A stretch of DNA of 64,000 bases from Tenericutes bacterium MO-XQ. GTDB lineage: Bacteria > Bacillota_I > Bacilli_A > Acholeplasmatales > Acholeplasmataceae. Numbering within the stretch: the first letter of the stretch is position 1; every line of letters begins with the position of its first letter. Where the stretch lies: the NCBI GenBank assembly GCA_002838185.1, contig CP017948.1:62001-126000 (forward strand), given 5' to 3'. The notes below the pieces were generated by a model, which saw only the letters and a list, made by a program, of their open reading frames with translations, did no database searches and was not told the DNA's origin. Positions 1 to 64,000 of the stretch are shown one piece after another. The position numbers were made by a program, and so were the translations under genes.

Positions 1-1186
1 GCATGATCATGAAACCATGCTAGCAAGTGATTATCTAATTGATATTGGTCCAAGAGCTGGAAAAGCTGGAGGTAGAGTAGTTGTTGCAGGTACTCCACAA
101 GAAGTGATGCAAAATGAAGAAAGTATTACCGGTAAATACTTAAGAGGTGACTTAGAAGTTGAAATCCCTAAAAAACGCAGAAAAGGATTAGGTAAAGATA
201 TCATGGTTATGGGCGCGAAAGCCAATAACTTAAAAGATATAACCGTCTCTTTCCCGTTAGGTAAGTTAACAGTTGTCACTGGTGTATCAGGAAGCGGTAA
301 ATCATCATTAGTCAATGAAGTTTTACTCAAAGGGATGCAACAAAAATATTACAAATCTAAAGATAAACCAGGAGAACATACAGCAATCAATGATCATCAG
401 TTAATTGACAGAGTCATTGAAATCTCACAATCACCGATTGGTAGAACACCAAGATCAAATCCTGCAACATATACAGGTGTGTTTGATGATATTAGAGATT
501 TATTCTCGAAAACTAATGAAGCGAAAGCTAGAGGATATACGAAATCAAGATTTTCATTTAATGTCAAAGGTGGACGTTGTGAGGCTTGTGGCGGTGACGG
601 TGTAAAGAAAATCTCTATGCATTTCTTACCAGATGTATATGTGCCTTGTGAAGTTTGTGAAGGTCTCAGATACAATCATGAAACGCTTCAAATCAAATAT
701 AGAGGTAGTCATATCGCAGATGTTTTAGAAATGACTATTGATGATGCGATGGAATTCTTTGAAAATCATCCAAAAATATATCATAAACTCAAAATCATCC
801 ATGATGTTGGGTTAGGTTATATTCAATTAGGTCAATCAGCAACAACTCTTTCTGGTGGTGAAGCTCAAAGAGTTAAACTCGCAAGCGAACTTTACCGTAG
901 AATTACAGAAAGATCCATTTATATTCTTGATGAACCGACAACTGGTCTTCACACAGATGATGTAGGTAGACTACTTAAGGTTTTACATAGAATTGTTGAT
1001 GAAAAAGCAACTATGGTTGTTATTGAACATAATTTAGATGTTATTAAAAATGCTGACCATATCATTGATCTTGGACCAGAAGGTGGAGATTTGGGCGGAT
1101 ACATCGTTGCTCAAGGCACACCAGAAGAGATTGCAAAAGTTAAAGAAAGCTATACAGGTCAATATTTAAAAAAAGTTTTAAAATAG
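1..1186 (+). CDS. uvrA: UvrA, excinuclease ABC subunit A (3' part only)
   Basis: DNA damage sensor of nucleotide excision repair; a dimeric ATPase that loads UvrB on lesions. The reading frame is already open at base 2 (HDHETM...), so the gene starts before the window and only about 394 C-terminal residues of a roughly 940-residue family are seen. Visible are the second ABC ATPase domain with Walker [10 protein letters not shown], the zinc-binding CEACGG...CEVCEG loop, the ABC signature LSGGEAQR and Walker B with catalytic Glu ([10 protein letters not shown]). All key residues are present. An AT-rich hairpin overlaps the stop codon. Confidence 0.97.
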
Positions 1187-1206
1187 TAAAAACTAAACTA
1201 TTTTTG
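1180..1206 (+). terminator. weak AT-rich terminator after uvrA
   Basis: Arms AAAATAGT (1180-1187) and ACTATTTT (1197-1204) are perfect complements of 8 bases and are followed by a short T stretch. The stem is AT-only apart from one G-C pair, so it may be weak. A promoter -10 follows directly. Confidence 0.45.
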
Positions 1207-1213
1207 TTATAAT
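1205..1213 (+). promoter_or_regulatory. extended -10 promoter for the hprK operon
   Basis: TGtTATAAT (1205-1213) is an extended -10 box about 25 bases before the ATG at 1237. I see no convincing -35, which extended -10 promoters can lack. It would drive the membrane protein and the hprK-lgt run behind it. Confidence 0.5.
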
Positions 1214-1236
1214 ATTAAATGTGCGTGGGGGTACGT

Positions 1237-1758
1237 ATGAACGATAAAGATCCAAAAAAACCAAGCGACGAAGAAATTAAGAAGTTAATTGAACAATTAA
1301 ATAAGAAGAAAAGTAGTAAAAATACAGCTGTTAGCTTTGGATTTTTACTCCATAAGAATTATGTAGTTCATATGACTTTTTCTCTAATCATTAATTTTTT
1401 AATTAGTGCTGTTGTCATTGGACTTGCAAGTGGTATTAATCAACCATTAGTAGAGTTACATGTCATTGGTTATGTTTTAGCAATTATATTACTTGCATTA
1501 ATTGAGAATTTTGTTAAAATACTCATGTTTAAGTTCTTTATGAGGGCTATGATTTTATCTTTGGGTCTTTTATCGATATTAGTACAAATTATGATTTTGG
1601 CTTTTATTGATATGATACTGATCGAAGGTTTTCATTTTATTGATGTAGAGCATTTGATCATCTTTGCATTTATATTTACGATATTAAGATTTGTATTATC
1701 AACCTATTTAAGACGATGGTTGTTTATGAAGAAAATAAGATTTTTGGAGGGCAAGTAA
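1237..1758 (+). CDS. small membrane protein, about four TM segments
   Basis: A protein of about 173 residues. The N-terminal 30 residues are charged (many Lys and Glu), followed by about four hydrophobic spans ending in a basic tail. The start at 1237 is preferred over the upstream ATG at 1219 because the G-rich GTGGGGG lies just before it. Four bases separate its stop from hprK, so the two are probably cotranscribed. It resembles holin-like or general envelope proteins in shape, but I do not recognise a specific family. Role unknown. Confidence 0.8.
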   Translation: MNDKDPKKPSDEEIKKLIEQLNKKKSSKNTAVSFGFLLHKNYVVHMTFSLIINFLISAVVIGLASGINQPLVELHVIGYVLAIILLALIENFVKILMFKFFMRAMILSLGLLSILVQIMILAFIDMILIEGFHFIDVEHLIIFAFIFTILRFVLSTYLRRWLFMKKIRFLEGK

Positions 1759-1761
1759 GTC

Positions 1762-2700
1762 ATGAAATTAAAAGTTAAACATTTAATTAAAGATTTAGAT
1801 TTAAAACTTGTATCTGGAAAAGAAGGATTGGAAAATTCAGTTACAGTAGAAATGTTATCTAGACCGGGTGTAGAGCTCGCAGGGTTTTTAGAGTTTTTTG
1901 ACAAAGAACGACTGATTTTAATTGGCTCAAAAGAACACCATTTCATGAATCTTCTTCCACCAGATGTTAAAAGAAAACGCATTGAAGATATCATGCTACA
2001 AAAACCTCCTGCAATTATTTTTTCTGTGAATGTTGAAATTGAAGATATGTTTATAGAGTTAGGCAATAAATATCATGTAGCAATTCTAAAAAGTCATAAT
2101 AGAACGACTGCATTAAGTTCTACACTTTATGCATACCTACATGCAAAATTAGCTCAAAGAATTAGTGTTCACGGTGTTTTATTAGATATCCACGGGATGG
2201 GAACACTCATCATGGGGAAATCTGGTATTGGTAAAAGTGAAACAGCACTTGAACTTATTAAAAGAGGTCACATATTAGTTAGTGATGATCGTGTAGATAT
2301 TTTTGAAGCTGCTCATGGCGTCTTAATCGGAAGTGCACCTAAAATATTAGAGAAGTACATCGAAGTTAGAGGTATTGGTATTGTCGATGTTGTATCTATG
2401 TTTGGAGCAGGTGCGTATAGAGAAAACAAAAAAATAAGACTCGTTGTTGAATTAGAGCATTGGAAAAAAGGAAAACAATACGATCGTTTAGGTATAGAAA
2501 CCCAAATGGTTAAATACTTTAACACTGAAATCGCAAAAGTGACAATTCCAGTATTACCAGGTAGAAATGTTGCAACACTTGTCGAAAGTGCAGCAATGAA
2601 TCAAAAACTTAAATTTTTAGGATACAATGCTGCTAAAGATTTAACTGAAGCAGTATCAAAAAAAGTTAGAGGACAAAGAAAGGACGAAGAAGATGATTGA
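1762..2700 (+). CDS. hprK: HPr kinase/phosphorylase
   Basis: Bifunctional enzyme that phosphorylates or dephosphorylates the regulatory serine of the PTS carrier HPr, linking sugar supply to catabolite control. At 312 residues it is the usual family length. The N-terminal domain (1-130) is followed by a kinase domain with P-loop GKSGIGKS at 152-159, the preceding HGVLLDIHG segment, DDRVD, and the family signature around EVRGIGIVDV. The start has RBS GGAGG (1746-1750). It overlaps lgt by 8 bases, as in many Firmicutes operons. Confidence 0.97.
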   Translation: MKLKVKHLIKDLDLKLVSGKEGLENSVTVEMLSRPGVELAGFLEFFDKERLILIGSKEHHFMNLLPPDVKRKRIEDIMLQKPPAIIFSVNVEIEDMFIELGNKYHVAILKSHNRTTALSSTLYAYLHAKLAQRISVHGVLLDIHGMGTLIMGKSGIGKSETALELIKRGHILVSDDRVDIFEAAHGVLIGSAPKILEKYIEVRGIGIVDVVSMFGAGAYRENKKIRLVVELEHWKKGKQYDRLGIETQMVKYFNTEIAKVTIPVLPGRNVATLVESAAMNQKLKFLGYNAAKDLTEAVSKKVRGQRKDEEDD

Positions 2701-3655
2701 TACAATAAAAAAACATAAACAATTAATTTATTTATACGGAGGAGCACTCTTTGCTTTCATGCTTGTAATATTAATCGCAGTAACATCGCTTAACGGGTCA
2801 CCTATGGATAGTTCACTTAATCAGTTTAACAATCAAACCGCATTAGATTTAGGATTTGCACAAGTGACTTGGTATGCAACATTCATATTAACAGGTATTA
2901 CCATAGGAGCTACATTATCATATTTCGAGTTTAAGAAACTTGGATGGGATACTGAAATCTTATTTGATGGATTATTATATGCAGTACCGCTTGCAATCGT
3001 TGGAGCTAGATTATATTATGTCATTTTTGATCCAACTCCAAATTACAATTCATTTATTGATGTAATCAATATCACAGAAGGTGGATTAGCAATCCACGGT
3101 GCTGTGATTGTAACCATTATCTTTTTGATTTTCTTTACGAAGAAAAAGAAAATTGATTTTTGGGTGATGGCCGATATTATTGCTGTTGGCTTTTTGGTAG
3201 GTCAAATTATAGGTCGTTGGGGTAATTTCATGAATGGTGAAGCACATGGACCAGCAATAACTAGTGAGTTTATCTTAAGATTATTACCAAATTTTATTGA
3301 GACAAACATGACAAATCCAGTAACAAACATTACATATCATCCAACATTCTTCTATGAAGGATTATGGAACTTTGTTGGCTTAACTGGATTACTCATCACA
3401 AGAAGAATGAAATTGTTTAAAGTTGGAGATATGATTGCACTATACCTCATATGGTATGGATTAGGCAGAGGATTAATCATTGAACCACTTAGACAAGATC
3501 CTCTTTATATCTTTGGACTTAAAGCTAATATCGTCTTATCACTAACACTATTTGCTGGTGGTGGAGCTTTATTACTCATCCTTAAACGCGTTTTATTTAA
3601 AGATCAAAAATATTATGTAGAAATGTTGGTGACACATGAAGACGATCCTCTTTGA
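2693..3655 (+). CDS. lgt: Prolipoprotein diacylglyceryl transferase
   Basis: Integral membrane enzyme that transfers diacylglycerol to the lipobox cysteine of prolipoproteins, the first step of lipoprotein maturation. At 320 residues with about seven hydrophobic spans it fits the family. The signature GRWGNFMNGEAHG lies near residue 174, and an earlier conserved IHG sits in the third span. The start overlaps the hprK 3' end (ATGATTGA), so translation is likely coupled. Lipobox proteins elsewhere in the window (44929 and 49135) are expected substrates. Confidence 0.97.
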   Translation: MIDTIKKHKQLIYLYGGALFAFMLVILIAVTSLNGSPMDSSLNQFNNQTALDLGFAQVTWYATFILTGITIGATLSYFEFKKLGWDTEILFDGLLYAVPLAIVGARLYYVIFDPTPNYNSFIDVINITEGGLAIHGAVIVTIIFLIFFTKKKKIDFWVMADIIAVGFLVGQIIGRWGNFMNGEAHGPAITSEFILRLLPNFIETNMTNPVTNITYHPTFFYEGLWNFVGLTGLLITRRMKLFKVGDMIALYLIWYGLGRGLIIEPLRQDPLYIFGLKANIVLSLTLFAGGGALLLILKRVLFKDQKYYVEMLVTHEDDPL

Positions 3656-4268
3656 TTTAGACGGCACTTTGATACAAACACCTAAAATCATCTTAGAGTC
3701 TTTTAAATTAACCTTTGAAAAACATTTACCAGAAGTTAAACTAGAACCATCTGAACTAACGAATTTTTTGGGTCAAACACTTTGGAAAACATTTGGATTT
3801 TATACAAATGACGAATCGTTAGTCAATGAAATGGTTGCTTATTATAGAGAGATATCTAATCAAATGATCGAAATGGGATTAGAAACATATCCTAATGCTA
3901 AAAAAACAATCCAATATTTAAAAAAACATGGATGTAAGATTGGTATTGTAACTTCTAAAATGAGAGATGTTGCAGCATACCATTTAAAACTTACAAATCT
4001 ATTTGAAGACATAGATGGAATTATTGGTTATGAGGATGCTGAAAAACATAAACCGGATCCGGAACCGATTTTAAAAGCGTTAGAACTATTTAATGCTAAA
4101 AAACATGATACGATATATATCGGCGATCATGAAAATGATATAAAAGCTGCTAAAAAAGCAGGGATTGAAAGTTGTGCAGTCACTTATTCTGATCGTATAA
4201 GAGAAATGTTATTTGAACAACCAGAATATGTGATTGATGATTTAGATAATCTAAGGGATATAATATAA
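3636..4268 (+). CDS. HAD-family phosphatase, PpaX/Gph-like
   Basis: Cytoplasmic HAD hydrolase of 210 residues. Motif I LFDLDGTLIQT (nucleophile Asp) is at the N-terminus, motif II is VTSK near residue 108, and motif IV is IGDHENDI near 167. The ORF overlaps the lgt 3' end by 20 bases. In Bacillus the gene after hprK-lgt is ppaX, a pyrophosphatase acting on the pyrophosphate made by HprK; position and family suggest the same here. Phosphoglycolate phosphatase is the main alternative, since sequence alone does not fix the substrate. Confidence 0.85.
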   Translation: MKTILFDLDGTLIQTPKIILESFKLTFEKHLPEVKLEPSELTNFLGQTLWKTFGFYTNDESLVNEMVAYYREISNQMIEMGLETYPNAKKTIQYLKKHGCKIGIVTSKMRDVAAYHLKLTNLFEDIDGIIGYEDAEKHKPDPEPILKALELFNAKKHDTIYIGDHENDIKAAKKAGIESCAVTYSDRIREMLFEQPEYVIDDLDNLRDII

Positions 4269-4296
4269 AAATTGAGATAAAAAAGGAGTTTTAAAA

Positions 4297-5211
4297 ATGT
4301 TATATGATGTTTTAATTGTAGGTGCAGGTCCAGCAGGGATTACTGCAGCTATCTATGCTCAAAGAGCAAATTTGAAAGTAGCGATGTTTGAAAAAGATAC
4401 ACCAGGTGGTCAACTTTCAAAATACAATGAAATCGAAAATTACACTGGTGCAAAAAAAGTTGCAGGTTATGAACTTGCAACAATGATGATTGATCATGCT
4501 TATGAATTAGGCGTGGAAGTCATCTATGATGATGTAACAAAAGTTGAATTAGACGGAAACGTTAAAAAATTAATTACACCAAACCAAACGTATGAAGCAA
4601 AAGCTGTAATTATTGCAACAGGAAACGTACCTAGAAGACTAGGCGTGGAAAACGAAGATGAACTTGCAATGAATGGTATTAGCTGGTGTGCAATTTGTGA
4701 TGGACCATTATATAAGGGACGTAAAGTTGTCGTTGTTGGTGGTGGTAACTCTGCTGTTGAAGAAGCAAGTTATTTAGCAACACTTGCTACACATGTAACA
4801 GTTGTACAAAATTTAGCTGACTTAACTGCTGATCCAAAAGCTCAAGATATTTTAAGATCTATGAAAAATGTAGATATTAAATACTCAACAGTTGTATCTA
4901 AGTTCTTAAAAGACGATAAAGGATTAACTGGTGTAGTGATTAAATCTGCAGATGGAAAAGAAGAAACTGTTGAAGCAGATGGTGTCTTTGAATATGTTGG
5001 ATTAACACCTGTTACTGACATGGTTAAAGATTTAGGTATAACAAATAAGTATGGTTATATTGAAGCAGATGAAAAAATGCAAACTAAAGTACCTGGGGTA
5101 TATGCTGCAGGTGACGTTATCGTTAAACAAATTAGACAAGTTGTTACTGCAACTGCAGATGGTGCAATTGCTGTACAAAATGTATTAAGATATTTAGAAA
5201 CTTGGAAGTAA
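4297..5211 (+). CDS. trxB: Thioredoxin reductase
   Basis: FAD flavoenzyme that reduces thioredoxin with NADPH. The FAD-binding GAGPAGITAAIYA is at the N-terminus, the redox CAIC is at residues 131-134, the NADPH site GGGNSAVEEA lies near 150, and the C-terminal FAD motif is YAAGDV. At 304 residues it is the low-molecular-weight type. RBS AGGAG precedes the ATG. One base separates it from whiA. Confidence 0.96.
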   Translation: MLYDVLIVGAGPAGITAAIYAQRANLKVAMFEKDTPGGQLSKYNEIENYTGAKKVAGYELATMMIDHAYELGVEVIYDDVTKVELDGNVKKLITPNQTYEAKAVIIATGNVPRRLGVENEDELAMNGISWCAICDGPLYKGRKVVVVGGGNSAVEEASYLATLATHVTVVQNLADLTADPKAQDILRSMKNVDIKYSTVVSKFLKDDKGLTGVVIKSADGKEETVEADGVFEYVGLTPVTDMVKDLGITNKYGYIEADEKMQTKVPGVYAAGDVIVKQIRQVVTATADGAIAVQNVLRYLETWK

Positions 5212-5212
5212 T

Positions 5213-6154
5213 ATGAGTTTTGCTAAAACTGTAAAAGAAGAACTGGTTTCAGTTCCTATCGGATTAGAAGAACAACTTGCTGAATTTTCAGCATTCTTGA
5301 ATCTTCACACAGAATTTCATATTGAAAACAGACATAAGATGCTTGATTTCAAAACAAATAATCCAACCGTTGCAAAACGGTTTTTACAGTTGGTAAAAAC
5401 GCTATATCAAGCGGAAACCAGTTTAATGACTCAAAAGCAAAACAAGCTTAAACAAAAACAAACAGTCATCATTAGAGTTTTATCTAAAGTTGATGATATC
5501 GTTAGTGAACATAGCTTATTAGAAAACGCAATTGAGTCTCAAGAATTACTTACGCAATCACCAGATGCTAAAAAAGCTTATTTAAGAGCAGCTTTCTTAA
5601 GTAGTGGTTCTGTCAATCATCCAAAGACTGCAGAGTATCATTTAGAGATTTTTGCAACTAACCCAGATCATATTGTTTTTATTCAACATCTGATGAATCA
5701 TTTTGAGTTAAACGCGAAAATCACTAAAAGAAGAAATGGATACATTGCATATCTAAAAGATGCTGAAGGCGTCAGTGATTTCATGCAAATTGTTGGTGCT
5801 CAAAATAGTGTATTTAAATTTGAGGATATCAGAATTAAAAGAGATTTCAACAATTCAATCAATCGTGTGATGAACTGTGAGATTGCTAATGAGAAGAAAA
5901 CGATTGTTGCATCAAACCAGCAAATCAAAGATATTAAACTCATTGAAAAATATATGCAAAAAAAGGATCTAGATGAAAGACTTATTCACATCATGAATCT
6001 TAGAAAAGATCATCCTGATGTTTCATTAAGAGAATTAAGTGATTTATATGAACAAACATATAAAGAACCGTTAAGCAAATCAGGATTAAATCATAGACTT
6101 ACTAAAATAAAACAACTTGCTGAACAAATTAGAGAAAGCAGGGGTCTATCATGA
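5213..6154 (+). CDS. whiA: WhiA, sporulation/cell-division-type DNA-binding protein
   Basis: WhiA combines an N-terminal LAGLIDADG-homing-endonuclease-like fold lacking nuclease function with a C-terminal helix-turn-helix. The N-terminal region carries AYLRAAFLSSGSV near residue 120, and the C-terminus has HPDVSLRELSDLY...SKSGLNHRLTKI, the typical WhiA HTH. At 313 residues it is full length. It sits in the trxB-whiA arrangement common in Gram-positives. In Bacillus the protein influences division and chromosome segregation; its role in this organism is inferred. Confidence 0.93.
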   Translation: MSFAKTVKEELVSVPIGLEEQLAEFSAFLNLHTEFHIENRHKMLDFKTNNPTVAKRFLQLVKTLYQAETSLMTQKQNKLKQKQTVIIRVLSKVDDIVSEHSLLENAIESQELLTQSPDAKKAYLRAAFLSSGSVNHPKTAEYHLEIFATNPDHIVFIQHLMNHFELNAKITKRRNGYIAYLKDAEGVSDFMQIVGAQNSVFKFEDIRIKRDFNNSINRVMNCEIANEKKTIVASNQQIKDIKLIEKYMQKKDLDERLIHIMNLRKDHPDVSLRELSDLYEQTYKEPLSKSGLNHRLTKIKQLAEQIRESRGLS

Positions 6155-6507
6155 TTTTAGGTATAGGTATAGATCTTGTAGAACTTGAGCGATTAAAAAC
6201 ATTATTAACTGATAAGTTTATTGATAGACTTCTAAGTGATTTAGAAAAAGAACTTTATGATAACATCACAAATGAACAAACAAAATTAGAGTTTTTTGGT
6301 GGAAGATTTGCAGCAAAGGAAGCAATCTTTAAAGCAATATCTAAAGGACATGGAAAAACGAACTATAAAGATTTTTCAATTTTAAAAGATGAAAATGGAA
6401 AACCTTATGTTCATACAGATTATTTTAAACAAGGTGAAGTCATCCATATTTCAATTACGCATACCAAACATTATGCATCTAGTTATTGTGTGATTGAAAA
6501 GGTGTAA
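6151..6507 (+). CDS. acpS: Holo-[acyl-carrier-protein] synthase
   Basis: Transfers 4'-phosphopantetheine from CoA to the serine of acyl carrier protein. At 118 residues it is the normal AcpS length. GIGIDLVELERL holds the metal-binding Asp at residue 8, and FAAKEAIFKA holds the second metal ligand Glu. It overlaps the whiA end by ATGA, so it is the last gene of this run. Presence of AcpS implies lipid or related acyl chain metabolism. Confidence 0.95.
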   Translation: MILGIGIDLVELERLKTLLTDKFIDRLLSDLEKELYDNITNEQTKLEFFGGRFAAKEAIFKAISKGHGKTNYKDFSILKDENGKPYVHTDYFKQGEVIHISITHTKHYASSYCVIEKV

Positions 6508-6570
6508 AGTTCTTAATTTTCGATAGAATACCATATTTCCATATTTAGTTGTAATTTAAAGGTTTTTTAG

Positions 6571-6579
6571 GTATAATCT
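6571..6579 (+). promoter_or_regulatory. probable -10 region before the 6603 gene
   Basis: The motif GTATAATC in this stretch contains TATAAT about 25 bases before the ATG at 6603. The upstream -35 region is not clear, so it is a -10-only call. Confidence 0.35.
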
Positions 6580-6602
6580 TCTATGATAGGATGTGAACAG
6601 AC

Positions 6603-7262
6603 ATGGCGAAAAAACAAAACAAAAAGTCAAAAAATAAAGCAAAATCTACACAAAATAAGAATCAAAAGATTGCTCCAAAACAAAGCATTCCAGAAACAAA
6701 ATTAAAGGATAAACGTAGTCTTTCAAAAAACGAAATTTTATTCTTTAGAGTTGGAGTTACCATTGTTGCTCTTGGATTAGTAGTTGCAGCAATTGTAATG
6801 ATTGTCAATTATTATATGGGACAAGAAGAAGTTGGTCCTTATGATGATTATCAACACTTTATTACTGAAGAAATAGTTGCAATGACTCAAAAGATTAATG
6901 ATACCACTTATGGTGATTTAGATTATTTTGTTGGTAAATCAGATTATGATGAGTTTAGAGTCATCTTAAACGATAACGATGTATTCTATTTCTATTTCTA
7001 TGATGGCAATAATATTAACGAAGAAATTCAAACGACTATTGAAGGGTTAGAAAACATCAGTGAATTACCTCTAATCTTTGTAGATCTATCAGAACCATAT
7101 AATACAGAATTACTTACAAACACCAGTCTTACTCATCTAAATTTAGATGCAGAAGCAGACGATATGTTGCTGATTTATGATATGCAACCAGATTCAGTGG
7201 ATGGTTTCTTTGAATTAGAAACAGATGTAGATGATATTATCTTAGCATTACAAAACATTTAA
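6603..7262 (+). CDS. single-pass membrane protein with extracytoplasmic acidic domain
   Basis: 219 residues. The first 45 are extremely Lys/Asn/Gln-rich, one TM segment spans about 48-70 (FFRVGVTIVALGLVVAAIVMIV), and the rest is an acidic outside domain rich in Asp and Tyr. The C-terminal part alternates strand-helix-strand in a way that could be a thioredoxin-like fold, but I see no CxxC, so catalysis is not supported. Family not recognised. It is followed by a strong terminator, so it is a single-gene unit. Confidence 0.85.
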   Translation: MAKKQNKKSKNKAKSTQNKNQKIAPKQSIPETKLKDKRSLSKNEILFFRVGVTIVALGLVVAAIVMIVNYYMGQEEVGPYDDYQHFITEEIVAMTQKINDTTYGDLDYFVGKSDYDEFRVILNDNDVFYFYFYDGNNINEEIQTTIEGLENISELPLIFVDLSEPYNTELLTNTSLTHLNLDAEADDMLLIYDMQPDSVDGFFELETDVDDIILALQNI

Positions 7263-7281
7263 AAGGGCATTGCCCTTTTGT
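7261..7281 (+). terminator. rho-independent terminator
   Basis: AAAAGGGCA pairs with TGCCCTTTT in a compact hairpin directly at the stop codon of the 6603 gene. Confidence 0.8.
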
Positions 7282-7304
7282 GCTATATAAAGGAGTAAAA
7301 TAAC

Positions 7305-9488
7305 ATGAATGAACAAATAATTAGTGAGATTAAAAAACAGTTAGGTATCGCAGATAAACAGGTTAGAAGTGTTCTTGATTTGCTTAATGAAGGCAATACA
7401 ATTCCATTTATTGCTAGATATCGTAAAGAAGCTACTGGTGGTCTTGATGAAGAGCAGATCAATGAAATCCATAAGACTTGGGAGTACCAAAATAATCTTC
7501 TTGATCGTAAAGAACAAGTCATTCGTTTAATTGACGAAAAAGGTATGCTTACAGATGACTTAAAAAAAGAGATCTTAAAAGCAGATAAACTTGTTGAAGT
7601 CGAAGATTTATATCGTCCATTTAAGGAAAAGAAAAAGACAAAAGCTACAGAAGCTGTTGCAAAAGGTTTGGAACCTCTAGCTAATTTTATGGTGATGTTT
7701 CCAGATACTTCTGTTGAAGAAAAAGCTAAAGAATTTTTAAATGATAAAGTTGAAACTGTTGAAGAAGCGATTGAAGGCGCTAAATATATCATTGCAGAAA
7801 TGATATCTGATGATGCCAACTATCGTAAATCACTGCGTGCAGAAATGGTTAAAGCTGGTGTTGTCGTAACTTCAGTTAAAAAGAATGCAGAAGATGAACG
7901 AAAAGTTTATGAAATGTATTATGATTACAGTGAACCTGTAAGACAAATGAAGCCACATAGAGTTTTAGCAATCAATCGCGCAGAAAAAGAAAAAGTTATT
8001 TCAGTAAAAATCGATTTAGATAAAGAAAGAATGACGTCTTATTTAGAGAAAAAGATTATTAAAAATGAAAGTTCAACCGCAACACCTTTTATCAAAGAAG
8101 CGATTGAAGATGCTTTAAAAAGACTTATCTATCCATCTTTAGAAAGAGAAGTTAGAAGCGAACTTACTGAAAAAGCTGAAGAACAAGCGATTGAAGTATT
8201 TTCAGACAATCTTCAAAAGCTCCTCTTACAACCACCACTTAAGGGTAAAGTTGTTTTAGGTGTTGACCCAGCTTTTAGAACAGGATGTAAACTTACTGTA
8301 TGTAACGAACAAGGTACGGTTTTAGATAAAGGCGTTATTTATCCACATGAGAAAACTAAAGGCGGTACAGTTACAGATAAACAAGTTAATGATTCTAAAC
8401 GTGAAATTATTAGACTTATCCACAAATATAAGATTCAAATTATTGCTATTGGTAATGGTACTGCAAGTAGAGAAACAGAAAGTTTCATTGCAGAACTCAT
8501 TAAAGAATTCCAAATGAAAGTTCAATACGTAATCGTTAATGAAGCAGGTGCTTCAGTTTATTCTGCAAGTGATCTTGCCAGAGAAGAATTCCCTGATTTT
8601 AGCGTTGAAGAAAGATCAGCAGCTTCAATTGCTAGAAGATTACAAGATCCATTATCAGAACTTGTAAAAATTGATCCTAAGAGTATTGGGGTTGGTCAAT
8701 ATCAACATGATGTTACCCCTAAGAAATTAAATGATAGCTTAAACTTTGTCGTTACTCAAGCTGTTAATAGTGTTGGAGTAAACGTTAATTCAGCAAGTAA
8801 AGCATTACTCATGTATGTATCTGGTTTAAATAAGACAAGTGCTGAGAATATTGTTAAATTTAGAGATAAAGTCGGTAAATTTAATAATAGAGAAGATATC
8901 ATTAAAGTTCCAAGACTTGGTGATAAAACATATGAACAAGCCATTGGATTCTTAAGAATTCCTGAAAGTGATGAAGCACTTGATGTGACTGCAGTTCACC
9001 CTGAAAGTTATCCAGTAGCAAAAGAGATCATGAAACGCTTTAATATTACAGGAGATATGTTTGGTAAAGATGAAGTGAAATTAATCGTTGAACATATGGA
9101 TCGTCCTAAGCTGCAACAAGAATTAAATGTAGATAAATATACACTTGATGATATTTTAGATGCATTTATCGCACCAATTAGAGACCCTAGAGATCAATTC
9201 CAAACACCAATATTAAAGAGTGATATCTTAAAATTAGAAGATTTAACAGTTGGTATGGAACTTGAAGGTACAGTTAGAAATGTTGTTGATTTCGGTGCAT
9301 TTATTGACATCGGATTAAAAGAAGATGGACTCCTTCATATTTCTAAAATATCAAAGAGTTATATCAAACATCCAAAAGATGTATTAAACGTTGGAGATAT
9401 CGTTAAAGTATATGTATTAAACATCGATAAAAATAGAGGTAAAGTCGGTTTAACGATGTTACAAGATACACTCCAATCATCGAAATAA
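7305..9488 (+). CDS. tex: Tex, RNA-binding transcription accessory protein
   Basis: Cytoplasmic nucleic-acid-binding protein of 727 residues, the usual Tex length. Domains in order: N-terminal HTH-like Tex region, YqgF/RNase H-like domain from about 319 (VLGVDPAFRTGCKLTV), helix-hairpin-helix region about 499-552, and a C-terminal S1 domain about 650-720 (GTVRNVVDFGAFIDIG). It is preceded by RBS AAGGAG and bounded by terminators on both sides. Confidence 0.95.
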   Translation: MNEQIISEIKKQLGIADKQVRSVLDLLNEGNTIPFIARYRKEATGGLDEEQINEIHKTWEYQNNLLDRKEQVIRLIDEKGMLTDDLKKEILKADKLVEVEDLYRPFKEKKKTKATEAVAKGLEPLANFMVMFPDTSVEEKAKEFLNDKVETVEEAIEGAKYIIAEMISDDANYRKSLRAEMVKAGVVVTSVKKNAEDERKVYEMYYDYSEPVRQMKPHRVLAINRAEKEKVISVKIDLDKERMTSYLEKKIIKNESSTATPFIKEAIEDALKRLIYPSLEREVRSELTEKAEEQAIEVFSDNLQKLLLQPPLKGKVVLGVDPAFRTGCKLTVCNEQGTVLDKGVIYPHEKTKGGTVTDKQVNDSKREIIRLIHKYKIQIIAIGNGTASRETESFIAELIKEFQMKVQYVIVNEAGASVYSASDLAREEFPDFSVEERSAASIARRLQDPLSELVKIDPKSIGVGQYQHDVTPKKLNDSLNFVVTQAVNSVGVNVNSASKALLMYVSGLNKTSAENIVKFRDKVGKFNNREDIIKVPRLGDKTYEQAIGFLRIPESDEALDVTAVHPESYPVAKEIMKRFNITGDMFGKDEVKLIVEHMDRPKLQQELNVDKYTLDDILDAFIAPIRDPRDQFQTPILKSDILKLEDLTVGMELEGTVRNVVDFGAFIDIGLKEDGLLHISKISKSYIKHPKDVLNVGDIVKVYVLNIDKNRGKVGLTMLQDTLQSSK

Positions 9489-9507
9489 ATACTATATAAA
9501 TATAAGT

Positions 9508-9546
9508 AAAATGCTTCTCATTTATGAGTAAGCATTTTCTTTTTTC
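9508..9546 (+). terminator. rho-independent terminator after tex
   Basis: AAAATGCTT (9508-9516) and AAGCATTTT (9530-9538) pair, with CTCA/TGAG extending the stem inside, followed by a T-rich tail. Confidence 0.8.
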
Positions 9547-9563
9547 TTTTAAGCATAATATCA

Positions 9564-9592
9564 TTGACAAAAACACTTATTTAAGTTAAAGT
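9564..9592 (+). promoter_or_regulatory. possible promoter before the ABC-F leader
   Basis: TTGACA (9564-9569), 17 bases, then TAAAGT (9587-9592), a poor -10. If this were the used promoter, transcription would begin very close to the Shine-Dalgarno of the leader ORF, which weakens the call. Confidence 0.3.
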
Positions 9593-9603
9593 AAGGAGGT
9601 TAT

Positions 9604-9627
9604 ATGGCCACAGTGTATTACATATAG
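9604..9627 (+). CDS. putative seven-residue leader peptide (MATVYYI)
   Basis: A very strong Shine-Dalgarno, AAGGAGGT (9593-9600), precedes ATG at 9604, and the frame reads M-A-T-V-Y-Y-I before TAG at 9625. The ORF lies inside the hairpin described in the next entry and just ahead of an ABC-F gene. This resembles leader ORFs that control antibiotic-resistance ABC-F genes by ribosome stalling. Function is inferred from layout only. Confidence 0.45.
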   Translation: MATVYYI

Positions 9628-9640
9628 GCCATTTTTATTT
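9604..9640 (+). promoter_or_regulatory. attenuator-like hairpin overlapping the leader ORF
   Basis: ATGGCC (9604-9609) pairs exactly with GGCCAT (9627-9632), with TGT/ACA pairing possible inside, and a run TTTTTATTT follows. A ribosome on the leader ORF would mask the 5' arm, so translation would oppose termination. Confidence 0.45.
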
Positions 9641-9656
9641 GCAAAGGAGAAGTTCA

Positions 9657-11273
9657 ATGATTACAGTATCAAATGTTAATTTAATATTTCCGGATAAAAA
9701 GATTTTTGAAGATGTTAACTTAAAGTTTTTACCGGGAAATTGTTATGGAGTTATAGGCGCGAATGGCGCTGGAAAATCTACATTTCTAAAACTACTATCA
9801 GGAGAGAAAGAAACAACTTCTGGAAGTATCATTATTGATAAGAATAAACGTTTAGCTTTCTTAAATCAAAATCAAAATGCTTTTGATGATTATACAGTTA
9901 TCGAAACAGTTTTTATGGGACATAAGAAGTTGTTTGAAATTATGCAGGCAAAAGATGTTTTATACCAAAAAGAAACAATCACTGATGAAGAAGGGTTTTA
10001 TTTATCTCATCTTGAAGCAGATTTTGCTGAACTTGATGGATGGAATGCTGAACCTGACGCTGAGAAATTGCTCAATGGATTAAATGTTCCAGAAAGTGAT
10101 TTCTATAAAAAGATGAGGGACATATTACCAAAAAACAAGGTTAAAGTCTTACTTGCTCAAGCATTATTTGGTAATCCAGATATTTTATTGTTAGATGAGC
10201 CTACCAATAATCTTGATTTTGAAGCGATTGACTGGTTAGAAAATTTCTTGATCAACTATGAACATACAGTGATCACTGTATCCCATGATCGTCATTTTTT
10301 AAATAATGTATGTACGCATATTATTGACATTGACTATTTTCAAGCAAAACTATATGTGGGTAATTATGATTTTTGGATGGAATCATCACAACTTGTTCAA
10401 AAGCTTATGGCAGATAAGAATAAGAAAAAAGAAGAACGCATTCAAGAGTTAAAGACTTTTATCGCGAGATTTAGCGCAAATTTATCTAAATCATCACAAG
10501 CAACATCTAGAAAAAAAGCATTAGAAAAAATAGAGTTAGATCAAATCATCCCATCAACTAGAAAATATCCTTTTATCGGTTTTGATATAGAAAAACAATT
10601 AGGTAAAGATGTATTGGAGGTAAAGGATTTAAGTTACTCTCTAGATGGGACTAAGCTATTTGATAATGTATCATTTGTGATCAATCGTGATGATAAAGTC
10701 GCGTTATTTGGTGATAATGATTTAGCAAAAACTGCTTTATTAAAGATACTCGCTGGTGAACTCAAAGCTGATACAGGTACCATCAAGTGGGGACAAACGG
10801 TGACTAAATCATATTTACCAAGCGACAATGAAGCATACTTTAATGAAAAAAACCAAAATCTGATTGAATGGTTAAGACAGTATTCAAAAGAACCTGCCGA
10901 ATCATATATTAGAGGATTCCTTGGAAGAATGTTATTTAGTGGTGAACAACCTTTAAAAGAAGTGAAATTCCTATCGGGTGGAGAAAAAATGAGATGTATG
11001 TATTCAAAACTTATGTTATCAGGAGCTAATACACTTCTTATTGATTCACCAACTATTCATCTTGATTTAGAAGCGATTCAATCTGTTAATAAAGGGCTAG
11101 AAGATTTTAAAGGATCTTTGATGGTAGCATCTCATGATCATGTCTTACTACAAACTGTTTGTAATAAGATAGTAGAGATAGGCAATCATGGATCATATAG
11201 TTATGAAGGGCGATTGGATGATTATTTAGCAAATCAAGATATTAAAGAAAGAAGAAAATCACTATATCTATAA
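9657..11273 (+). CDS. ABC-F family ATPase (YkpA/YbiT-like)
   Basis: Soluble twin-ABC protein of 538 residues with no membrane domain, the ABC-F class that acts on the ribosomal E site (translation factors and antibiotic-protection proteins). The first ATPase domain is canonical: GANGAGKST at 34-42 and LLLDEPTNNLD near 180. The linker (about 240-300) is charged. The second domain is unusual: its P-loop reads GDNDLAKTA (near 352) and the position of the catalytic Glu is Ser (LLIDSPTIHLD, near 462). The start at 9657 is chosen because AAGGAGAAG lies just upstream; the in-frame ATG at 9639 overlaps the hairpin. Whether it protects against an antibiotic is not shown by sequence. Confidence 0.9.
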   Translation: MITVSNVNLIFPDKKIFEDVNLKFLPGNCYGVIGANGAGKSTFLKLLSGEKETTSGSIIIDKNKRLAFLNQNQNAFDDYTVIETVFMGHKKLFEIMQAKDVLYQKETITDEEGFYLSHLEADFAELDGWNAEPDAEKLLNGLNVPESDFYKKMRDILPKNKVKVLLAQALFGNPDILLLDEPTNNLDFEAIDWLENFLINYEHTVITVSHDRHFLNNVCTHIIDIDYFQAKLYVGNYDFWMESSQLVQKLMADKNKKKEERIQELKTFIARFSANLSKSSQATSRKKALEKIELDQIIPSTRKYPFIGFDIEKQLGKDVLEVKDLSYSLDGTKLFDNVSFVINRDDKVALFGDNDLAKTALLKILAGELKADTGTIKWGQTVTKSYLPSDNEAYFNEKNQNLIEWLRQYSKEPAESYIRGFLGRMLFSGEQPLKEVKFLSGGEKMRCMYSKLMLSGANTLLIDSPTIHLDLEAIQSVNKGLEDFKGSLMVASHDHVLLQTVCNKIVEIGNHGSYSYEGRLDDYLANQDIKERRKSLYL

Positions 11274-11355
11274 TAATCATGCAATCTTAAAAAAATAATT
11301 ATTTTAAATGAGTATGTTAAATGAAGTATTTATCATAAACTTTCATCAAAAATGG

Positions 11356-11384
11356 TTGACAAAATGACAAAAATACGTTATTCT
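11356..11384 (+). promoter_or_regulatory. tRNA operon promoter
   Basis: TTGACA (11356-11361), 17 bases, TATTCT (11379-11384), followed by a GC-rich GCGCGAAAACGCG start region about 33 bases before tRNA-Ser. Confidence 0.65.
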
Positions 11385-11417
11385 ATATAAGCGCGAAAAC
11401 GCGTAAACATAACGGTT

Positions 11418-11508
11418 GGAGTAGTACTCAAGTGGCTGAAGAGGCGCCCCTGCTAAGGGTGTAGACCAGGAGACTGGTGCGAGGGTTCAAATCCCTCCTG
11501 CTCCGCCA
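11418..11508 (+). tRNA. tRNA-Ser (anticodon GCU)
   Basis: A 91-base cloverleaf with a long variable arm, as expected of class II tRNA. Acceptor GGAGTAG pairs with CTGCTCC (one G-T). The anticodon loop CTGCTAA gives GCT. The T arm carries GGTTCAAATCC, and CCA is encoded. Confidence 0.97.
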
Positions 11509-11517
11509 TCGTTATTT

Positions 11518-11593
11518 GGCCCGTTGGAGAAACGGTTAACTCACATGCCTTTCACGCATGCACTCACGGGTTCGAATCCCGTACGGGTCACCA
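11518..11593 (+). tRNA. tRNA-Glu (anticodon UUC); integration target
   Basis: A 76-base cloverleaf: acceptor GGCCCGT with ACGGGTC, anticodon loop CTTTCAC (TTC), T arm GGTTCGAATCC, encoded CCA. Its last 12 bases are repeated at 16738-16749 and 44327-44338, which marks it as the attachment site of the mobile DNA that follows. The tRNA itself is intact. Confidence 0.97.
11582..11593 (+). repeat. att core copy A (left end of element 1)
   Basis: TACGGGTCACCA, the 3' end of tRNA-Glu. The match with copy B extends leftwards through the T-arm sequence CGAAT with few mismatches. Confidence 0.85.
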
Positions 11594-11606
11594 ATGCTAT
11601 CAGTGT

Positions 11607-11638
11607 CCTTATCTCGTGTAGAGATAAGGGCTTTTTTT
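11607..11638 (+). terminator. terminator directly after tRNA-Glu
   Basis: CCTTATCTC pairs perfectly with GAGATAAGG around a GTGTA loop and is followed by GCTTTTTTT. It belongs to the inserted element and restores termination to the tRNA operon. Confidence 0.85.
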
Positions 11639-11848
11639 GTCTTTGTTAAGCTGTTAAAACACTGGAATATAATGTGTTTTGATGTCGTTATGGTATTGAT
11701 TTATGAGTGTTTAAAAACATCAAATTAGTTCGAAAATCCTAATTTAGGGTGTCAACACCTGTTTTTGTAAAATTTATGACAACATAAGCAAAATTACCAC
11801 CTGTAAAAGAAAGTCTATAACAAGTCTGCAAAATATGCTTAAAAATAC

Positions 11849-11868
11849 AACTTATGTTGATATAAGTT
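11849..11868. repeat. inverted repeat in the element end, copy 1
   Basis: AACTTAT (11849-11855) and ATAAGTT (11862-11868) around GTTGAT. The same 20 bases recur at 17006-17025, so it is likely a protein-binding or recombination site. Confidence 0.65.
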
Positions 11869-11900
11869 TTAGGAATATTTGTTATTTTTGCTGTGATAAG

Positions 11901-11916
11901 CGTGGTAGGCGTGGTA
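11901..11916 (+). repeat. CGTGGTA repeats, 9-base period (two units)
   Basis: CGTGGTA at 11901 and 11910. Similar period-9 CGTGGT/GTGGT groups occur at 17050-17074, 19516-19530 and, reversed, near 33843-33870. Confidence 0.55.
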
Positions 11917-12045
11917 ATCATAGTGACAAATGTATTTTTTTCATTGAATATATGCATATGGTATGATTTTGAGAAATTAAGTGTTTTGTTGAAGAATCAG
12001 ACTAATGATAATATAATGCAAAGAAAGCAAAAATGATATAAAAAT

Positions 12046-12080
12046 AAAACAGCATTTCTTTGGAAAGAACTTACTGTTTT
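12046..12080 (-). terminator. terminator of the 12080 gene (minus strand)
   Basis: AAAACAG/CTGTTTT outer arms and TTCTTT/AAAGAA inner arms form one long hairpin; on the minus strand it is followed by TTTTATTTTT. Confidence 0.6.
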
Positions 12081-12403
12081 TATATTGCCGCAATAATTCC
12101 GTTTAATACAAGTAGGAATATTCCATAGATGATCCAAAATGCTTTGCTTCCGTTAATCTTAAATGGTAACAAATTGAGTAGTATTCCAACTATAAAATAT
12201 GTAAAATTTCCTATTAGGTATTCTTTGCCTTTATCGACAAACATCTGAGTGAGTAAGCCTTGCATAGTTGGATTATTTATAACGCTTTGCCAAATAGCTG
12301 AAGCAAATGTTGCGATAATTTCCCAGTAGATTGCGATAGTTGTCGGGATACCCACTACTATAAACAATAGAATAGTAAGTCCGATGATTTTATCTTTATC
12401 CAT
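12080..12403 (-). CDS. small hydrophobic membrane protein
   Basis: About 107 residues with about three TM segments and no charged catalytic motif. I take the ATG at 12403 (MDKDKIIG...) because the Shine-Dalgarno GAGGAGG lies about 10 bases before it and only one base before the alternative ATG at 12412. It is divergent from the MerR-like gene. In size and shape it could be a holin-like or defence-effector membrane protein, but no family is recognised. Confidence 0.7.
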   Translation of the reverse strand: MDKDKIIGLTILLFIVVGIPTTIAIYWEIIATFASAIWQSVINNPTMQGLLTQMFVDKGKEYLIGNFTYFIVGILLNLLPFKINGSKAFWIIYGIFLLVLNGIIAAI

Positions 12404-12543
12404 TATTAGCATACCTCCTCGTAATTATAGTATATCATATATATATTTTGGTTAAATAACAAAAAGTACTCATACTATTTGTGAGTCAGTTGAATTTTTT
12501 GATTTAGATAACCGTATATTCAAAATAAAATAAAAAAAGGGTA

Positions 12544-12571
12544 TTGACATTGTTACGTAATAGTGTATAAT
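12544..12571 (+). promoter_or_regulatory. promoter of the MerR-VWA operon
   Basis: TTGACA (12544-12549), 16 bases, TATAAT (12566-12571). The spacer holds the palindrome TTACGTAA. It matches the sigma-gene promoter at 15204-15231 in 22 of 28 positions. Confidence 0.8.
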
Positions 12572-12616
12572 TAGGTTATGAGCAGAATTGGAATCGGTTG
12601 AAAGTGAGGTAAAAGC

Positions 12617-13015
12617 ATGGATAAAACAAAATATAAAATCAGTGAACTGGCCGAAGCTGCTAGTGTAACTGTAAGAACAATTAGATATTATGTGAGTAAA
12701 GGCTTATTGACACCACCTAAAGAAGATGGTATGTATAGTTACTATTCAGAAATTAACCTGAAAGAACTAAAACTAATTAAGGCATATCAAGAAAAATATT
12801 TACCACTTGATGTTATCAGAGAAAAACTACTCAAAGGGGAGATGGATGTTGATGTAGATTCAAAAGTAGACAAACATATAAACGACACAGAGTTTTTATA
12901 TCGAAAAGTGCTAGTTGTACCAGGAATAGAATTAAGCGTAAGAGAAGATGTATTAGATAAAGATAAAGTTGAAACATTAGTCAACTACATTAAAAAAATA
13001 ATCAATAATATCTAA
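12617..13015 (+). CDS. MerR-like transcriptional regulator
   Basis: 132 residues. The N-terminal winged helix is of MerR type: YKISELAEAASVTVRTIRYY then GLLTPP and a YSEINLKELKLIKAYQ segment. A short C-terminal helical part (about 95-132) replaces a ligand domain, and there are no metal-binding Cys. RBS GAGG precedes the ATG. It is 13 bases from the VIT/VWA gene, so they are one operon; the palindrome in its own promoter suggests autoregulation (inference). Confidence 0.85.
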   Translation: MDKTKYKISELAEAASVTVRTIRYYVSKGLLTPPKEDGMYSYYSEINLKELKLIKAYQEKYLPLDVIREKLLKGEMDVDVDSKVDKHINDTEFLYRKVLVVPGIELSVREDVLDKDKVETLVNYIKKIINNI

Positions 13016-13028
13016 TTGGAGGAAATCA

Positions 13029-15134
13029 ATGGAAAATGAAGTAAATAAACGAGAAGTACTATATAACATTTTAGATGAAGAAAGTAATATATCACTTACC
13101 AAAGTTATTTATGCAGGCAATATAGTTGGTAAATTTAATACTTGGAAAGTTGAACAAGAGTATTTAAATTTAAATAAGGATAAATCTGTTGAAATATATT
13201 ATACATTTCCTTTAAAAGCTGGTGCAACTGTAACATCATTCACAGCAACCATTGGTGATAAAGTCATAAAAGGAGTAGTCAAGGAAAAACAACAAGCTAA
13301 TAAAGAGTATCAACATGCAATCGCAAAAGGTGATTCTGCTTATATGATGGAAAGATTCGATTCTAATATTTTTAAATTATCTTTGGGTCGTGTAATGCCA
13401 GATGAACTTGTTAAAATCTCGATCAGTTACATTGAAATGTGTGATGTATATGATAATCAAATTGATATATTAGTACCAACTCTAGTGGGGCAAAGATATA
13501 ACGATGTTGTTTCAAATAGTTTAGCAAGAGAAGACAAAGTAAGCTATACTTGCGATTTCATTGTGAATATTGAGGAGAATTTATCAGTTAAAGATGTCAA
13601 CTCAAGCTCACATAAGATTAAAGTTATTAACAATAAACAAGTCGTTAGTTTAAACAATCGTTTGAATCGTGACTTTAAATTAGAGATCGAATTAAACAAA
13701 GAATTTAAAACAACTGCACTTGTTAATGGACAGTATTTATTAATTGACTTAATGCCCAAATTAGAAGAACCAAAGGAAAGAGTTCAAAAAAAATACGTAT
13801 TTGTTATTGATAGATCAGGTTCAATGCGCGGAAGAAATATAAACGCAGTAAAAGATTTGCTGAAAGCTGTGTTAACACAATTAGAAGCAGATGACTTAAT
13901 CGAAATAATTTCGTTTGGAAATCATCATGTTTCTCTGTTTAATTCATTAAAAACTGTCCGTAATGTAAGAGCAGAATTAAATGATTATATAAGTACACTC
14001 TATGCAAACATGGGAGGAACGGAATTACTAAGTGCATTGGAAATGTCACTGTCATATTCAAATGATGCAGATATTATATTAATTACAGATGGTCAAGTAG
14101 GAAATGAAGATTATATTTGTAATCGGATTGCAAATATAATACAAAATAACCATTTGTTCTTATTTGGTTTAGATATGAATGTTAATGCTTCATTTTTAGA
14201 TAAAATTGCAAAAGTTGGACACGGTAAAGCCTATTATTTTGCATCCGACGAAAATAATTTTACAAAAAAACTTATCAGAACTTTTTCCAATATTAATGGT
14301 GTAATTTCATCTAAAGTTAAACTTACAACAAATAATAAAGAGTTAGATCGTTACATTTATTCCGACACATTATTTAATTATGAATATTGGACAGCTATAT
14401 TAAAACTTGAAAGCCTTACAGAAGATATCGTTATAACAATTGATGATACACCAATAGTCATCAAGAACGAAAAAATTATTGCTACAGATCTTGAATTGAA
14501 TAAAGTTTTCGCTACCTGTAAAATAGGATATTATGAATCATTGATGAGTAGAAACTTCAATAAAACTAAAGGGTATCAAGATTTAATTGTTGAAATAGCT
14601 ATCGAAAATCAAATCGATTCAAAACATACGGCATTCTTAGCAATTAATGAAAGAGATGATAAAGTTTATGATATGCCACAAATTGAAGAAACACTTATTG
14701 AACACAGTTTTGATCGTGATATAGTAGTAGACTGTTTTGAATATCATGAGAGTTATGACGAGGTTGTTTTACAAGCATTTCAGATTAAAGAAGACCAATT
14801 GGAACCAATGGCTGACCGATTTGAACTTAAGACTCCTACAAGTATCAAAAAAACTAATCGCACTCTGAAAGTTAACCTAAATGAACTTATTGAAGCAATA
14901 AAATCACCTGATACTTTTAAAGTAATAAAATCGCCTGATTCTTATAAAGAAAGAGTTGTATTAATACTTTCATTAATACTAGAAATCAACATAAAGATTA
15001 GAGCAATAGATTCGAATAAAACAATTTCTAATGAAGTAAAAACATTGATTAATAAAATTAAAAGTATGGATGAAGGGATTTATAATCAATTATTTAATGG
15101 CGTACAAGAAACAATCAAGGCATTATTTATATAG
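13029..15134 (+). CDS. VIT and von Willebrand factor A domain protein
   Basis: 701 residues. Residues about 10-135 form a VIT (vault/inter-alpha-trypsin) domain with the typical TFPLKAGATVTSF and KEKQQANKEYQHA segments. A VWA domain follows from about 255, with MIDAS residues D261-x-S263-x-S265 (DRSGSM), a conserved Thr at 331 (GGTELL) and DIILITDG near 350. The C-terminal about 250 residues are not recognised. There is no signal peptide, so it is cytoplasmic. VWA proteins usually hold metal-dependent protein contacts. Operon with the MerR-like gene. Its function in a mobile element is unknown. Confidence 0.88.
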   Translation: MENEVNKREVLYNILDEESNISLTKVIYAGNIVGKFNTWKVEQEYLNLNKDKSVEIYYTFPLKAGATVTSFTATIGDKVIKGVVKEKQQANKEYQHAIAKGDSAYMMERFDSNIFKLSLGRVMPDELVKISISYIEMCDVYDNQIDILVPTLVGQRYNDVVSNSLAREDKVSYTCDFIVNIEENLSVKDVNSSSHKIKVINNKQVVSLNNRLNRDFKLEIELNKEFKTTALVNGQYLLIDLMPKLEEPKERVQKKYVFVIDRSGSMRGRNINAVKDLLKAVLTQLEADDLIEIISFGNHHVSLFNSLKTVRNVRAELNDYISTLYANMGGTELLSALEMSLSYSNDADIILITDGQVGNEDYICNRIANIIQNNHLFLFGLDMNVNASFLDKIAKVGHGKAYYFASDENNFTKKLIRTFSNINGVISSKVKLTTNNKELDRYIYSDTLFNYEYWTAILKLESLTEDIVITIDDTPIVIKNEKIIATDLELNKVFATCKIGYYESLMSRNFNKTKGYQDLIVEIAIENQIDSKHTAFLAINERDDKVYDMPQIEETLIEHSFDRDIVVDCFEYHESYDEVVLQAFQIKEDQLEPMADRFELKTPTSIKKTNRTLKVNLNELIEAIKSPDTFKVIKSPDSYKERVVLILSLILEINIKIRAIDSNKTISNEVKTLINKIKSMDEGIYNQLFNGVQETIKALFI

Positions 15135-15203
15135 TATTTAATTTATATAGCTAATTTCAAATTATTATTGTATTTTTTAGTATTATGAAAACACTTTAAC
15201 CAA

Positions 15204-15231
15204 TTGACATAGTTATTTAGATGTGTATAAT
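15204..15231 (+). promoter_or_regulatory. promoter of the sigma-factor gene
   Basis: TTGACA (15204-15209), 16 bases, TATAAT (15226-15231), closely similar across the spacer to the promoter at 12544-12571. Confidence 0.8.
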
Positions 15232-15268
15232 GCATATATAATCTATAAAATAAATTAGGAGGAACTAA

Positions 15269-16177
15269 TTGAAACCAGAAAAAGAACCAAGCAATTTTGA
15301 TTTGGAGAGACTTGAAGAAGAATTATCAAATACCAAAGAGCATTTCAATTCAAGTGATCCAGTGAGTATCTATTTAAATGATATTGGTCAAATTGATTTA
15401 CTGACAAGAGAAGAAGAGATTAAACTTGCTAACACGATATTATTCAGCCGTGATTCTACAGAAGAAAACGTAATTAGACTAGGAAAAGAAGCTAGAGACA
15501 AATTAATTGTTGCTAATCTTAGATTAGTTGTGAGTATAGCTAAGAAATATACACAGTCCAATGTTCCATTTATGGACCTTATTCAAGATGGGACAATGGG
15601 TCTTATGAAGGCTGTAGATGGGTATGAAGTTGAAAGAGGATTTAAATTTTCGACATATGCGACTTGGTGGATTAGACAATCCATATCACGTTCAATATCT
15701 AACAATTCTAGAACCATTAGGGTTCCAGTATATTTTAGTGATATGTTGTTAAAAGTTCGAAGAGTTAAGAGAAATTATTTTGATAAACACGGTATAGAAC
15801 CAAGCATTGAAACTGTTTCTAATATAACTGGAATATCAACAGCTTCACTAAAGACAATCAGTCTTTACAGCAATGATATTTTATCATTAGATCAGTCTGT
15901 TGGAGATGGAAATTCTACGCTTAGCGATTTAACTGAAGATACAAGCAACTTAAATCCTGAGGAACATAATAAAGTAAAAGAACTTGAGGAATTCGTCATT
16001 GCAAGTTTACAAGAATTAAATGAACGAGAACGAACTATTATTAAAATGATATTTGGAATAGATTCTGATGTAAAAACTTTAGAAGAAATCGGCCAACATT
16101 TTGATATCACAAAGCAGCGTGTAGGACAAATTAAAATTAAAGCAATAGAGAAATTGCGTAAGAAGATTATTATTTAG
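15269..16177 (+). CDS. extra sigma-70 family factor (RpoD/SigA-like, group 2)
   Basis: 302 residues starting at TTG with a strong AGGAGG. It has region 1.2 (DPVSIYLNDIGQIDLLTREEE), region 2 (LRLVVSIAKKY...DLIQDGTMGLMKAVDGYE, FSTYATWWIRQSI), region 3, and region 4.2 HTH (TLEEIGQHFDITKQRVGQIKIKAIEKLRK). It lacks a long region 1.1. Because it lies inside element 1, between att copies, it is a mobile, secondary sigma factor rather than the housekeeping one. Its targets probably include element promoters. Confidence 0.93.
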   Translation: MKPEKEPSNFDLERLEEELSNTKEHFNSSDPVSIYLNDIGQIDLLTREEEIKLANTILFSRDSTEENVIRLGKEARDKLIVANLRLVVSIAKKYTQSNVPFMDLIQDGTMGLMKAVDGYEVERGFKFSTYATWWIRQSISRSISNNSRTIRVPVYFSDMLLKVRRVKRNYFDKHGIEPSIETVSNITGISTASLKTISLYSNDILSLDQSVGDGNSTLSDLTEDTSNLNPEEHNKVKELEEFVIASLQELNERERTIIKMIFGIDSDVKTLEEIGQHFDITKQRVGQIKIKAIEKLRKKIII

Positions 16178-16281
16178 TATTGGAATATTTTAGAAATTAG
16201 ATGTATAGAAAAATAATGTATAATTAATGCTATAAAAAGATGTCAATTAAAAAAATCAAAATAAGAATTCAGTTAAATAAA

Positions 16282-16290
16282 TGTTATAAT
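16282..16290 (+). promoter_or_regulatory. extended -10 before the 16323 gene
   Basis: TGtTATAAT at 16282-16290, about 32 bases before the ATG; RBS AAGGAG follows. Confidence 0.5.
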
Positions 16291-16322
16291 TTATATAAAT
16301 ATAAACTTAAGGAGATAAAGTA

Positions 16323-16634
16323 ATGAGATGGAAAACAAATGAAGATAAGATTTGCAGTTTAGTATTTATTAAAAATCATGTATTAAATGAATTAGATTTA
16401 TCAATATCAATACAAGAAGCTCAGCATTTTGGTGTGGATAAGACTGAAGGTAGTATTAGGATGAAGTTTAATAACATTGCATCACTTTGTGATGAATATG
16501 GAATTAAGACTTCTAATAGAGTAGGGAGATTGGAACACTATTCTAGACAGAATCATGAGGAATTTATATCTATTAAAGATTTTTCATTTATTGAGATTAT
16601 GGAAGAACTAAACAAAGCTAAACAAGCATTATAG
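16323..16634 (+). CDS. small protein, SANT/HTH-like DNA-binding shape
   Basis: 103 residues, good RBS AAGGAGATAAAG. The pattern RWKTNEDKICSLVFIKNHV...SIRMKFNNIASLCDEYGI resembles an N-terminal helical module seen in front of some nuclease domains of restriction proteins, but no nuclease follows. It could be the remains of such a protein or a stand-alone DNA-binding protein of the element. Assignment is tentative. Confidence 0.65.
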   Translation: MRWKTNEDKICSLVFIKNHVLNELDLSISIQEAQHFGVDKTEGSIRMKFNNIASLCDEYGIKTSNRVGRLEHYSRQNHEEFISIKDFSFIEIMEELNKAKQAL

Positions 16635-16737
16635 ACTGAAAATAAAAGATATTTGTGAGCTCAAACTAAATGGGTTAGAGATGATTTTTGCGCAAAAGAT
16701 ATAGAGATCCCATTATAAATTAGGGGCTCGAATTCGT

Positions 16738-16749
16738 TACGGGTCACCA
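16738..16749 (+). repeat. att core copy B (junction of elements 1 and 2)
   Basis: TACGGGTCACCA. Upstream, CGAATTCGT corresponds to CGAATCCCG in the tRNA T arm, so about 21 bases of tRNA 3' end are recognisable (16729-16749). Confidence 0.85.
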
Positions 16750-16762
16750 TCGCTATCAGTGT

Positions 16763-16794
16763 CCTTATCTCATGTAGAGATATGGGCTTTTTTT
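16763..16794 (+). terminator. terminator, copy 2
   Basis: CCTTATCTC and GAGATATGG (one mismatch) with a following T run; counterpart of 11607-11638. Confidence 0.7.
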
Positions 16795-17005
16795 GTCTTT
16801 GTAAAGGCATTAAAAGCATTGGAAATAAAGAGTGTTTTCTGATATAAAATCATTGATTTAAGCAAGCAAAAAATCAAAAATCAATCTCATTTTTCCTAAT
16901 TTAGGGTGTCAACACCTGTTTTTCTAAAACTTATGACAATATTAGCAAAATTACAACCCAAAAAAGGAAGTCAATGTTAAGTCTCAAAAATAGTGTAAAA
17001 ATACC

Positions 17006-17025
17006 AACTTATGTTGATATAAGTT
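17006..17025. repeat. inverted repeat in the element end, copy 2
   Basis: AACTTAT (17006-17012) and ATAAGTT (17019-17025) around GTTGAT; identical to 11849-11868. Confidence 0.65.
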
Positions 17026-17049
17026 TTAGGGGCTTTCTCATTTTTTAGG

Positions 17050-17074
17050 CGTGGTTCTCGTGGTATGCGTGGTA
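17050..17074 (+). repeat. CGTGGT repeats, 9-base period (three units)
   Basis: CGTGGT at 17050, CGTGGTA at 17059 and 17068, exactly nine bases apart. Confidence 0.6.
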
Positions 17075-17209
17075 ACATAGGATTATTAATTTTGTAAAAG
17101 TCCTATGATTTATGGCATATAAGGTAAGAATATTTTTTCAGGATCATCTAAATGACATGTAAGACATACACAAATTCAAAATTAAGTTTATAAAAACGCA
17201 AAAAAACTA

Positions 17210-17238
17210 TTGACAAATAAATTACGTTTTGATAAACT
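17210..17238 (+). promoter_or_regulatory. promoter of the methylase-specificity fusion
   Basis: TTGACA (17210-17215), 17 bases, TAAACT (17233-17238). The spacer contains ATTACGTTTT, which faintly recalls the TTACGTAA in the element 1 promoter. Confidence 0.6.
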
Positions 17239-17270
17239 TAAATTGAAAATAAAATTTGGAGGAACTTAAA

Positions 17271-18953
17271 TTGGAAAAGTATAGTGAAAAATTTTGGGAA
17301 TTAGCAAATAGAATGAGAAGTAGAATACCTAGAGAACAAGTAACTGAGTTTATCGTATCGTTTCTCTATGATTATGGAAACGAGAATGATTTTTTTGGTG
17401 GTGCATCAACAGAACTTTTGAATATTGCTGATGAAACTGTAAAGAGAATTCCTAAAGACATAATTTATGACTTAAAAGAACATTTTGATCAATTATCAAA
17501 AGAAGAGATAAAAACTACTCTTATGGATACGCTACTATTTGATGATAAATTTATTGATAAAACATCTAAGGATTTAGGAGATTTGTCTTGTAAACTGTTA
17601 GAATTAATGGAAGATGATGTGCTGTTTGATCTTGGTTCCGGAAGAGGTAGTTTCTTGTCTATTGCATCAGACTATGCAAATAAAGCTAATATAAATGTAA
17701 AAGAATTAGCTGGAATAGAGATTAATCTTAATCATCTCTCCATCTCAAGAATGATAATGGAGATATTGCTAGAAGATAGAACTACTGTATATAATATTGA
17801 TTACGCAAACATACTATCAGATAGCCTTTTAATCACATATAATAAAGGATATGTGTATCCACCATTAGGTATGAGATTTATTGGTTCTGATCCTTATTTC
17901 AAAACTATTTTTAGTGAAATTATTTTGACAGCAAAAAATTCATTTGAACTAGTTTTCATAGATAAGCTTTTAGCAAACCTCAAGGGGGAAAATAAGAGAG
18001 GGGTTGCTTTAGTTACAGGAAGAACCTTATTTAATGTAGCGGATCGTGAATATAGAGAAGCTCTTGCAAATAGTGGTTTACTAGAAGGCATCATTGAACT
18101 TCCACAAAATATTTTAGAAAACACTTCGATTAAGTTATTTTTATTGATTTTTAGCACAAATAACTCTCAAGTTCGTCTACTAGACGCTTCAAATGTAGTA
18201 ACGACTTTAGATAAAAATAATCAATCGAATACTTTTTCAAATATTATTTTTAAGATGTATCAAAGTGATTCTGTCAGTACAAAATCGCTCAAAGAAATGA
18301 AAGAACTTCAAAATTGGATGCCGTCAAATGCTTTATTAAGTATAGAAAAACCAAAAAATGGAATCAAATTAGAAGAGGTAGCAGAAGTATTTACAGGTTC
18401 GCAATATACAATAAGTAAGTTTAAAGATAGATTTGTTGACAAAGATACAAAATATAAAATATTAACCTCAAGTGACATCAATGATGGATTAGTTGATTGG
18501 AGAAATTTGCAAAATATTGAGGTAAAAGATACTAAGTTGGATAAGTTCTCTATAAAATATAATGATCTAATCATAACTAGTAAATCTTCTAAAATAAAGA
18601 TGGCTGTTGTAGATTTTACTCCAACTGATCACATTATTGTCACAGGTGGGATGATAATAGTAAGGCCTGATTATACTAGACTAAATCCAACATACTTAAA
18701 GATATACTTAGAATCTGAACAGGGACAAAATGTTTTAAGAAGTATTCAAAAAGGTATTACGATAATTACGATTAATGCAAATAGTCTAAAAGATATCATT
18801 GTTCCGCTTATCAATATTCAGAATCAACAAAAAATGGCACGGAAATATAATGATAAGTTATCATCATTATTAGCATTTAAAAATGAAATTGAGAAAATAG
18901 AGAATGATTTGAATAATTTTTACTATGAAGAAATGGGTGAAAAGAGTAAATGA
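17271..18953 (+). CDS. type I-like DNA methylase fused to one HsdS recognition domain
   Basis: 560 residues from TTG at 17271 (GGAGG 8 bases upstream; an earlier TTG at 17256 overlaps the RBS). Residues about 1-115 are helical. A SAM-binding domain follows with motif I FDLGSGRGSF (near 127-136) and AGIEIN. Motif IV, normally NPPF/Y, is not found; the nearest match is SDPYFK (near 210). From about 370 a single target-recognition domain and a coiled coil follow (VAEVFTGSQY...NQQKMARKYNDKLSSLLAFKNEI), as in half an HsdS. So it may bind specific DNA without methylating it, or methylate with an altered motif. It overlaps the next gene by ATGA. Confidence 0.8.
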   Translation: MEKYSEKFWELANRMRSRIPREQVTEFIVSFLYDYGNENDFFGGASTELLNIADETVKRIPKDIIYDLKEHFDQLSKEEIKTTLMDTLLFDDKFIDKTSKDLGDLSCKLLELMEDDVLFDLGSGRGSFLSIASDYANKANINVKELAGIEINLNHLSISRMIMEILLEDRTTVYNIDYANILSDSLLITYNKGYVYPPLGMRFIGSDPYFKTIFSEIILTAKNSFELVFIDKLLANLKGENKRGVALVTGRTLFNVADREYREALANSGLLEGIIELPQNILENTSIKLFLLIFSTNNSQVRLLDASNVVTTLDKNNQSNTFSNIIFKMYQSDSVSTKSLKEMKELQNWMPSNALLSIEKPKNGIKLEEVAEVFTGSQYTISKFKDRFVDKDTKYKILTSSDINDGLVDWRNLQNIEVKDTKLDKFSIKYNDLIITSKSSKIKMAVVDFTPTDHIIVTGGMIIVRPDYTRLNPTYLKIYLESEQGQNVLRSIQKGITIITINANSLKDIIVPLINIQNQQKMARKYNDKLSSLLAFKNEIEKIENDLNNFYYEEMGEKSK

Positions 18954-19480
18954 TGTACTCCAGCAGACAAATCTCAGAAATAAAACTAAAGATTATCAAT
19001 AAGATTTCAAGAGAAGTTGATCGTGCAAATCTTGACGGTACAGTTGGAGGCATTTTAGAAAAGTATAATATAGTGTATGAGGAATTTGGGACTATTCCAG
19101 TAGATACTAGAACTATGAAAATATTAGTATTTGGTGTATTATCTGGTAAGAAAAGTGATTATCAATTAGCTGTAAAAAAGATGGGTATAAATCCAGACCA
19201 TGTGCATTTTATTGATAACTATCACGAATTACAGAAATATCCAGTTGCCAAACTAAAAAATTCAGTAGAATATTCTGATATTTTATTTGGACCTGTTCCT
19301 CATAGCCAAAATTCTATGGGGAACACATCTAGCTTTTTAGCTACTATTAAGCAATCGCCTAAGGAATATCCAAGATTAATTGAAATGGTAGCAAACAACA
19401 AATTAAAAATAACAAAAACTAATTTTGAACATGCGATCATAAGAACTAGATATTACGAAAATGTAGACGAACTGAATTAA
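18950..19480 (+). CDS. conserved-looking partner of the methylase fusion, function unknown
   Basis: 176 residues. The central part (ILVFGVLSGKKSDYQLAVKKMGINPDHVHFIDNYHELQKYP) reads like alternating strands and helices of a Rossmann-type sensor, followed by DILFGPVPHSQNSMG and a basic tail. No catalytic motif is recognised. ATGATG at the start overlaps the stop of the fusion gene, so the two are translationally coupled and probably act together. Confidence 0.8.
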   Translation: MMYSSRQISEIKLKIINKISREVDRANLDGTVGGILEKYNIVYEEFGTIPVDTRTMKILVFGVLSGKKSDYQLAVKKMGINPDHVHFIDNYHELQKYPVAKLKNSVEYSDILFGPVPHSQNSMGNTSSFLATIKQSPKEYPRLIEMVANNKLKITKTNFEHAIIRTRYYENVDELN

Positions 19481-19515
19481 TCGATTTTAATTACCACAAA
19501 TTTTAAAGTAGTACG

Positions 19516-19530
19516 TGTGGCATGCGTGGT
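19516..19530 (+). repeat. GTGGT-type repeats upstream of hsdM
   Basis: TGTGG (19516) and CGTGGT (19525) in the same nine-base phase as the groups at 11901 and 17050. They lie just upstream of the hsdM promoter region, where a repressor or activator could bind. Confidence 0.4.
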
Positions 19531-19556
19531 TAAACATATACTTAATGAGCTAATAA

Positions 19557-19565
19557 TGATATAAT
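19557..19565 (+). promoter_or_regulatory. extended -10 of the hsdMSR operon
   Basis: TGaTATAAT at 19557-19565, 43 bases before the ATG of hsdM; RBS GGAGGG at 19598-19603. Confidence 0.6.
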
Positions 19566-19607
19566 AATTATAAATTTACAAAATTTTATCAAAAATTGGA
19601 GGGAACA

Positions 19608-21110
19608 ATGATTACTGGAGAAATTAAAAGCAAAATTGATAATATTTGGGAAACGTTTTGGACTGGGGGACTAGCAAATCCATTATCTGTAATTGAGCAG
19701 GTTACATACTTGCTTTTTGTTAAATTATTAGATGACAACCAAATTAAGAAAGAAAGAAATGCAGAAGTGTTAGGTGTCAAGCCCCAAAGCCTTCTTTTCA
19801 AAGAGGGAAATTACATCGATGAAAAAGAAAATATCAATGAACCATACGAAAATCTTAGATGGAGTCATTTCAAAAATTTTGAACCACAACTGCTTTTTAC
19901 AACTGTAAAGGACAAGGTATTTCCGTTTATTAAGCAAATCAATAATGGTAAGGATACTGCTTTTTCTAGATATATGAAGGATGCTGTTTTTATGGTTCCT
20001 ACACCTCGTGTATTGGTAAAGGTTGTTGATGGACTAGACGCTTTGGATTTGAATAACAAAGATATCATGGGTGATGTTTATGAGTATCTGTTAGCTAAGA
20101 TTGCTTCAAGTGGAACAAATGGCCAATTTAGAACACCTAGACACATCATTAGAATGATGGTTGAAATGATGCAACCAACTCTAAATGATGTCATAGCAGA
20201 TCCCGCGATGGGGAGTGCTGGTTTCATCGTTGAATCAGCTAGATATATCAATGAAAATTACTCGAATGAGTTACTTAAATCTGAAAATAGAGATAGATAC
20301 ACTACAACAATGTTTAGTGGCTATGATACAGACCAAACCATGCTTAGAATTGGAGCTATGAATATGATGCTTCATGGCGTGGATCAACCAGACATCAAAT
20401 ATCAAGATTCATTATCAGAAGAAAATAGAGCTGCAAATCAATATACTCTTGTGCTTGCTAATCCACCATTTAAAGGTAGTTTGGACTATGAAGCCGTGTC
20501 AAAAGATCTTTTAGCAGTGAGTAAAACTAAAAAAACTGAACTTCTTTTCTTGGCATTAATCTTAAGAATGTTGAAAATTGGAGGAAGAGCAGCAACAATA
20601 GTTCCAGATGGCGTACTATTTGGATCTAGCGGTGCACATAAATCAATTAGAAAAGAATTAGTCGATAATCAAAAACTTGTTGCAGTTATTTCAATGCCAA
20701 GCGGAGTTTTTAAACCTTATGCTGGAGTTTCTACTGCGATTTTAGTGTTTATTAAAACTAACACAGGTGGAACCGATAAAGTTTGGTTTTATAATATGAA
20801 AGCAGATGGATTTTCACTAGATGATAAACGTAATCAAATTGAAGAAAATGACATAACAGATATTATAAACAGGTTTCATAATTTGGAGGAAGAAGCAAAT
20901 AGAACTAAACTTGAAAAATCATTTTTTGTAGATAAGAAAGAAATAATTGATAATGACTATGACTTGTCTATTAATAAATATTTAGAAACAAAGTATGAAA
21001 AAGTTGAGTATGATCCACCGAAGGTTATATTGGATAAAATTGATGATTTAGACGCAGAGATTGAGACTCTGAAAAATGAGTTAAAATCACTTCTAAATTT
21101 AGATTTGTAG
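19608..21110 (+). CDS. hsdM: type I restriction-modification methylase subunit
   Basis: N6-adenine methyltransferase subunit of a type I R-M complex (M2S methylase, R2M2S nuclease). 500 residues. The HsdM N-terminal helical domain occupies about 1-130, motif I is DPAMGSAGF near 197, and the catalytic NPPF lies near 285 (VLANPPFKGS). All expected motifs are intact, in contrast to the neighbouring fusion protein. The start is ATG at 19608, after GGAGGGAACA; a TTG further upstream overlaps the RBS. Confidence 0.95.
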   Translation: MITGEIKSKIDNIWETFWTGGLANPLSVIEQVTYLLFVKLLDDNQIKKERNAEVLGVKPQSLLFKEGNYIDEKENINEPYENLRWSHFKNFEPQLLFTTVKDKVFPFIKQINNGKDTAFSRYMKDAVFMVPTPRVLVKVVDGLDALDLNNKDIMGDVYEYLLAKIASSGTNGQFRTPRHIIRMMVEMMQPTLNDVIADPAMGSAGFIVESARYINENYSNELLKSENRDRYTTTMFSGYDTDQTMLRIGAMNMMLHGVDQPDIKYQDSLSEENRAANQYTLVLANPPFKGSLDYEAVSKDLLAVSKTKKTELLFLALILRMLKIGGRAATIVPDGVLFGSSGAHKSIRKELVDNQKLVAVISMPSGVFKPYAGVSTAILVFIKTNTGGTDKVWFYNMKADGFSLDDKRNQIEENDITDIINRFHNLEEEANRTKLEKSFFVDKKEIIDNDYDLSINKYLETKYEKVEYDPPKVILDKIDDLDAEIETLKNELKSLLNLDL

Positions 21111-21119
21111 GGTTATGAT

Positions 21120-22214
21120 ATGATAGATAAAGTGAAATTAGATGAATTATGTACCCCCAAGTCTTCCAACTTAGCTCAGAAAGATATTCTTGAGAATCAT
21201 GGAAATTATCCAGTCTACGGTGCGAGTGGTTTTATTAAAAATGTTAATTTTTTCCATCAACAAAATGCGTATATCGCAGTTATTAAAGATGGAGCTGGAA
21301 TTGGGAGAACAATGTTCTTACCACCGAAATCTTCAATTATTGGAACCATGCAATATCTCATTCCTAAGAATAATGTAGATCCTAAGTACCTGTATTATGC
21401 AGTTAGGGCTATGAATCTATCTAAATATTATTCAGGAGCAACTATACCCCATATATATTTCAAGGATTACAAGAAGGAATTAGTGCCTTTATATTCTGGT
21501 GATAAGCAAAAAATGATTTCATTATCATTAGAAAAATTAGAAGATATAATTGCAAAAAAACAACAACTATTATCATCGTATGATCAACTCATCAAATCCC
21601 GATTTGTTGAAATGTTTGGGGATGTTTCACAAAAGGAAAATGGCTTCACATTAAATGACGTATGCGAAAAAATGGTAAGAGGACCGTTCGGTAGTAGTTT
21701 AAAAAAGGAATATTTTGTACCAGAGGGAAGTACTACATACAAGGTTTATGAACAGAAGCATGCAATAAATAGAGAAATAAACATAGGCGATTATTATATA
21801 GATAGTCAGAAATTTAATGAACTTAAAAGGTTTGAAGTGAAACCAGGTGATGTCATAATGAGCTGTTCTGGTACAATTGGCAAGTTCTTTGTTATACCGA
21901 GAAAAGCAAAACCAGGAATAATCAATCAAGCTTTATTAAACTTCAAACTCAATGAATCTTTAATTAATCATGAGTATTTTCTTCAATCAATGTACTTAAT
22001 TATTTCTACTATTGAGAGTAAAGGCTCTGGAATTGCAAACATTACTTCTGTAAATAACATTAAGAAAACGAATTTATTTTTACCGATATTGACTGAACAA
22101 AACAAATTTTCAGAATTTGTTCAACAAGTCGACAAATTGAAATTTGTTATTCAGAAATCACTTGATGAAACACAAACGTTGTTTGACTCTTTGATGCAAA
22201 AATACTTTGGATAA
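21120..22214 (+). CDS. hsdS: type I restriction-modification specificity subunit
   Basis: Determines the DNA target of the type I complex. 364 residues with two target-recognition domains (about 1-135 and 185-335), each followed by a helical spacer (LSLEKLEDIIAKKQQLLSSYDQLI and VQQVDKLKFVIQKSLDE). This is a complete, somewhat short HsdS. The first domain has the frequent YGASG...AVIKDGAGIG pattern. It lies 9 bases after hsdM and 16 before hsdR. Confidence 0.93.
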   Translation: MIDKVKLDELCTPKSSNLAQKDILENHGNYPVYGASGFIKNVNFFHQQNAYIAVIKDGAGIGRTMFLPPKSSIIGTMQYLIPKNNVDPKYLYYAVRAMNLSKYYSGATIPHIYFKDYKKELVPLYSGDKQKMISLSLEKLEDIIAKKQQLLSSYDQLIKSRFVEMFGDVSQKENGFTLNDVCEKMVRGPFGSSLKKEYFVPEGSTTYKVYEQKHAINREINIGDYYIDSQKFNELKRFEVKPGDVIMSCSGTIGKFFVIPRKAKPGIINQALLNFKLNESLINHEYFLQSMYLIISTIESKGSGIANITSVNNIKKTNLFLPILTEQNKFSEFVQQVDKLKFVIQKSLDETQTLFDSLMQKYFG

Positions 22215-22230
22215 GTAAAGGGGGACTTAT

Positions 22231-25200
22231 ATGAATTTTGAATATCTATCAAAAACTCAAGAACTGAGTGAGCTTAATCTGTTCTGCAAAGATGCTGAAG
22301 AGTTCGTTTTATCGCGTCCAGATCTTAGTGCTTCTCAAGCTAGAAAAGCTTTAGAGTTCCTTGTAAAGTTAGTTTATCAATTAAGAAATGCATATGTCCC
22401 TCAAAGAAGTTCACTTTTTGAACTTGTCTCATCTGAAGATTTTACATCATTTATCAACAGCCCAGCAATGCTTTCATCACTTCACTACATTAGAAAAGTA
22501 GGTAATATAGCGATTCATAATGAAGAAGTGAGTCAAAAGGAAGCTTTGTTTGCTCTAAAACAACTACATACATTTACTGGTGAACTTCTAATCAAACTAG
22601 AGTTTATTGAGTCTTACCCTCAATTTGATGAAGCACTTCTGGTTAAAACCAAAAAAGACATGCACCACCAAAAAGATGTCGAAGTTCCTGCTCAACTTGT
22701 GACTCACTTAGAAGCAAAGATTACTAGACAAACTACACTTGGTGTTAGTCCAAGTATCAGTGAAAAAGAAACAAGAAAACAATACATTGATCTCTATTTA
22801 AGAGAAGCTGGATGGAAAGTCCTTGATCAAGAAAATACTATTTTACCGGCAAAAGCTGGAGTTGAAATTAAAGTCACAGGTATGCCAAATAAGGAAAAAA
22901 TCGGATTTGTTGATTATGTTTTATACGGTAATGATGCTAAACCATTAGCTGTTGTGGAAGCTAAAAAAACAAGTGTCTCTCCGATTAAAGGTAAAGAACA
23001 AGCAATACTTTATGCAAATTGCTTACAAAAACAATATGGCTATCTTCCTATCATCTACTATACAAATGGTTATCAAATTTGGATTATTGATCAATTGGGA
23101 TATCCAGCAAGACAAGTCTTTGGATTTCACTCAGTAAAAGAGCTTGAATATTTAAAACAAAACAGAAATCGTGGTCCAATCACAGATTTAACTATAAGAC
23201 AAGATATCACAGATAGACCATATCAAAAAATGGCAATTACAAGAGTCTGTGAAGCGTTTAATCGAAATCGTAGAAAAGCCTTGCTTGTTATGGCAACAGG
23301 TACTGGAAAAACGAGAGTATCTATCTCATTAGTAGAATTATTACAAAGAAATAAATGGATAAAAAATATACTCTTTTTAGCAGACAGAACTGCACTTGTT
23401 ACTCAAGCCAAGCGTAATTTTAATAAGTTATTACCAGATTATACAATATCAGTACTCTCAGATAAAGAAAAGAAACCAGACCTTAATGCAAGGTTGGTCT
23501 TTTCGACCTATCAAACAATGATTAATTTGATTGATGGTGACTCAAGAGAATTTGGTATTGGAAGATTTGACCTCATCATAATCGACGAAGCACATAGATC
23601 GATATTCAATAAATATAAAGCTATATTCACATATTTTGATTCGCTGCTTGTTGGTTTAACTGCTACACCAAGAGATGAAATCGAAAGATCTACCTATTCA
23701 ACATTCGATCTTGAAGAAGGCAGACCAACATTTCATTATGAAATCGAAGAAGCAGTGAGAGATAAATACTTAGTAGGTTATACAGTTTTAGATAGAACAA
23801 CCAAGTTCTTGAAACAAGGTGTAAAATACTCAGATTTGTCAGAAGATGAAAAAGAACAATATGAAGAACTCTTTCTTACACCTGAAGGAGACCTTCCAAC
23901 TGAACTTAGTGGCGCGGATTTTTTTAAAAAAATCTATAATGATAATACTGTTGATCTTGTATTACAAACACTTATAAATGAAGGTTTACGTGTTGATGGG
24001 GGCGAAAAGATAGGTAAAACGATCATTTTTGCATTTAATCACATACATGCAGAACTTATCGTCAAAAGATTTGAAAAACTCTATCCGGAATTGGGATCAG
24101 AGTATTGCAAGTTAGTAGATAACTATGTGACATATGCTCAAAATATCATTGATACATTTACGGTTCGTGAGAAAATGCCGCAAATTGCCGTATCGGTGGA
24201 TATGTTAGACACAGGAATTGATGTACCGGATATCTTAAATCTAGTATTTTTTAAGCGCATTTATTCTAAAATAAAATTTATTCAAATGATTGGTAGAGGC
24301 ACAAGAAAGTCAGATGATATTTTTGGGCCAAAGCAACATAAAGGATTATTTTATATTTTTGATTTTTGTGATAACTTTAACTACTTTGAACTAAACCCAG
24401 AGGGCAAGCAAGTCAATCAAGGTTATTCTTTAACCCAAAAGATTTTTCAGATGAAACTGGATTTACTTTTTGAGCTCCAAAAACAAGAACATCAACTAAA
24501 TGAATTTCATAAAGTTTATTATCTTGAGATAAGAGAGTATTTGATGAATCTAGTTAAGAATTTCAATAGAGATAGAATTCTCGTTAGAGACAAAAGACCA
24601 ATCGTTGATAAGTATTCTGTAACAGAAAAATGGGAATATATTTCTAAGTATGATCTTCAAGAAATCAAACATCATCTCACCTTACTTGTTGATACTGATG
24701 GTGATATAGAATCAGCCAAATCATTTGACTTAAAAGTTTTTTATGTCATGTTAGCATTGATAGTGGAAGATGTAGTAGCAAAAAAAGCTACACAGCAAAT
24801 CGTCTACATTGCACAAGGCTTATTACAAAGACTGACAATTCCTCAAGTAGCTGAAAAAAAAGAGTTATTATTACAATTGGTGACACAAACATATTGGAAC
24901 AATATCAATATTAAAAAATTAGAGGAATTAAGAAGTGAAATAAGATATTTAATTCAATATCTCAAAGATGAACCCGATCTCTATTCAACCGATTTTAAAG
25001 ATGACCTCATAGATCAAGGTAATAAAGACGTCAATATCCAAGACTTCAAGTCATATGAAGAAAAAATAATAGATTACATCATTAAAAATTCAGGAAATGA
25101 AACAATTATAAAAATCAAAATGCTCGATAAACTTACAACTAATGACTTGCAAGAACTTGAAAGAATACTTTGGGAAGAACTCGGAACAAAAGATGATTAC

Positions 25201-25500
25201 TTTAATGTTACTAAAGAAGAAAATCTTGCTGCATTCATAAGAAGTATTGTAGGTATTGAACAATCAGCCATTAATGAAAAGTTCAATAATTATCTAAATA
25301 CAAACATACTCAATGGTAAGCAGCAGGAGTTTGTTAAATCCATTATTGCGTTTGTTCAGCAAAATGGGGATATTACTAATAAAGATTTAGTTGAAACATC
25401 TCCATTCAACGAAATAGATGTTGTTGAATTGTTTAGTGATAAGGTTAATGTCTTATTACAAGTTATCAGTTACTTACATAATAGCATTTTGACTGATTGA
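22231..25500 (+). CDS. hsdR: type I restriction endonuclease/translocase subunit
   Basis: 1089 residues. Residues about 1-115 form a DUF4145-like helical N-terminal domain. A PD-(D/E)xK nuclease site follows (VDYVLYG near 228, VVEAKK near 243), then the SF2 helicase motor with Walker A MATGTGKT near 354, DEAH (IIDEAHRS) near 452, and motif [10 protein letters not shown] near 690. The C-terminus is helical, for binding the methylase core. It cleaves after ATP-driven translocation. No frameshift is visible, so the system looks functional. Confidence 0.95.
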
Positions 25501-25524
25501 TTTTTCAAATGGGGAGGGATTTTC

Positions 25525-25857
25525 ATTTGGTATAAACATATATATGATTTTCTTTTTCAAACAGAACCTTTGTTTAATGATTTCTTATTGGATTGGTTGT
25601 TTCCAGCATTTATAGTTTTCATGTTATATGATTTTGCTTTTGGAATTGTTGGAGGTTTATATAAAAGTGGCTTTATTAAAGGTAGAGATATAGGTAGTAT
25701 AATACATTGGGGCATACGATATGGCATAATGTGGTTAACAATTCAGGCGTTGATTTTCTTAAGAGACAACTGGATATATATAATTATATCTGTTTTTACA
25801 ATCATAATTTTCGCGGTATTAATAGGCATAATGATTTCAAAAATTAACTATGACTGA
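25525..25857 (+). CDS. small membrane protein, about three TM segments
   Basis: The frame is open from before the RBS GGGGAGGG (25511-25518). The start best placed after that RBS is ATT at 25525 (about 110 residues); the first standard start is TTG at 25570 (95 residues) without an RBS, and no ATG is available. The protein is hydrophobic with a short basic cytoplasmic part (KSGFIKGRDIG). Family not recognised. It is the first of six unknown genes between the R-M operon and the terminator at 30556. Confidence 0.6.
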   Translation: MWYKHIYDFLFQTEPLFNDFLLDWLFPAFIVFMLYDFAFGIVGGLYKSGFIKGRDIGSIIHWGIRYGIMWLTIQALIFLRDNWIYIIISVFTIIIFAVLIGIMISKINYD

Positions 25858-25865
25858 GGAATATA

Positions 25866-26351
25866 ATGAATAATTCACAGGTAGCGCTCATTGTCATACA
25901 AGCGGCATCCAAAATCCTCAACATCCCAATACCAGAAGTGTTCTTCGCAAGCTCTTCTAATTTTCCTAATCCAGAAATATCAAGTATCTATCGGCATAAA
26001 AATAATGAAATCATATTCAATGAAGATTGGGTCAATCGAAGTAATGAATTAGAAATTATGATTACTGCACTTCATGAGACTAGACATGCATATCAAAAGT
26101 ATTGTATTGATACGAGATCTAGAGAAGATATAAAAACAATAGAAACTTGGGAAAAAGAATTCAATCAATACAATCAACCATCAGGAAAGAATACTCCAAT
26201 TGATGATAGTTCATACTTGAAACAATGCATCGAAATTGATGCGATTACTTTTGCATACCAGCAAATGAAAGAGTTATTTGATGTTGAAGTAATGATACCA
26301 GATGAGATTAAGGCTAGTGTATTTAATAGATACAACATTATAAAGGAATAA
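25866..26351 (+). CDS. minimal zinc-metalloprotease-like protein (HExxH-type)
   Basis: 161 residues. ALHETRHAYQKY contains H-E-x-x-H near residue 75, with a downstream EIDAITFAYQQM that could give the third ligand, as in gluzincin-like and IrrE-like mini-proteases. No signal peptide is present, so it should act in the cytoplasm. It starts 8 bases after the preceding membrane gene. IrrE-like proteases often cleave a regulator in stress or phage response; that role is an inference here. Confidence 0.7.
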   Translation: MNNSQVALIVIQAASKILNIPIPEVFFASSSNFPNPEISSIYRHKNNEIIFNEDWVNRSNELEIMITALHETRHAYQKYCIDTRSREDIKTIETWEKEFNQYNQPSGKNTPIDDSSYLKQCIEIDAITFAYQQMKELFDVEVMIPDEIKASVFNRYNIIKE

Positions 26352-26464
26352 TACTGAAGGGAATATAAAGTTATAACTATATTAAGTATCTCGATTAGGA
26401 ATCATAAATTTAAGAAAAGGGGTGCACTCAATTCGTGAAAGATGATAGAGTGTAAATTTATTAT

Positions 26465-28078
26465 ATGAATGATACTGGGAGTAAGACAAATGATAAATCG
26501 ATAGAAAATCAAAATGCAAAAAAAATAACTAAAGACACATTCAGCGATGAAGATAACTTAAATAATCAGATTTATATCTCAAATTTCATGAATAAATATA
26601 TACAACTTGCCGACGGTAAGACAAATATTAAATTATCGAATAAAAGATATTGGATGATTAATTTGTCTAAGAAGATTAAACTCACTAACTTTTTCTTGAA
26701 GAGACTAAATTGGTTTAATATATTACAATATCATGGGATAGACTCGATAAGAGACAAACAAATTAATCAAGAATGTAAATTTAGCAATATTGTAGCATAT
26801 GAAGTAATATCAAAAGAAAATATCCTTTTATTTAAGAAAGACTATTTTCAATTTAAATCACATACAAAAAGAACTATATTTTCTCAAAATGAAACGCACA
26901 TAGAAGAACAATTTTCAAAAATGGCAATTGCAAACTCTAAAGGTTGGTTTTTCAATTTATCGTCGGATTTAATTGATGATGAAGATATACTAAAAGAATA
27001 TGTTGATGCATATTCAATAAGTGTTCACGGCTTCACCGATACATTTTATATAATAAAATTCAATTTAAAACTGAATTCTGAAGTACAATCAATTTTCAAT
27101 ACAATTCTCAAGAATAAATGCTATAGAAGGCCGCTTTTTAAAAGCAATATACATAATATTGATAGATCGCCTGCAAGTATTTATGATATTGGATATGACG
27201 CTAAGAAATTTGCAGTTAGGGATTTAGAACTACAAGTATTATCTATATTTTTTGAAAAATTTATCCATAAAGATGTATATTTATTTAGTAAAAATAAGTA
27301 TATTCCGCCATACACGTCGTACTATTTCACCCAAAAATTTGATAATTCAAATGAAATTTTCAAAATTTTCGGGCTGCAAAATATACCCAATAGTGTTAAT
27401 AAGAGTTGTAAAATGAGAATAGATTATGGAAGTTCCATACAACCTACTGAAGAAAAACAGCTTCGAACTTGTGTTGTTGTTGAGATAGACAGTTCAAACA
27501 AAGAAGAATTGAGTAATTGGGCATATACGCAAGAGGATTTTTCGAACATATTTTCACACCACATTGTTATCAATCATATTACTGGGCTATTAGATTCACA
27601 AATCAATAGTGAAAGTAGAAAAGTAAATCTATATGCTGGAAAAAGAAGATTCAACACAAGAAGAATGCTTAAAAATCGCATTAGAACCAGACTATATTTG
27701 TCAAGTCATATTCGCTTAGCTAAAGAGTTGACGGATTACAATTACTCATCTATATCAAATGAACTTTCTTCAAAATTTGGCTATGATGATAAAATGAGAG
27801 AAGGCCACTTTGGTTTTCCTAGGAACTTTGAACTATATAAATACTACTCAGAAAATCGATTGAAATCGCTTGACTACATATTCGATTCCTTCGATGATAG
27901 ATTAGAAGCATCTGTAAACAATTCTAACTTAAGAATATCACTTTGGTCACTGTTTTTCGCAATTATATCAATTGTAATTGCAATAATTGCTATTATTCTA
28001 TCAATGGGTTATCTCTCATTTTTGGTACCAAATAGCGAAGTGAATTATGTTCTTATTGCAATAACGGAGGTCATATGA
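26465..28078 (+). CDS. large unknown protein with C-terminal membrane hairpin
   Basis: 537 residues, hydrophilic and Asn/Lys/Ser-rich, with hydrophobic spans only near 490-520 (SLWSLFFAIISIVIAIIAIILSMG) and a less hydrophobic end. No recognised domain. The RBS before ATG 26465 is poor, and 110 gene-free bases precede it. The ATGA overlap with the next gene ties the two together. A soluble sensor with a membrane tail is a common shape among abortive-infection effectors; this is only a resemblance. Confidence 0.7.
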   Translation: MNDTGSKTNDKSIENQNAKKITKDTFSDEDNLNNQIYISNFMNKYIQLADGKTNIKLSNKRYWMINLSKKIKLTNFFLKRLNWFNILQYHGIDSIRDKQINQECKFSNIVAYEVISKENILLFKKDYFQFKSHTKRTIFSQNETHIEEQFSKMAIANSKGWFFNLSSDLIDDEDILKEYVDAYSISVHGFTDTFYIIKFNLKLNSEVQSIFNTILKNKCYRRPLFKSNIHNIDRSPASIYDIGYDAKKFAVRDLELQVLSIFFEKFIHKDVYLFSKNKYIPPYTSYYFTQKFDNSNEIFKIFGLQNIPNSVNKSCKMRIDYGSSIQPTEEKQLRTCVVVEIDSSNKEELSNWAYTQEDFSNIFSHHIVINHITGLLDSQINSESRKVNLYAGKRRFNTRRMLKNRIRTRLYLSSHIRLAKELTDYNYSSISNELSSKFGYDDKMREGHFGFPRNFELYKYYSENRLKSLDYIFDSFDDRLEASVNNSNLRISLWSLFFAIISIVIAIIAIILSMGYLSFLVPNSEVNYVLIAITEVI

Positions 28079-28794
28079 AAAATTTTCTTGATTTTGAAAA
28101 AGAACTGATTGCAGCGCTAAGTTTAGCAGGACGATCAAATGAAAGTCTCAAAGAGCAGTTTGGCGTTGCTGAATTACAAATTAACAGTTATGTAGAAAAA
28201 TATAAATCAGATATCAAATACAATATCATAAAACCACTTGATGAAGATAATAAAATTGACTGGGATAAAATTATCGCAAGAAACGATTTGACTGAAGCAT
28301 ATATCATGGAGAATCATTTGAAGTTGCGGTCTTGGGTTGATGAAAAACGTGAAACTAAAAAAGATTTCATCAAAAGACAAAATAGAGTCCCATATATCAC
28401 TATACATCGTAAAGATTATGAATCTTTCGGTGTAACTCTAATATCAATTCAAGATGTAATATGGAATAAGATTGAAGACCATGATCAATTTCTAAGAATT
28501 CACCCAGATAAAGAATCATTTAAACAAGGTGAGCTTATTTACATATGCCCCGAAAAGATATACGTAAAAGAAAAACATCTTCAAAAATGGGGTTTTAAAG
28601 ATAAAAAAAATGCTGAAGGGAAAAAATTCTATTTAACGACACCATTAAAAACATATAGGAAAGAAGAGTATGAGATTATAGAAAAAGGACATCGCACCTT
28701 TAGTAAAGTCTTAAGAAACAATAAACTACATATAGAAAAAAATAGAAGCAAAGAATTCAATGATTTTTTATTAAAGCATAACTACATTAAATGA
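28075..28794 (+). CDS. unknown soluble protein coupled to the 26465 gene
   Basis: 239 residues, highly charged and Lys-rich. The N-terminal LIAALSLAGRSNESLKEQFGVAELQINSYVEKY could form a small HTH-like bundle. No catalytic motif is recognised. It starts within the stop region of the preceding gene (ATGA), preceded by GGAGG. Confidence 0.75.
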   Translation: MKNFLDFEKELIAALSLAGRSNESLKEQFGVAELQINSYVEKYKSDIKYNIIKPLDEDNKIDWDKIIARNDLTEAYIMENHLKLRSWVDEKRETKKDFIKRQNRVPYITIHRKDYESFGVTLISIQDVIWNKIEDHDQFLRIHPDKESFKQGELIYICPEKIYVKEKHLQKWGFKDKKNAEGKKFYLTTPLKTYRKEEYEIIEKGHRTFSKVLRNNKLHIEKNRSKEFNDFLLKHNYIK

Positions 28795-28809
28795 CAAAAT
28801 AGGTGAACA

Positions 28810-29634
28810 ATGAAAATAAATAAAAGAATTGATAAAAAATATAAAAAAGAATTAGAAATTTATAACTCAACCACTACTCCCATTGAGATGATTGAAGCTC
28901 TTGAAGCAATCTTTTATCATGAAGAATTTTCACGAGATGATTTTTTTGATTTCTTGGATTATTTAGTAAATGCATTTAAGAAAGGTAAGAAAATTGAATC
29001 TTTAGTAGATAAAGACTTTGGTTTGGAACGGCAAGTTCTTGATATTGAAATGACTGAGTTTATGGAAAACTGGGATATGAAGACACAAGATAAATATTTC
29101 AATTATTTTAAGAGCAAAGAGAACATGATGTCATTAACCGATTGGCCAGAACCTATCTTTGATTATTATAAAGATCACTTTAACTGGGATATGATTCTGT
29201 TTAATACATTATTGATCGAACTAGATAATCACGATCATTATGCATTAAAGCTCATTGAGAAATATCAAAAGAGTATATTTGAAGAAAATGACAGTGGCTA
29301 TCACGTAGCAGCAGATTCTTTTCTCTTTTTTCAGTCGTACATGTATGGTGTTCAATTCGATATCGATTTTGTTTGTGATTCAATAGTTAATGGCACATCG
29401 AGATTTGCAAAGTACATTCTACTCAATGATTTAGTTAAGGACTATATTAACAGAGATAAAGAGTTGGATGGAACTAGAATATTAACACATGAAGTAAATA
29501 ATGAGAGATTTGACGATAAAATAATAGTAACCATAGAACCACTACTTGCAAGACTAGCAAAAGAACCCGTAATAATAGAGTTTTTTGAAGAAGAATCTGA
29601 TGAAAGTGATGGTTTAGAAAATTTCAATTTCTAA
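28810..29634 (+). CDS. unknown helical protein with acidic tail
   Basis: 274 residues, mostly helical by composition, with a strongly acidic C-terminus (EEESDESDGLE). It follows the preceding gene by 15 bases with RBS AGGTG. No known family is recognised. Position in an unbroken same-strand run with its neighbours suggests one transcript. Confidence 0.75.
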   Translation: MKINKRIDKKYKKELEIYNSTTTPIEMIEALEAIFYHEEFSRDDFFDFLDYLVNAFKKGKKIESLVDKDFGLERQVLDIEMTEFMENWDMKTQDKYFNYFKSKENMMSLTDWPEPIFDYYKDHFNWDMILFNTLLIELDNHDHYALKLIEKYQKSIFEENDSGYHVAADSFLFFQSYMYGVQFDIDFVCDSIVNGTSRFAKYILLNDLVKDYINRDKELDGTRILTHEVNNERFDDKIIVTIEPLLARLAKEPVIIEFFEEESDESDGLENFNF

Positions 29635-29647
29635 ACAGGAAAAATAC

Positions 29648-30439
29648 ATGATAGATATTATATTGGATAAGTATGGATTAGGTGTATACAAAGAAAAACT
29701 AAGAAATACAAAAGATGCGACTATGCATGCTATGTTTTGGAGTGAAATGCTTTTAGAAGCAGAAGATCAATTTGAAGCTTTATTGATCGACTTAGCAATC
29801 AATAATGATTATGTTAGCCTAAAAGGATACCCATATTTGCTAAATTCAATTCCAAATAACGAAAGTGTGCCATTGTTTTTTCTGTTGTTACAAATTCATA
29901 GAATTGATATTGATAAAAATGTACTAATAGATTTTGGAAACAAAAATAAAAGTGAAATTGCTCCAATATTAAAACTTGCACCATTTAATATTGAAGAATT
30001 GCCTTTAGAATTCATAAATACTTTATCTAAAGATATAGATTGGAATCATTTTGTTGCTAACTTTGATGAATACCAATCTAGAAAAAGCAATGATAAATTT
30101 AAGAAGATTATAACTGAATGCAAAAAGGATTTATTTCTAGAAGGTAACTCAAGTAAAACATATAAACCTGTCGAAGAAGAGCATTTTATCAAATTATTAC
30201 TTCTAGGTTTGACATTGGATGAAGATGAAATAAGGGATATTTTTGATTACAATACTTCATTAAGAAAAGTGGCTAAAGATGTTCTAAAAGATTTATATAT
30301 ACTGGATTCAATCGAATTCATGAAGAAATATCCAATCGACAAACCGAAACATATACTGAAATATAACGACATACTCGACTTTAAATCATATTTGAAACAA
30401 ATAGAAGCTGCTGACTTAAAACTACAATTAGCTTTGTAA
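29648..30439 (+). CDS. unknown protein, last gene of the cluster
   Basis: 263 residues, helical, Leu/Ile/Asp/Lys-rich, perhaps repeat-like (HEAT-like spacing of hydrophobic helices), but no repeat is clear enough to assign. It follows the 28810 gene by 13 bases and ends 117 bases before a strong terminator. Confidence 0.75.
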   Translation: MIDIILDKYGLGVYKEKLRNTKDATMHAMFWSEMLLEAEDQFEALLIDLAINNDYVSLKGYPYLLNSIPNNESVPLFFLLLQIHRIDIDKNVLIDFGNKNKSEIAPILKLAPFNIEELPLEFINTLSKDIDWNHFVANFDEYQSRKSNDKFKKIITECKKDLFLEGNSSKTYKPVEEEHFIKLLLLGLTLDEDEIRDIFDYNTSLRKVAKDVLKDLYILDSIEFMKKYPIDKPKHILKYNDILDFKSYLKQIEAADLKLQLAL

Positions 30440-30555
30440 TTAGTTTCTGGAATATACGAATAGATAAGTATATATTATATTTTTGATACATGTTGAAAAT
30501 CTTTATAAACCCAAGGTACGATGAAATCCTATAGACCTTCATAGATTAGCAAAAA

Positions 30556-30586
30556 TGAGAAGATACAAAACGTATCTTCTTTTTTA
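30556..30586 (+). terminator. strong terminator closing the R-M/unknown cluster
   Basis: AGAAGATAC (30558-30566) and GTATCTTCT (30572-30580) are perfect complements, followed by TTTTT. It separates the defence-like genes from the accessory module after it. Confidence 0.85.
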
Positions 30587-30614
30587 CTTATATAACAGGA
30601 AAAGGAGCAGGATC

Positions 30615-31133
30615 ATGCCTAAAATTAGAGAAGATATCCAATGGATTAAATCCAATGATTTCTTGTTCACAACACTATTTATTTGGAGTGACCAATATTT
30701 CCCATATCAATGTGCTATCTTTAGAAAAGAAAACAACAATACTCTTTGTGGCTTAAAAGTGTATTTCAAGATTGAACAACACATATTCAGCCATGACTGG
30801 ACATTTCAAATCAATGAGCAAACAGACGAACAAGAAAAACTATTTCATACAACACTATATGTAAAAAGACTATTGGATGCTAACATCAATCAATGGCGAA
30901 ACATTAAAAATGATTCAGACACTAGTGATACAGTAAATGAAGAAAACAATGAGCTACTACAAAAGGTCTTTTACGATCAAACAACGATGAATCTATTCGA
31001 AGGCACACATCCAGACTTTGGATTCTATACCTTAGCACCAAACTTTCATAGACTTAAGAAGCTTGCTAAAGAAGGAATATCACCAACGATTGATGAAGAG
31101 TTTGAGCACTTAATCAACAAATATAAAAGATGA
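30615..31133 (+). CDS. unknown protein of the accessory module
   Basis: 172 residues from ATG 30615 (AAGGAG 10 bases upstream); an in-frame upstream ATG at 30555 lies in the terminator and is rejected. Rich in aromatic residues, no recognised family. It is the first gene of a compact run (30.6-34.3 kb) of small genes with more CTA, ATC and GTA codons than the neighbouring chromosome. Confidence 0.7.
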   Translation: MPKIREDIQWIKSNDFLFTTLFIWSDQYFPYQCAIFRKENNNTLCGLKVYFKIEQHIFSHDWTFQINEQTDEQEKLFHTTLYVKRLLDANINQWRNIKNDSDTSDTVNEENNELLQKVFYDQTTMNLFEGTHPDFGFYTLAPNFHRLKKLAKEGISPTIDEEFEHLINKYKR

Positions 31134-31165
31134 TATGTACCATTCAAAGAAACACTAAAAACAAC

Positions 31166-31196
31166 AGCATTCGCTAATACATCGAGTGCTTTTTTA
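31166..31196 (+). terminator. terminator after the 30615 gene
   Basis: AGCATTCG and CGAGTGCT pair with one G-T wobble, followed by TTTTT. Confidence 0.7.
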
Positions 31197-31222
31197 ATAC
31201 ATTAAAACAAGGAGGAATAAGA

Positions 31223-31618
31223 ATGAAATGTTCTATTTGTAGTAAAGAAATACAAGGTGATGAACACAATGCATTACCTATAGCTGTAGAACCATGTTGT
31301 AGCACTTGTAATGATAACGTCGTTATCCCTATGAGAATCTACAATCTAGGAAACAATACTAAAGAAGCCCTACTCATGAGTCCAGACTTCAAACTGAAGA
31401 TTATCAAGCCTAAAGCTGATAAGTTCACACTAAAAGAACTTCAGGACTTAGTAGAAGGATATATTGAGTACTATCCCACGAGTAACAAGAACTATAACAT
31501 CATCGTGAATGAAGAGGGCTTATTGATGAGACTATCACTAAATAAGATATCGAGTAGTGTCTTTGGGATACATGCCGTCGGTAATGTACTCATTGTTCCT
31601 AAGAAGCTAATAAGGTAG
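31223..31618 (+). CDS. zinc-finger plus DUF3846-like protein
   Basis: 131 residues. An N-terminal zinc-ribbon-like segment (CSICSKE...CCSTCNDN) is followed by KLKIIKPKADKFTLKELQDLVEGYIE, the typical beginning of DUF3846, a domain of phage and plasmid proteins of unknown function. RBS GGAGGAATAAG. Its presence supports a plasmid- or phage-derived module. Confidence 0.75.
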   Translation: MKCSICSKEIQGDEHNALPIAVEPCCSTCNDNVVIPMRIYNLGNNTKEALLMSPDFKLKIIKPKADKFTLKELQDLVEGYIEYYPTSNKNYNIIVNEEGLLMRLSLNKISSSVFGIHAVGNVLIVPKKLIR

Positions 31619-31636
31619 AGAAAAAGGAGGATACAA

Positions 31637-31933
31637 ATGAAACAAAATAGACAGTATCAAGTGGTTAATCGTAGTAACAATAAACCCATCCATCGGAAAA
31701 CGCATCACCAACAAAGAACTAAGACCGTAGTACCAAATCAATTTTTTCAAGGCAACCTAGTTCAAAATATGCGATTTGGTGGAAAAGATCATAACCTATC
31801 AGGTTACGTCCAAAGAACAGTAGTAATCAAGGATAGACACGGTAACATTCAAATAGCAAAAGAAAAACAGTTCTTTAACAGTTCGAAAAATGGGATGCGT
31901 ATTATGGTTGATCGAAATGATAAAGACGAGTAA
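31637..31933 (+). CDS. small basic protein, unknown
   Basis: 98 residues, rich in Gln, Asn, His and Arg (N-terminal NRSNNKPIHRKTHHQQR), suggesting nucleic-acid contact. RBS AAGGAGG. Overlaps the following RadC-like gene. Confidence 0.65.
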   Translation: MKQNRQYQVVNRSNNKPIHRKTHHQQRTKTVVPNQFFQGNLVQNMRFGGKDHNLSGYVQRTVVIKDRHGNIQIAKEKQFFNSSKNGMRIMVDRNDKDE

Positions 31934-32396
31934 TAAAAACACATATAACCTTGTTGAAGTTAGACTTACAAGGAAGAAACGACTATTTCCGTTTGATATA
32001 CCCATTCTAACACCAGGAGCAGCAGGCAAATTCTTTCAAACAATGATATCGCATAAAGATCGTGAAGTACTATGTGCTATCGGCATGGATATGAAAGGAT
32101 ATATTACCTACTACGAAGTGATACACATTGGTACACTATCACAAAGTATCATACACCCAAGAGAAGTATTCAAAGCATCGATACTATCCAACTCTAATGC
32201 TATAATCATTGCTCATAATCATCCAAGTGGTGATGTATCACCATCAAATAATGATAGACACGCTACTAAGAGAATCATGGAAGCAGGAGAGCTAATAGGT
32301 ATTGATCTCATCGACCACTTAATCATCGCAGAAGATAGGTACTACTCGATCAAAGAAAATAAAACATACTATAACGAAAGGAAAGAAAATGAATAA
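31917..32396 (+). CDS. RadC/JAB-domain protein
   Basis: MPN/JAMM-fold protein of about 159 residues. The metal-binding pattern HNHPSGDVSPSNND is intact, as in the C-terminal part of RadC, but the HhH part of chromosomal RadC is missing. Such short RadC-like proteins are common on phages and plasmids. I take ATG 31917 since an upstream frame (from 31890) only overlaps the previous gene further. Function is not established for the family; nuclease activity is one proposal. Confidence 0.85.
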   Translation: MIKTSNKNTYNLVEVRLTRKKRLFPFDIPILTPGAAGKFFQTMISHKDREVLCAIGMDMKGYITYYEVIHIGTLSQSIIHPREVFKASILSNSNAIIIAHNHPSGDVSPSNNDRHATKRIMEAGELIGIDLIDHLIIAEDRYYSIKENKTYYNERKENE

Positions 32397-32853
32397 AAAC
32401 ATCAATGACGTACTCGTACTTAATGGACCAATACTGATAAGGGTAGTAGATGATGAGGTGATTATAAGTGCGTATCAATCAGAAGTTAAGATACCTTATA
32501 ATCCTATTGATACGTCACCCGATATATCAGGGGTACTGGTACATAGAAAAGGCAATGTATCACTAGAAGTGACATCAGATGTATTTGATGTATTAGAATT
32601 ACCATTTGATACAAATAGTTTTGAAGACGTAACACTCAAAGAAATATTTAAAGATCTCGTATTAGCAAGCATACAGTTTATCGCTAAGGTTAGTGTTGAA
32701 GAAGATAGGGCCGTACTAATTCAAAACTCATATAATACAAAGAGCAATTACTTCCTATCTACGATAGGGCTTATCGATGATACGCGTATTATATTTGCAG
32801 AGATAAAAGAAGTATCACACATAAAGAAAGGCAAGGAAAAACAAGATGCTTAA
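32389..32853 (+). CDS. unknown protein of the accessory module
   Basis: 154 residues, acidic with a Lys-rich C-terminus; probable beta-rich N-terminal half. No family recognised. It overlaps both neighbours by 8 bases, so the run 31.6-33.4 kb is one tightly packed transcript. Confidence 0.7.
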   Translation: MNKNINDVLVLNGPILIRVVDDEVIISAYQSEVKIPYNPIDTSPDISGVLVHRKGNVSLEVTSDVFDVLELPFDTNSFEDVTLKEIFKDLVLASIQFIAKVSVEEDRAVLIQNSYNTKSNYFLSTIGLIDDTRIIFAEIKEVSHIKKGKEKQDA

Positions 32854-33118
32854 TCAATGTATCTTCATAGGAAAAATTCAAAAAGTGATTTCTTATAAAG
32901 AAAATGGCATAAATATAAAGGTAGAAATGGCCCCATTAAATGATTTCCCGAAAAGTATCATATCTATAGATATGCCACAAAACATGGGCGTATCAGAGAT
33001 GCTTGCTATAGGTAATACAGTAGCTATTAAGGCTAGAGTAGTAAGTGATGATGGTAATACATATGTATTTGTTGCTGAACGCATCACGATACTAGGAGGT
33101 AATACGAGTGCCAAGTAA
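32846..33118 (+). CDS. SSB-like OB-fold protein
   Basis: 90 residues. MLNQCIFIGKIQKV at the start and the KARVVSDDGNTYVFVAERI end match the strand pattern of single-stranded DNA-binding proteins, without the acidic SSB tail. It would fit DNA replication or recombination of the element. Confidence 0.7.
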   Translation: MLNQCIFIGKIQKVISYKENGINIKVEMAPLNDFPKSIISIDMPQNMGVSEMLAIGNTVAIKARVVSDDGNTYVFVAERITILGGNTSAK

Positions 33119-33431
33119 ATATACATTTGATACGAAAACACGATACTTAACTAAAGGTATCAGTGAACAAGTACCACTAGAGTTACAACTATTCATGTGG
33201 AGTGAGATTGATAAACTAGTACGTACTACTGATACGCTAGATTATCTACAAGTCTTCGAGTTTAATGTTAAGGATAACTACATGGAACTCGAACATAGAC
33301 AAGAAGTACCAACTTATAAAAAGATACACAAGCTAAAACTGCTAGAAGCATATCACGTACTAGATAAGATGAAGATCTTCGTCATAGACGATATCGATCA
33401 TAGTACGATGCTACTAGCTATAGAATACTAG
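33108..33431 (+). CDS. unknown small protein
   Basis: 107 residues, GTG start with AGGAGG eight bases upstream, overlapping the SSB-like gene. Charged, no recognised motif; conserved size and context only. Confidence 0.7.
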   Translation: MPSKYTFDTKTRYLTKGISEQVPLELQLFMWSEIDKLVRTTDTLDYLQVFEFNVKDNYMELEHRQEVPTYKKIHKLKLLEAYHVLDKMKIFVIDDIDHSTMLLAIEY

Positions 33432-33442
33432 GAGGAAAGAAA

Positions 33443-33853
33443 ATGCCAAAAGCAAAATACAAACCAGAAGAAAATATAAAATCCATCGATCAACTATCGA
33501 TGGCTAAATTGGTTGCAACTAAATTAGGGTTGTCATTATCAACAGTAATTGAAGTGGTTGAACTAGAACAAAAGTTGACCATGCAACATGTCAAGGAAGG
33601 ATACAAGGTTACTAAGAAGAACTACATCACATTCACACCTATCAAAAAACCAACGTATCTGATGAAATCTAAACTAGATGGTAACGAGTATCAAGTACCA
33701 GAAAGAATGACCATACGTGCCAAGCTAGGACTAGGGTTTAAAGCATTTGTTGCAGATGGTAATGGAAAGATGCCTGATAAGATATGCAGGTTTGTTGATG
33801 GTAAAGAAGAAAAACCAAAACCAGTCGTAAAAAAGACTAAGATAACCACATAA
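33443..33853 (+). CDS. unknown basic protein
   Basis: 136 residues, Lys-rich, with KPTYLMKSKLDGNEYQVPERMTI in the middle. RBS AGGAGG. No family recognised. Its 3' end overlaps the reversed GTGGT-type repeats. Confidence 0.7.
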   Translation: MPKAKYKPEENIKSIDQLSMAKLVATKLGLSLSTVIEVVELEQKLTMQHVKEGYKVTKKNYITFTPIKKPTYLMKSKLDGNEYQVPERMTIRAKLGLGFKAFVADGNGKMPDKICRFVDGKEEKPKPVVKKTKITT

Positions 33854-33870
33854 ACCACACATACCACAGG
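33843..33870 (-). repeat. reversed GTGGT repeats, 9-base period (three units)
   Basis: ACCAC recurs at nine-base spacing (AACCACATA, AACCACACA, TACCACAGG), the complement of the CGTGGT groups at 11901, 17050 and 19516. The first unit lies in the end of the preceding gene. Confidence 0.45.
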
Positions 33871-33883
33871 AAGAAGGTAAGAG

Positions 33884-34099
33884 ATGAGAGAAAATATCAA
33901 GCTAGGTAAACGTATCAAACATCTTAGAAGCCTTCGTGATATGACAAGGCATGAACTAAGCTTACTATCACTGGTAAACTACACCACTTTGATGAATATC
34001 GAAAATGGTAAAACACATGCGAAGCTTGATACGCTAGAAAGACTAGCAATGTTCTTAGAGGTATCAATGAAGGAGCTGTTTGACTATGAATCAAAGTAA
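33884..34099 (+). CDS. XRE-family regulator
   Basis: 71 residues, a bare helix-turn-helix of Cro/CI type: LGKRIKHLRSLRDMTRHELSLLSLVNYTTLMNIENGK. No effector domain. It sits just after the reversed GTGGT repeats, which could be its operator (inference). Confidence 0.85.
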   Translation: MRENIKLGKRIKHLRSLRDMTRHELSLLSLVNYTTLMNIENGKTHAKLDTLERLAMFLEVSMKELFDYESK

Positions 34100-34328
34100 A
34101 AGAATAGTTGTTGATGAAAAAGAAATAGCCAACTTAATAGCTATTAGAACTGGAATGGATGTGGACTTCATAAGAACACTAATGCATTACTATGAGCGTA
34201 TTATATTACACTCAGCCATGAAAGGGAACTTTGTTAGAATTAGCAACTTATTTACAATCTACCATCAGGGCAATGAAATAGAAATCAAGTTCACAGAAAA
34301 AGCAAAAAAGCACTTAAAAAAGAAGTAG
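34086..34328 (+). CDS. HU-like small DNA-binding protein
   Basis: 80 residues. The pattern EIANLIAIRTGMDVDFIRTLMHYYERII...GNFVRISNLFTIY resembles the helical and strand part of HU/IHF proteins, with a truncated arm region. ATG 34086 is preferred (AGGAG ten bases upstream); TTG 34080 is the alternative. It overlaps the XRE gene by 14 bases. Confidence 0.6.
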   Translation: MNQSKRIVVDEKEIANLIAIRTGMDVDFIRTLMHYYERIILHSAMKGNFVRISNLFTIYHQGNEIEIKFTEKAKKHLKKK

Positions 34329-34350
34329 GAACATTTTAGTTCCTACTTCT
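34321..34350. terminator. bidirectional terminator
   Basis: A perfect 12-bp stem, AGAAGTAGGAAC with GTTCCTACTTCT around ATTTTA, between two convergent genes. Confidence 0.8.
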
Positions 34351-34866
34351 ATACAATTTGAAGAATGATTTAATTATAGTGTAATCAGATTCAACCATTT
34401 CTGAAGTAATAGATTTATCATTAAGTTTGTTCATCTCTATTGCGATTTGTTCGAAAGTTATGTTTTTGTATCGCTTATTAAGTTCAGTTTCATGTAATGA
34501 ATTAAAGGCTTTAGAAAATGACGAAAATGCTATATCATAACTACTACATTGTGTGCGGAAAAACTTTTTAATGAAAAGTAAATTTTGAGGGAAAGAATAG
34601 GTGTTTCTAAAATCTTTTTTTGTTATGAACTCATTCATTAAATCAATAATTGAGACATCTTGAATATCAATATTTTGGTTTGTAGCTCTACTACTAAAAC
34701 GATTGGTTTTATGCTTAAGCATAAAATCTCTTTTCTCGCGAGCGTAAACAAACAACTTCCAAACGCACTCTAATAGATCTGACAAATAAGCAGGATCACT
34801 AACTGTTCTATAATTTTCACTTTGATGCACACTACTTTTGATAACTATTCCCCGATTGTTCATCAT
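34336..34866 (-). CDS. unknown protein on the opposite strand
   Basis: About 176 residues from ATG at 34866 (GGAG five bases upstream; an adjacent ATG at 34863 is possible). Basic, helical, with Phe/Ser-rich C-terminus. No family recognised. It is one of only two minus-strand genes in the mobile DNA and faces away from the DUF927 gene, a placement typical of a repressor, but no HTH is clear. Confidence 0.7.
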   Translation of the reverse strand: MMNNRGIVIKSSVHQSENYRTVSDPAYLSDLLECVWKLFVYAREKRDFMLKHKTNRFSSRATNQNIDIQDVSIIDLMNEFITKKDFRNTYSFPQNLLFIKKFFRTQCSSYDIAFSSFSKAFNSLHETELNKRYKNITFEQIAIEMNKLNDKSITSEMVESDYTIIKSFFKLYRSRN

Positions 34867-34908
34867 ATCATCTCCATAGAGATAGTATATCATGAAAATA
34901 TCCTCATG

Positions 34909-34957
34909 TAACGTCCTGGTTAAAAAATAATTTTCCAACAAATCTTTGTAGGACGAA
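34909..34957 (+). repeat. regulatory repeat, copy 1
   Basis: About 49 bases containing TTAAAAAATAA and AACAAATC.T.GTAGGAC. It recurs upstream of the small gene at 37556. It lies about 35 bases before the DUF927-like gene. ACGTCCT/AGGACG arms may pair in this copy but not in the second. Confidence 0.6.
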
Positions 34958-34989
34958 AATAAAACGAGCCTACTGAAAGGAAAGTGACT

Positions 34990-36759
34990 ATGGGTTATTT
35001 AGCCCAGGACATAAGCACTTATAAGATGCTTTATGTCGAGAAAGGTGTATCGTACACTGTAGCAAATTTGCTACGAATAACAAAAGTAAGAGTTGCCTCA
35101 CATGGTGACAACCAAAGCTACTTAGTCAGCTTAGAAGAATCAACTCCAAATGGCGTCTTACGCACATTTGAGATTGATTTCACAGAGTTTAATGCTTCGC
35201 AAGAATCCGTAACGAAGACTTTGAACAGTAAGGGGTATGTCATTAGCTCTTTTCGATTCTCAAATCACTTTAGAGATTGGATTTCAGAGCAGCTCCAACA
35301 CTTGATCAACACAAATCAAGTTGAGTACTACCACAAGAATTTGGGATTTACGACAATGACTGATGGTACAAAGCGATTTCTACTAGGTGACACGATTTAC
35401 AAAGGTAAGCCATCAATCTTTGTCGATGACAACTTCGAGTTTAAACATGGGACAAGCCAAGACTACATGAATTTTCTTAAGCGAGAGATATTGCCGCATT
35501 TTGAAACAAAACTAGCCTTTACCATTGGACTTGCATCTGTTTTGTCATCGGATTTGATGGAATATGGGGATATTGAAACGATTGTCTTAAACTTTTCAGG
35601 ACAATCATCAACCGGTAAGACTACTATCACACAGTTCATGGCAAGCCTTTGGGGTAGTCCTAAGATTTCAAATTTTGGAATTGTTAGAACATTTAACGCG
35701 ACAACCAACTCATTGGTACAAACATTTGCTGGAACAAATGGTGTGCCAATTGTCATTGATGATGCAACAAGCCTTGGTGTCAAGGATTTATCAGCATTCA
35801 TCTATAATGTTGCAGCTGGTGAGGATAAGCTAAGGCTTACTCCAGAGATTCAACTAAGAGAGAGTAAAGGTAGTTGGAGTGGACTTGTCACTATCTCATC
35901 AGAGACAAGCATCTTAGAACATTCAACAAAGACAGGCGGTTCTATCCCAAGACTTCTCGAGTTTGATAACATTGTTTGGACTCAAAGTGCCAATCACGCC
36001 AAAACGATTAAGCGAAATATAGCGAAAACGTATGGTCATTTTGGACCTGATTTTGTAGATCATTACCGAAAGATGTCTACAAAAGTCAAACATGAACTAT
36101 TTGATACATGCGAAGATGAATTAGATCAATTGATCTCAACTAGAGATCAGTATACGAATCGAATTACCTCAAAACTAGCAATCATATACATGACGGCTAA
36201 GCTGATAGATGAATTTTATCAATTTCCAGAGTTTTCATCTGACGAGATTAGAGATTATCTAGTTGAATTTGAGGATAGCAAAGTTCCAGTTCGCAGTATC
36301 GAAGCACAAGCATTAGCAATTATCAAGACATTCATCATTAGAAACCAACATAAAATGGCCTATAAAGCAAACCCTAAACAATTGATGGAGCTCACATCAA
36401 ATAGTGATTTTATAGGTTACAAGGAATATTTTAATGATGACATAGTCGAAATCACTGTATTATCAAAAGTCTTATCAGATGAATTGATGAAACAAAACAT
36501 TTCGCAATGGTCAAATATCCTTAGATATTTAGAAAAGCAACCATATGTCAAAAAGTATGGTAAAAATCAAAAAGCAAGTGAAACCGATAACTACCTCCAT
36601 GTCAAAGCGATCACTTTTAGATTTCAAAGAGAAAACGATGAAATGATGCGTTGGTATTATAGTTCAACTGGTTTAAATCGTGATGAGAAAGAAGAAGCAA
36701 AGAAATGTGAAGCAACATTTGAGGATTCTGAAGCAATAGAAGAAATCTTCAAAGACTAA
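34990..36759 (+). CDS. DUF927-like ATPase (helicase-related)
   Basis: 589 residues. The P-loop ATPase core has Walker A SGQSSTGKTT near 205 and Walker B-like VPIVIDDATSLG near 258, as in DUF927 proteins of phages, plasmids and integrative elements, which resemble superfamily 3-type or DnaB-like motors. Probably the replication or DNA-processing motor of element 2. ATG 34990 is preferred over GTG 34984. Confidence 0.8.
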   Translation: MGYLAQDISTYKMLYVEKGVSYTVANLLRITKVRVASHGDNQSYLVSLEESTPNGVLRTFEIDFTEFNASQESVTKTLNSKGYVISSFRFSNHFRDWISEQLQHLINTNQVEYYHKNLGFTTMTDGTKRFLLGDTIYKGKPSIFVDDNFEFKHGTSQDYMNFLKREILPHFETKLAFTIGLASVLSSDLMEYGDIETIVLNFSGQSSTGKTTITQFMASLWGSPKISNFGIVRTFNATTNSLVQTFAGTNGVPIVIDDATSLGVKDLSAFIYNVAAGEDKLRLTPEIQLRESKGSWSGLVTISSETSILEHSTKTGGSIPRLLEFDNIVWTQSANHAKTIKRNIAKTYGHFGPDFVDHYRKMSTKVKHELFDTCEDELDQLISTRDQYTNRITSKLAIIYMTAKLIDEFYQFPEFSSDEIRDYLVEFEDSKVPVRSIEAQALAIIKTFIIRNQHKMAYKANPKQLMELTSNSDFIGYKEYFNDDIVEITVLSKVLSDELMKQNISQWSNILRYLEKQPYVKKYGKNQKASETDNYLHVKAITFRFQRENDEMMRWYYSSTGLNRDEKEEAKKCEATFEDSEAIEEIFKD

Positions 36760-36765
36760 GAACTT

Positions 36766-36799
36766 AGCAGGTGGACAATTAAGTCCGCTTGCTATTTTT
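36766..36799 (+). terminator. terminator after the DUF927 gene
   Basis: An 11-bp stem AGCAGGTGGAC with GTCCGCTTGCT (two wobbles), followed by ATTTTT. Confidence 0.8.
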
Positions 36800-36841
36800 A
36801 AAGAATAAAATCTAAACATAAAAAGAAAAGGTGATAAAGTT

Positions 36842-37411
36842 ATGAACAAAAAAGACTTACTTTATAGAGCAACAGAGTTAAGGAATACAGCTTTAAATAT
36901 TTTATGCTCTCATCAAAATTGTATCTGGATAGAAGATGATTTCAGTGCAGAATACAAAAGTGAAATAAATCAACTATCTTTGTATGAATTTGCTGAGGAT
37001 ATTTTGGGAAAGGACCATATTGATATTGAAATGAAGTATTTAGCTACTGCTATCGAGTTTGGAATTATAACTCATGAAGATGTTGTTTTTGAGACCACTT
37101 TACTAATGAATGCAAGCAAATTCGGCGTTTTTGCATCAGCCATTGAGTCATATCAAAACAATAGTTATAGTTTGGAACTACGAGACTGGGACGAATCAAT
37201 ACATTTTGAATTTATCATAGATACTTTAATCATGTATTTTGGAAAAGATAGCAACAAAGTCAAAAAATTGTGGAATTCATTAGATTGGGAAAGAATCAAT
37301 CAACAAGATACAAAGTATTTTAGAAAGGACATTTTAGAGGAGATGGAGAATTTGTTTGGAGAGGAAGGATTTAGTGAAGATGCAGCAAGATTATATTTGG
37401 TTCTAATCTAA
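36842..37411 (+). CDS. unknown acidic protein
   Basis: 189 residues, acidic and helical, no motif recognised. Monocistronic by position: a terminator lies before and the regulatory repeat after it. In size and charge it could be an anti-restriction or immunity-type protein, but nothing in the sequence proves that. Confidence 0.7.
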   Translation: MNKKDLLYRATELRNTALNILCSHQNCIWIEDDFSAEYKSEINQLSLYEFAEDILGKDHIDIEMKYLATAIEFGIITHEDVVFETTLLMNASKFGVFASAIESYQNNSYSLELRDWDESIHFEFIIDTLIMYFGKDSNKVKKLWNSLDWERINQQDTKYFRKDILEEMENLFGEEGFSEDAARLYLVLI

Positions 37412-37478
37412 GAATTCATTTAGGCAATGGCTCAAATAGATTGAGAATCAATGCATTAAATCCCTTCGCAAAACCATT

Positions 37479-37527
37479 GTAACACCTTGATTAAAAAATA
37501 ACGTCAGAACAAATCATCGTAGGACAT
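37479..37527 (+). repeat. regulatory repeat, copy 2
   Basis: Counterpart of 34909-34957 (shared TTAAAAAATAA and AACAAATCatcGTAGGAC). It is placed about 30 bases before the small ORF at 37556. Confidence 0.6.
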
Positions 37528-37555
37528 TACTTTGCCTATAGATGGAGGTGTACCG

Positions 37556-37690
37556 ATGATTCTCAAGATCAAACGCAAAGATATCAGCCCAACTAAAGCA
37601 AGAAAGCGCAAAATCAAGATAGATAAAGAATCAATAAGCAAGTCGAAGCAAAAAGAGTTAAGCCAACTAATTGCTCACTTAATCAAGTAA
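37556..37690 (+). CDS. very small basic protein (44 residues)
   Basis: ATG with a good RBS (GGAGGTG 6 bases upstream), 44 residues, about one third Lys/Arg (MILKIKRKDISPTKARKRK...), no hydrophobic span. It lies 71 bases before the first recombinase and under the same repeat as the DUF927 gene. It could be a recombination directionality factor or other DNA-binding peptide; that role is inferred from size, charge and position. Confidence 0.6.
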   Translation: MILKIKRKDISPTKARKRKIKIDKESISKSKQKELSQLIAHLIK

Positions 37691-37761
37691 AATGAGAAAT
37701 ATTTAACAGTTTGTTTCAACAAACTTAAAAGTAAAAACCAAAAGGAAAGGAAATAGAGATT

Positions 37762-39291
37762 ATGAGAAGATTAAGTAATGACGAAGGAAAAGTTTTAGAT
37801 AATATAACAAAACTTTTAGGTGAAAAAGTTCCAACAGCTATATACGCTAGAAAATCATCTAAAGATCTATCAAAAGAATCCTTAGATACACAAATAAATA
37901 TATGTAAAAATTTCATTAAAGGGAACAAAAACCACCTAAAATTAATTAAAGTTTATCAAGAAGATGAAACATCAGGTATGGTTATCAAAAAAACAGATGA
38001 ATTTCAGAAAATGATTGAAGCTGTTGAGGAAGGTTTCATCAAAGTAATCATAGCAAGTCGATGGGATAGATTTCGTAGAGATAAATTAGACATCGCTAAA
38101 ATAAAAGAATTATTCAAGAAGTATGGAGTAATGCTAATTATAGTTGAAGATTCAGGTGAGAAATCAGCACTATCTTTGCTACAAACCGAGATGGTTACAT
38201 CGTTCAATCAATTTTATGTGCAAAAAATCGCCGAGGATACAAAAGCAGTTCTAATAAACAAAACCTCAAAAGGGCGTACTGGAGGTGGTGTACCTAACTA
38301 CGGTTATCAGGTCAACGAGGATAAATTTCTTGTAAAGAAAATTGAAGAAGCTGTTGTGGTTGCTGAAATATATGACAAGTTTGAGCTGGGGTATTCTTAC
38401 AATGATATTATAGAAGACTTGAAAGCTCGTAATATTAAAACAAGGAAAGGTAATGACTTTTCCAAAAGTACAATTCATGACATATTAACAAATGTGAAGT
38501 ATATGGGCGTCTATAGATATAATAGACAAGATAGAATACAAAGCAATTTTGTCGTTAAGCATTTCGATGAAGTTTGGGTTGAAGAAGGTATTAAAGAACC
38601 TATAATATCTAAAAAGCAATTTGAAGAAGTTCAAAAGTTGATGGAATTAAGACAATTGAGTCACAAAAATACCGATTATCTACTATCTGGAATAATGGAA
38701 TGTGAGGTTTGCGGTTCCAAAATGGTTGGTTCATCACAAAGTGCTGGAAAAGGTAAGCCGAGAAGAAAACACTATATTTGCCCTAAACATGAAAAGAGAA
38801 ATGGTGGAACATGCTCTAACAAAGGAATCGATGCATCTACAATTGAGAATCAGGTCAAGCAAAATGTCCTTGATGCTGTGAATACCTATATCAAAACAGA
38901 TTTATTTGATATTAGTGTGTTTAAAGAGGCCTTTGAGTCAAAGAAGAGATTAGTTAAATCAATCAATAAGTCTATAGATCACGCAAAAACCAGTAAAAGA
39001 AACACTCTGGATCGACTAATAGATCCAAACACACGAGATGAAATAAAAAAAGAACTTCAAGATAGAGTTTCAGAAATCAACGAGGAAATAAAAGATTTGG
39101 AAAATCGAAAAAAGTTTGCAGAAGATAGCATTAAACAACATCAGATGTTAGCAAAAAAGCAAAAAATTCAAGATATCGAAGCAACAAAGCTATTTGGAAA
39201 TGAACCTATTGTCAAAAGGTTAGTAAAAGTTATTGTGAACCAAGTCAAAATTGGAAAAGAAGATATACAAATTAAAATATTAGAAAAATAA
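37762..39291 (+). CDS. large serine recombinase 1
   Basis: Site-specific integrase/excisionase of 509 residues. The catalytic domain has Y28-x-R30-x-S32 (catalytic Ser 32) and SRWDRFRRD; a recombinase domain follows (GYQVNEDKFLVKKIEEA...), then a zinc ribbon (CEVCGSKM...CPKHEKRNGGTC, about 314-353) and a coiled coil (about 385-465). All key residues are present. RBS AAAGGAAAGG. Candidate driver of integration of element 2. Confidence 0.95.
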   Translation: MRRLSNDEGKVLDNITKLLGEKVPTAIYARKSSKDLSKESLDTQINICKNFIKGNKNHLKLIKVYQEDETSGMVIKKTDEFQKMIEAVEEGFIKVIIASRWDRFRRDKLDIAKIKELFKKYGVMLIIVEDSGEKSALSLLQTEMVTSFNQFYVQKIAEDTKAVLINKTSKGRTGGGVPNYGYQVNEDKFLVKKIEEAVVVAEIYDKFELGYSYNDIIEDLKARNIKTRKGNDFSKSTIHDILTNVKYMGVYRYNRQDRIQSNFVVKHFDEVWVEEGIKEPIISKKQFEEVQKLMELRQLSHKNTDYLLSGIMECEVCGSKMVGSSQSAGKGKPRRKHYICPKHEKRNGGTCSNKGIDASTIENQVKQNVLDAVNTYIKTDLFDISVFKEAFESKKRLVKSINKSIDHAKTSKRNTLDRLIDPNTRDEIKKELQDRVSEINEEIKDLENRKKFAEDSIKQHQMLAKKQKIQDIEATKLFGNEPIVKRLVKVIVNQVKIGKEDIQIKILEK

Positions 39292-39321
39292 GGGAATCCA
39301 AACGGATTTCCTTTCATTTTA
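39291..39321 (+). terminator. hairpin between the recombinase genes
   Basis: AGGGAATCC and GGATTTCCT pair with one wobble, with a weak T tail (TTTCATTTT). It may reduce, not stop, readthrough into the second recombinase. Confidence 0.5.
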
Positions 39322-39332
39322 GGAGGAAAAAA

Positions 39333-40898
39333 ATGAAAAGATATGCATGCTGCTACTGTAGATACTCATCTGATAAGCAGCAACAACAAAGTATTGACCA
39401 TCAATTAGAAAAAATTGATGCTTTTTGTAAAAAACACGACATAATATTGATAGAAAAATACATTGATGAAGCTCAAACAGGGACAAATGATCAAAGAAAA
39501 GCTTTTCAACGCATGATTGAAGAGAGTGAACACTCTAAATGGGGCTATCTACTTGTATACGACCTATCAAGACTCGCTAGAAACGTTGAAGATCAGATGT
39601 TTTATCAAAAAATCCTTAAACAACATGGCATTATGGTCATAAGTGTAGAAGAAAAATTCGATAGTTCACCAGAAGGACATCTGTTTTCACTCATTACTGC
39701 AGGGATAAATGAATACTATTCAAAACATTTGGCTAAAAGATCCTTTGCAGGTGTGATGCAAAATGCTAAAAAAGGTATTGTAATTGGTGGAATTCCACCA
39801 CTTGGCTTTGATGTAGATGAAAATAAACACTATATAATTAATGAAAAAGAAGCCGAATCAGTAAAAATAATATTTGAGAAAGCACTTTTAGGTTGGTCAC
39901 ATCGAGAAATAAGAGAACATTTGAATGCAAAAGGATATCTAACAAAAAGAGGAGTTCCCTTTTCAGATAGCTTCTATGAGATACTTAGAAATCGCAAGTA
40001 TATTGGCGAATATGTTTTTAATCTATCAACAAAGAAAAAGAGTAGAGGTTCAAGAAAAGATCGAACGAATCACGAAGATGACATCGTTAGAATACCAGGC
40101 GGATTACCACAAATCATTGACAATATAACATTCGATAAAGTTCAGCATATGCTAAATAAGCGAAGAAATTCCATGACATTTGAATTCAGACCTACAAAAT
40201 ATCTCATGAGTGGAAAACTAGAATGTGGATATTGTGGATCTTCATTTAGTGGCGGATCATCATATGCAAAGAAAAATAATATTCCATATGCTTACTATGG
40301 ACACTTGAACTATAAACAAGGGCGATGTAAAGCCAAAGATACAAGAGTTCTATATATTGATAACTGGATAAAACAGATCGTTGTCAGTGATTTTCTTTCA
40401 CAAAAAGATCTATCAGAAAGAACAAAGGATATAAATAGACAAATTTTGGAAGAAAGACAAAGAGTTCAGCAAGATATTAAAGAAATAAAACAAAAAATGA
40501 TAATCATTGAATCATTACTCTCAGATAAAGCAAAACAACTGGTAAGTAATAACTTCTCAATCTTTGCTTTAGAAGACGCAGAAGAAACAAAGAATGAAAT
40601 GGCAAAACTTAAAAGAGAACTAAGAGATAAAGAGCGAAGACTTGAGTTGATGAAACGTATAACAGTAGAAAGACTAGCTAATGTCATTAGAAAATTCAAA
40701 AAGAGATGGAGAGAATTTGAAAATCCCGATGATCTTGGAAAATTTCTATACGATATGCTATCCCGAGTTGTCATAACAAATGAAATCATAAGAGCATATA
40801 TAAACTATGACATGATAACTAATAAACTTTGTGATTTTGATATTGAAATAGCGAGTATTGAAAGAAGTAAATTAATGAAAATCTGGCGAAAATACTAA
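39333..40898 (+). CDS. large serine recombinase 2
   Basis: 521 residues. Catalytic Y8-x-R10-x-S12 (YCRYSSDKQ), recombinase domain, a zinc ribbon (CGYCGSSFSGG...GRCKA, about 290-330) and a C-terminal coiled coil. Clearly related in plan to recombinase 1 but different in sequence, so the pair is not a recent duplication. RBS AGGAGG. The two are likely to act together or on two different sites, as CcrA/CcrB do in staphylococcal cassettes. Confidence 0.95.
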   Translation: MKRYACCYCRYSSDKQQQQSIDHQLEKIDAFCKKHDIILIEKYIDEAQTGTNDQRKAFQRMIEESEHSKWGYLLVYDLSRLARNVEDQMFYQKILKQHGIMVISVEEKFDSSPEGHLFSLITAGINEYYSKHLAKRSFAGVMQNAKKGIVIGGIPPLGFDVDENKHYIINEKEAESVKIIFEKALLGWSHREIREHLNAKGYLTKRGVPFSDSFYEILRNRKYIGEYVFNLSTKKKSRGSRKDRTNHEDDIVRIPGGLPQIIDNITFDKVQHMLNKRRNSMTFEFRPTKYLMSGKLECGYCGSSFSGGSSYAKKNNIPYAYYGHLNYKQGRCKAKDTRVLYIDNWIKQIVVSDFLSQKDLSERTKDINRQILEERQRVQQDIKEIKQKMIIIESLLSDKAKQLVSNNFSIFALEDAEETKNEMAKLKRELRDKERRLELMKRITVERLANVIRKFKKRWREFENPDDLGKFLYDMLSRVVITNEIIRAYINYDMITNKLCDFDIEIASIERSKLMKIWRKY

Positions 40899-40908
40899 AG
40901 AAATATTT

Positions 40909-40938
40909 AAAAGTTCACTTAAATGTTGAACTTTTTTT
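40909..40938 (+). terminator. terminator after recombinase 2
   Basis: AAAAGTTCA with TGAACTTTT, followed by a T run. Confidence 0.75.
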
Positions 40939-41150
40939 GATTTCATAAAACTGAATAGTCATGAAAATCAGTATAGGAAGAGGGTTTTCACACGTTTTAG
41001 TGGTAAAATACAGGTAAACATAACGAAATTAAGTAAAGCTTAAATTAAGCATAAGCAAAAAAATGAAAATTTAAGTGTAAATTAAGAAATGCTCCATGGT
41101 GTTTTCATCAAGTGATTGTTACAATGAAAATAAAAAAGGAGATTTTTGTA

Positions 41151-42401
41151 ATGGATAATGTAAAAGCAGGGCTTTATATTAAGCAAAGAATTAAGGAAAA
41201 AGGTATTACTCAGGAACAACTAGCTGAAGAGATGAATATTTCAAGCTCAGCAGTATCACAAGTTCTTAGCGGTAAAAACATGTTCGATGTCATGAACCTT
41301 CAGGTATTAAGTAGAATCTTGGATGAACCCATTGATAAAATACTTAACGCTGGGGAAGCACCAGAAACATATTTAGAAATACTCGCCAAAAAGACAGAAG
41401 TAGAGTATAAAAAACAAGATCCTAATCTTGAAAAGTTCAAAGAAAAAGATCATAAAGATAATACATTGTTTGATTATGTACTTAAGCATCAAAATATCGA
41501 ACTTATTAGATTGTTTAATCAAAAAATTATATCTGATAAGGTAAACGATATTAGATTAGCGACAATTCTGATAGCTAACGAAGAAACAAAACTACTTGAG
41601 CAACTTTTCAATAGCTATAACTTCAAAAGAAATATGAATCTTGGTAGAGATGTCTCAGAACTAAATCGAATAACTAAAAAGATATCTGATTACACATCAG
41701 AAGAGCAAGAATATTTTAAAGTACTAGCACAAAGCAATAACGAAAAGATATTTGAAATAACAGGATGTATAAGAATTCATGAAAACAATGTAAACTATTT
41801 CTCTCCATTTCTATATATTGCTATAGTCTACGATCAAGTACATATATTAAAGTATGATCATGAACAACGTTTCAAGAATCAAGACTCATCAGGAAATAAA
41901 CTGACACATATAGTGGATTCGAAATTTTCTAAACTCCTGAAAACATCAATTGAACATAAGAGTATGCGATGTATTGACTATTGCTATAATATGCTAAGCC
42001 AATTTAATTTGCAAAACTATTTCAATGATTTGATAGGTACTAAGGATAAGGATTTCATTCAAAACTTCATAGAAAAATATAAAAACAAAAATACTGATCA
42101 TTTTTACCATAGCACAAATGACAACGGTAAGTTCAACAATGTAGAATCACTAAAACAATTAATAGAATCTAACAATGTTGAAATTTTTGAATACTCGATT
42201 GAGTTTTCAACCCAAGAGGCACTAGATGAAGCACTATACGTTACAAAAGGAAATCAAATAGAAATTGTGAAACTACTTGTATCTAAAGGAGCAAGATTCA
42301 TGTACTATGATAGTTACGATAGCAAAACAAAACACATTCAAGAACCATTAACAGCAATGGTCAAGTACCTATTTGATGAACTGAACAAGAAGAACAAATA
42401 A
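41151..42401 (+). CDS. XRE helix-turn-helix plus ankyrin-like protein
   Basis: 416 residues from ATG 41151 (AAGGAG 9 bases upstream; an upstream ATG at 41112 has no RBS). Residues 5-62 are a Cro/CI HTH (LYIKQRIKEKGITQEQLAEEMNISSSAVSQVLSGK). The remainder has ankyrin-like helical pairs (NTLFDYVLKHQNIELIRLF and ALYVTKGNQIEIVKLLVSKGA). A DNA-binding head with a protein-binding body suggests a regulator that senses a protein partner. 250 gene-free bases with the terminator and AAGCTTAAATTAAGC-like sequence precede it. Confidence 0.8.
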   Translation: MDNVKAGLYIKQRIKEKGITQEQLAEEMNISSSAVSQVLSGKNMFDVMNLQVLSRILDEPIDKILNAGEAPETYLEILAKKTEVEYKKQDPNLEKFKEKDHKDNTLFDYVLKHQNIELIRLFNQKIISDKVNDIRLATILIANEETKLLEQLFNSYNFKRNMNLGRDVSELNRITKKISDYTSEEQEYFKVLAQSNNEKIFEITGCIRIHENNVNYFSPFLYIAIVYDQVHILKYDHEQRFKNQDSSGNKLTHIVDSKFSKLLKTSIEHKSMRCIDYCYNMLSQFNLQNYFNDLIGTKDKDFIQNFIEKYKNKNTDHFYHSTNDNGKFNNVESLKQLIESNNVEIFEYSIEFSTQEALDEALYVTKGNQIEIVKLLVSKGARFMYYDSYDSKTKHIQEPLTAMVKYLFDELNKKNK

Positions 42402-42440
42402 TAGATACACAAAAATACATTACAAAAGGGGGCAACAGTA

Positions 42441-43211
42441 ATGACAAGAAAAGGGTATTTTAACGAAAAAAATAAATTCTTTAGGAATCTTGAAATCATC
42501 AGAAGTATCCAAGATACTATCAATTTGATTGAGTATAAACTTCAAAATGAGTTAGGGCTCAAAGAGTGGCATAACTTAAGTGGGCAACTTGAAGCATTAA
42601 AAGGATTATATAATAAACCAATAAAAGATATTTTTGAAGAAATTAAAACCACAAATGAAGAAATAAAATCCTTAAATGATGATTTAGAACTTTTTGAAAT
42701 GCATCTTCAGTTTCTCAAAGGATATAAAGAAGGATGTGAAAAAATACTAAATCTTCATAGACTCTACAAAGAGAGAAATGAAGATATAAAAATACTTGTA
42801 TATGTTCAAGAAGAAGCGCTCAAAGATATACTTATAATTTTATTTGACTCAGCAGGAATCATTTATGATAGTACTTTGAGTGAGAAAACCTCAGTTTTCA
42901 TATCAACCAATATTGAGAAATTAAACCAACTAGCTACTTCAATAGATTGTTTCAAATTTGTATTTACCGTTAAGCCTCTAAATAATAGAGCATACAATGT
43001 TAGCAGCGAGGAAGCACAAAATATTAAAATGCTAAAAAACCAACTTTCCGAGAAATTAGAGTTTAAACACAATAGAGAAGACAACTTGTTTTCAGATGTA
43101 AAGTTACTAAATCAGGAATGGTTTGAAGCAACATATGTCTATATAAACTCTATGATGTCAATTGAACAAATCTTTTTACTAATGTTGAGCAGCTTAAGAT
43201 TGAAGGAATAA
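42441..43211 (+). CDS. unknown coiled-coil protein
   Basis: 256 residues, mostly helical, with a long coiled-coil-like region about 60-115 (FEEIKTTNEEIKSLNDDLELFE). RBS is a G run (GGGGGC). No catalytic motif. It lies 39 bases after the XRE-ankyrin gene and probably shares its transcript. Confidence 0.75.
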   Translation: MTRKGYFNEKNKFFRNLEIIRSIQDTINLIEYKLQNELGLKEWHNLSGQLEALKGLYNKPIKDIFEEIKTTNEEIKSLNDDLELFEMHLQFLKGYKEGCEKILNLHRLYKERNEDIKILVYVQEEALKDILIILFDSAGIIYDSTLSEKTSVFISTNIEKLNQLATSIDCFKFVFTVKPLNNRAYNVSSEEAQNIKMLKNQLSEKLEFKHNREDNLFSDVKLLNQEWFEATYVYINSMMSIEQIFLLMLSSLRLKE

Positions 43212-43318
43212 TTTGTGAGTTTGTTTAAACCCCACATAGCCTTCTCTATATCGAGAATATTTATTTTGAAAGTATTCAATAAAGAGATTTAAGATTTATA
43301 AATTGAAGGATAAAGATT

Positions 43319-44215
43319 ATGATAAAAACAAACTATAGTTTAATGGATTATCGAAAAAATAAATATGAGCCATTAAGGAAAATAATTGCAGAAAAAGAAG
43401 CACAAAAAATAATAGACGCATCATCATACTTGATTAAAAACAAAACATTGGTGGAATACTACTATATCCTAAAGCAAAATATAATCGTCTTAGAAAACCA
43501 TCTGGATTCTTTGCAAAATAAAAGCGAAGATAAGATTGATGTTTTTGCAGAAATCAATAGACACACATCAAACTTTCTTAATTCATTTTATCAGTATATA
43601 GAGTTCTTCGAATATAATTTCAAAGACAACTTTAAAACGATTAAGGAAAAATACTACGATAATCATTTTGAATATAGACTCTTTTATCATTTAAGGATAC
43701 ATGCTACACATCATAGCCTAGCAATAAGTGAATTACAATTAAAATTCTTAGAAAATGCAATAAAAAAAAGTGCACAAATTGATCTAACTCGATTAGAAAA
43801 AAATAGCAGACTGAATAAAGACTTTCTATCTGAAATAAAAGAAAAAACGGATAAGAAAGTAGATCTTAAGTCGTCCATGATAAAGTTTAAGACAATGATA
43901 CTAGATTTGCATAATGATATGGTAAAAGAGATTTCTGGTAATATAATTAGCTCCTATAAATGCCTAATAAATAATATGGATGACTACGATAATCTTCAAG
44001 GAGAGGTGTTTCTTGAGCGAGGTGAAAAACCAATCTTAAGTCTATTCGGCACGTTAACAAAATTTCTATCTGAGTTTTCTATAATGTTTATTTACTATGA
44101 AGAAATCCAACAAAATACAGACAAGTATCTCGATTCATACAAACTTTTTTTAGAATTATCAAAGCTATATTTCGTTGAAGAAGGCGTGTGTTGTGCTCCA
44201 AAAAATAACTTATAA
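43319..44215 (+). CDS. unknown all-helical protein
   Basis: 298 residues, helical and Lys-rich. EYRLFYHLRIHATHHSLAIS near 122-140 has the spacing of Arg and His seen in some HEPN ribonucleases, but the match is loose. It is the last gene before att copy C. RBS AAGGAT. Confidence 0.7.
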   Translation: MIKTNYSLMDYRKNKYEPLRKIIAEKEAQKIIDASSYLIKNKTLVEYYYILKQNIIVLENHLDSLQNKSEDKIDVFAEINRHTSNFLNSFYQYIEFFEYNFKDNFKTIKEKYYDNHFEYRLFYHLRIHATHHSLAISELQLKFLENAIKKSAQIDLTRLEKNSRLNKDFLSEIKEKTDKKVDLKSSMIKFKTMILDLHNDMVKEISGNIISSYKCLINNMDDYDNLQGEVFLERGEKPILSLFGTLTKFLSEFSIMFIYYEEIQQNTDKYLDSYKLFLELSKLYFVEEGVCCAPKNNL

Positions 44216-44326
44216 GATTCTATTTTAGAGTAATTATGTTTCAAAAAAATAAGCACTAATCCGCTTTATAGAGACAAAAAACAGACATTTAATCTTTTTC
44301 TAGTCACTGATAGTTATGTGAACCCC

Positions 44327-44338
44327 TACGGGTCACCA
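44327..44338 (+). repeat. att core copy C (right end of element 2)
   Basis: TACGGGTCACCA, preceded by CCC as in the tRNA T arm, so the match is about 12-16 bases. Downstream sequence differs from that after copies A and B, as expected for chromosomal flank. Confidence 0.8.
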
Positions 44339-44353
44339 ATATAGACATGAAAT

Positions 44354-44386
44354 GCTCTTCTCACCCGTGGGAAGAGCTTTTTTTTC
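44354..44386 (+). terminator. terminator, probably the original one of the tRNA operon
   Basis: GCTCTTC with GAAGAGC, extended by CCC/GGG, followed by a nine-T run. It lies 15 bases after att copy C. Confidence 0.75.
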
Positions 44387-44520
44387 GATGTTCATAAGTA
44401 GGATTTATTATACACAAAAGAAGTCTATGTCAATTTTATAATGTTTATCAAAAGACTCAATCTGACTTAGTATAAGTATTATGTTCAAAAAAACTTAAAA
44501 TATCAACTTCGAAAACAAAA

Positions 44521-44548
44521 TTGAAATCATTTAATTTTGTGCTATAAT
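44521..44548 (+). promoter_or_regulatory. promoter of the zinc-ribbon gene
   Basis: TTGAAA (44521-44526), 16 bases, TATAAT (44543-44548) with an upstream TG (TGcTATAAT). Confidence 0.75.
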
Positions 44549-44587
44549 GTGTTTAAACAAATAGTGAATACATACGGGGGAATTATA

Positions 44588-44806
44588 ATGAAATGTCCGA
44601 AATGCGAACTAGAAATGCAGAAAGGATTTTTGCCTGTTGTAAGAGGGAGACTATATTGGGCACCAGAAGAAGAAAGAGTTCCATGGAATATTGTAAAAAA
44701 ACCTAAAGGGAGTGTAACATTATCAGAATTTACAGTCACCACACCTAAACAGGTAGAAGCACACTATTGTGTATCCTGTAAAATGGTGATTATTCCTTTA
44801 GATTAG
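44588..44806 (+). CDS. zinc-ribbon protein, DUF6487-like
   Basis: 72 residues from ATG 44588 (GGGGG RBS); an upstream ATG in the same frame is too far from any RBS. MKCPKCELEMQKGFLP and a C-terminal HYCVSCKMVIIP give a four-Cys zinc site, as in small DUF6487-type proteins of Firmicutes. Function unknown. Confidence 0.8.
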   Translation: MKCPKCELEMQKGFLPVVRGRLYWAPEEERVPWNIVKKPKGSVTLSEFTVTTPKQVEAHYCVSCKMVIIPLD

Positions 44807-44928
44807 GAGTAGAAATCATTTAAAGACTTTAATCAAAGGTATTTTTACACTAATCCATGCATCACCAAACATAATTTCAAAGCAATCCAATATATAGATT
44901 AAAACAAATCAACTGAGGAGAGATGAAA

Positions 44929-46401
44929 ATGAAGAAGATATTATTAGTTATATGTTTATTAGGATCAAGTATTTTTTTTGTTAGTTGCACATCGATAACG
45001 TCTGGAGGAAAAGATGAATTTGAAGATTTCTCCTATATTAATCGAATCGATATAAGTGACGAAATGGCTGCGCATTTTGATTCAGACGATTTTAAATATC
45101 TGGATTATATATCAAATGATTTATTAATATATCATTATACACACGCTTCAACTAATAGTCTTGGTCAAATTAGTGTTGAACAGCGATTTAATGTAGTCAC
45201 TAATACAGGATATGAAGCTTTCTCAGCTGGTTCTAGAGATATTTCTACTTATTTAGGTTACGATCAAGAACAAAATACTATATATTTTTTAAATCCTGAG
45301 GAATACCCTTATCAAATACAAGCAAATGGGCAAACTGCTATTGACGAATTAGAGTTTGATCCACCAGTATCTTTTATGACGACATCATACTTTGGCTCTC
45401 TTAAAGGTGTATATGACTTTCGAGGTAACTCATATCATCGAAATTTATTTTCTGAGCAAATTATTCCTTTTAAATACGATATGGGAGATGATGTTATTTT
45501 CTTTTCATATATTTATGGAGAAGGAGAAATTTACGGATATAATTTAACAGAAGGTACAACAATGGATGTGATTACTTTAAAAGATGATTTATTACTTAAT
45601 AATTTTATATACTCTAATAGTGATTATGCAATTATTGAATTAAAATTTGGGGGATATATTTCAATAAACAAAGAAGGAGAAATTCAATATTTTCTAAGAG
45701 ATGAACACAAAATCGATGGTTATAATGGACTACTCCAAGATATTTATACCCATCATTATCCATATTTAGAATATGAAGAAATTGATGGAGATAATGACTT
45801 AAATGTTGTTTCTGACTTATCTTTTTCAACATTTATAACAGTAGCTCAAGATGTTGAAGTGGCCTACTTAGATCAAGATATCCATATATTATTAGAAGGT
45901 GACACATATAATTATTATCAAAATGATGAAATTGTTTATTCAGTAAAAAAGACTGGTTTCTTGTTTCAAACACAATTTTACAGATATAATAATTATCTAG
46001 TTTACCAAAATAATGCTAATCAAACTACAATTATATATGATATGGACAGCCAAGAAGTTGCAACAACCCTGAAAGGTACAGCATATTTTTCAAGTCAGAA
46101 CATCTATGCATATGCTCCTAAAGATAGCGAGGATAAGATAGTCTTATATGACATAGACAATCAAAGTGAGCGAATCATAGATATCAATGGTTTATCTGAA
46201 AAAAGATTATTTAGTATAGAAGATGGATATTTTATCATATACGATGATAAAGAAGTAACTTTGTATAATATAGAAACACTTGAGTTTATAACTTTGAATT
46301 ATATTTCTGAACTGACTAGAGTTTCTTATGAATCTCCACCTTATTATGATACATATGGGTTATTGGTGGAATATAAGGATGAATATTATTTAATTGGTTA
46401 A
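44929..46401 (+). CDS. lipoprotein, large extracytoplasmic domain
   Basis: 490 residues. A signal peptide ends in the lipobox VSC (Cys near 19), so it is a membrane-attached lipoprotein and Lgt substrate. The mature part is rich in Tyr, Asp and Ile and looks like repeated beta strands, possibly a propeller, but no repeat is clear. RBS GAGGAG; ATG 44929 is preferred over 44923. Function unknown. Confidence 0.8.
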   Translation: MKKILLVICLLGSSIFFVSCTSITSGGKDEFEDFSYINRIDISDEMAAHFDSDDFKYLDYISNDLLIYHYTHASTNSLGQISVEQRFNVVTNTGYEAFSAGSRDISTYLGYDQEQNTIYFLNPEEYPYQIQANGQTAIDELEFDPPVSFMTTSYFGSLKGVYDFRGNSYHRNLFSEQIIPFKYDMGDDVIFFSYIYGEGEIYGYNLTEGTTMDVITLKDDLLLNNFIYSNSDYAIIELKFGGYISINKEGEIQYFLRDEHKIDGYNGLLQDIYTHHYPYLEYEEIDGDNDLNVVSDLSFSTFITVAQDVEVAYLDQDIHILLEGDTYNYYQNDEIVYSVKKTGFLFQTQFYRYNNYLVYQNNANQTTIIYDMDSQEVATTLKGTAYFSSQNIYAYAPKDSEDKIVLYDIDNQSERIIDINGLSEKRLFSIEDGYFIIYDDKEVTLYNIETLEFITLNYISELTRVSYESPPYYDTYGLLVEYKDEYYLIG

Positions 46402-46627
46402 GTTTTTGAAATTTAGATAGATTAAGGTCAAGACATGTATATGATTGTTTTGATTGATGGACGATAGGGTGTTTAGAAAAAGAGCAGCAGTAAAGTAGCT
46501 ACATAAAATAACACCCATAGTTTCTATTTCAAGAGAATATCTAAATATAAAAAGGATTATATATAAAGGTGAACAAATTCTTATTTGCTATGCTATGATT
46601 AATTATTTTATATATTGAGGTGGGGAA

Positions 46628-47401
46628 ATGAGCGATTCAAATAAATATACTGTTATTTACAAAGGTAGCAAAGATGATACTCATGATTTAGAGGTTAAAT
46701 ATTGGCAAGAATACATTAAGTTGATAAAGGCTGATAAAATTGATATTAAAAATTCAAATAGTTGCAACTATTTTTTTAAAAATAAAGAAACATTGTTTCA
46801 ATCAATTAAAGATGAGTTTTTCGTATATGAAATGCAATTAAAAGATGCACTACATAACGATGAAATAGTAAGTTACTATAGGGATAAATTTCCAGATGAC
46901 AATTATTACTTTTGTACATTAGAATGGATTTTTGTAGATAGTCCAGATGATTTTAAAAAACTTACTCTAGATGAGATTAAAGATTTGAGAAGACAAGGAT
47001 ATGCACTAGTTTATAACGACATATGGAATCAGTTCATAAAAGAAATGAGTCAACATACTGACTTGTATCTATGGCATTATGCTTTTGATGATGTGATTGG
47101 CATCAAAGAGATCAAAGAAGCAGGTTTAGAACATTTAGTTTATCATCTTGGTGATGACGCTATTATGAAATACTTTGATCATGAAATAGTTTTAGATGGC
47201 AGGTTGCATGAGTTTATAGATATTTGTTCTTTTGATATATATCTAGTAGGATTTAAGAAAGGCACCGACTTAAAGGATATAAATAAAGAAAACGCTGATG
47301 ATTATATATCATATCTTGAGTTCATGGGAAATATCAATAATGATTACGGATATGCTGATATAGTTATTAAAAATGAGTTACACAAGAAGATTTTTAAATA
47401 A
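46628..47401 (+). CDS. unknown cytoplasmic protein
   Basis: 257 residues, acidic, rich in Asp, Tyr and Phe, no signal peptide or motif. RBS GAGGTGGGG. The 226 bases before it contain no feature I can name. Confidence 0.75.
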   Translation: MSDSNKYTVIYKGSKDDTHDLEVKYWQEYIKLIKADKIDIKNSNSCNYFFKNKETLFQSIKDEFFVYEMQLKDALHNDEIVSYYRDKFPDDNYYFCTLEWIFVDSPDDFKKLTLDEIKDLRRQGYALVYNDIWNQFIKEMSQHTDLYLWHYAFDDVIGIKEIKEAGLEHLVYHLGDDAIMKYFDHEIVLDGRLHEFIDICSFDIYLVGFKKGTDLKDINKENADDYISYLEFMGNINNDYGYADIVIKNELHKKIFK

Positions 47402-47432
47402 TAAGTAGGAATCAACAAAAAAACATCTATGA

Positions 47433-47468
47433 AAAGCTCTTCTCAAACATGAGAAGAGCTTTATTTAA
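47433..47468 (+). terminator. strong terminator
   Basis: AAAGCTCTTCTC with GAGAAGAGCTTT (12 bp, perfect), then ATTTAAT. Similar stem to 44354. Confidence 0.8.
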
Positions 47469-47544
47469 TACATGCATAAAAGTTAATATCTATGCATTAT
47501 ACTACCTAACTGTTATAATAAACATAAGAAAAGGATGTGTTTTT

Positions 47545-48354
47545 ATGAAGTACTTAAAAATGAATAACGGATTATCAATTCCAATCTTAGGGACTGGAAC
47601 AAATACTTTTGGTAAAGAAGAAAATAATTTCAATGGAAAGATCACTTATGATACCAAAGAACTTCGTTCCGCAATTGATTTAGGATATCGATTGATAGAT
47701 ACTGCTATTTATTATCGCAATGAAGCAGTTATTGGAAAAGCAGTTAAAGAATCAAATATTGATAGAAGTGAGTTTTTTATCACATCAAAAATTCCAACAG
47801 ATAAAGAATATATCGAAACCAATGATAAAATTAAATATCATGTTGAACAATCACTTAAATCCCTTGATCTAGGATATATCGATCTTTATTTGATACATTT
47901 CCCACTTGAATCAGATAAAGAGAATTTAAGAGTATGGCAAGTATTAGAAACATATGTTGATAAAGGTTTATTAAAATCAATTGGTGTTTCAAATTTTAAC
48001 GAAGATCAATTATCATATTTAGTAAAACATGCACGAATTAAACCAGTAGTCAATCAATTTCAGTCTTATCCTGGCAAGCATCAACAATCATTAATCGATT
48101 TTTGTAAAGCTAATGATGTTATACCAGAAGCATACCAATCACTTGCGAAATTGGATGATGAAACTAAAGAAAAACTCATTGAACTAGCAAAGCCATATCA
48201 TAAAACTTGGAGTCAAGTTATATTGAATTATCAAATTAACGAAGATATCATAGTGATTCCAAAGTCTCACAATAAGAAACATCAATTTGAGAATATGGAT
48301 GTTTTCGACTTTGAATTAAAAAAAGAAGATGTAGATAAAATTAAAAATATGTAA
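47545..48354 (+). CDS. aldo/keto reductase (YvgN/2,5-diketogluconate reductase type)
   Basis: NAD(P)H-dependent carbonyl reductase, TIM barrel, 269 residues. Catalytic LIDTAIYYRNE (Asp and Tyr), IDLYLIHFP and the cofactor region IPKSHN are visible. ATG 47545 is chosen (AAGGATG upstream); an ORF extension to 47449 passes through the terminator and is rejected. Substrate unknown, commonly methylglyoxal and related aldehydes. Confidence 0.93.
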   Translation: MKYLKMNNGLSIPILGTGTNTFGKEENNFNGKITYDTKELRSAIDLGYRLIDTAIYYRNEAVIGKAVKESNIDRSEFFITSKIPTDKEYIETNDKIKYHVEQSLKSLDLGYIDLYLIHFPLESDKENLRVWQVLETYVDKGLLKSIGVSNFNEDQLSYLVKHARIKPVVNQFQSYPGKHQQSLIDFCKANDVIPEAYQSLAKLDDETKEKLIELAKPYHKTWSQVILNYQINEDIIVIPKSHNKKHQFENMDVFDFELKKEDVDKIKNM

Positions 48355-48357
48355 TCT

Positions 48358-48384
48358 AAAAAGTTCCTATTATAGGAACTTTTT
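48358..48384 (+). terminator. rho-independent terminator
   Basis: AAAAAGTTCCTAT pairs with ATAGGAACTTTTT. Confidence 0.85.
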
Positions 48385-48472
48385 AATATAAAGCAATATT
48401 TATATCTAATTGAAGATATGTTTCATGATATAATTATTCTAATTAATACATTTTAACATATGGGTGGATTAA

Positions 48473-48955
48473 ATGAGCATAACTAAACAAACACTATTGA
48501 TGAAAATGCTATATTTACCAAGTGCACTTATAGTATTATCAACAGTTCTTGTAATACTATTCGTACCAGAAATGTATATATCTGGACCACAGTATGTATA
48601 CTTTAATCTTATTCCAATTGCGATTGTTATTGCTTCAGTGATATGTTTTTTCTCAGCGATTGCAAGAATTTATTATGGAAAAGCTTTAATAAAAAAGAAC
48701 ATTGATATTGAACTGATTAGAGGTACTGTTACTCGAATGAAGAAAACAAGATTTGCGCCTAAAGTTTATATTGATGGTAAAAAATATACTGGTCAAATTG
48801 TCACAATGGATGAAATTAAATACTATATCTTTATTGATGAAAAACTTGAATATAATGCTCAAATATGGGTAAATGTCATTCGAGGTAGTAGATTAGTTGT
48901 CGAGTGGGGATTTTATTCAAAACCACAGAAAGACTATGAAAATCTTCCAATCTAA
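48473..48955 (+). CDS. membrane protein with two TM segments and cytosolic or outside beta domain
   Basis: 160 residues. TM spans near 12-32 and 45-68, then a small beta-rich domain (RGTVTRMKKTRF...KYTGQIVTMDEIKYYIF). Family not recognised. Flanked by terminators, so a single gene. Confidence 0.8.
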   Translation: MSITKQTLLMKMLYLPSALIVLSTVLVILFVPEMYISGPQYVYFNLIPIAIVIASVICFFSAIARIYYGKALIKKNIDIELIRGTVTRMKKTRFAPKVYIDGKKYTGQIVTMDEIKYYIFIDEKLEYNAQIWVNVIRGSRLVVEWGFYSKPQKDYENLPI

Positions 48956-48982
48956 AAATTACCATTTAACTCTATAATCAAC

Positions 48983-49017
48983 AAAAAAAGCTTTCTTATC
49001 TTATAGAAAGCTTTTTG
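48983..49017 (+). terminator. rho-independent terminator
   Basis: AAAAAGCTTTCT with AGAAAGCTTTTT. Confidence 0.85.
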
Positions 49018-49134
49018 TATCATATAAGTATCAAGATATGTTCAGCAAACCAGCAATTAATTAGCATACTAGGCATTTAATTTGATAAAAGAAAAATGAT
49101 GAAGTAAGATTAAAAAAAAGTGAGGAGCTAATTT

Positions 49135-49533
49135 ATGAAAAAAACATTCACTATATTTGTATATATTTTTGCAATATCATTTTTCTTATTTGGATGTGCA
49201 ACAGAAACTGAAAATACATATATAGATTTATCACCAATGGAAGCTAAAGAACTTATTGATAACAATGCTGACCTAATCATCATTGATGTTTCTCCATACT
49301 ATGATCAAGGTCATATCCCAGGGGCAGTACATTATTATATCGGTGATGGATCACTGGATGATGCTATCCCAACGCTGGATAAGGATAAAACTTATTTAGT
49401 ATATTGTCATGTAGATAGTGTAGCTATTCAAGGTGCAAACAAACTTATTGATGCTGGTTTTGAAAATGTTTACCGTTTAGAAGGTAATTATTCAGCATGG
49501 GTTGAAGCGGGATATCCTGTAGAAACAAACTAA
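49135..49533 (+). CDS. rhodanese-domain lipoprotein
   Basis: 132 residues. Signal peptide with lipobox LFGC (Cys near 21), then a single rhodanese domain with catalytic Cys at about 91 (VYCHVDSVAIQG), GHIPGAVH and the typical WVEAGYPV end. It would act outside the membrane in sulfur transfer or thiol chemistry. Its stop overlaps the stop of the convergent hydrolase. Confidence 0.9.
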   Translation: MKKTFTIFVYIFAISFFLFGCATETENTYIDLSPMEAKELIDNNADLIIIDVSPYYDQGHIPGAVHYYIGDGSLDDAIPTLDKDKTYLVYCHVDSVAIQGANKLIDAGFENVYRLEGNYSAWVEAGYPVETN

Positions 49534-50672
49534 ATATTTTTAGACCAAATATGTTGATCTATATAGGTTAGTAACTCTTCTTGAAAAGAGAAGTATTGGG
49601 AGTAACTACCCATATACTCTTTCATGTCTTTTCCTTCGCCAGTGACATTAAAGATGAACCCATTTTGATTTTTTATATCAAAGAAAAACATACCATGAAA
49701 TCCATAAGCTAATCCACAATGACCAATCAACGTGTAATCCATCTTCTTAAGTGGTTTATTTATGGATTTATCATTAATAATGTTAAAGACGATACCACTG
49801 TGACGATAAAAAAGGTGTTTATCTTCTAGATGTTTATGGTTATCAAAATAGTGTATTTGATACATGTAATCTAAGCTCTCATTTGATAATAAAACAGAAG
49901 TGTTGCTCATGAGATCAAACATGAGTTTACTTAACTCCATAGCATTAGATCTCATGCCTCCTTGAGGGCTAAATAAACTACCATTAGTTCCAAGTTCATA
50001 ATCATCATAATTACTCTTATGGATACCATAATCACATTGTGGAGTCCATTTATCATTTAGTTTTCGAAATAAGGGTCTTATATGATTAGAAGTATATATA
50101 TCAGATACATTGAAAGAACCTTTCATAGATAAAGGATCTAAAATGTATCTTTTTATATATTGATCGAACCTTAGTTGACTAACATGCTCAATAATCATTG
50201 CAAGCAAATGAAATCCAGCATTATAATAAATGAAAGTTTCTCCGGGTTTATACGTTGAAAACATTTTTTCACTATAGTATTTACCATTTTTAGTAAATAA
50301 ATCTTCTGAATGCTCAGGATAAGGCACTAAACGATGTTCCGTGTCCATTAAACTTGAAGTATGAGTTAATAAATGTTTAATGGTTATGATATCATTCGGA
50401 TGATTTTTATTTCTTAAAGAAAAACCAATATAGTTTTCTATATTGTCATCTAAAGATAGTTTTCCAATTTCTGCAAGTTGCATTATCGCAATCCCAACAA
50501 ATATTTTTGATATTGATGCAATTCTATACAAGTCATCTCTTTTCATGCTCTTAATCTCAATATTAGGATTAGAATACATCATTTCATTAACGATTTTATT
50601 GTTTTTAATGACGATTAAATCAATATCGTGTAAATCGTGTTTGTGGCATAAATCTTTGATAAACTCATCCAT
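49530..50672 (-). CDS. beta-lactamase-fold serine hydrolase (class C type)
   Basis: 380 residues. The active-site S53-x-x-K56 (SISK) is in place, and the YYNAG segment near 149 supplies the class C Tyr-x-Asn. No signal peptide, so it is likely cytosolic or an esterase rather than a secreted beta-lactamase. RBS GAGGTGAT before the ATG at 50672. Confidence 0.88.
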   Translation of the reverse strand: MDEFIKDLCHKHDLHDIDLIVIKNNKIVNEMMYSNPNIEIKSMKRDDLYRIASISKIFVGIAIMQLAEIGKLSLDDNIENYIGFSLRNKNHPNDIITIKHLLTHTSSLMDTEHRLVPYPEHSEDLFTKNGKYYSEKMFSTYKPGETFIYYNAGFHLLAMIIEHVSQLRFDQYIKRYILDPLSMKGSFNVSDIYTSNHIRPLFRKLNDKWTPQCDYGIHKSNYDDYELGTNGSLFSPQGGMRSNAMELSKLMFDLMSNTSVLLSNESLDYMYQIHYFDNHKHLEDKHLFYRHSGIVFNIINDKSINKPLKKMDYTLIGHCGLAYGFHGMFFFDIKNQNGFIFNVTGEGKDMKEYMGSYSQYFSFQEELLTYIDQHIWSKNI

Positions 50673-50772
50673 GTATCATCACCTCTATTTCATTTTATCA
50701 AAAAATAGTTAAATCTATGATATATCTATATCTAACAGTTGAATATGATTAGATTAAGTTAAAATCATTTGT

Positions 50773-50780
50773 GCTATAAT
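50773..50780 (+). promoter_or_regulatory. extended -10 before the 50818 gene
   Basis: TGcTATAAT (TG at 50772-50773, TATAAT at 50775-50780), 38 bases before the ATG; RBS GGGGAGGA. Confidence 0.55.
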
Positions 50781-50817
50781 TAAATATATTCACACATTTC
50801 ATATTGGGGAGGACTTT

Positions 50818-51039
50818 ATGAAAAAATTATGTTTTGGGTTTGTTTTGATGGGTTCTGGTATTTTATTGATTTCCGCTTCATTAATCTCTGGAGCAATATT
50901 AGCAGCTAGAAATTCTTATGGTGATATATTTGATTCACAAGTCATCAGCACCTTTACTCTTCTTGGCTTTATCATGTTTGTTCTTGGTATTGCGATAGCA
51001 ATCACAGAGGCTTTTAGAAAAAATAAACAAGAATCATAG
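50818..51039 (+). CDS. small membrane protein
   Basis: 73 residues with two TM spans (LCFGFVLMGSGILLISASLI and STFTLLGFIMFVLGIAIAI) and a basic tail. Unknown family. Confidence 0.75.
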   Translation: MKKLCFGFVLMGSGILLISASLISGAILAARNSYGDIFDSQVISTFTLLGFIMFVLGIAIAITEAFRKNKQES

Positions 51040-51049
51040 AATTATAACA

Positions 51050-51083
51050 ATGCTCTTTTCAAGATTGAGAAGAGTATTTTTAT
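51050..51083 (+). terminator. terminator after the 50818 gene
   Basis: ATGCTCTTTTC with GAGAAGAGTAT and a T-rich tail. Confidence 0.65.
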
Positions 51084-51186
51084 TTAAGAAATAATTAAGA
51101 TGTCTAAGCTATCTCGTTAATGATAAGAGTTTAAAGTCGTGTTATAATAAAATTACAATGTAGATAAAGAAATGGAGAACTGCTAT

Positions 51187-53874
51187 ATGAAAGCCCTCTT
51201 TAAAAAATCATGGTTTACAGGAGTTTTAGCCTTAGGACTATTATTGCTCATTTTTTTAATAGATCTTTGGGTCATGAACTTAAAGCTTAGAATACCATAT
51301 CAAAATGATACAATGATGTCTTTAGCACGTGATATATCCGATGGAGACTTCATTAATATATTTTCATTTGTATTAAGGATACTGTTTTTTGTAGCATTTA
51401 TTCCACTGCTTTTATCTGGACTTAGTGTATTTAAAAAAACAAATTGGGGATTAACTACAGGGGTTTTATACTTTTTAGGATTTAACATCACATTGATTGT
51501 TTATCAAGCAAGTTATAATGCATTATCTATTTTTTCTATCATTCTCATTATTTTTAATTTTATTTTAATGACCGCTATTTTTATTACCTTAATCATAAGA
51601 AAGAAGACGCTCATTGAAAATAGCGATATTAAGGTCACTGAAAAAGATAAAGAGTTAACCAAATCGAAAATACCGCTAAGCGTATTAATCATTGATTTTG
51701 TAGCACTAGCAATTGCCTTATCCACATTTTTTATTCCACTTTATACCCTAGGTGGTATAGATCCATATAGACCGATATTGATATCTGTCTTATTTACAAG
51801 TGATTTAAGCTATGATGTCATCATCTATTTCTTTTATAATTTTGTTATCTTCTTGAGTATATTTTTATACCTTTCAAGATGTTTAACATATTACTTTTTT
51901 GATAAGTCAAAATTTATCACAGAATCTAAATCGTTTATTAACTTTATATTTGTTACAACAATCATATTCTTTATCACAGGATTATCTATAAGCACGTATT
52001 ATACATTAACGGGTTCAATAGCAAGCACTCCAGCATTTATTCCTATGATCTTAATGAGTGTTGTGATATTTGCATATTCAATCTTTAGAGGGAAATATAA
52101 CGCTTTTGAAGCATTAACTGTTGATCAAAAACAAATGAAATACCCAAGGATTGAACCTCTCTTATATGTTATCTTATTAACCGCAATTTCAGTATTAATG
52201 TTACTGCTTTATATTGTTAAAATTGAAATATCATACGGTACTTACACGAATTCAGTTCGCTTATCAGGCCTGGATATTCTTAGAGATTATGCGGTATTGG
52301 ATCCTGGATATCGAATTATCGCATTCATCTTAGTAACAATGCTGATTACAGTAGGTATTACATTAGTGACTAGTATTTCTAGTTATCTATCTAAACATAA
52401 GCAATTTAGTAAAATAGTTATTTTAGCTACAGTTTTAAATATCTTCTTTGTTTTTGCGATTTCAATTTCAGGTTTCTATTTCCAAATTGCTAAAGAAATC
52501 AATCAAAGTGTATTAATAGAGATATTCTCTACTTATGGTATCAATCTATTGGATTCAATCACATATGATTATAAGGTTGGAACTGATGCAATTTATGCGC
52601 TTATCGCAGCTGTTATCGTTTTAGTGATTATGTTTGCAAGAAAATCATTTGATCGAGATGAGTTAACACCATTAGAAGCGACGCTTTCATCATCAAGCGA
52701 TATCAGCACTACAGGTGATGAAGCTGTACCAGCAGATGCTTATGATGATGAAAATTTACAGAATTTTGATCCATGTCCTGCATTTACAGATCTTGATCAA
52801 AGTACAGAAATATATGAAAAAGATTTAGAAAAACGAGAAGGATTCAAAGTTAAAGAAACATCATTAAATGATTTGGTGAACTTTGTTGTCGAATATGCAA
52901 GAAACTCAAGATTGCATCTATCATACACACCTGAAGATATCGCAACATTTGTTTCTGGTATGGGTGCAAGCAAGCTTTCTATCTTACAAGGGATGTCAGG
53001 AACTGGTAAAACAAGTCTACCTAAAATATTCTCAGAAGCTATTTATGGCAACATAGATATCATTGAAGTTGAGTCTTCTTGGAAAGATAAAAACGAACTA
53101 TTAGGGTACTATAATGAGTTTTCAATGAAGTATACACCTAAAAAATTCACATTAGCTCTTTATAAAGCTGCGCTTAATAAAGAAATATTCACCATCATAT
53201 TACTTGATGAAATGAACTTATCACGCATTGAATATTATTTCTCTGACTTTTTATCACTTATGGAAAATGAAGAAGAGTACAGAGAAATCAAACTTATTAA
53301 TATTAAGCTTAACCGAAAAGAAGATGATGAAGAAATTGAGTACAAAGCATTAGAACACGGCAATACACTTAAAGTGCCTGCTAACGTATGGTTTATCGGT
53401 ACAGCAAATCGTGATGAGTCTACATTCGTTATCTCGGACAAGGTTTATGACCGCGCACACACAATGAATTTCACAAAACGTGCACCTAAGGTTAGAAACT
53501 ATCAAAATCCAATCGCTAGAAAATATTATGATTATGAAATCATAAACGATTTATTTATGGATGCTAAAGCAGCTGGCGACTTTGATGCAGAACAAAATGA
53601 AATTATTAAAAAGGTAGAAGTGTTATTAGCGCCTTTCAATATTTCATTTGGGAATCGTATCTTAAAACAAATCGAAGATTTTGTGAATATATATAAAGCA
53701 TGTTTCCCTAATGAAGATGTAGAAAAAGAAGCTGTAGAAAAGATATTACTCAGTAAAGTGGTTGCAAAACTTGAAGTTAAGACCATTGACGATAAAGAAC
53801 AACTTGAAATGGAATTTGACAAGTTGGACTTAAAATTGTGTGCTGAGTTCATTAAACGTTTAGACAATGAGTAA
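51187..53874 (+). CDS. membrane-embedded McrB-like AAA+ ATPase
   Basis: 895 residues. The N-terminal 480 residues hold about 12 hydrophobic spans in two blocks, followed by an acidic linker (about 495-560). From about 570 comes an AAA+ domain of the McrB/AAA_5 type: Walker A GMSGTGKTS near 603, Walker B LLDEMNLSRIEYYF near 674, sensor region GTANRDEST and SDKVYDRAHTMNF. McrB normally is a soluble GTPase motor that pulls DNA for its nuclease partner; here it is anchored in the membrane. ATG 51187 is preferred (GGAG upstream). Eight bases overlap with the next gene. Confidence 0.85.
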   Translation: MKALFKKSWFTGVLALGLLLLIFLIDLWVMNLKLRIPYQNDTMMSLARDISDGDFINIFSFVLRILFFVAFIPLLLSGLSVFKKTNWGLTTGVLYFLGFNITLIVYQASYNALSIFSIILIIFNFILMTAIFITLIIRKKTLIENSDIKVTEKDKELTKSKIPLSVLIIDFVALAIALSTFFIPLYTLGGIDPYRPILISVLFTSDLSYDVIIYFFYNFVIFLSIFLYLSRCLTYYFFDKSKFITESKSFINFIFVTTIIFFITGLSISTYYTLTGSIASTPAFIPMILMSVVIFAYSIFRGKYNAFEALTVDQKQMKYPRIEPLLYVILLTAISVLMLLLYIVKIEISYGTYTNSVRLSGLDILRDYAVLDPGYRIIAFILVTMLITVGITLVTSISSYLSKHKQFSKIVILATVLNIFFVFAISISGFYFQIAKEINQSVLIEIFSTYGINLLDSITYDYKVGTDAIYALIAAVIVLVIMFARKSFDRDELTPLEATLSSSSDISTTGDEAVPADAYDDENLQNFDPCPAFTDLDQSTEIYEKDLEKREGFKVKETSLNDLVNFVVEYARNSRLHLSYTPEDIATFVSGMGASKLSILQGMSGTGKTSLPKIFSEAIYGNIDIIEVESSWKDKNELLGYYNEFSMKYTPKKFTLALYKAALNKEIFTIILLDEMNLSRIEYYFSDFLSLMENEEEYREIKLINIKLNRKEDDEEIEYKALEHGNTLKVPANVWFIGTANRDESTFVISDKVYDRAHTMNFTKRAPKVRNYQNPIARKYYDYEIINDLFMDAKAAGDFDAEQNEIIKKVEVLLAPFNISFGNRILKQIEDFVNIYKACFPNEDVEKEAVEKILLSKVVAKLEVKTIDDKEQLEMEFDKLDLKLCAEFIKRLDNE

Positions 53875-55435
53875 TATGAATAAACAAGTCTCTAAAATTA
53901 ATATTGAAGAGTATCAAAGGTTTTCTACACTTTTAGAGGGTATTGAAAGATTTGTTAAACAACACGAAATTGTTTCTTATATAGAGTTTGATTATTATGT
54001 CGTTCACGATATGACATTATTTTCGATTGAGCCTGATTTTGATTTCCAAAAACTCAGTGAAACGATTGAGCAGATTAAAAAATCATTACCAGCCATTAAA
54101 AGAATTTTTAGTAAACCGATTATTGTATTAAAAGATGAAGATGATGTGCTTCCTGTTGAAAACACAAGAATCATTAATCAAAATACATTACTCCATTTAG
54201 CAAATCATAGTCAGTATGTTTCAAACATTTCAAGAAAAGGTGTTAAACCTAGAAAACTTCTAACTAGAATTTATGATGATGATTATAGTATTTATGAAAA
54301 TATCATATTTTGTAATTTCATTGATGAAATCCTCGCACTTATTAAGAAAAATAGAAGAACGTTAAATAGTTTATTATATGCAAGTAACATCATGAAGTTC
54401 AATTTGTTAGAAAAAGTGAATCACTTAAAGTATTTTCTAGCCCTAGGTAAACTACATACTGGATATATTAGGGATTTTAGCCGCTATTTTAACTTATCTA
54501 AAGAACTTTTAAAAGAATTATCTCATATTAGTCAAACCATTAACCCAAGACTACACAAACCCGTATATCGAAAGAATTTAACTAGAAATAAAAACCTAAA
54601 CCTTAAGAAAACAAATATATTTCTGATGCAAAAAGACTACAGAAGAGTCTATAAAACATATAAGCACTTATTGGGCAATAAAGTCAAAATCAAAGAAGAA
54701 GTTGTGACTTTGGATTATGAGCATATGAGAGAAAATTATTTAACATATGTTCAGTTACTTACGATATTTTCTGTAGGTCATTTTAATTTTGAGATTGATC
54801 CTAAGTTTAAAATGAATTTGAGTTCATTAGATTTATCTTTTAATTATAAAAATTGGACCTTAGATATTTTTACGAATAATAAAAAAGAAACGATTCTTCA
54901 TTTTAATAAAGATAAAGTATATAAAATGATTCTAGTTGGTAATGATTATGATCGCAAGACATTCAATCAATATAAAAAAGATTATGGTATTGATGAAATG
55001 ATTGTTGTCGATCAGTTTGAAACAGATTATGTGGATAGAAAACATGTGCTCATTAGTATTGAAGATATTGATTCTTTTAGACGCATTCAGCAAATCATCC
55101 TAAAGGGTATGATTTATTCTGATACTAAAAGAGATGTGTGTCCATTTTGTGGTGGACATTTAGTCAAGGATACTTATCAAGATTTATACCAATGTGATAG
55201 TTGTATGACTCAAATCAAAAAAGAAACATGCAAAGAAACTAGAAAATCATTTTTCTATACAGACATCGCGCATTTGAAAAAACATATTATACGTAAATCA
55301 GATTTTGAACACGGTGATACTTGGTATTATGATAAACAGGTGGAATCACTGATGTATTATAGAAACATCACGAGAATTAATGAACAAGGGGATATTATTT
55401 GTCCACATTGTAATAAAGTTCACGAAAATATGTAA
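53867..55435 (+). CDS. DUF2357/McrC-like partner with zinc ribbon
   Basis: 522 residues. The segment YDDDYSIYENIIFCNFIDEIL (near 140-160) is typical of DUF2357, the companion family of McrB-like AAA+ proteins. A C-terminal zinc ribbon CPFCGGH...YQCDSC (about 425-445) is followed by a second pair CPHC at the end. A PD-(D/E)xK nuclease signature is not obvious to me, so nuclease activity is not claimed. It overlaps the McrB-like gene by 8 bases (ATGAGTAATATG). Confidence 0.78.
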   Translation: MSNMNKQVSKINIEEYQRFSTLLEGIERFVKQHEIVSYIEFDYYVVHDMTLFSIEPDFDFQKLSETIEQIKKSLPAIKRIFSKPIIVLKDEDDVLPVENTRIINQNTLLHLANHSQYVSNISRKGVKPRKLLTRIYDDDYSIYENIIFCNFIDEILALIKKNRRTLNSLLYASNIMKFNLLEKVNHLKYFLALGKLHTGYIRDFSRYFNLSKELLKELSHISQTINPRLHKPVYRKNLTRNKNLNLKKTNIFLMQKDYRRVYKTYKHLLGNKVKIKEEVVTLDYEHMRENYLTYVQLLTIFSVGHFNFEIDPKFKMNLSSLDLSFNYKNWTLDIFTNNKKETILHFNKDKVYKMILVGNDYDRKTFNQYKKDYGIDEMIVVDQFETDYVDRKHVLISIEDIDSFRRIQQIILKGMIYSDTKRDVCPFCGGHLVKDTYQDLYQCDSCMTQIKKETCKETRKSFFYTDIAHLKKHIIRKSDFEHGDTWYYDKQVESLMYYRNITRINEQGDIICPHCNKVHENM

Positions 55436-55439
55436 ATAA

Positions 55440-55480
55440 AAAAGCATGGAATCTGAAAAAATGATTCCATGCTTTTTATA
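55440..55480. terminator. bidirectional terminator
   Basis: A 14-bp perfect stem, AAAAGCATGGAATC with GATTCCATGCTTTT, between convergent genes. Confidence 0.9.
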
Positions 55481-55500
55481 TGTATAAGGTCTATTGTTTG

Positions 55501-56496
55501 TTAACTATTTAAAATTAAGTCAATTTGAGATAACTCAACATCATTAAATTCTAGATTTTCTAGAGCTTTTAAATTAGACTCTAATTGACTAAGTTTTGAG
55601 ACACCAATTAAAACAGAAGAAATGCCCTTTTGAGTTAAAGTCCAAGCAATTGCCATTTGTGCAAGTGATTGTCCTCTTTTTTCTGCGATCACTTTAAGTT
55701 TTAGTAGTTTAGCTTTAACCTCATCGGTTAACTCAGAAGGTTTAAACCACCATGTTTCTTCATTACCCATGCGTGAATCTTTTGGGATTTCTTTTAAGTA
55801 TTTTTCTGTAAGTAAGCCTTGTTGCAAGATACTAAATGGAATGATACCAACACCTTCTTCAACCATCGCATCAGATAAACCATCTGTTTGGATCCAACGG
55901 TTTAACATGCTAAAACTTGGTTGATGAATGAGTAGCCTAACACCATAAGATGCTAAAATCTTTTTAGCTTCTCTTGCACGATCAGCTGGATAACTGGAAA
56001 TACCAACATAAAGCGCTTTTCCCATCATCACGATATCAGCTAATGCCTTCATCGTTTCTTCTAATGGTGTATCATAATCAGGGCGATGATGATAGAAAAT
56101 ATCAACATAATCTAATCCTAATCTTTCTAATGATTGATCAAGGGATGCCATTAAATATTTACGAGACCCAAAATCTCCATAAGGACCTTCCCACATGCCA
56201 TATCCTGCTTTAGTTGAAATAATTAATTGATCACGATAAGGTTTAAGTTCATTTTTTAAAATCTTACCTAAATTACTTTCAGCACTACCTGCAGGACGTC
56301 CGTAATTGTTTGCTAAATCAAAATGAGTAATACCATTGTTAAATGCTGTTAATACAATTTCTTTTACTTCATCGAAAGGTTTTTCATGACCAAAATTTTG
56401 CCAGAAACCTAATGATAGAAGTGGTAATTTTAAACCACTTTGTCCGACACGACGATAAAGCATTTTTTCATAACGGTCTTTTGATGCTTCATACAT
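55501..56496 (-). CDS. aldo/keto reductase, YghZ-like
   Basis: 331 residues from ATG 56496 (GGAGG 8 bases upstream). Catalytic HFDLANNYG, DIFYHHRPD and the C-terminal SVLIGVSKLSQLESNL are characteristic of the glyceraldehyde-3-phosphate reductase (YghZ/GpR) branch. The family reduces L-glyceraldehyde 3-phosphate and methylglyoxal; substrate here is inferred. Confidence 0.92.
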   Translation of the reverse strand: MYEASKDRYEKMLYRRVGQSGLKLPLLSLGFWQNFGHEKPFDEVKEIVLTAFNNGITHFDLANNYGRPAGSAESNLGKILKNELKPYRDQLIISTKAGYGMWEGPYGDFGSRKYLMASLDQSLERLGLDYVDIFYHHRPDYDTPLEETMKALADIVMMGKALYVGISSYPADRAREAKKILASYGVRLLIHQPSFSMLNRWIQTDGLSDAMVEEGVGIIPFSILQQGLLTEKYLKEIPKDSRMGNEETWWFKPSELTDEVKAKLLKLKVIAEKRGQSLAQMAIAWTLTQKGISSVLIGVSKLSQLESNLKALENLEFNDVELSQIDLILNS

Positions 56497-56734
56497 AATA
56501 CATACCTCCATAGATTTGTTTTCACACTTATTTTACCATAATGATCATTTAAAAATCTGATATTTAATTTAGGATGAATCAAATAAAAACATATCTCAAA
56601 ATAAAACTTTTATGATTATATATTGCATGATTAAACTACTCGTAGATATGATCTATATATGATTATAAATCATTGCTGTTATTATGTGCAGCTTTTGAAG
56701 GAGTGCTTTTTTGATACTCAAGATATACATATTA

Positions 56735-56743
56735 TGATATAAT
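56735..56743 (+). promoter_or_regulatory. extended -10 of the oxidoreductase operon
   Basis: TGaTATAAT (56735-56743), 34 bases before the ATG at 56778; -35 is not clear. RBS GAGGTGAT. Confidence 0.6.
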
Positions 56744-56777
56744 GTGAAAAAATAAACTGCTTTTGAGGTGATTTAAA

Positions 56778-57239
56778 ATGACACAAAAAACAACCGAATC
56801 TAATGATAAAATTCTATCAGCTGATACGATTTTAACCCAATGGTCAAAAACATATAATCCAGACGGTAAACCAGATTGGTCTCACATCTTTCCATATTAT
56901 GATCAAACAATCGTTTTTCATGATTCAATTCAAAAAATTGAAGGATTCGAAAAATTTGAAGCCATGTGTAATCGCCTTACAAAACGCTGTAAAAGTTTAG
57001 ATATGCAACTTAAACATGTTGTGATGAAAGATAATATCATCTTTATGGAATGGAAAATGACCATGTCATTTCGTATGTTTCCAAAAAAACCGATATTTGG
57101 TTCATCTAGATTAACACTCAATGATGAAGGTAAAATTATCGAACAAAGAGATTATTATGATTTATGGGGAGACATCTATGATGGTATTCCAGTATGGCGA
57201 CGCATTTATCGCTGGTTCATGCGTACTTTTTTCGGATAG
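56778..57239 (+). CDS. SnoaL/NTF2-like fold protein
   Basis: 153 residues. The cone-shaped NTF2-like fold is suggested by PYYDQTIVFHDSIQKIEGFEKFEAMCNRL followed by antiparallel strands (IIFMEWKMTMSF, SSRLTLNDEGKIIEQRDYYD). Members are isomerases, cyclases or simple ligand binders. First gene of a four-gene operon with an SDR, an FAD oxidoreductase and a flavodoxin. Confidence 0.8.
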   Translation: MTQKTTESNDKILSADTILTQWSKTYNPDGKPDWSHIFPYYDQTIVFHDSIQKIEGFEKFEAMCNRLTKRCKSLDMQLKHVVMKDNIIFMEWKMTMSFRMFPKKPIFGSSRLTLNDEGKIIEQRDYYDLWGDIYDGIPVWRRIYRWFMRTFFG

Positions 57240-57252
57240 GAGTATATAAGAT

Positions 57253-58197
57253 ATGTTTAAATGGCCAGAACAACTCATGTTCATAAAAAACGGAAGAGCT
57301 AAACAACATGAAAGTCATGAAATGATGAATGGTATGACTTCTATCATCTCAGGATCTTCATCAGGTGTTGGTGAAGTGACACTAAGAAGATTTGCTCACG
57401 CAGGATCTAATTTAGTGATGGTTGTAAGAAATAAAGATAAAGCTGAAAAAATCAAAGCAGATATATTAAAGTCACATAACGTCAAGATTGATATTGTGAT
57501 TGCTGATTTTAGTGATCTTGATAGTGTAAGAAAAGCCTCAGAAATGATATTAGCTACATATCCTAAAATTGATATCCTTGTCAATAGTGTTGGTATTCAC
57601 TCAACCAAAAAAACGTATAATAAAGACGGGATTGAAATGGTATTTTGTGTCAATCACTTAGCAACATTTTTATTTACGTATTTACTAGTAGATAGAATCA
57701 AAGAAAATTCTAATGCAAGAATCATTCAAGTGAATTCTGAAGGTCACAGATTTGGAGCTGTTAAGCTTAAAGATATTAATTTCAAAAGACATATCTATAC
57801 TGGATTAAGAAGTTATGGTGCATCAAAAACTGCACAACTATATACTGTATATGAATTTTCAAAAAGATTGAAAGATTTTGGAGTCACGATCAATGCCATG
57901 CATCCAGGGGCTGTAAAAACTAATATTGGACAGAACAACGGATGGCTTTATAGATTTTTCTTTAGACATTTCACATGGCATTTTCTAAAAAACCCAGAAA
58001 TCTCTGCAAATGCTATCCATTATTTAGCAACAACAAAAGATCTGGATGGTGTGACAGGTAAGTTTTTTAATTTGACTATAGAAGAAAAACCTGCAAAACA
58101 TGCAAGAAAAGAAAGTATGCAACTACCAGTTTGGCAGTTATCAAAAGAACTATGTCACATAGAAGAAGATTTAATTGAGGTGAAAAATGAGTTATGA
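57253..58197 (+). CDS. short-chain dehydrogenase/reductase
   Basis: 314 residues. The NAD(P)-binding SGSSSGVGEVT (TGxxxGxG variant), NSVG near 114, catalytic YGASK (Tyr-x-x-x-Lys) near 190 and HPGAVKT. It is 13 bases downstream of the NTF2-like gene and overlaps the next gene by 11 bases. Substrate unknown. Confidence 0.93.
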   Translation: MFKWPEQLMFIKNGRAKQHESHEMMNGMTSIISGSSSGVGEVTLRRFAHAGSNLVMVVRNKDKAEKIKADILKSHNVKIDIVIADFSDLDSVRKASEMILATYPKIDILVNSVGIHSTKKTYNKDGIEMVFCVNHLATFLFTYLLVDRIKENSNARIIQVNSEGHRFGAVKLKDINFKRHIYTGLRSYGASKTAQLYTVYEFSKRLKDFGVTINAMHPGAVKTNIGQNNGWLYRFFFRHFTWHFLKNPEISANAIHYLATTKDLDGVTGKFFNLTIEEKPAKHARKESMQLPVWQLSKELCHIEEDLIEVKNEL

Positions 58198-59782
58198 TGT
58201 CGTCATTGTTGGTGGAGGTATTGCTGGATTAACAGCTGCAGCCTATTTAAGCCAATCAAAACACAAAGTTCTCTTAATTGAAAAAGAAGAAAAAGTGGGT
58301 GGACTCGTTAGTTCATTTGACTATAAAGGATTTAAACTCGATGGAGGTATTAGATCCATTGAGAATTCTGGAATCGTCATGCCTATGTTAAGACAATTGG
58401 GGATTGACGTACCATTCGAACGAAGTATTGTTTCACTAGGTATCGATCAAGATGTCATACAAGTTGACACAAAAGCCAGTGTAGATCGATATAGCGATAT
58501 GCTAAAAAAACATTACAAAGAACAATCAGAAGATATCGATAAGATCATAAAAGATATTAAAAAAATAATGAAGTATATGGATATCTTATATGGTATTGAT
58601 AATCCACTTTTCATGGATATTTTTAAAGATAAAAAATATTTATTCAAAACGATTTTCCCTTGGATGTTTAAGTTTATGTTTACAGTTGGAAAAGTCAATA
58701 AATTAGATGTTCCGGTTGTACAATATTTAGATAAGCTAACAGACAGTAAATCATTAAATAGTATGATTAGTCAACACTTTTTCAAAAACACACCAACATT
58801 TTTTGCATTAAGCTATTTTAGTTTATATTTAGACTATCAATACCCTCTTGAAGGAACAGGCATGCTCATTGATAAAATAGAAGCGTTTATCTTAGAACAA
58901 GGCGGAACCATTAAAACTGAAACGGAAGTTACAAATGTTGATGTCGATAAACATGTTGTTCAGGATCACGAAGGCAATGCTTATGAGTATAAAGAACTTT
59001 TATGGGCTGCAGATTTAAATCTTTTATATAAATTTGTAAATAAAAATCCAATTTTAGATCCAAAACTCAAAGAAAAGGTGAGTGCATATCAAAAAGATAT
59101 CGAAAAACTCCGTGGTGGAGATTCGATTCAAACAGTTTATATGACTGTTGATATGGCTCCATCACATTTTAAAGAGATTTGTACAGGACACTTTTTCTAT
59201 ACACCTGAAACACAAGGATTAAGTGAAGTTGAAGAAAAACTAAAAGATGTGATTGCATCTAAAGATAAAGAAAAAATCATTGCTTGGTTAAAAGATTATT
59301 TTAAGTACAATACCTATGAAATATCTATTCCTGCAGTAAGAAATAAAAAACTAGCACCTAAAGGTAAAACTGGACTCATTATTTCTGTTTTAATGGATTA
59401 TGATTTAGTAAAACTCGTTGAGTCCATGGGGTGGTATAATGAATATAAAGAGATGTGTGAACGATTTGTCATTGAAGCATTGGATCAATCCATCTTTAAA
59501 GGTATTGACGAGAAAAAAATAGATGTCTTTAGTTCAACACCACTCACCATAGAAAAAAGAACATCTAACAAAGATGGTGCAATTACAGGTTGGGCATTCA
59601 CCAACAGTCATATGCCAATAGTAACTTCTATGACTGCAGTTGCAAAATCAGTATTGACACCAATGCCTGATATTTATCAAGCAGGTCAATGGTCGTATAG
59701 TCCTGCTGGATTACCGATCAGTATTATGACAGGAAAACTTGCAGTCAACCGTATCGAAAAACAATTAAAAAAGAAGGGTTAA
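58187..59782 (+). CDS. FAD-dependent oxidoreductase, phytoene-desaturase-like
   Basis: 531 residues. GGGIAGLTAAAYL FAD site at the N-terminus, EEKVGGLVSSFDYKGFKLDGG substrate-side motif, and the C-terminal YQAGQWSYSPAGLPISIMTGKLA, as in carotenoid desaturase/isomerase-like amine-oxidase family enzymes. A carotenoid or sterol-like lipid is a possible substrate, but no carotenoid biosynthesis gene is seen here. Confidence 0.9.
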   Translation: MSYDVVIVGGGIAGLTAAAYLSQSKHKVLLIEKEEKVGGLVSSFDYKGFKLDGGIRSIENSGIVMPMLRQLGIDVPFERSIVSLGIDQDVIQVDTKASVDRYSDMLKKHYKEQSEDIDKIIKDIKKIMKYMDILYGIDNPLFMDIFKDKKYLFKTIFPWMFKFMFTVGKVNKLDVPVVQYLDKLTDSKSLNSMISQHFFKNTPTFFALSYFSLYLDYQYPLEGTGMLIDKIEAFILEQGGTIKTETEVTNVDVDKHVVQDHEGNAYEYKELLWAADLNLLYKFVNKNPILDPKLKEKVSAYQKDIEKLRGGDSIQTVYMTVDMAPSHFKEICTGHFFYTPETQGLSEVEEKLKDVIASKDKEKIIAWLKDYFKYNTYEISIPAVRNKKLAPKGKTGLIISVLMDYDLVKLVESMGWYNEYKEMCERFVIEALDQSIFKGIDEKKIDVFSSTPLTIEKRTSNKDGAITGWAFTNSHMPIVTSMTAVAKSVLTPMPDIYQAGQWSYSPAGLPISIMTGKLAVNRIEKQLKKKG

Positions 59783-59783
59783 A

Positions 59784-60305
59784 ATGAAAGGTATTGTCCT
59801 GTATAAAAGTAAATATGGACACACGAAACAATATGCAACCTGGATTGCTGATGATCTTGATTTTGAGTTAAAGGATTTTTCAAAATTCAATAAAAGAGAT
59901 ATAGATAGTTATGAGACAATTATTTTTGGTTCAGGTGTTTATATGGGGAAAATGAATCAGATAAAGCCCATTTTAAAAATGTTTTCTAATAAACCTATGA
60001 TTATCTTTGCTTGTGCAGGTAACCCTGGATTAGAAAAAGAAATCAATGACATCAAAGAAACCAATTTTAATCCTAAAGATTTAACATATCACAAGTTTTT
60101 TTACTTGCCTGGTGGTGTAGATTTTTCTAAGGTGAAAGGATTTATGAAACTTTTGATTAACATGTTTCACTTTATATTAAAACACAAGAAAAATCTCACA
60201 AACGATGAAAAACAAATATTAAAAGGATATACAGATCCTACATATTATGTCGATAAAAAATATATTAAAGATATTGTTGATTACGTTAAATCAAATAAAA
60301 AATAA
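59784..60305 (+). CDS. flavodoxin-fold protein, HemG-like
   Basis: 173 residues. FMN-binding KSKYGHTKQYATWIA at the N-terminus, IIFGSGVYMGKMN and FACAGNPG. Resembles the protoporphyrinogen oxidase/flavodoxin group. One base after the preceding gene; closes the operon, probably supplying electrons to it. Confidence 0.88.
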   Translation: MKGIVLYKSKYGHTKQYATWIADDLDFELKDFSKFNKRDIDSYETIIFGSGVYMGKMNQIKPILKMFSNKPMIIFACAGNPGLEKEINDIKETNFNPKDLTYHKFFYLPGGVDFSKVKGFMKLLINMFHFILKHKKNLTNDEKQILKGYTDPTYYVDKKYIKDIVDYVKSNKK

Positions 60306-60307
60306 CA

Positions 60308-60336
60308 ACTCTTTCCTTTTTAGGAAGAGTTTTTGT
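60308..60336 (+). terminator. terminator of the oxidoreductase operon
   Basis: ACTCTTTCC with GGAAGAGT (one bulged T) and TTTTTG. Confidence 0.75.
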
Positions 60337-60413
60337 TTAAGAAAACTATTTTTTTGGCGAAATCAACCCATGACTGGGTTAAAAAATGTTACAATAAAAA
60401 AAGAGGTGATTGT

Positions 60414-62315
60414 ATGAATAAAGATCAAATAAAAAATAATTTTTATGAAGCAGTAAATGGAAAGTGGTTAGAAAAGGCCGTTATTCCAAGTGATAAACCT
60501 TCGATGTCAGCTTTCTTAGAATTACATTTAGATATCGAAAAAACACTTTTAGAACTCACTGCTAAATGGGAAAAAGATCAATCTGGCTTAAACGATAATT
60601 TAAAGAAATTTATCAAGCTATATCAAATGACAAAAGATTTTGACAAGAGAAAAGAACTTGGAACTAAACCATTCGAAGTTATCTTAAATAAAATCAACAA
60701 ACTCAATTCATTAAAGGATTTAGAACAAGCATTTGAAGATTTGACTTTAGAATCCATCGAAACACCATTTGGTTTTGCAGTGATGCAAGACTTTATGAAT
60801 AGTAACAATCAAGTGTTATACTTTGGTGCATCTGGTCTATTTTTACCAGATACAAGCTATTACAAAGATGAAAAAACAAAGGCACAATTAATTGGACTTT
60901 TCACACAAACAACAACACAATTATTAACATTATACGGATTTAAGAGTGAAGAAATTGATAAGTTACTTAAAGACGCTTTAGCTTTCGATGAACTTTTAGT
61001 GCCTGTAACAAAATCAAGTGTTGAAAAAGCAGATTATGTTAAGATGTATAATCCAATGAGTAAAGCAGATGTTCAAAAATTAACTCAAAACTTTAATGTT
61101 ATGGAAAATGCTGAAGCATTAGTTAAACAAACAGTTGATGAACTCATTATTTTAAACCCAGCTTTCATCAATGCTTTTGACAGTATTATTAATGATGAAA
61201 ACTTTGAAATCATCAAATCATGGATGATCGTGAACAATGCAATCAGATTTGCATCAGATTTAACGGATGAGTTAAGAGTTGCTGCTGGAGCATTTGGCCG
61301 TGCATTATCGGGAACAAAAGAAGCTCAAAGCAAAGAAAAATTTGCATTCTATCAAGCGTATAATAGATTTAGTCAAGTTGTTGGTTTATATTATGGTGAA
61401 AACTATTTCGGACCTGTAGCTAAAAACGATGTTAAAACCATGGTTTATGAAATGATTGAAGTGTACAAAGAACGCATCACAGATAACGATTGGTTAAATG
61501 AAAAAACAAAAGAAAAAGCAATTAAGAAACTTTCAACATTAAATGTTCATGTGGGATATCCTGACGAACTACCTCCGTATTATGATCAATTTGAGATTAA
61601 AGGTTATGAAAAAGGATCAGATTTAATTCAAGAAAGATTAGCAGTAAGTAGAATTATTACCGCTTATGATTTTGCTAAATATAATAAAGAACCAAATAGA
61701 AACATTTGGGGTATGCCAGCAAGCATGGTAAATGCTTATTATAGCCCAACAAATAATCAAATCGTATTCCCAGCTGCAATCCTACAAAAACCATATTACA
61801 GTTTAGAACAAACACCTTCAGAAAATTATGGTGGTATTGGTGCAGTTATGGCTCATGAAATTTCTCATGCATTTGATAATAACGGAGCTAAATTTGATGA
61901 GACAGGATCACTAAATAACTGGTGGACAGAAGATGACTTAAAAGCATTCGATCAAAAAGCGAAGGACATGATTGCATTATTTGATGGTGTTGAAACAGGA
62001 TTTGGTCCATGTAATGGTGAACTAACCGTTTCAGAAAATATAGCAGATAGTGGTGGATTAAGATGTGCTTTAGAAGCTAGTAGAAAACGTGAAGATCATA
62101 ACTTTGAAGAATTCTTTAAAAACTGGGCTAGCGTTTGGAGAAATAAATCTTCAGTAGAATATAGTCAATTGTTATTAAGAGTTGATGTACATGGTCCATC
62201 TATTTTAAGAGCAAATATGCAATTAAGTAATTTACCTGAATTCCAAGAATTCTATCAAATTACTGAAAATGATAAGATGTATTTACCAAAAGAAAAGATG
62301 GTAAGTATTTGGTAG
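60414..62315 (+). CDS. pepO: M13 family metallopeptidase (PepO)
   Basis: Zinc endopeptidase of the neprilysin family, 634 residues. HEISH near 479 (AVMAHEISHAFDNNGAKFD) binds zinc, ENIADSGGL near 537 supplies the third ligand, and NAYYSPTNNQIVFPA is the substrate-cleft motif. No signal peptide, as for bacterial PepO. ATG 60414 is preceded by AGAGGTGAT; an in-frame ATG at 60333 lies too far upstream. Confidence 0.95.
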   Translation: MNKDQIKNNFYEAVNGKWLEKAVIPSDKPSMSAFLELHLDIEKTLLELTAKWEKDQSGLNDNLKKFIKLYQMTKDFDKRKELGTKPFEVILNKINKLNSLKDLEQAFEDLTLESIETPFGFAVMQDFMNSNNQVLYFGASGLFLPDTSYYKDEKTKAQLIGLFTQTTTQLLTLYGFKSEEIDKLLKDALAFDELLVPVTKSSVEKADYVKMYNPMSKADVQKLTQNFNVMENAEALVKQTVDELIILNPAFINAFDSIINDENFEIIKSWMIVNNAIRFASDLTDELRVAAGAFGRALSGTKEAQSKEKFAFYQAYNRFSQVVGLYYGENYFGPVAKNDVKTMVYEMIEVYKERITDNDWLNEKTKEKAIKKLSTLNVHVGYPDELPPYYDQFEIKGYEKGSDLIQERLAVSRIITAYDFAKYNKEPNRNIWGMPASMVNAYYSPTNNQIVFPAAILQKPYYSLEQTPSENYGGIGAVMAHEISHAFDNNGAKFDETGSLNNWWTEDDLKAFDQKAKDMIALFDGVETGFGPCNGELTVSENIADSGGLRCALEASRKREDHNFEEFFKNWASVWRNKSSVEYSQLLLRVDVHGPSILRANMQLSNLPEFQEFYQITENDKMYLPKEKMVSIW

Positions 62316-62351
62316 TTTTAAATAATTAAAGACATTTTGATACATAAACAT

Positions 62352-62389
62352 AAAAGTAGTTCTTCAATAGAGAACTACTTTTTTTATAT
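62352..62389 (+). terminator. terminator after pepO
   Basis: AAAGTAGTTCT with AGAACTACTTTTTTT. Confidence 0.85.
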
Positions 62390-62504
62390 TTAATGTTATA
62401 ATAATTATAAATAGTTATTAAAACTTAATACATTTATTTTGCAACTCGTATAACTAGATGTTTTTATAGGGATATCATTTTAAATTATCAAGGGGGTAAA
62501 TGAT

Positions 62505-63278
62505 ATGAGATTTTCACATAAGAACAAAAGTATTATTTTAAAAGTATTATTATATACGAGCTTACTGGGTATTGCGATAGCAATCATTTCTACAGGTTTT
62601 TTTAGCAGGCCATTTTTTAGTAACCCTGATAATGATGATTATACACTTAGTCGAATCGAGTTATCTGAACAAGAAAACTTCATTACACCAGTAGAGGAAT
62701 TATACGTCGAGACTGCATTAGATAACCCAAGCATCTCATTTCATTCAATCGATATTGACGCTATTTTAAATAGTGAAGGGAAATATATTGATACAGAATA
62801 TACATACTTAGCCTACAGTTTTTATATCAAGAACAGCAACGAAAAAGAGATAACAATAGATTACTATATGATGATTAGACAAGTAAGAGATCATATGAAT
62901 GAGTATGTTAGAGTTATGCTTATCGAAGATGATATGAACTATACTATTTATCAAAATGAAGATGATTCAGCTGAGTATGATGACGATACAATAAATGCTA
63001 CATTTGAATCAGAAAATATTATTTTTAGAAATAAGTCTTGTACACTTGAGCCTAATCAAATAAAGAGTTTTAGAGTCGTTATATGGCTCGAAGAAAAAGA
63101 TCCAGATATCATACTTAATCAACAATATGGAGACCTTGAAGCTCGATTATCTTTTTCGATTAGACACGATTATGCTGTAGAAAACTCTCACCATAATCTA
63201 AGTGCAAATCATGAGACTCCCATGTGGATACCTATTTATAGATTATACTGGGTTGAATTTAAGATTTACTACTCATAA
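62505..63278 (+). CDS. single-pass membrane protein, extracytoplasmic domain
   Basis: 257 residues. One TM near 12-34 (ILKVLLYTSLLGIAIAIIST), then an acidic outside domain with beta-strand character; HExxH or Cys motifs absent. RBS GGGGGTAA. Unknown function. Confidence 0.8.
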   Translation: MRFSHKNKSIILKVLLYTSLLGIAIAIISTGFFSRPFFSNPDNDDYTLSRIELSEQENFITPVEELYVETALDNPSISFHSIDIDAILNSEGKYIDTEYTYLAYSFYIKNSNEKEITIDYYMMIRQVRDHMNEYVRVMLIEDDMNYTIYQNEDDSAEYDDDTINATFESENIIFRNKSCTLEPNQIKSFRVVIWLEEKDPDIILNQQYGDLEARLSFSIRHDYAVENSHHNLSANHETPMWIPIYRLYWVEFKIYYS

Positions 63279-63345
63279 CATTTTACATTATGTAACTTCG
63301 ATTAAAAAAAGATGAGCCTGTAAAGAAATAAAACAGACCTAAACA

Positions 63346-63377
63346 AAAACCGAGTCTCCTAAAAGACCCGGTTTTTT
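63346..63377 (+). terminator. terminator in front of the transposase
   Basis: AAAACCGAGTCT with AGACCCGGTTTT (one mismatch) and a T run. It could shield the IS from outside transcription. Confidence 0.65.
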
Positions 63378-63391
63378 GGTATAATTGAAGT

Positions 63392-64000
63392 ATGTCAAGT
63401 ACTCAATTAAATCAAGTATATTTTAACGCAAAACAGTTAAAATTACCACTATCTACAGGCATTTTAATACCATTTGATAGTGAAGTAAGAACATTTGACG
63501 AAGTATTTTCAAAATTGGAGGTCAAAAAGTACTTAAAAACCGAAAGAGATCCAAGAGGAAGAATCGGTTATGATCCAGTCAATATGCTCAAATTAATACT
63601 GTTTTGCCAGATGGAAAACATCACAAGTTTAAGAGCGATGGAAAAAGCAGCAAGAAATGATTTACGTATCATGTGGTTAATAGACGAACTACAACCAACG
63701 CATCAAGCGATTAAAGATTTCATGGATCGCTATTTAATTAAAAATCTAGAAGCTATTTATTATGATCTCAATCAATTTTTGATTGAAGATGAACATATAG
63801 ATGTAGAGAAACTTTATATCGATGGCACAAAGATTGAAGCGAACGCAAACAAATACACCTTTATCTGGAAAAAGTCATTAGAAAAATTCCGCGATAAATT
63901 ATATAAAAAAATCACCAAACAGATCAAAGTACTCAATGATACCTATCAACAGATGGATATCTTTTTTCCAGTATATGATATCTATGAAGTAGAATATCTA
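63392..64000 (+). CDS. IS1182-family transposase, N-terminal part (cut by window)
   Basis: An open frame of 203 codons from ATG 63392 to the last base, so the gene continues beyond the window. DPRGRIGYDPVNMLKLILFC, SLRAMEKAARNDLRIMWL, and the DDE-region marker KLYIDGTKIEANANKYTFIWKKS are characteristic of IS1182/IS5-like transposases. Its left inverted repeat is presumably between 63279 and 63391 but is not identified. Confidence 0.9.
   Translation, partial: MSSTQLNQVYFNAKQLKLPLSTGILIPFDSEVRTFDEVFSKLEVKKYLKTERDPRGRIGYDPVNMLKLILFCQMENITSLRAMEKAARNDLRIMWLIDELQPTHQAIKDFMDRYLIKNLEAIYYDLNQFLIEDEHIDVEKLYIDGTKIEANANKYTFIWKKSLEKFRDKLYKKITKQIKVLNDTYQQMDIFFPVYDIYEVEYL

Follow-up and report, generated by a model that had tools for sequence, protein, structure and literature searches.

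The tRNA-Glu locus

The window analysed here is a 64,000-nucleotide stretch of DNA from Tenericutes bacterium MO-XQ (contig CP017948.1, positions 62,001 to 126,000). All coordinates refer to it, and features lie on its forward strand unless noted otherwise. ARAGORN places tRNA-Ser(GCT) and tRNA-Glu(TTC) at 11418–11593, and this gene pair forms the insertion site and the fixed left border of an array. The 3′ end of tRNA-Glu (11518–11593), including its CCA, is the 12-mer TACGGGTCACCA (core copy A, 11582–11593). The window contains three exact copies of this core, all on the forward strand, against a chance expectation of 0.01 matches at up to one mismatch. Copy B (16738–16749) is preceded by the right half CGAATTCGT and copy C (44327–44338) by GTGAACCCC, which belong to different classes. 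The first-pass annotation had reported the three copies together with about 330 bases of diverged homology after copies A and B. Both observations hold, the second as 78 per cent identity across 328 aligned bases, with ungapped blocks at 81 and 84 per cent.

Cassette 1 (11594–16749) opens with a terminator, recognised in the sequence as a hairpin and T run (11607–11638), followed by a twin-palindrome motif of two TTAT-N6-ATAA sites 78 bp apart (11770–11870) and two CGTGGTA iterons with a 9-bp period (11901–11916). Its genes encode a MerR-family regulator (12617–13015; PF13411, E = 2.8e-18), a 701-aa protein with VIT and von Willebrand A domains (13029–15134; PF08487, E = 7.5e-30) and a 302-aa sigma-70 family sigma factor (15269–16177; PF04542, E = 9.7e-21). 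Two further ORFs, of 110 aa (12080–12412, reverse strand) and 103 aa (16323–16634), match no Pfam family. We found no recombinase in this cassette and read it as a satellite.

Cassette 2 (16750–44338) carries recombinases and is read as a helper. Its left end repeats the same layout, with a terminator again evident from the sequence (16763–16794), twin palindromes (16927–17027) and three CGTGGTA iterons with a 9-bp period and at most one mismatch (17050–17074). Every one of its cis signals (att core, terminator, twin palindromes and iterons) is kept in cassette 1. The cargo is a type I restriction-modification system (17256–25500) consisting of an N6 methylase/specificity protein, a protein without assignment, HsdM, HsdS and HsdR. 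Further right lies a backbone of small genes (31223–34328: DUF3846, RadC, DUF960, HU-like and HTH proteins and several without assignment) that is common to recombinase-bearing cassettes. The DUF960 protein (33108–33431) scores 79 bits on PF06124 against a cut-off of 25; in a sample of 395 genomes of the class, 11 pass this cut-off, including the window's own and G022. Next comes a Cch-like replicative helicase (DUF927; 34984–36759), a clear homologue (best match among solved structures 5dgk, E = 2.8e-33) that scores 154 bits on the Cch1 model, where the cut-off is 700. It is followed by two adjacent large serine recombinase genes, of 509 aa (37762–39291) and 521 aa (39333–40898). The last three genes (41112–44215), one HTH protein and two without assignment, had no match in the other stretches compared.

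The first-pass annotation counted two elements and took a terminator at 44354 as sequence beyond them. That terminator is instead part of another cassette left end, since bases 44339–44425, directly behind copy C, match a model built from 27 such ends (E = 3.4e-19). A decayed core, TAGGAATCAACA, retaining 8 of 12 bases, lies at 47406–47417 and is the probable right border of the array; a terminator just past it (47428–47476; E = 3.3e-5) supports its position. Because a left end follows copy C and a decayed core with a matching terminator closes the segment at 47406–47476, the window probably holds three cassettes: two measure 5,156 bp and 27,589 bp, and the third, which is decayed, runs from 44339 to about 47417. 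Cassette 3 (44339–47417, about 3.1 kb), a probable relic, encodes a DUF6487 protein and ORFs of 492 and 257 aa. Its left end, with a terminator, is of another class than those of cassettes 1 and 2 and shows no significant twin palindromes. The conserved right-hand flank is an aldo-keto reductase gene (47449–48354), whose true start is probably later. An empty site with this flank was not found in 14 further stretches. In G009, tRNA-Ser/tRNA-Glu occurs without a second core on the 15 kb fetched, though with a different right-hand neighbour.

Cassette arrays in related Acholeplasmataceae

In related Acholeplasmataceae this site is occupied by arrays that differ from the window's. We mapped 22 arrays with 64 intervals between cores, and tRNA-Ser/tRNA-Glu stands at the start of fifteen of them. 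At two loci (G031 C47, and G022 at 1.71 Mb) the 14 kb fetched includes cores but no tRNA. Four intervals, of 24 to 29 kb, contain a pair of large serine recombinase genes, and the other sixty (median 2.3 kb) do not. The pairs outside the window, in G022, G038 and G078, recur together with RadC, DUF960 and HU-like genes. The first-pass annotation had remarked on the opposite styles of a small recombinase-less element beside a large recombinase-bearing one; the contrast is real but not odd, as a division into helpers and satellites would explain it.

Turnover at the site is evident from close relatives. We looked for a strain that has all of the window's element genes and none of the repeats, which would speak against insertion, and found the reverse in G023: its left flank is 91.9 per cent identical to that of the window's genome, and its repeats enclose other cassettes, with no element gene in common at the site. 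Whole units also pass between genera. One cassette is 91.6 per cent identical end to end over 2.2 kb in G040 and G087, which belong to different genera, while the flanks are 76.1 per cent identical. These comparisons support the proposal that members of one element family inserted separately at a single tRNA-Glu, now as part of a larger array system.

They also bear on the alternative, raised in the same annotation, of a single composite element with an internally duplicated end. Fusion of cassettes may occur: in four of them (c11, c18, c38 and c45) differing left parts precede a common block of about 1.1 kb on the right. The ends in question nevertheless delimit units that stand independently in many other arrays, and the cassette common to two genera lies between such boundaries in different neighbourhoods. 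In the window itself, cassettes 1 and 2 have left ends that are 22 per cent different and right halves that fall into different classes. A composite origin is hardly credible. A second alternative is that RecA, and not site-specific recombination, shuffles units at a tRNA hotspot through homologous exchange between their 300-base left ends. Left ends of one class can reach 78 to 95 per cent identity, enough for occasional homologous exchange, and cassettes sharing one part only do exist. Shuffling does not explain, however, how unrelated cargo first arrived, why the end is always at the tRNA CCA, or how adjacent units come to have left ends of different classes, and we consider it very unlikely.

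Among the cargo, names such as Fic, RhuM, PvuRts1I-like, NERD and DpdF suggest a role in defence, though they do not prove enrichment. PADLOC, which here counts families and not proteins, assigned 175 families to 95 cargo proteins (at least 140 aa, from intervals without the pair) and 120 to 95 chromosomal neighbours, a control made up of the first 95 of 110 gathered and including several mutual orthologues. Helicase models predominate among the control matches listed (25 of 120 families); for the cargo the listing likewise covers 25 families, of 175. The cargo matched 104 Pfam families; the matches listed (25 of 104) include an IS66 transposase, in one protein.

Signals shared by the cassettes

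A terminator directly follows the core in 61 of the 64 intervals, where shuffled sequences give an expectation of 3.3. Twin palindromes follow 59 of 84 listed cores; some of the 25 without them are plain tRNA-Glu genes. Iterons are restricted to one class of left end, occurring in 16 of 25 far-class ends and in none of the 34 others. They are present in the left ends of three of the four helpers, G038 being the exception, and of many satellites. Right halves fall into several classes, including GTGAACCCC, GTGAACCAG and CGAAACCGT.

A structured RNA in the left end was considered and rejected, as the palindromes covary as direct copies and not as hairpin arms. Among 52 copies, 2093 of 5000 shuffles were as good as the observed hairpin pairing and 23 of 5000 as good as the direct-copy pairing, figures that are a rough guide only because the copies are related. 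A search of 11400–17300 against Rfam returned the two tRNAs alone above gathering scores.

Which recombinase may move the cassettes

The evidence is comparative throughout: the repeats, common ends, recombinase-free small cassettes, turnover and whole-cassette transfer can be read directly in the sequences. They make it probable, in our judgement, that the tRNA-Glu locus is an array of site-specifically inserted cassettes in which satellites are mobilised in trans by a helper resembling staphylococcal cassette chromosome (SCC) elements. The trans step we infer from the common ends and from the absence of recombinases, both in the small units and, for PF07508, in five of twelve array-bearing genomes tested. 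Cassette 2 would be the self-sufficient helper, its two large serine recombinases acting at the tRNA-Glu end and its Cch-like helicase probably replicating the excised circle, with the cassette left end as a putative replication origin. Cassettes 1 and 3 would be satellites bearing only cargo, and cassette 1 would be moved in trans. Each insertion would leave a new core at which a further cassette could be gained or lost, and the tRNA gene would stay whole and properly ended because nearly every cassette brings a tRNA 3′ end and a terminator.

Between cores, no site-specific recombinase other than the pair was found. Its distance to the right core is 0.1 to 3.4 kb in all four helpers, and these cassettes have the same ends as the small ones. 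A different enzyme could nonetheless insert the cassettes, either another serine recombinase or a tyrosine recombinase encoded elsewhere, leaving the cassette 2 pair as a passenger or one mover among several. The 3′ ends of tRNA genes are classical targets of tyrosine recombinases. The window's genome has eleven matches to PF07508, a family of serine recombinases, and six to PF00589, the tyrosine recombinase family, and all eight genomes searched have PF00589 matches somewhere. PF07508 is absent from five of twelve array-bearing genomes tested (G024, G036, G040, G079 and G087), and the several right-half classes could reflect several enzymes. On the curated NCBI CcrB model (cut-off 900), recombinases 2 and 1 score 134 and 100 bits, so that they do not count as true Ccr proteins; other recombinases could act here because the pair scores below at least three others in the window's genome (151 to 161 bits). 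Against this, no PF00589 match was found inside or beside the arrays of the eight genomes, and we regard a different mover as unlikely.

Few genomes of the order, six of 160, have a close relative of recombinase 2 (over 300 bits). Such relatives may also use other sites, because two of the six (G039 C17 and G077 C192) have no exact core on the fetched stretch. Carriage of the cassettes by phages was rejected as well: IMG/VR contigs gave no exact match to the right-end pattern and no relative of recombinase 2.

Relationship to known elements

The array works like SCC composite islands, but its site and recombinase models place it outside SCC. The recombinase and helicase layout described in PMC7581432 is matched by a DUF927 helicase followed by two large serine recombinases next to each other. 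The small DUF960 gene, a core gene of SCC, is shared too. Pseudo-SCC and composite elements are described in PMC6243372 and PMC10061031; like them, the arrays consist of tandem units, some without a recombinase, and have short direct repeats that derive from the target gene's end. The differences are as clear. SCC inserts at the 3′ end of rlmH and the present cassettes at tRNA-Glu, and the recombinases here score far short of the Ccr models. Units mostly range from 0.4 to 10 kb, with seven intervals in the G040 array, and they restore the tRNA end and provide a terminator. The helicase of G022 and G038 is placed further upstream, ahead of the backbone of small genes. SCC-type gene modules at sites other than rlmH are known from SbCI, a ccrDE island in rimL of Staphylococcus brunensis with detected excision (PMC10581047), and from ssrA islands and their tandem composites (PMC10061031). 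Those sites are protein-coding or ssrA, and the available parts of these sources do not mention arrays of small satellites.

The SaPI and PICI satellites are another point of comparison, SaPI iterons being described in PMC7581432. The arrays resemble SaPIs and PICIs in their helicase, their putative iteron origin and the proposed dependence of satellites on a helper. They differ from them in that no tyrosine integrase was found in the arrays of the eight genomes and that Pfam matches in cassettes 1 and 2 include no gene for phage packaging. SaPI and PICI satellites depend on a helper. Relaxase and conjugation genes, which would indicate an ICE or IME, were also absent among the Pfam matches of the scanned ORFs of cassettes 1 and 2, a scan in which several ORFs had no family and the small ORF at 32846–33118 was left out.

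In integrons, small cargo cassettes accumulate at one fixed site, most of them without a recombinase, and the tRNA-Glu arrays are alike in these respects. Unlike integrons, they have no tyrosine integrase in or beside them in the eight genomes, each cassette carries its own left-end signals, and the recombinase genes travel inside a cassette. Integron attC sites recombine as folded single strands, a property to which the hairpin and direct-copy pairing figures given above for the palindromes may relate. More tentatively, the system might be an integron-like form of gene capture built on paired large serine recombinases, with a family-wide pool of minimal cassettes and a rare SCC-like helper. 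Pool cassettes would consist of an att core, a terminator and twin palindromes, one class having an iteron origin as well. They might accumulate behind tRNA-Glu in free-living Acholeplasmataceae, with the helper inserting and replicating them in trans.

Implications

In the open-access literature, a body without subscription papers and preprints, the matches listed included nothing for Acholeplasmataceae on either cassette chromosome recombinases or cassette arrays at tRNA-Glu. What is known of SCC-type cassettes concerns mainly large islands in staphylococci and their relatives. In the wall-less Acholeplasmataceae the same logic is seen at a tRNA gene, where very small units are numerous and the helper is rare. 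The tRNA site could take repeated insertions unharmed because nearly every unit brings a tRNA end and a terminator. The iterons, which many satellites have in their left ends as do three of the four helpers, bear on the question whether SCC elements replicate after excision. As a natural set of minimal cassettes, the arrays may also show what mobilisation by serine recombinases requires in cis, in terms of core, spacing, palindromes and iterons.

Tandem cassettes at the tRNA-Glu site

The 12-base 3' end of tRNA-Glu, hereafter the core, occurs three times in the window, at 11582 (copy A), 16738 (copy B) and 44327 (copy C), and a pattern count confirmed these positions from the first-pass annotation. 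Copy A lies inside tRNA-Glu (11518-11593), which is directly preceded by a tRNA-Ser. As had been noted, copies A and B are followed by homologous left ends; these align over 328 bases at 78% identity. The annotation had described two elements of 5.1 and 27.6 kb; both units stand, at 5,156 bp (cassette 1, 11594-16749) and 27,589 bp (cassette 2, 16750-44338), but a third cassette is probable behind copy C. The DNA there is something other than plain chromosome. A model of 27 left ends, all from one cassette class found elsewhere in the family, matches positions 44339-44425 (E = 3.4e-19). A weaker second match to the model (47428-47476, E = 3.3e-5) has a decayed core just before it (TAGGAATCAACA, 47406-47417, with 8 of 12 bases kept) and an aldo-keto reductase gene just after. 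This gene is a conserved right neighbour, lying on that side of the array in six relatives as well (G022, G023, G024, G025, G031 and G040); in G022 it lies about 16.6 kb past the last exact core. In G031, G037 and G040 the final core, TACGTGTCACCA, differs by one base (alignment made for G031 and G040). Between copy C and the aldo-keto reductase gene lie three ORFs, for which the compared stretches gave no match. We regard cassette 3 as a probable relic.

Upstream of the array, an ATPase-like gene (17-1186) matches the PADLOC model mad3 (E 5.4e-66), and despite this match it is kept at the same place in the four other genomes of the genus.

Cassette 1 encodes a MerR regulator, a VIT and von Willebrand A (VWA) protein, a sigma-70 factor and two ORFs without a Pfam family. 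The first three form a cargo operon (12617-16177), which may be a defence or stress module not yet described. The MzaA model gives the sigma factor 271 bits (cut-off 800), other sigma models score it as well, and the MerR regulator weakly matches mad1.

Cassette 2 carries a type I restriction-modification set, several unknown genes and then a backbone of DUF3846, RadC, DUF960, an HU-like gene, a helix-turn-helix gene, a DUF927 helicase like Cch, the helicase of the staphylococcal cassette chromosome (SCC), and two large serine recombinases (37762-39291 and 39333-40898). The best solved relative of the helicase is 5dgk (E = 2.8e-33), titled only 'Active helicase', which we take to be Cch, the SCCmec helicase. 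Two copies of a 48-base repeat, 77% identical, stand ahead of the Cch-like gene (34907-34954) and between that gene and recombinase 1 (37478-37525). Weak counterparts flank the Cch-like gene in the recombinase-bearing cassette of G078 (E 0.034 before and 0.061 after); none was found in G022 or G038. The repeat is a possible shared operator.

Arrays across the family

In 88 Acholeplasmataceae genomes from 15 genera, the 12-mer core is present in 75, often just as tRNA-Glu itself, and DNA matching the left end of cassette 1 is present in 24. Tolerating one mismatch in the core, we mapped 64 core-to-core intervals on 22 stretches with at least two cores; cassette 3 of the window was left out, its last core being too decayed. 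Four intervals carry the recombinase pair (27.6, 27.2, 28.7 and 24.3 kb), and we call these helpers: cassette 2 and the cassettes of G022, G038 and G078. The other sixty, here called satellites, have no protein matching the pair and a median length of 2,335 bp (range 81 to 9,809 bp, the 81-bp interval possibly being spurious). Backbone genes recur in the other three helpers, and most other cassette 2 genes are absent from them. The G022 and G038 helicase is only 35% identical to that of cassette 2 and precedes the small-gene backbone instead of following it.

Fifteen of the 22 arrays begin at tRNA-Ser/tRNA-Glu. The other seven have no tRNA on the examined stretch, and for some of these the contig starts there. 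The second array of G031 (L089, contig C47) and a cassette end of G022 at 1.71 Mb (L074) have no tRNA within 14 kb and are possible secondary insertion sites; the latter is directly behind a gene read as carbamoyltransferase-like. A scan of GTDB contigs for the right-end pattern GTGAACCNNTACGGGTCACCA returned 21 stretches, a count that may not include the window's own record. Twenty were in records named Acholeplasmataceae, Acholeplasma, Peloplasma, Mycoplasmatota, Tenericutes or Bacillota, and one was in a metagenome bin of Holophagae (L122, JAUIFE010000052.1), possibly through transfer or a binning error.

Array content turns over. The window host and G023 share 91.9% identity across the 2.6 kb left of the tRNAs, yet none of the window's element genes was found in 50 kb of G023 around the site, which holds three other intervals. 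G040 and G087, from different genera, share a 2.2-kb cassette that is 91.6% identical core to core, compared with 76.1% in their left flanks; a second shared cassette (2.0 kb, 88.7% identity) links G031 and G033 of one genus. G009 has the tRNA pair and no second core across the 15 kb examined, an empty site, although its right-hand gene is a different one. Four intervals (c11, c18, c38 and c45, from G025, G031, G034 and G040) have a right-hand block of some 1.1 kb in common and differ in their left parts, as if cassettes fuse once an internal core decays.

Shared ends

In 61/64 intervals the core leads directly into a hairpin with a T run after it, against 3.3 expected from shuffled ends, at a threshold of -6 kcal/mol chosen for this analysis. 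Farther in, mostly at 140 to 180 bases, 59 of the 84 listed cores (two rows being one shared motif) are followed by a motif of about 100 bases with two TTAT-N6-ATAA palindromes spaced 78 bp. The paired palindromes are more alike than shuffled partners in direct orientation (23/5000 shuffles as good) but not when compared as inverted arms (2093/5000), which speaks for two protein-binding sites. The motif was not found behind copy C; a marginal match there (44390-44481, E = 0.12) could be a remnant.

At least two CGTGGTA units with a 9-bp period follow the motif in 16/25 far-class left ends and 0/34 others (background 4/2840 windows of the present 64-kb sequence, these left ends included). Three of the four helpers have these iterons in one place only, the left end, and the G038 helper has none. 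Binding of iterons by the helicase has been described in SaPI and for Cch2, an SCC helicase of a different family from Cch (PMC7581432). The left-end iterons may here be a replication origin. Before the core, the right halves fall into classes: GTGAACCCC (23/64), GTGAACCAG (8), CGAAACCGT (4) and variants.

Candidate recombinases

Five of the twelve array genomes tested lack a PF07508 (serine) recombinase (G024, G036, G040, G079 and G087, with G036 and G079 only 81 to 82% complete), and no PF00589 (tyrosine) match was found within the arrays of eight genomes. The small cassettes are therefore apparently non-autonomous. The cassette 2 pair is the best candidate mover: no other site-specific recombinase was found between cores, its distance from the right core is 0.1 to 3.4 kb in each of the four helpers, and helper ends are the same kinds of sequence as satellite ends. 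Other observations weaken a confident claim. The window recombinases are not especially Ccr-like, reaching at best 134 bits against the model of the SCC recombinase CcrB (cut-off 900), below three others in the same genome. Close relatives of recombinase 2 (>300 bits) occur in just 6 of 160 genomes of the order, and the stretches examined for two of these (contig C17 of G039 and a short G077 contig) contain no exact core.

The host genome (contigs C1 and C2) has 11 PF07508 matches, several as neighbouring pairs; paired large serine recombinases are common in this genome, some perhaps with other targets. A G023 recombinase (G023:C1:919546-920607, L173) scores 286 bits to CcrB (model positions 7-358), far above the window pair, and may, at a different site, be more closely related to SCC.

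Known systems and proposed mechanism

Earlier reports place SCC-like islands outside rlmH, the usual SCC site, in rimL with excision detected (PMC10581047) and in ssrA (PMC10061031), and describe composite and pseudo-SCC islands (PMC6243372). No description of such arrays was among the literature matches listed, and the words recombinase, mobile, genomic island and integrase are absent from the species description of Peloplasma aerotolerans (PMC11122141). The novelty lies in the host group, in a tRNA as target, in how many and how small the satellites are, and in the left end that is shared.

In the mechanism we propose, the left half of the site would come from the tRNA and the right half from each cassette, starting with the tRNA end and usually then a terminator. 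Within the tRNA, CCCGTACGGG is a perfect palindrome centred on TA, making TA a plausible crossover dinucleotide. The helper helicase may replicate the excised circle, starting at the iterons. Recombination at the core would keep the tRNA whole and make a fresh core for later insertions.

Follow-up and report, generated by a model that had tools for sequence, protein, structure and literature searches.

A membrane-embedded McrB-type AAA+ motor and its DUF2357-type zinc-ribbon partner in Acholeplasmataceae

McrBC is the best-known family of Type IV restriction systems and is defined by motor-driven cutting. In canonical McrBC (E. coli K-12; PDB 6hz4, 6ut6) an NxxD motor with a modified-base reader domain is paired with McrC, which carries a nuclease triad. 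For NxD systems lacking the McrC nuclease, a constant association with HEPN or other nucleases has been reported (PMC11090510, Bell et al. 2024). The CoCoNuT systems (CnuB/CnuC) have motors with long coiled coils; CoCoPALM motors carry a one-helix, FtsB-like membrane anchor and have been described as linked to pilus assembly (PMC11090510). In S. aureus a McrB has become a cell-division protein, PcdA, which localises to division sites (PMC10602043).

The window, a stretch of 64,000 nucleotides from Tenericutes bacterium MO-XQ, contains a two-gene unit on the + strand in which gene B is followed by gene C:

51187..53874, + strand: gene B, a 12-TM McrB-like AAA+ protein of 895 aa
51187..52701, + strand: membrane domain of B (residues 1-505), three 4-TM blocks
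52765..53871, + strand: AAA+ domain of B (residues 527-895), cytosolic, McrB-type
53867..53874, + strand: overlap of B and C, exactly 8 bases (ATGAGTAA)
53867..55435, + strand: gene C, the DUF2357-like/zinc-ribbon partner of 522 aa
54116..54646, + strand: DUF2357-like core of C (residues 84-260), with D138 and IYEN 142-145 invariant
54716..55126, + strand: middle alpha/beta domain of C (residues 284-420), sitting where CnuC has a nuclease-like domain
55127..55432, + strand: zinc ribbon of C, with C425/C428/C443/C446 invariant and a third pair, C512/C515, at 90% or more

An in-frame ATG at 51172, where the ORF listing begins, also precedes gene B; the Met at 51187 is the start used by most orthologues and has a GGAG approximately 9 nt upstream.

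Hydropathy averaged over 37 homologues placed 12 membrane helices in B, arranged as three four-helix blocks (near residues 14-32, 61-79, 88-106 and 118-136; 165-183, 212-230, 250-268 and 282-300; 326-344, 377-395, 410-428 and 466-484). The topology is N-in/C-in, and the positive-inside rule is obeyed in 13 of 13 loops. A first-pass annotation of this DNA had described about 12 spans ahead of a McrB-related AAA+ domain and an eight-base gene overlap, all of which held. When used alone as the query of a class-wide search, the membrane region was recovered as part of a B gene. Pairwise identity was 22-37% for the membrane domain versus 68% for the AAA+ domain, so that the former diverges much faster. 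The two are joined by a linker of ∼40 residues modelled at low confidence, and no long coiled coil is fused to the AAA+ domain. That the membrane domain is homologous to a transporter or channel of solved structure was considered and rejected, as Foldseek matches fell on the AAA+ domain and matches to membrane-protein profiles were weak (best 0.01). Relatives of B with 8 TM helices, such as a termite-gut group, exist besides the 12-TM forms.

The motor carries Walker A (GMSGTGKT, residues 602-609), Walker B (D674-E675), an NxD motif (N741/D743) and R756, with K608, D674/E675, N741 and D743 invariant among homologues. Its profile matched only McrB in the PDB at E<=0.1 (6hz4 at 7.8e-4, 6ut6 and 7vsr), and Foldseek returned MoxR, MCM, dynein and Lon as relatives. 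The motif GTANRDEST (N-R-D) is of the NxD type and departs from the canonical NxxD GTPase signature. McrB kinship, together with Walker A, Walker B and sensor Asn motifs that are all intact, places B among the McrB-family AAA+ proteins (pre-sensor-1 hairpin clade). In an AAA+ tree rooted on EcoliMcrB, where the root branch is very long, the polytopic B proteins all fell in a single clade (100/100). This clade joined the coiled-coil CoCoNuT motors at 96/90, with Treponema and Pseudomonadota coiled-coil forms as its nearest relatives; the one-helix CoCoPALM motors lay farther off in a separate clade (100/97) that excludes B. The PADLOC model PDC-M26A, from the candidate system PDC-M26, matched the AAA+ region of B (5.9e-48), but this match is generic because CoCoPALM and CoCoNuT motors match the model too. 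Gene C matched no PADLOC model, and the literature on PDC-M26 and other membrane McrBC systems yielded nothing further.

Models of DUF2357 did not match the C protein of the window itself. Two of its orthologues do match (6.4e-5), and comparison of the C profile with CoCoPALM and CoCoNuT partner profiles gave 99.5-99.6%, which confirms the annotated DUF2357 partner. The Cys pairs that had been reported are present, although they number three rather than two (CxxC at 425, 443 and 512), the first two being invariant in 55 homologues. The PD-(D/E)xK site that the first-pass annotation proposed to seek in the partner is absent: no conserved triad was found among the 55 homologues, and E377 is the sole D/E above 90% in residues 284-418, with D419 at the ribbon boundary besides. 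A Foldseek search of the PDB with the C model (pLDDT 85.9) gave no match at E<=1e-3, the best being a weak one to a YdjA-YdiS model (E 4.3e-3, TM 0.11), and C has no direct similarity to EcMcrC. An active PD-(D/E)xK nuclease in C was therefore rejected for want of conservation, and the fold comparison lends it no support.

B crosses the membrane 12 times and carries a cytosolic McrB-type AAA+ domain whose catalytic motifs are intact, and C is a DUF2357-type zinc-ribbon partner. With CoCoNuTs the pair shares an NxD McrB-type motor, overlapping genes, a DUF2357 partner and zinc CPxC pairs, and several CoCoNuT types likewise have a partner without an active PD-(D/E)xK. B differs in having 12 (or 8) membrane helices instead of long coiled coils, C is smaller than the CoCoNuT partner, and no HEPN or other nuclease was found near B–C. 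CoCoPALM resembles the pair in its membrane-tied NxD McrB-type motor (37% identical to B over the AAA+ domain) and its DUF2357 partner. Its motor, however, combines one TM helix with a coiled coil, its coiled-coil partner lacks a zinc ribbon, and its neighbours are surface-protein and signal-peptidase-like genes; architecture, gene context and AAA+ tree therefore rule out assigning B–C to CoCoPALM. The anchored CoCoPALM branch, with two operons in this same genome, also makes the annotated view that McrBC systems are normally soluble too strong. Canonical McrBC shares AAA+ sequence and motif kinship and the two-gene layout of motor and partner, whereas B–C has NxD rather than NxxD, no modified-base reader domain and no McrC nuclease triad, and B shows one R (DRA) in place of the run of arginines in E. 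coli McrB. PcdA is likewise a McrB-family protein working at the membrane (PMC10602043), but its Walker motifs are degraded, it has EVE domains and it lacks a partner, in contrast to the intact motifs and partner of B. The first-pass annotation knew of no characterised system of this arrangement, and these comparisons support it: B–C is a previously undescribed, membrane-borne branch of the McrBC immune family.

The suggested search for multi-span McrB-like proteins next to DUF2357 partners recovered about 28 orthologous pairs among 150 genomes of the window's order, with further pairs in other Bacilli and Clostridia. B and C travel together; their pairing is obligate and the genes are tightly coupled. 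The pair behaves as an accessory element: it is patchy within genera (one sister genus has it in 8 of its 16 genomes) and has changed genomic site and crossed orders. Between the window and family f24, rpoB is 62-64% and the AAA+ domain 76-82% identical; for family f3 the values are 62-69% and 61-66%. Relative to a close relative, dN/dS was 0.05-0.17 in every domain, indicating purifying selection without signs of an arms race, and a pseudogene or orphan status of the window copy was rejected. Broken copies of the pair occur in some relatives. No relative was found in the viral contigs searched, and plasmid and phage matches were distant only, so spread on phages or plasmids was rejected. The phage-labelled match MT835511 was also discarded, its own pair being soluble and coiled-coil.

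In Acholeplasmataceae and the sister family a known defence gene lies immediately 3′ of C in 3 of 13 loci, a small sample, and in none of 10 upstream positions. The neighbours are Drt3b (with Drt3a beside it), AbiEii (with AbiEi, HipA and PDC-S01) and GmrSD; PADLOC 'mad3' matches among neighbours came from ordinary ABC ATPases that cross-match the model. One and the same conserved oad-birA operon flanks the pair in two species of the window's genus, where the accompanying defence cargo differs, and six other genomes carry unrelated genes at that site. Neighbour comparison, made without explicit HEPN models, showed no recurrent third gene in most lineages and no conserved extra nuclease. Together with the missing triad in C this breaks the published CoCoNuT rule of an ever-present nuclease, and makes the membrane domain of B the likeliest effector.

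We favour the reading, at a probability of about one half, that B–C belongs to the NxD (CoCoNuT-related) McrBC family as a membrane-embedded branch and serves as an accessory anti-phage or anti-mobile-element system. Such a conflict role is favoured by the defence genes that adjoin the pair in three relatives; it may include action on incoming DNA, one of the suggestions of the first-pass annotation. Against it we count the metabolic genes that surround the window copy in synteny with its nearest relative, the low dN/dS, the lack of viral-contig relatives, the small sample of loci, the surface-protein genes of CoCoPALM and the lipoprotein gene of the termite-gut loci described below. By analogy with McrB, B would form a hexameric ring at the inner membrane face, on which the DUF2357 region of C may dock. 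Recognition of foreign nucleic acid by the zinc ribbon and middle domain of C could then lead C to stimulate the NTPase of B. The output would run through the membrane domain, because neither C nor any conserved neighbour offers a nuclease: the bilayer might be opened or distorted, or nucleic-acid entry blocked there. More specifically, and only tentatively, we propose a nuclease-free McrBC in which motor and DUF2357/zinc partner have been rewired to a multi-helix membrane effector, so that foreign nucleic acid sensed in the cytosol would gate or distort the membrane with no cutting of DNA or RNA.

The AAA+ ring might instead pull or position proteins through or beside the membrane domain, for surface-protein assembly, secretion or sorting, with no immune role. 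This is suspected for CoCoPALM, whose two operons in this genome sit with very large proteins, signal-peptidase-like genes and small secreted-type proteins that share a YAWFT-like motif at the N-terminus, and PcdA offers a precedent for a McrB turned to cell division. Individual loci point the same way: a BspA-type LRR lipoprotein gene directly upstream in L123, an M23 peptidase gene downstream in L204, and in L093 the 12-TM pair standing in a row with two secreted-type proteins and another AAA+ pair. In all four termite-gut 8-TM loci C and B flank a homologous lipoprotein gene, but its confinement to that group rules out a universal extracytoplasmic third component. We nevertheless consider an envelope machine rather unlikely, since in the window's order no surface, signal-peptidase or pilus-like gene recurs beside the pair (L093 excepted), the patchiness and order crossing are unlike a core envelope function, defence genes adjoin it in three genomes, and the AAA+ tree groups B with coiled-coil CoCoNuTs.

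It is improbable that C acts as a nuclease of an unfamiliar kind, which would make the pair a Type IV restriction system anchored in the membrane and cutting DNA or RNA on entry. The region after DUF2357 is where McrC and CnuC bear the nuclease fold, K348 (49 of 55 homologues) and E377 (51 of 55) are conserved, and the C-terminal ribbon resembles the nucleic-acid-binding ribbons of eL43, TFIIB and TiaS; neither the D...(D/E)xK conservation nor the confident C model bears this out. We give equally little credence to a membrane domain that merely anchors or localises the motor, at a septum or uptake site, for control of DNA segregation or uptake. Such a role would fit the single CoCoPALM helix, the localisation of PcdA and the poorly conserved membrane sequence, yet twelve spans in three diverged blocks under purifying selection exceed the needs of an anchor, and neither competence nor division genes were seen linked to the pair.

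A monophyletic branch in which reader or coiled coil is swapped for a 12-helix membrane domain, with no nuclease, would extend McrBC from cutting to membrane action, and would stand beside CoCoPALM and PcdA as a case of McrB motors capable of working there. Small, self-contained and portable, the pair poses a directly testable question.

Three candidate signals flank the unit:

51049..51078, + strand: terminator-like hairpin upstream of B
51120..51148, + strand: promoter-like site with an extended -10 (TATAAT)
55436..55480, + strand: hairpin AAAAAGCATGGAATC-loop-GATTCCATGCTTTTT 3′ of gene C

The promoter-like site is a consensus match, with no excess over shuffled expectation. The upstream hairpin, the one found by a scan that gave 1.1 ± 1.0 in shuffled sequences, is weakly predicted to insulate the pair from the small gene before it (about 50820-51040). 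The 3′ hairpin, whose loop exceeds the limit of that scan and which was read by direct inspection, is the likely predicted terminator of the two-gene unit.

The pair occupies a short stretch bounded by two hairpins:

51049-51078, terminator-like hairpin upstream of the unit
51187-53874, gene B, McrB-like AAA+ motor of 895 aa
53867-55435, gene C, same strand as B, zinc-ribbon partner of 522 aa
about 55436-55480, strong hairpin with a T tail downstream of the unit

The coordinates reproduce the eight-base overlap described in the first-pass annotation, and the genes form a compact unit. Most orthologues begin B at the Met at 51187, about nine bases behind a GGAG; the mechanical reading frame opens 15 bases earlier. 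Because hairpins flank the unit on both sides, B and C probably have their own two-gene transcript. A promoter-like match there was not above chance.

B is a McrB-type motor whose Walker A (GMSGTGKT), Walker B (IILLDE) and GTANRD motifs are all intact. In line with the McrB-like label of the annotation, its AAA+ profile matched McrB alone (7.8e-4 to 2e-3) among 177,635 PDB sequences at E<=0.1, and a fold search led to the MoxR/MCM/dynein/Lon group. PADLOC's generic candidate model PDC-M26A matched the motor and also its cousins. B's branch has DRA at the place of the arginine run in E. coli McrB, and B carries the NxD motif by which Bell et al. (PMC11090510) define the branch containing CoCoNuT and CoCoPALM. 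In an AAA+ tree all 29 polytopic (multi-spanning) proteins formed one clade (100/100), which grouped with coiled-coil CoCoNuT-type motors and not with CoCoPALM; the tree was rooted on E. coli McrB, whose very long branch makes the deeper order less sure. The pair is related to known NxD McrBC systems, and its polytopic form is absent from the main text of the CoCoNuT paper, which mentions membrane helices on an NxD motor for CoCoPALM only.

The same genome also holds two neighbouring CoCoPALM-type operons at about 777-805 kb (L069 and L070 on G000:C1). Their one-TM coiled-coil NxD McrB motors (518 and 513 aa) are accompanied by very large proteins and by small ones of secreted type that bear a YAWFT-like motif at the N-terminus; a coiled-coil DUF2357 protein (4.8e-12) was found in L070 only. 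About 20 relatives have similar pairs (L173-L192).

Hydropathy averaged over 37 homologues gave exactly 12 spans ahead of the motor, in agreement with the roughly 12 first noted. Since the positive-inside rule is kept in all 13 loops, the predicted topology makes the N-terminus and the AAA+ domain both cytosolic. The spans form three four-helix blocks, mutually alignable end to end (pairwise E about 1e-4, probability 43-54%); as hydrophobic helices align easily, this is only suggestive of a repeat. In some relatives the first block is missing, leaving about eight spans. The structure model of B reached a pTM of 0.49.

C is a DUF2357-type partner with a zinc ribbon. None of the DUF2357 models was reached by the window's protein; two orthologues do match, and profile comparison linked C to CoCoNuT (99.6%) and CoCoPALM (99.5%) partners. 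An IYEN motif and D138 are invariant among 55 sequences. The two Cys pairs initially reported are invariant CxxC pairs of a C-terminal ribbon, to which a third, conserved at 90% or more, must be added. The PD-(D/E)xK site suggested for C did not emerge: its middle region, residues 284-420, was modelled with confidence as an alpha/beta domain, the whole model matched no solved fold at E<=1e-3, and conservation across the 55 sequences revealed no triad, because E377 is the sole strongly conserved acidic residue within the domain (D419 lies at the ribbon boundary). C thus has no recognisable nuclease.

A search with C found adjacent pairs in about 28 of 150 genomes of the order, and scanning 84,980 species genomes brought in more from other Bacilli and from Clostridia, including eight-TM termite-gut forms. 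Pairing is obligate: across a sample of the class, the membrane domain occurred only within B genes of C-bearing genomes, with one marginal exception. The pair is accessory, since half of 16 genomes of one sister genus carry it and since relatives from another order share 76-82% AAA+ identity at 62-64% for rpoB, far more than their rpoB allows by comparison with family f3 (61-66% at rpoB 62-69%). One of them, the MAG G390, may be misbinned; three other genomes show the same excess. The locus keeps its synteny in the nearest relative, and comparison with it shows purifying selection in every domain.

The pair's neighbours are mostly ordinary and unconserved. In 3 of 13 loci of the Acholeplasmataceae and their sister family, the gene directly downstream of C is a known defence gene: Drt3b (Drt3a adjoining), AbiEii (with AbiEi, HipA and PDC-S01) and GmrSD. 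Upstream, known defence genes were found in 0 of 10. Two species of the window's genus (L217, L218) carry the pair beside the same oad-birA operon, with DRT3 in one and AbiE/HipA in the other, where a gene resembling a serine recombinase fragment lies further out. At this site, six more genomes carry unrelated genes. Because this cargo varies and the window and its nearest relative carry the pair elsewhere, it behaves as a moving accessory module. Comparing L217 and L218 with L210-L216, the site upstream of the conserved operon bears variable cargo in both the window's genus and its sister genus.

Established McrBC biochemistry (PMC7680126) describes a ring of six subunits whose hydrolysis is stimulated when a basic residue, inserted by the partner, repositions the signature motif. 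By our reading, C would recognise a nucleic acid and fire the B ring, and the membrane domain would be the output. According to PMC11090510, coiled-coil NxD systems that lack the McrC nuclease always come with some other nuclease; for B-C, residue conservation in C and a survey of neighbouring genes revealed neither. Because the pair appears to depart from this rule, the membrane domain, which diverges fastest, is the likeliest output. We put the probability of a membrane-acting immune system at about one half, its association with defence coming from the three loci. Its main rival is an envelope machine, for which speak the surface genes of the CoCoPALM operons, PcdA, and a lipoprotein gene that separates C from B in 4/4 termite-gut eight-TM loci.

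These termite-gut Bacillota loci read C, lipoprotein, B (L126:4355-5347, L127:8432-9964, L128:8112-8822, L132:7858-8439). The four lipoproteins, acidic and repetitive, are homologous to one another and fall into no Pfam family with confidence.

B is split or frame-broken in three loci (L048 of G039, L092, L113) and C remains open, a pattern that fits a dispensable module. One genome fuses B spans 5-8 in frame to C residues 300-515 (L067:4694-6007, minus strand); the fusion lacks the AAA+ and DUF2357 portions and probably arose by deletion. In one Anaeroplasma-like group (L055-L060), C is always followed by genes for 166 aa and 181 aa (2 TM) proteins. L093:106-10502 encodes in a row a 12-TM pair, two secreted-type proteins and a 4-TM McrB-like AAA+ protein with its partner. 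A human-faeces contig deposited as phage, which may be bacterial (L195, MT835511.1:36490-45916), carries a soluble coiled-coil CoCoNuT-like pair adjoining helicase-like genes.
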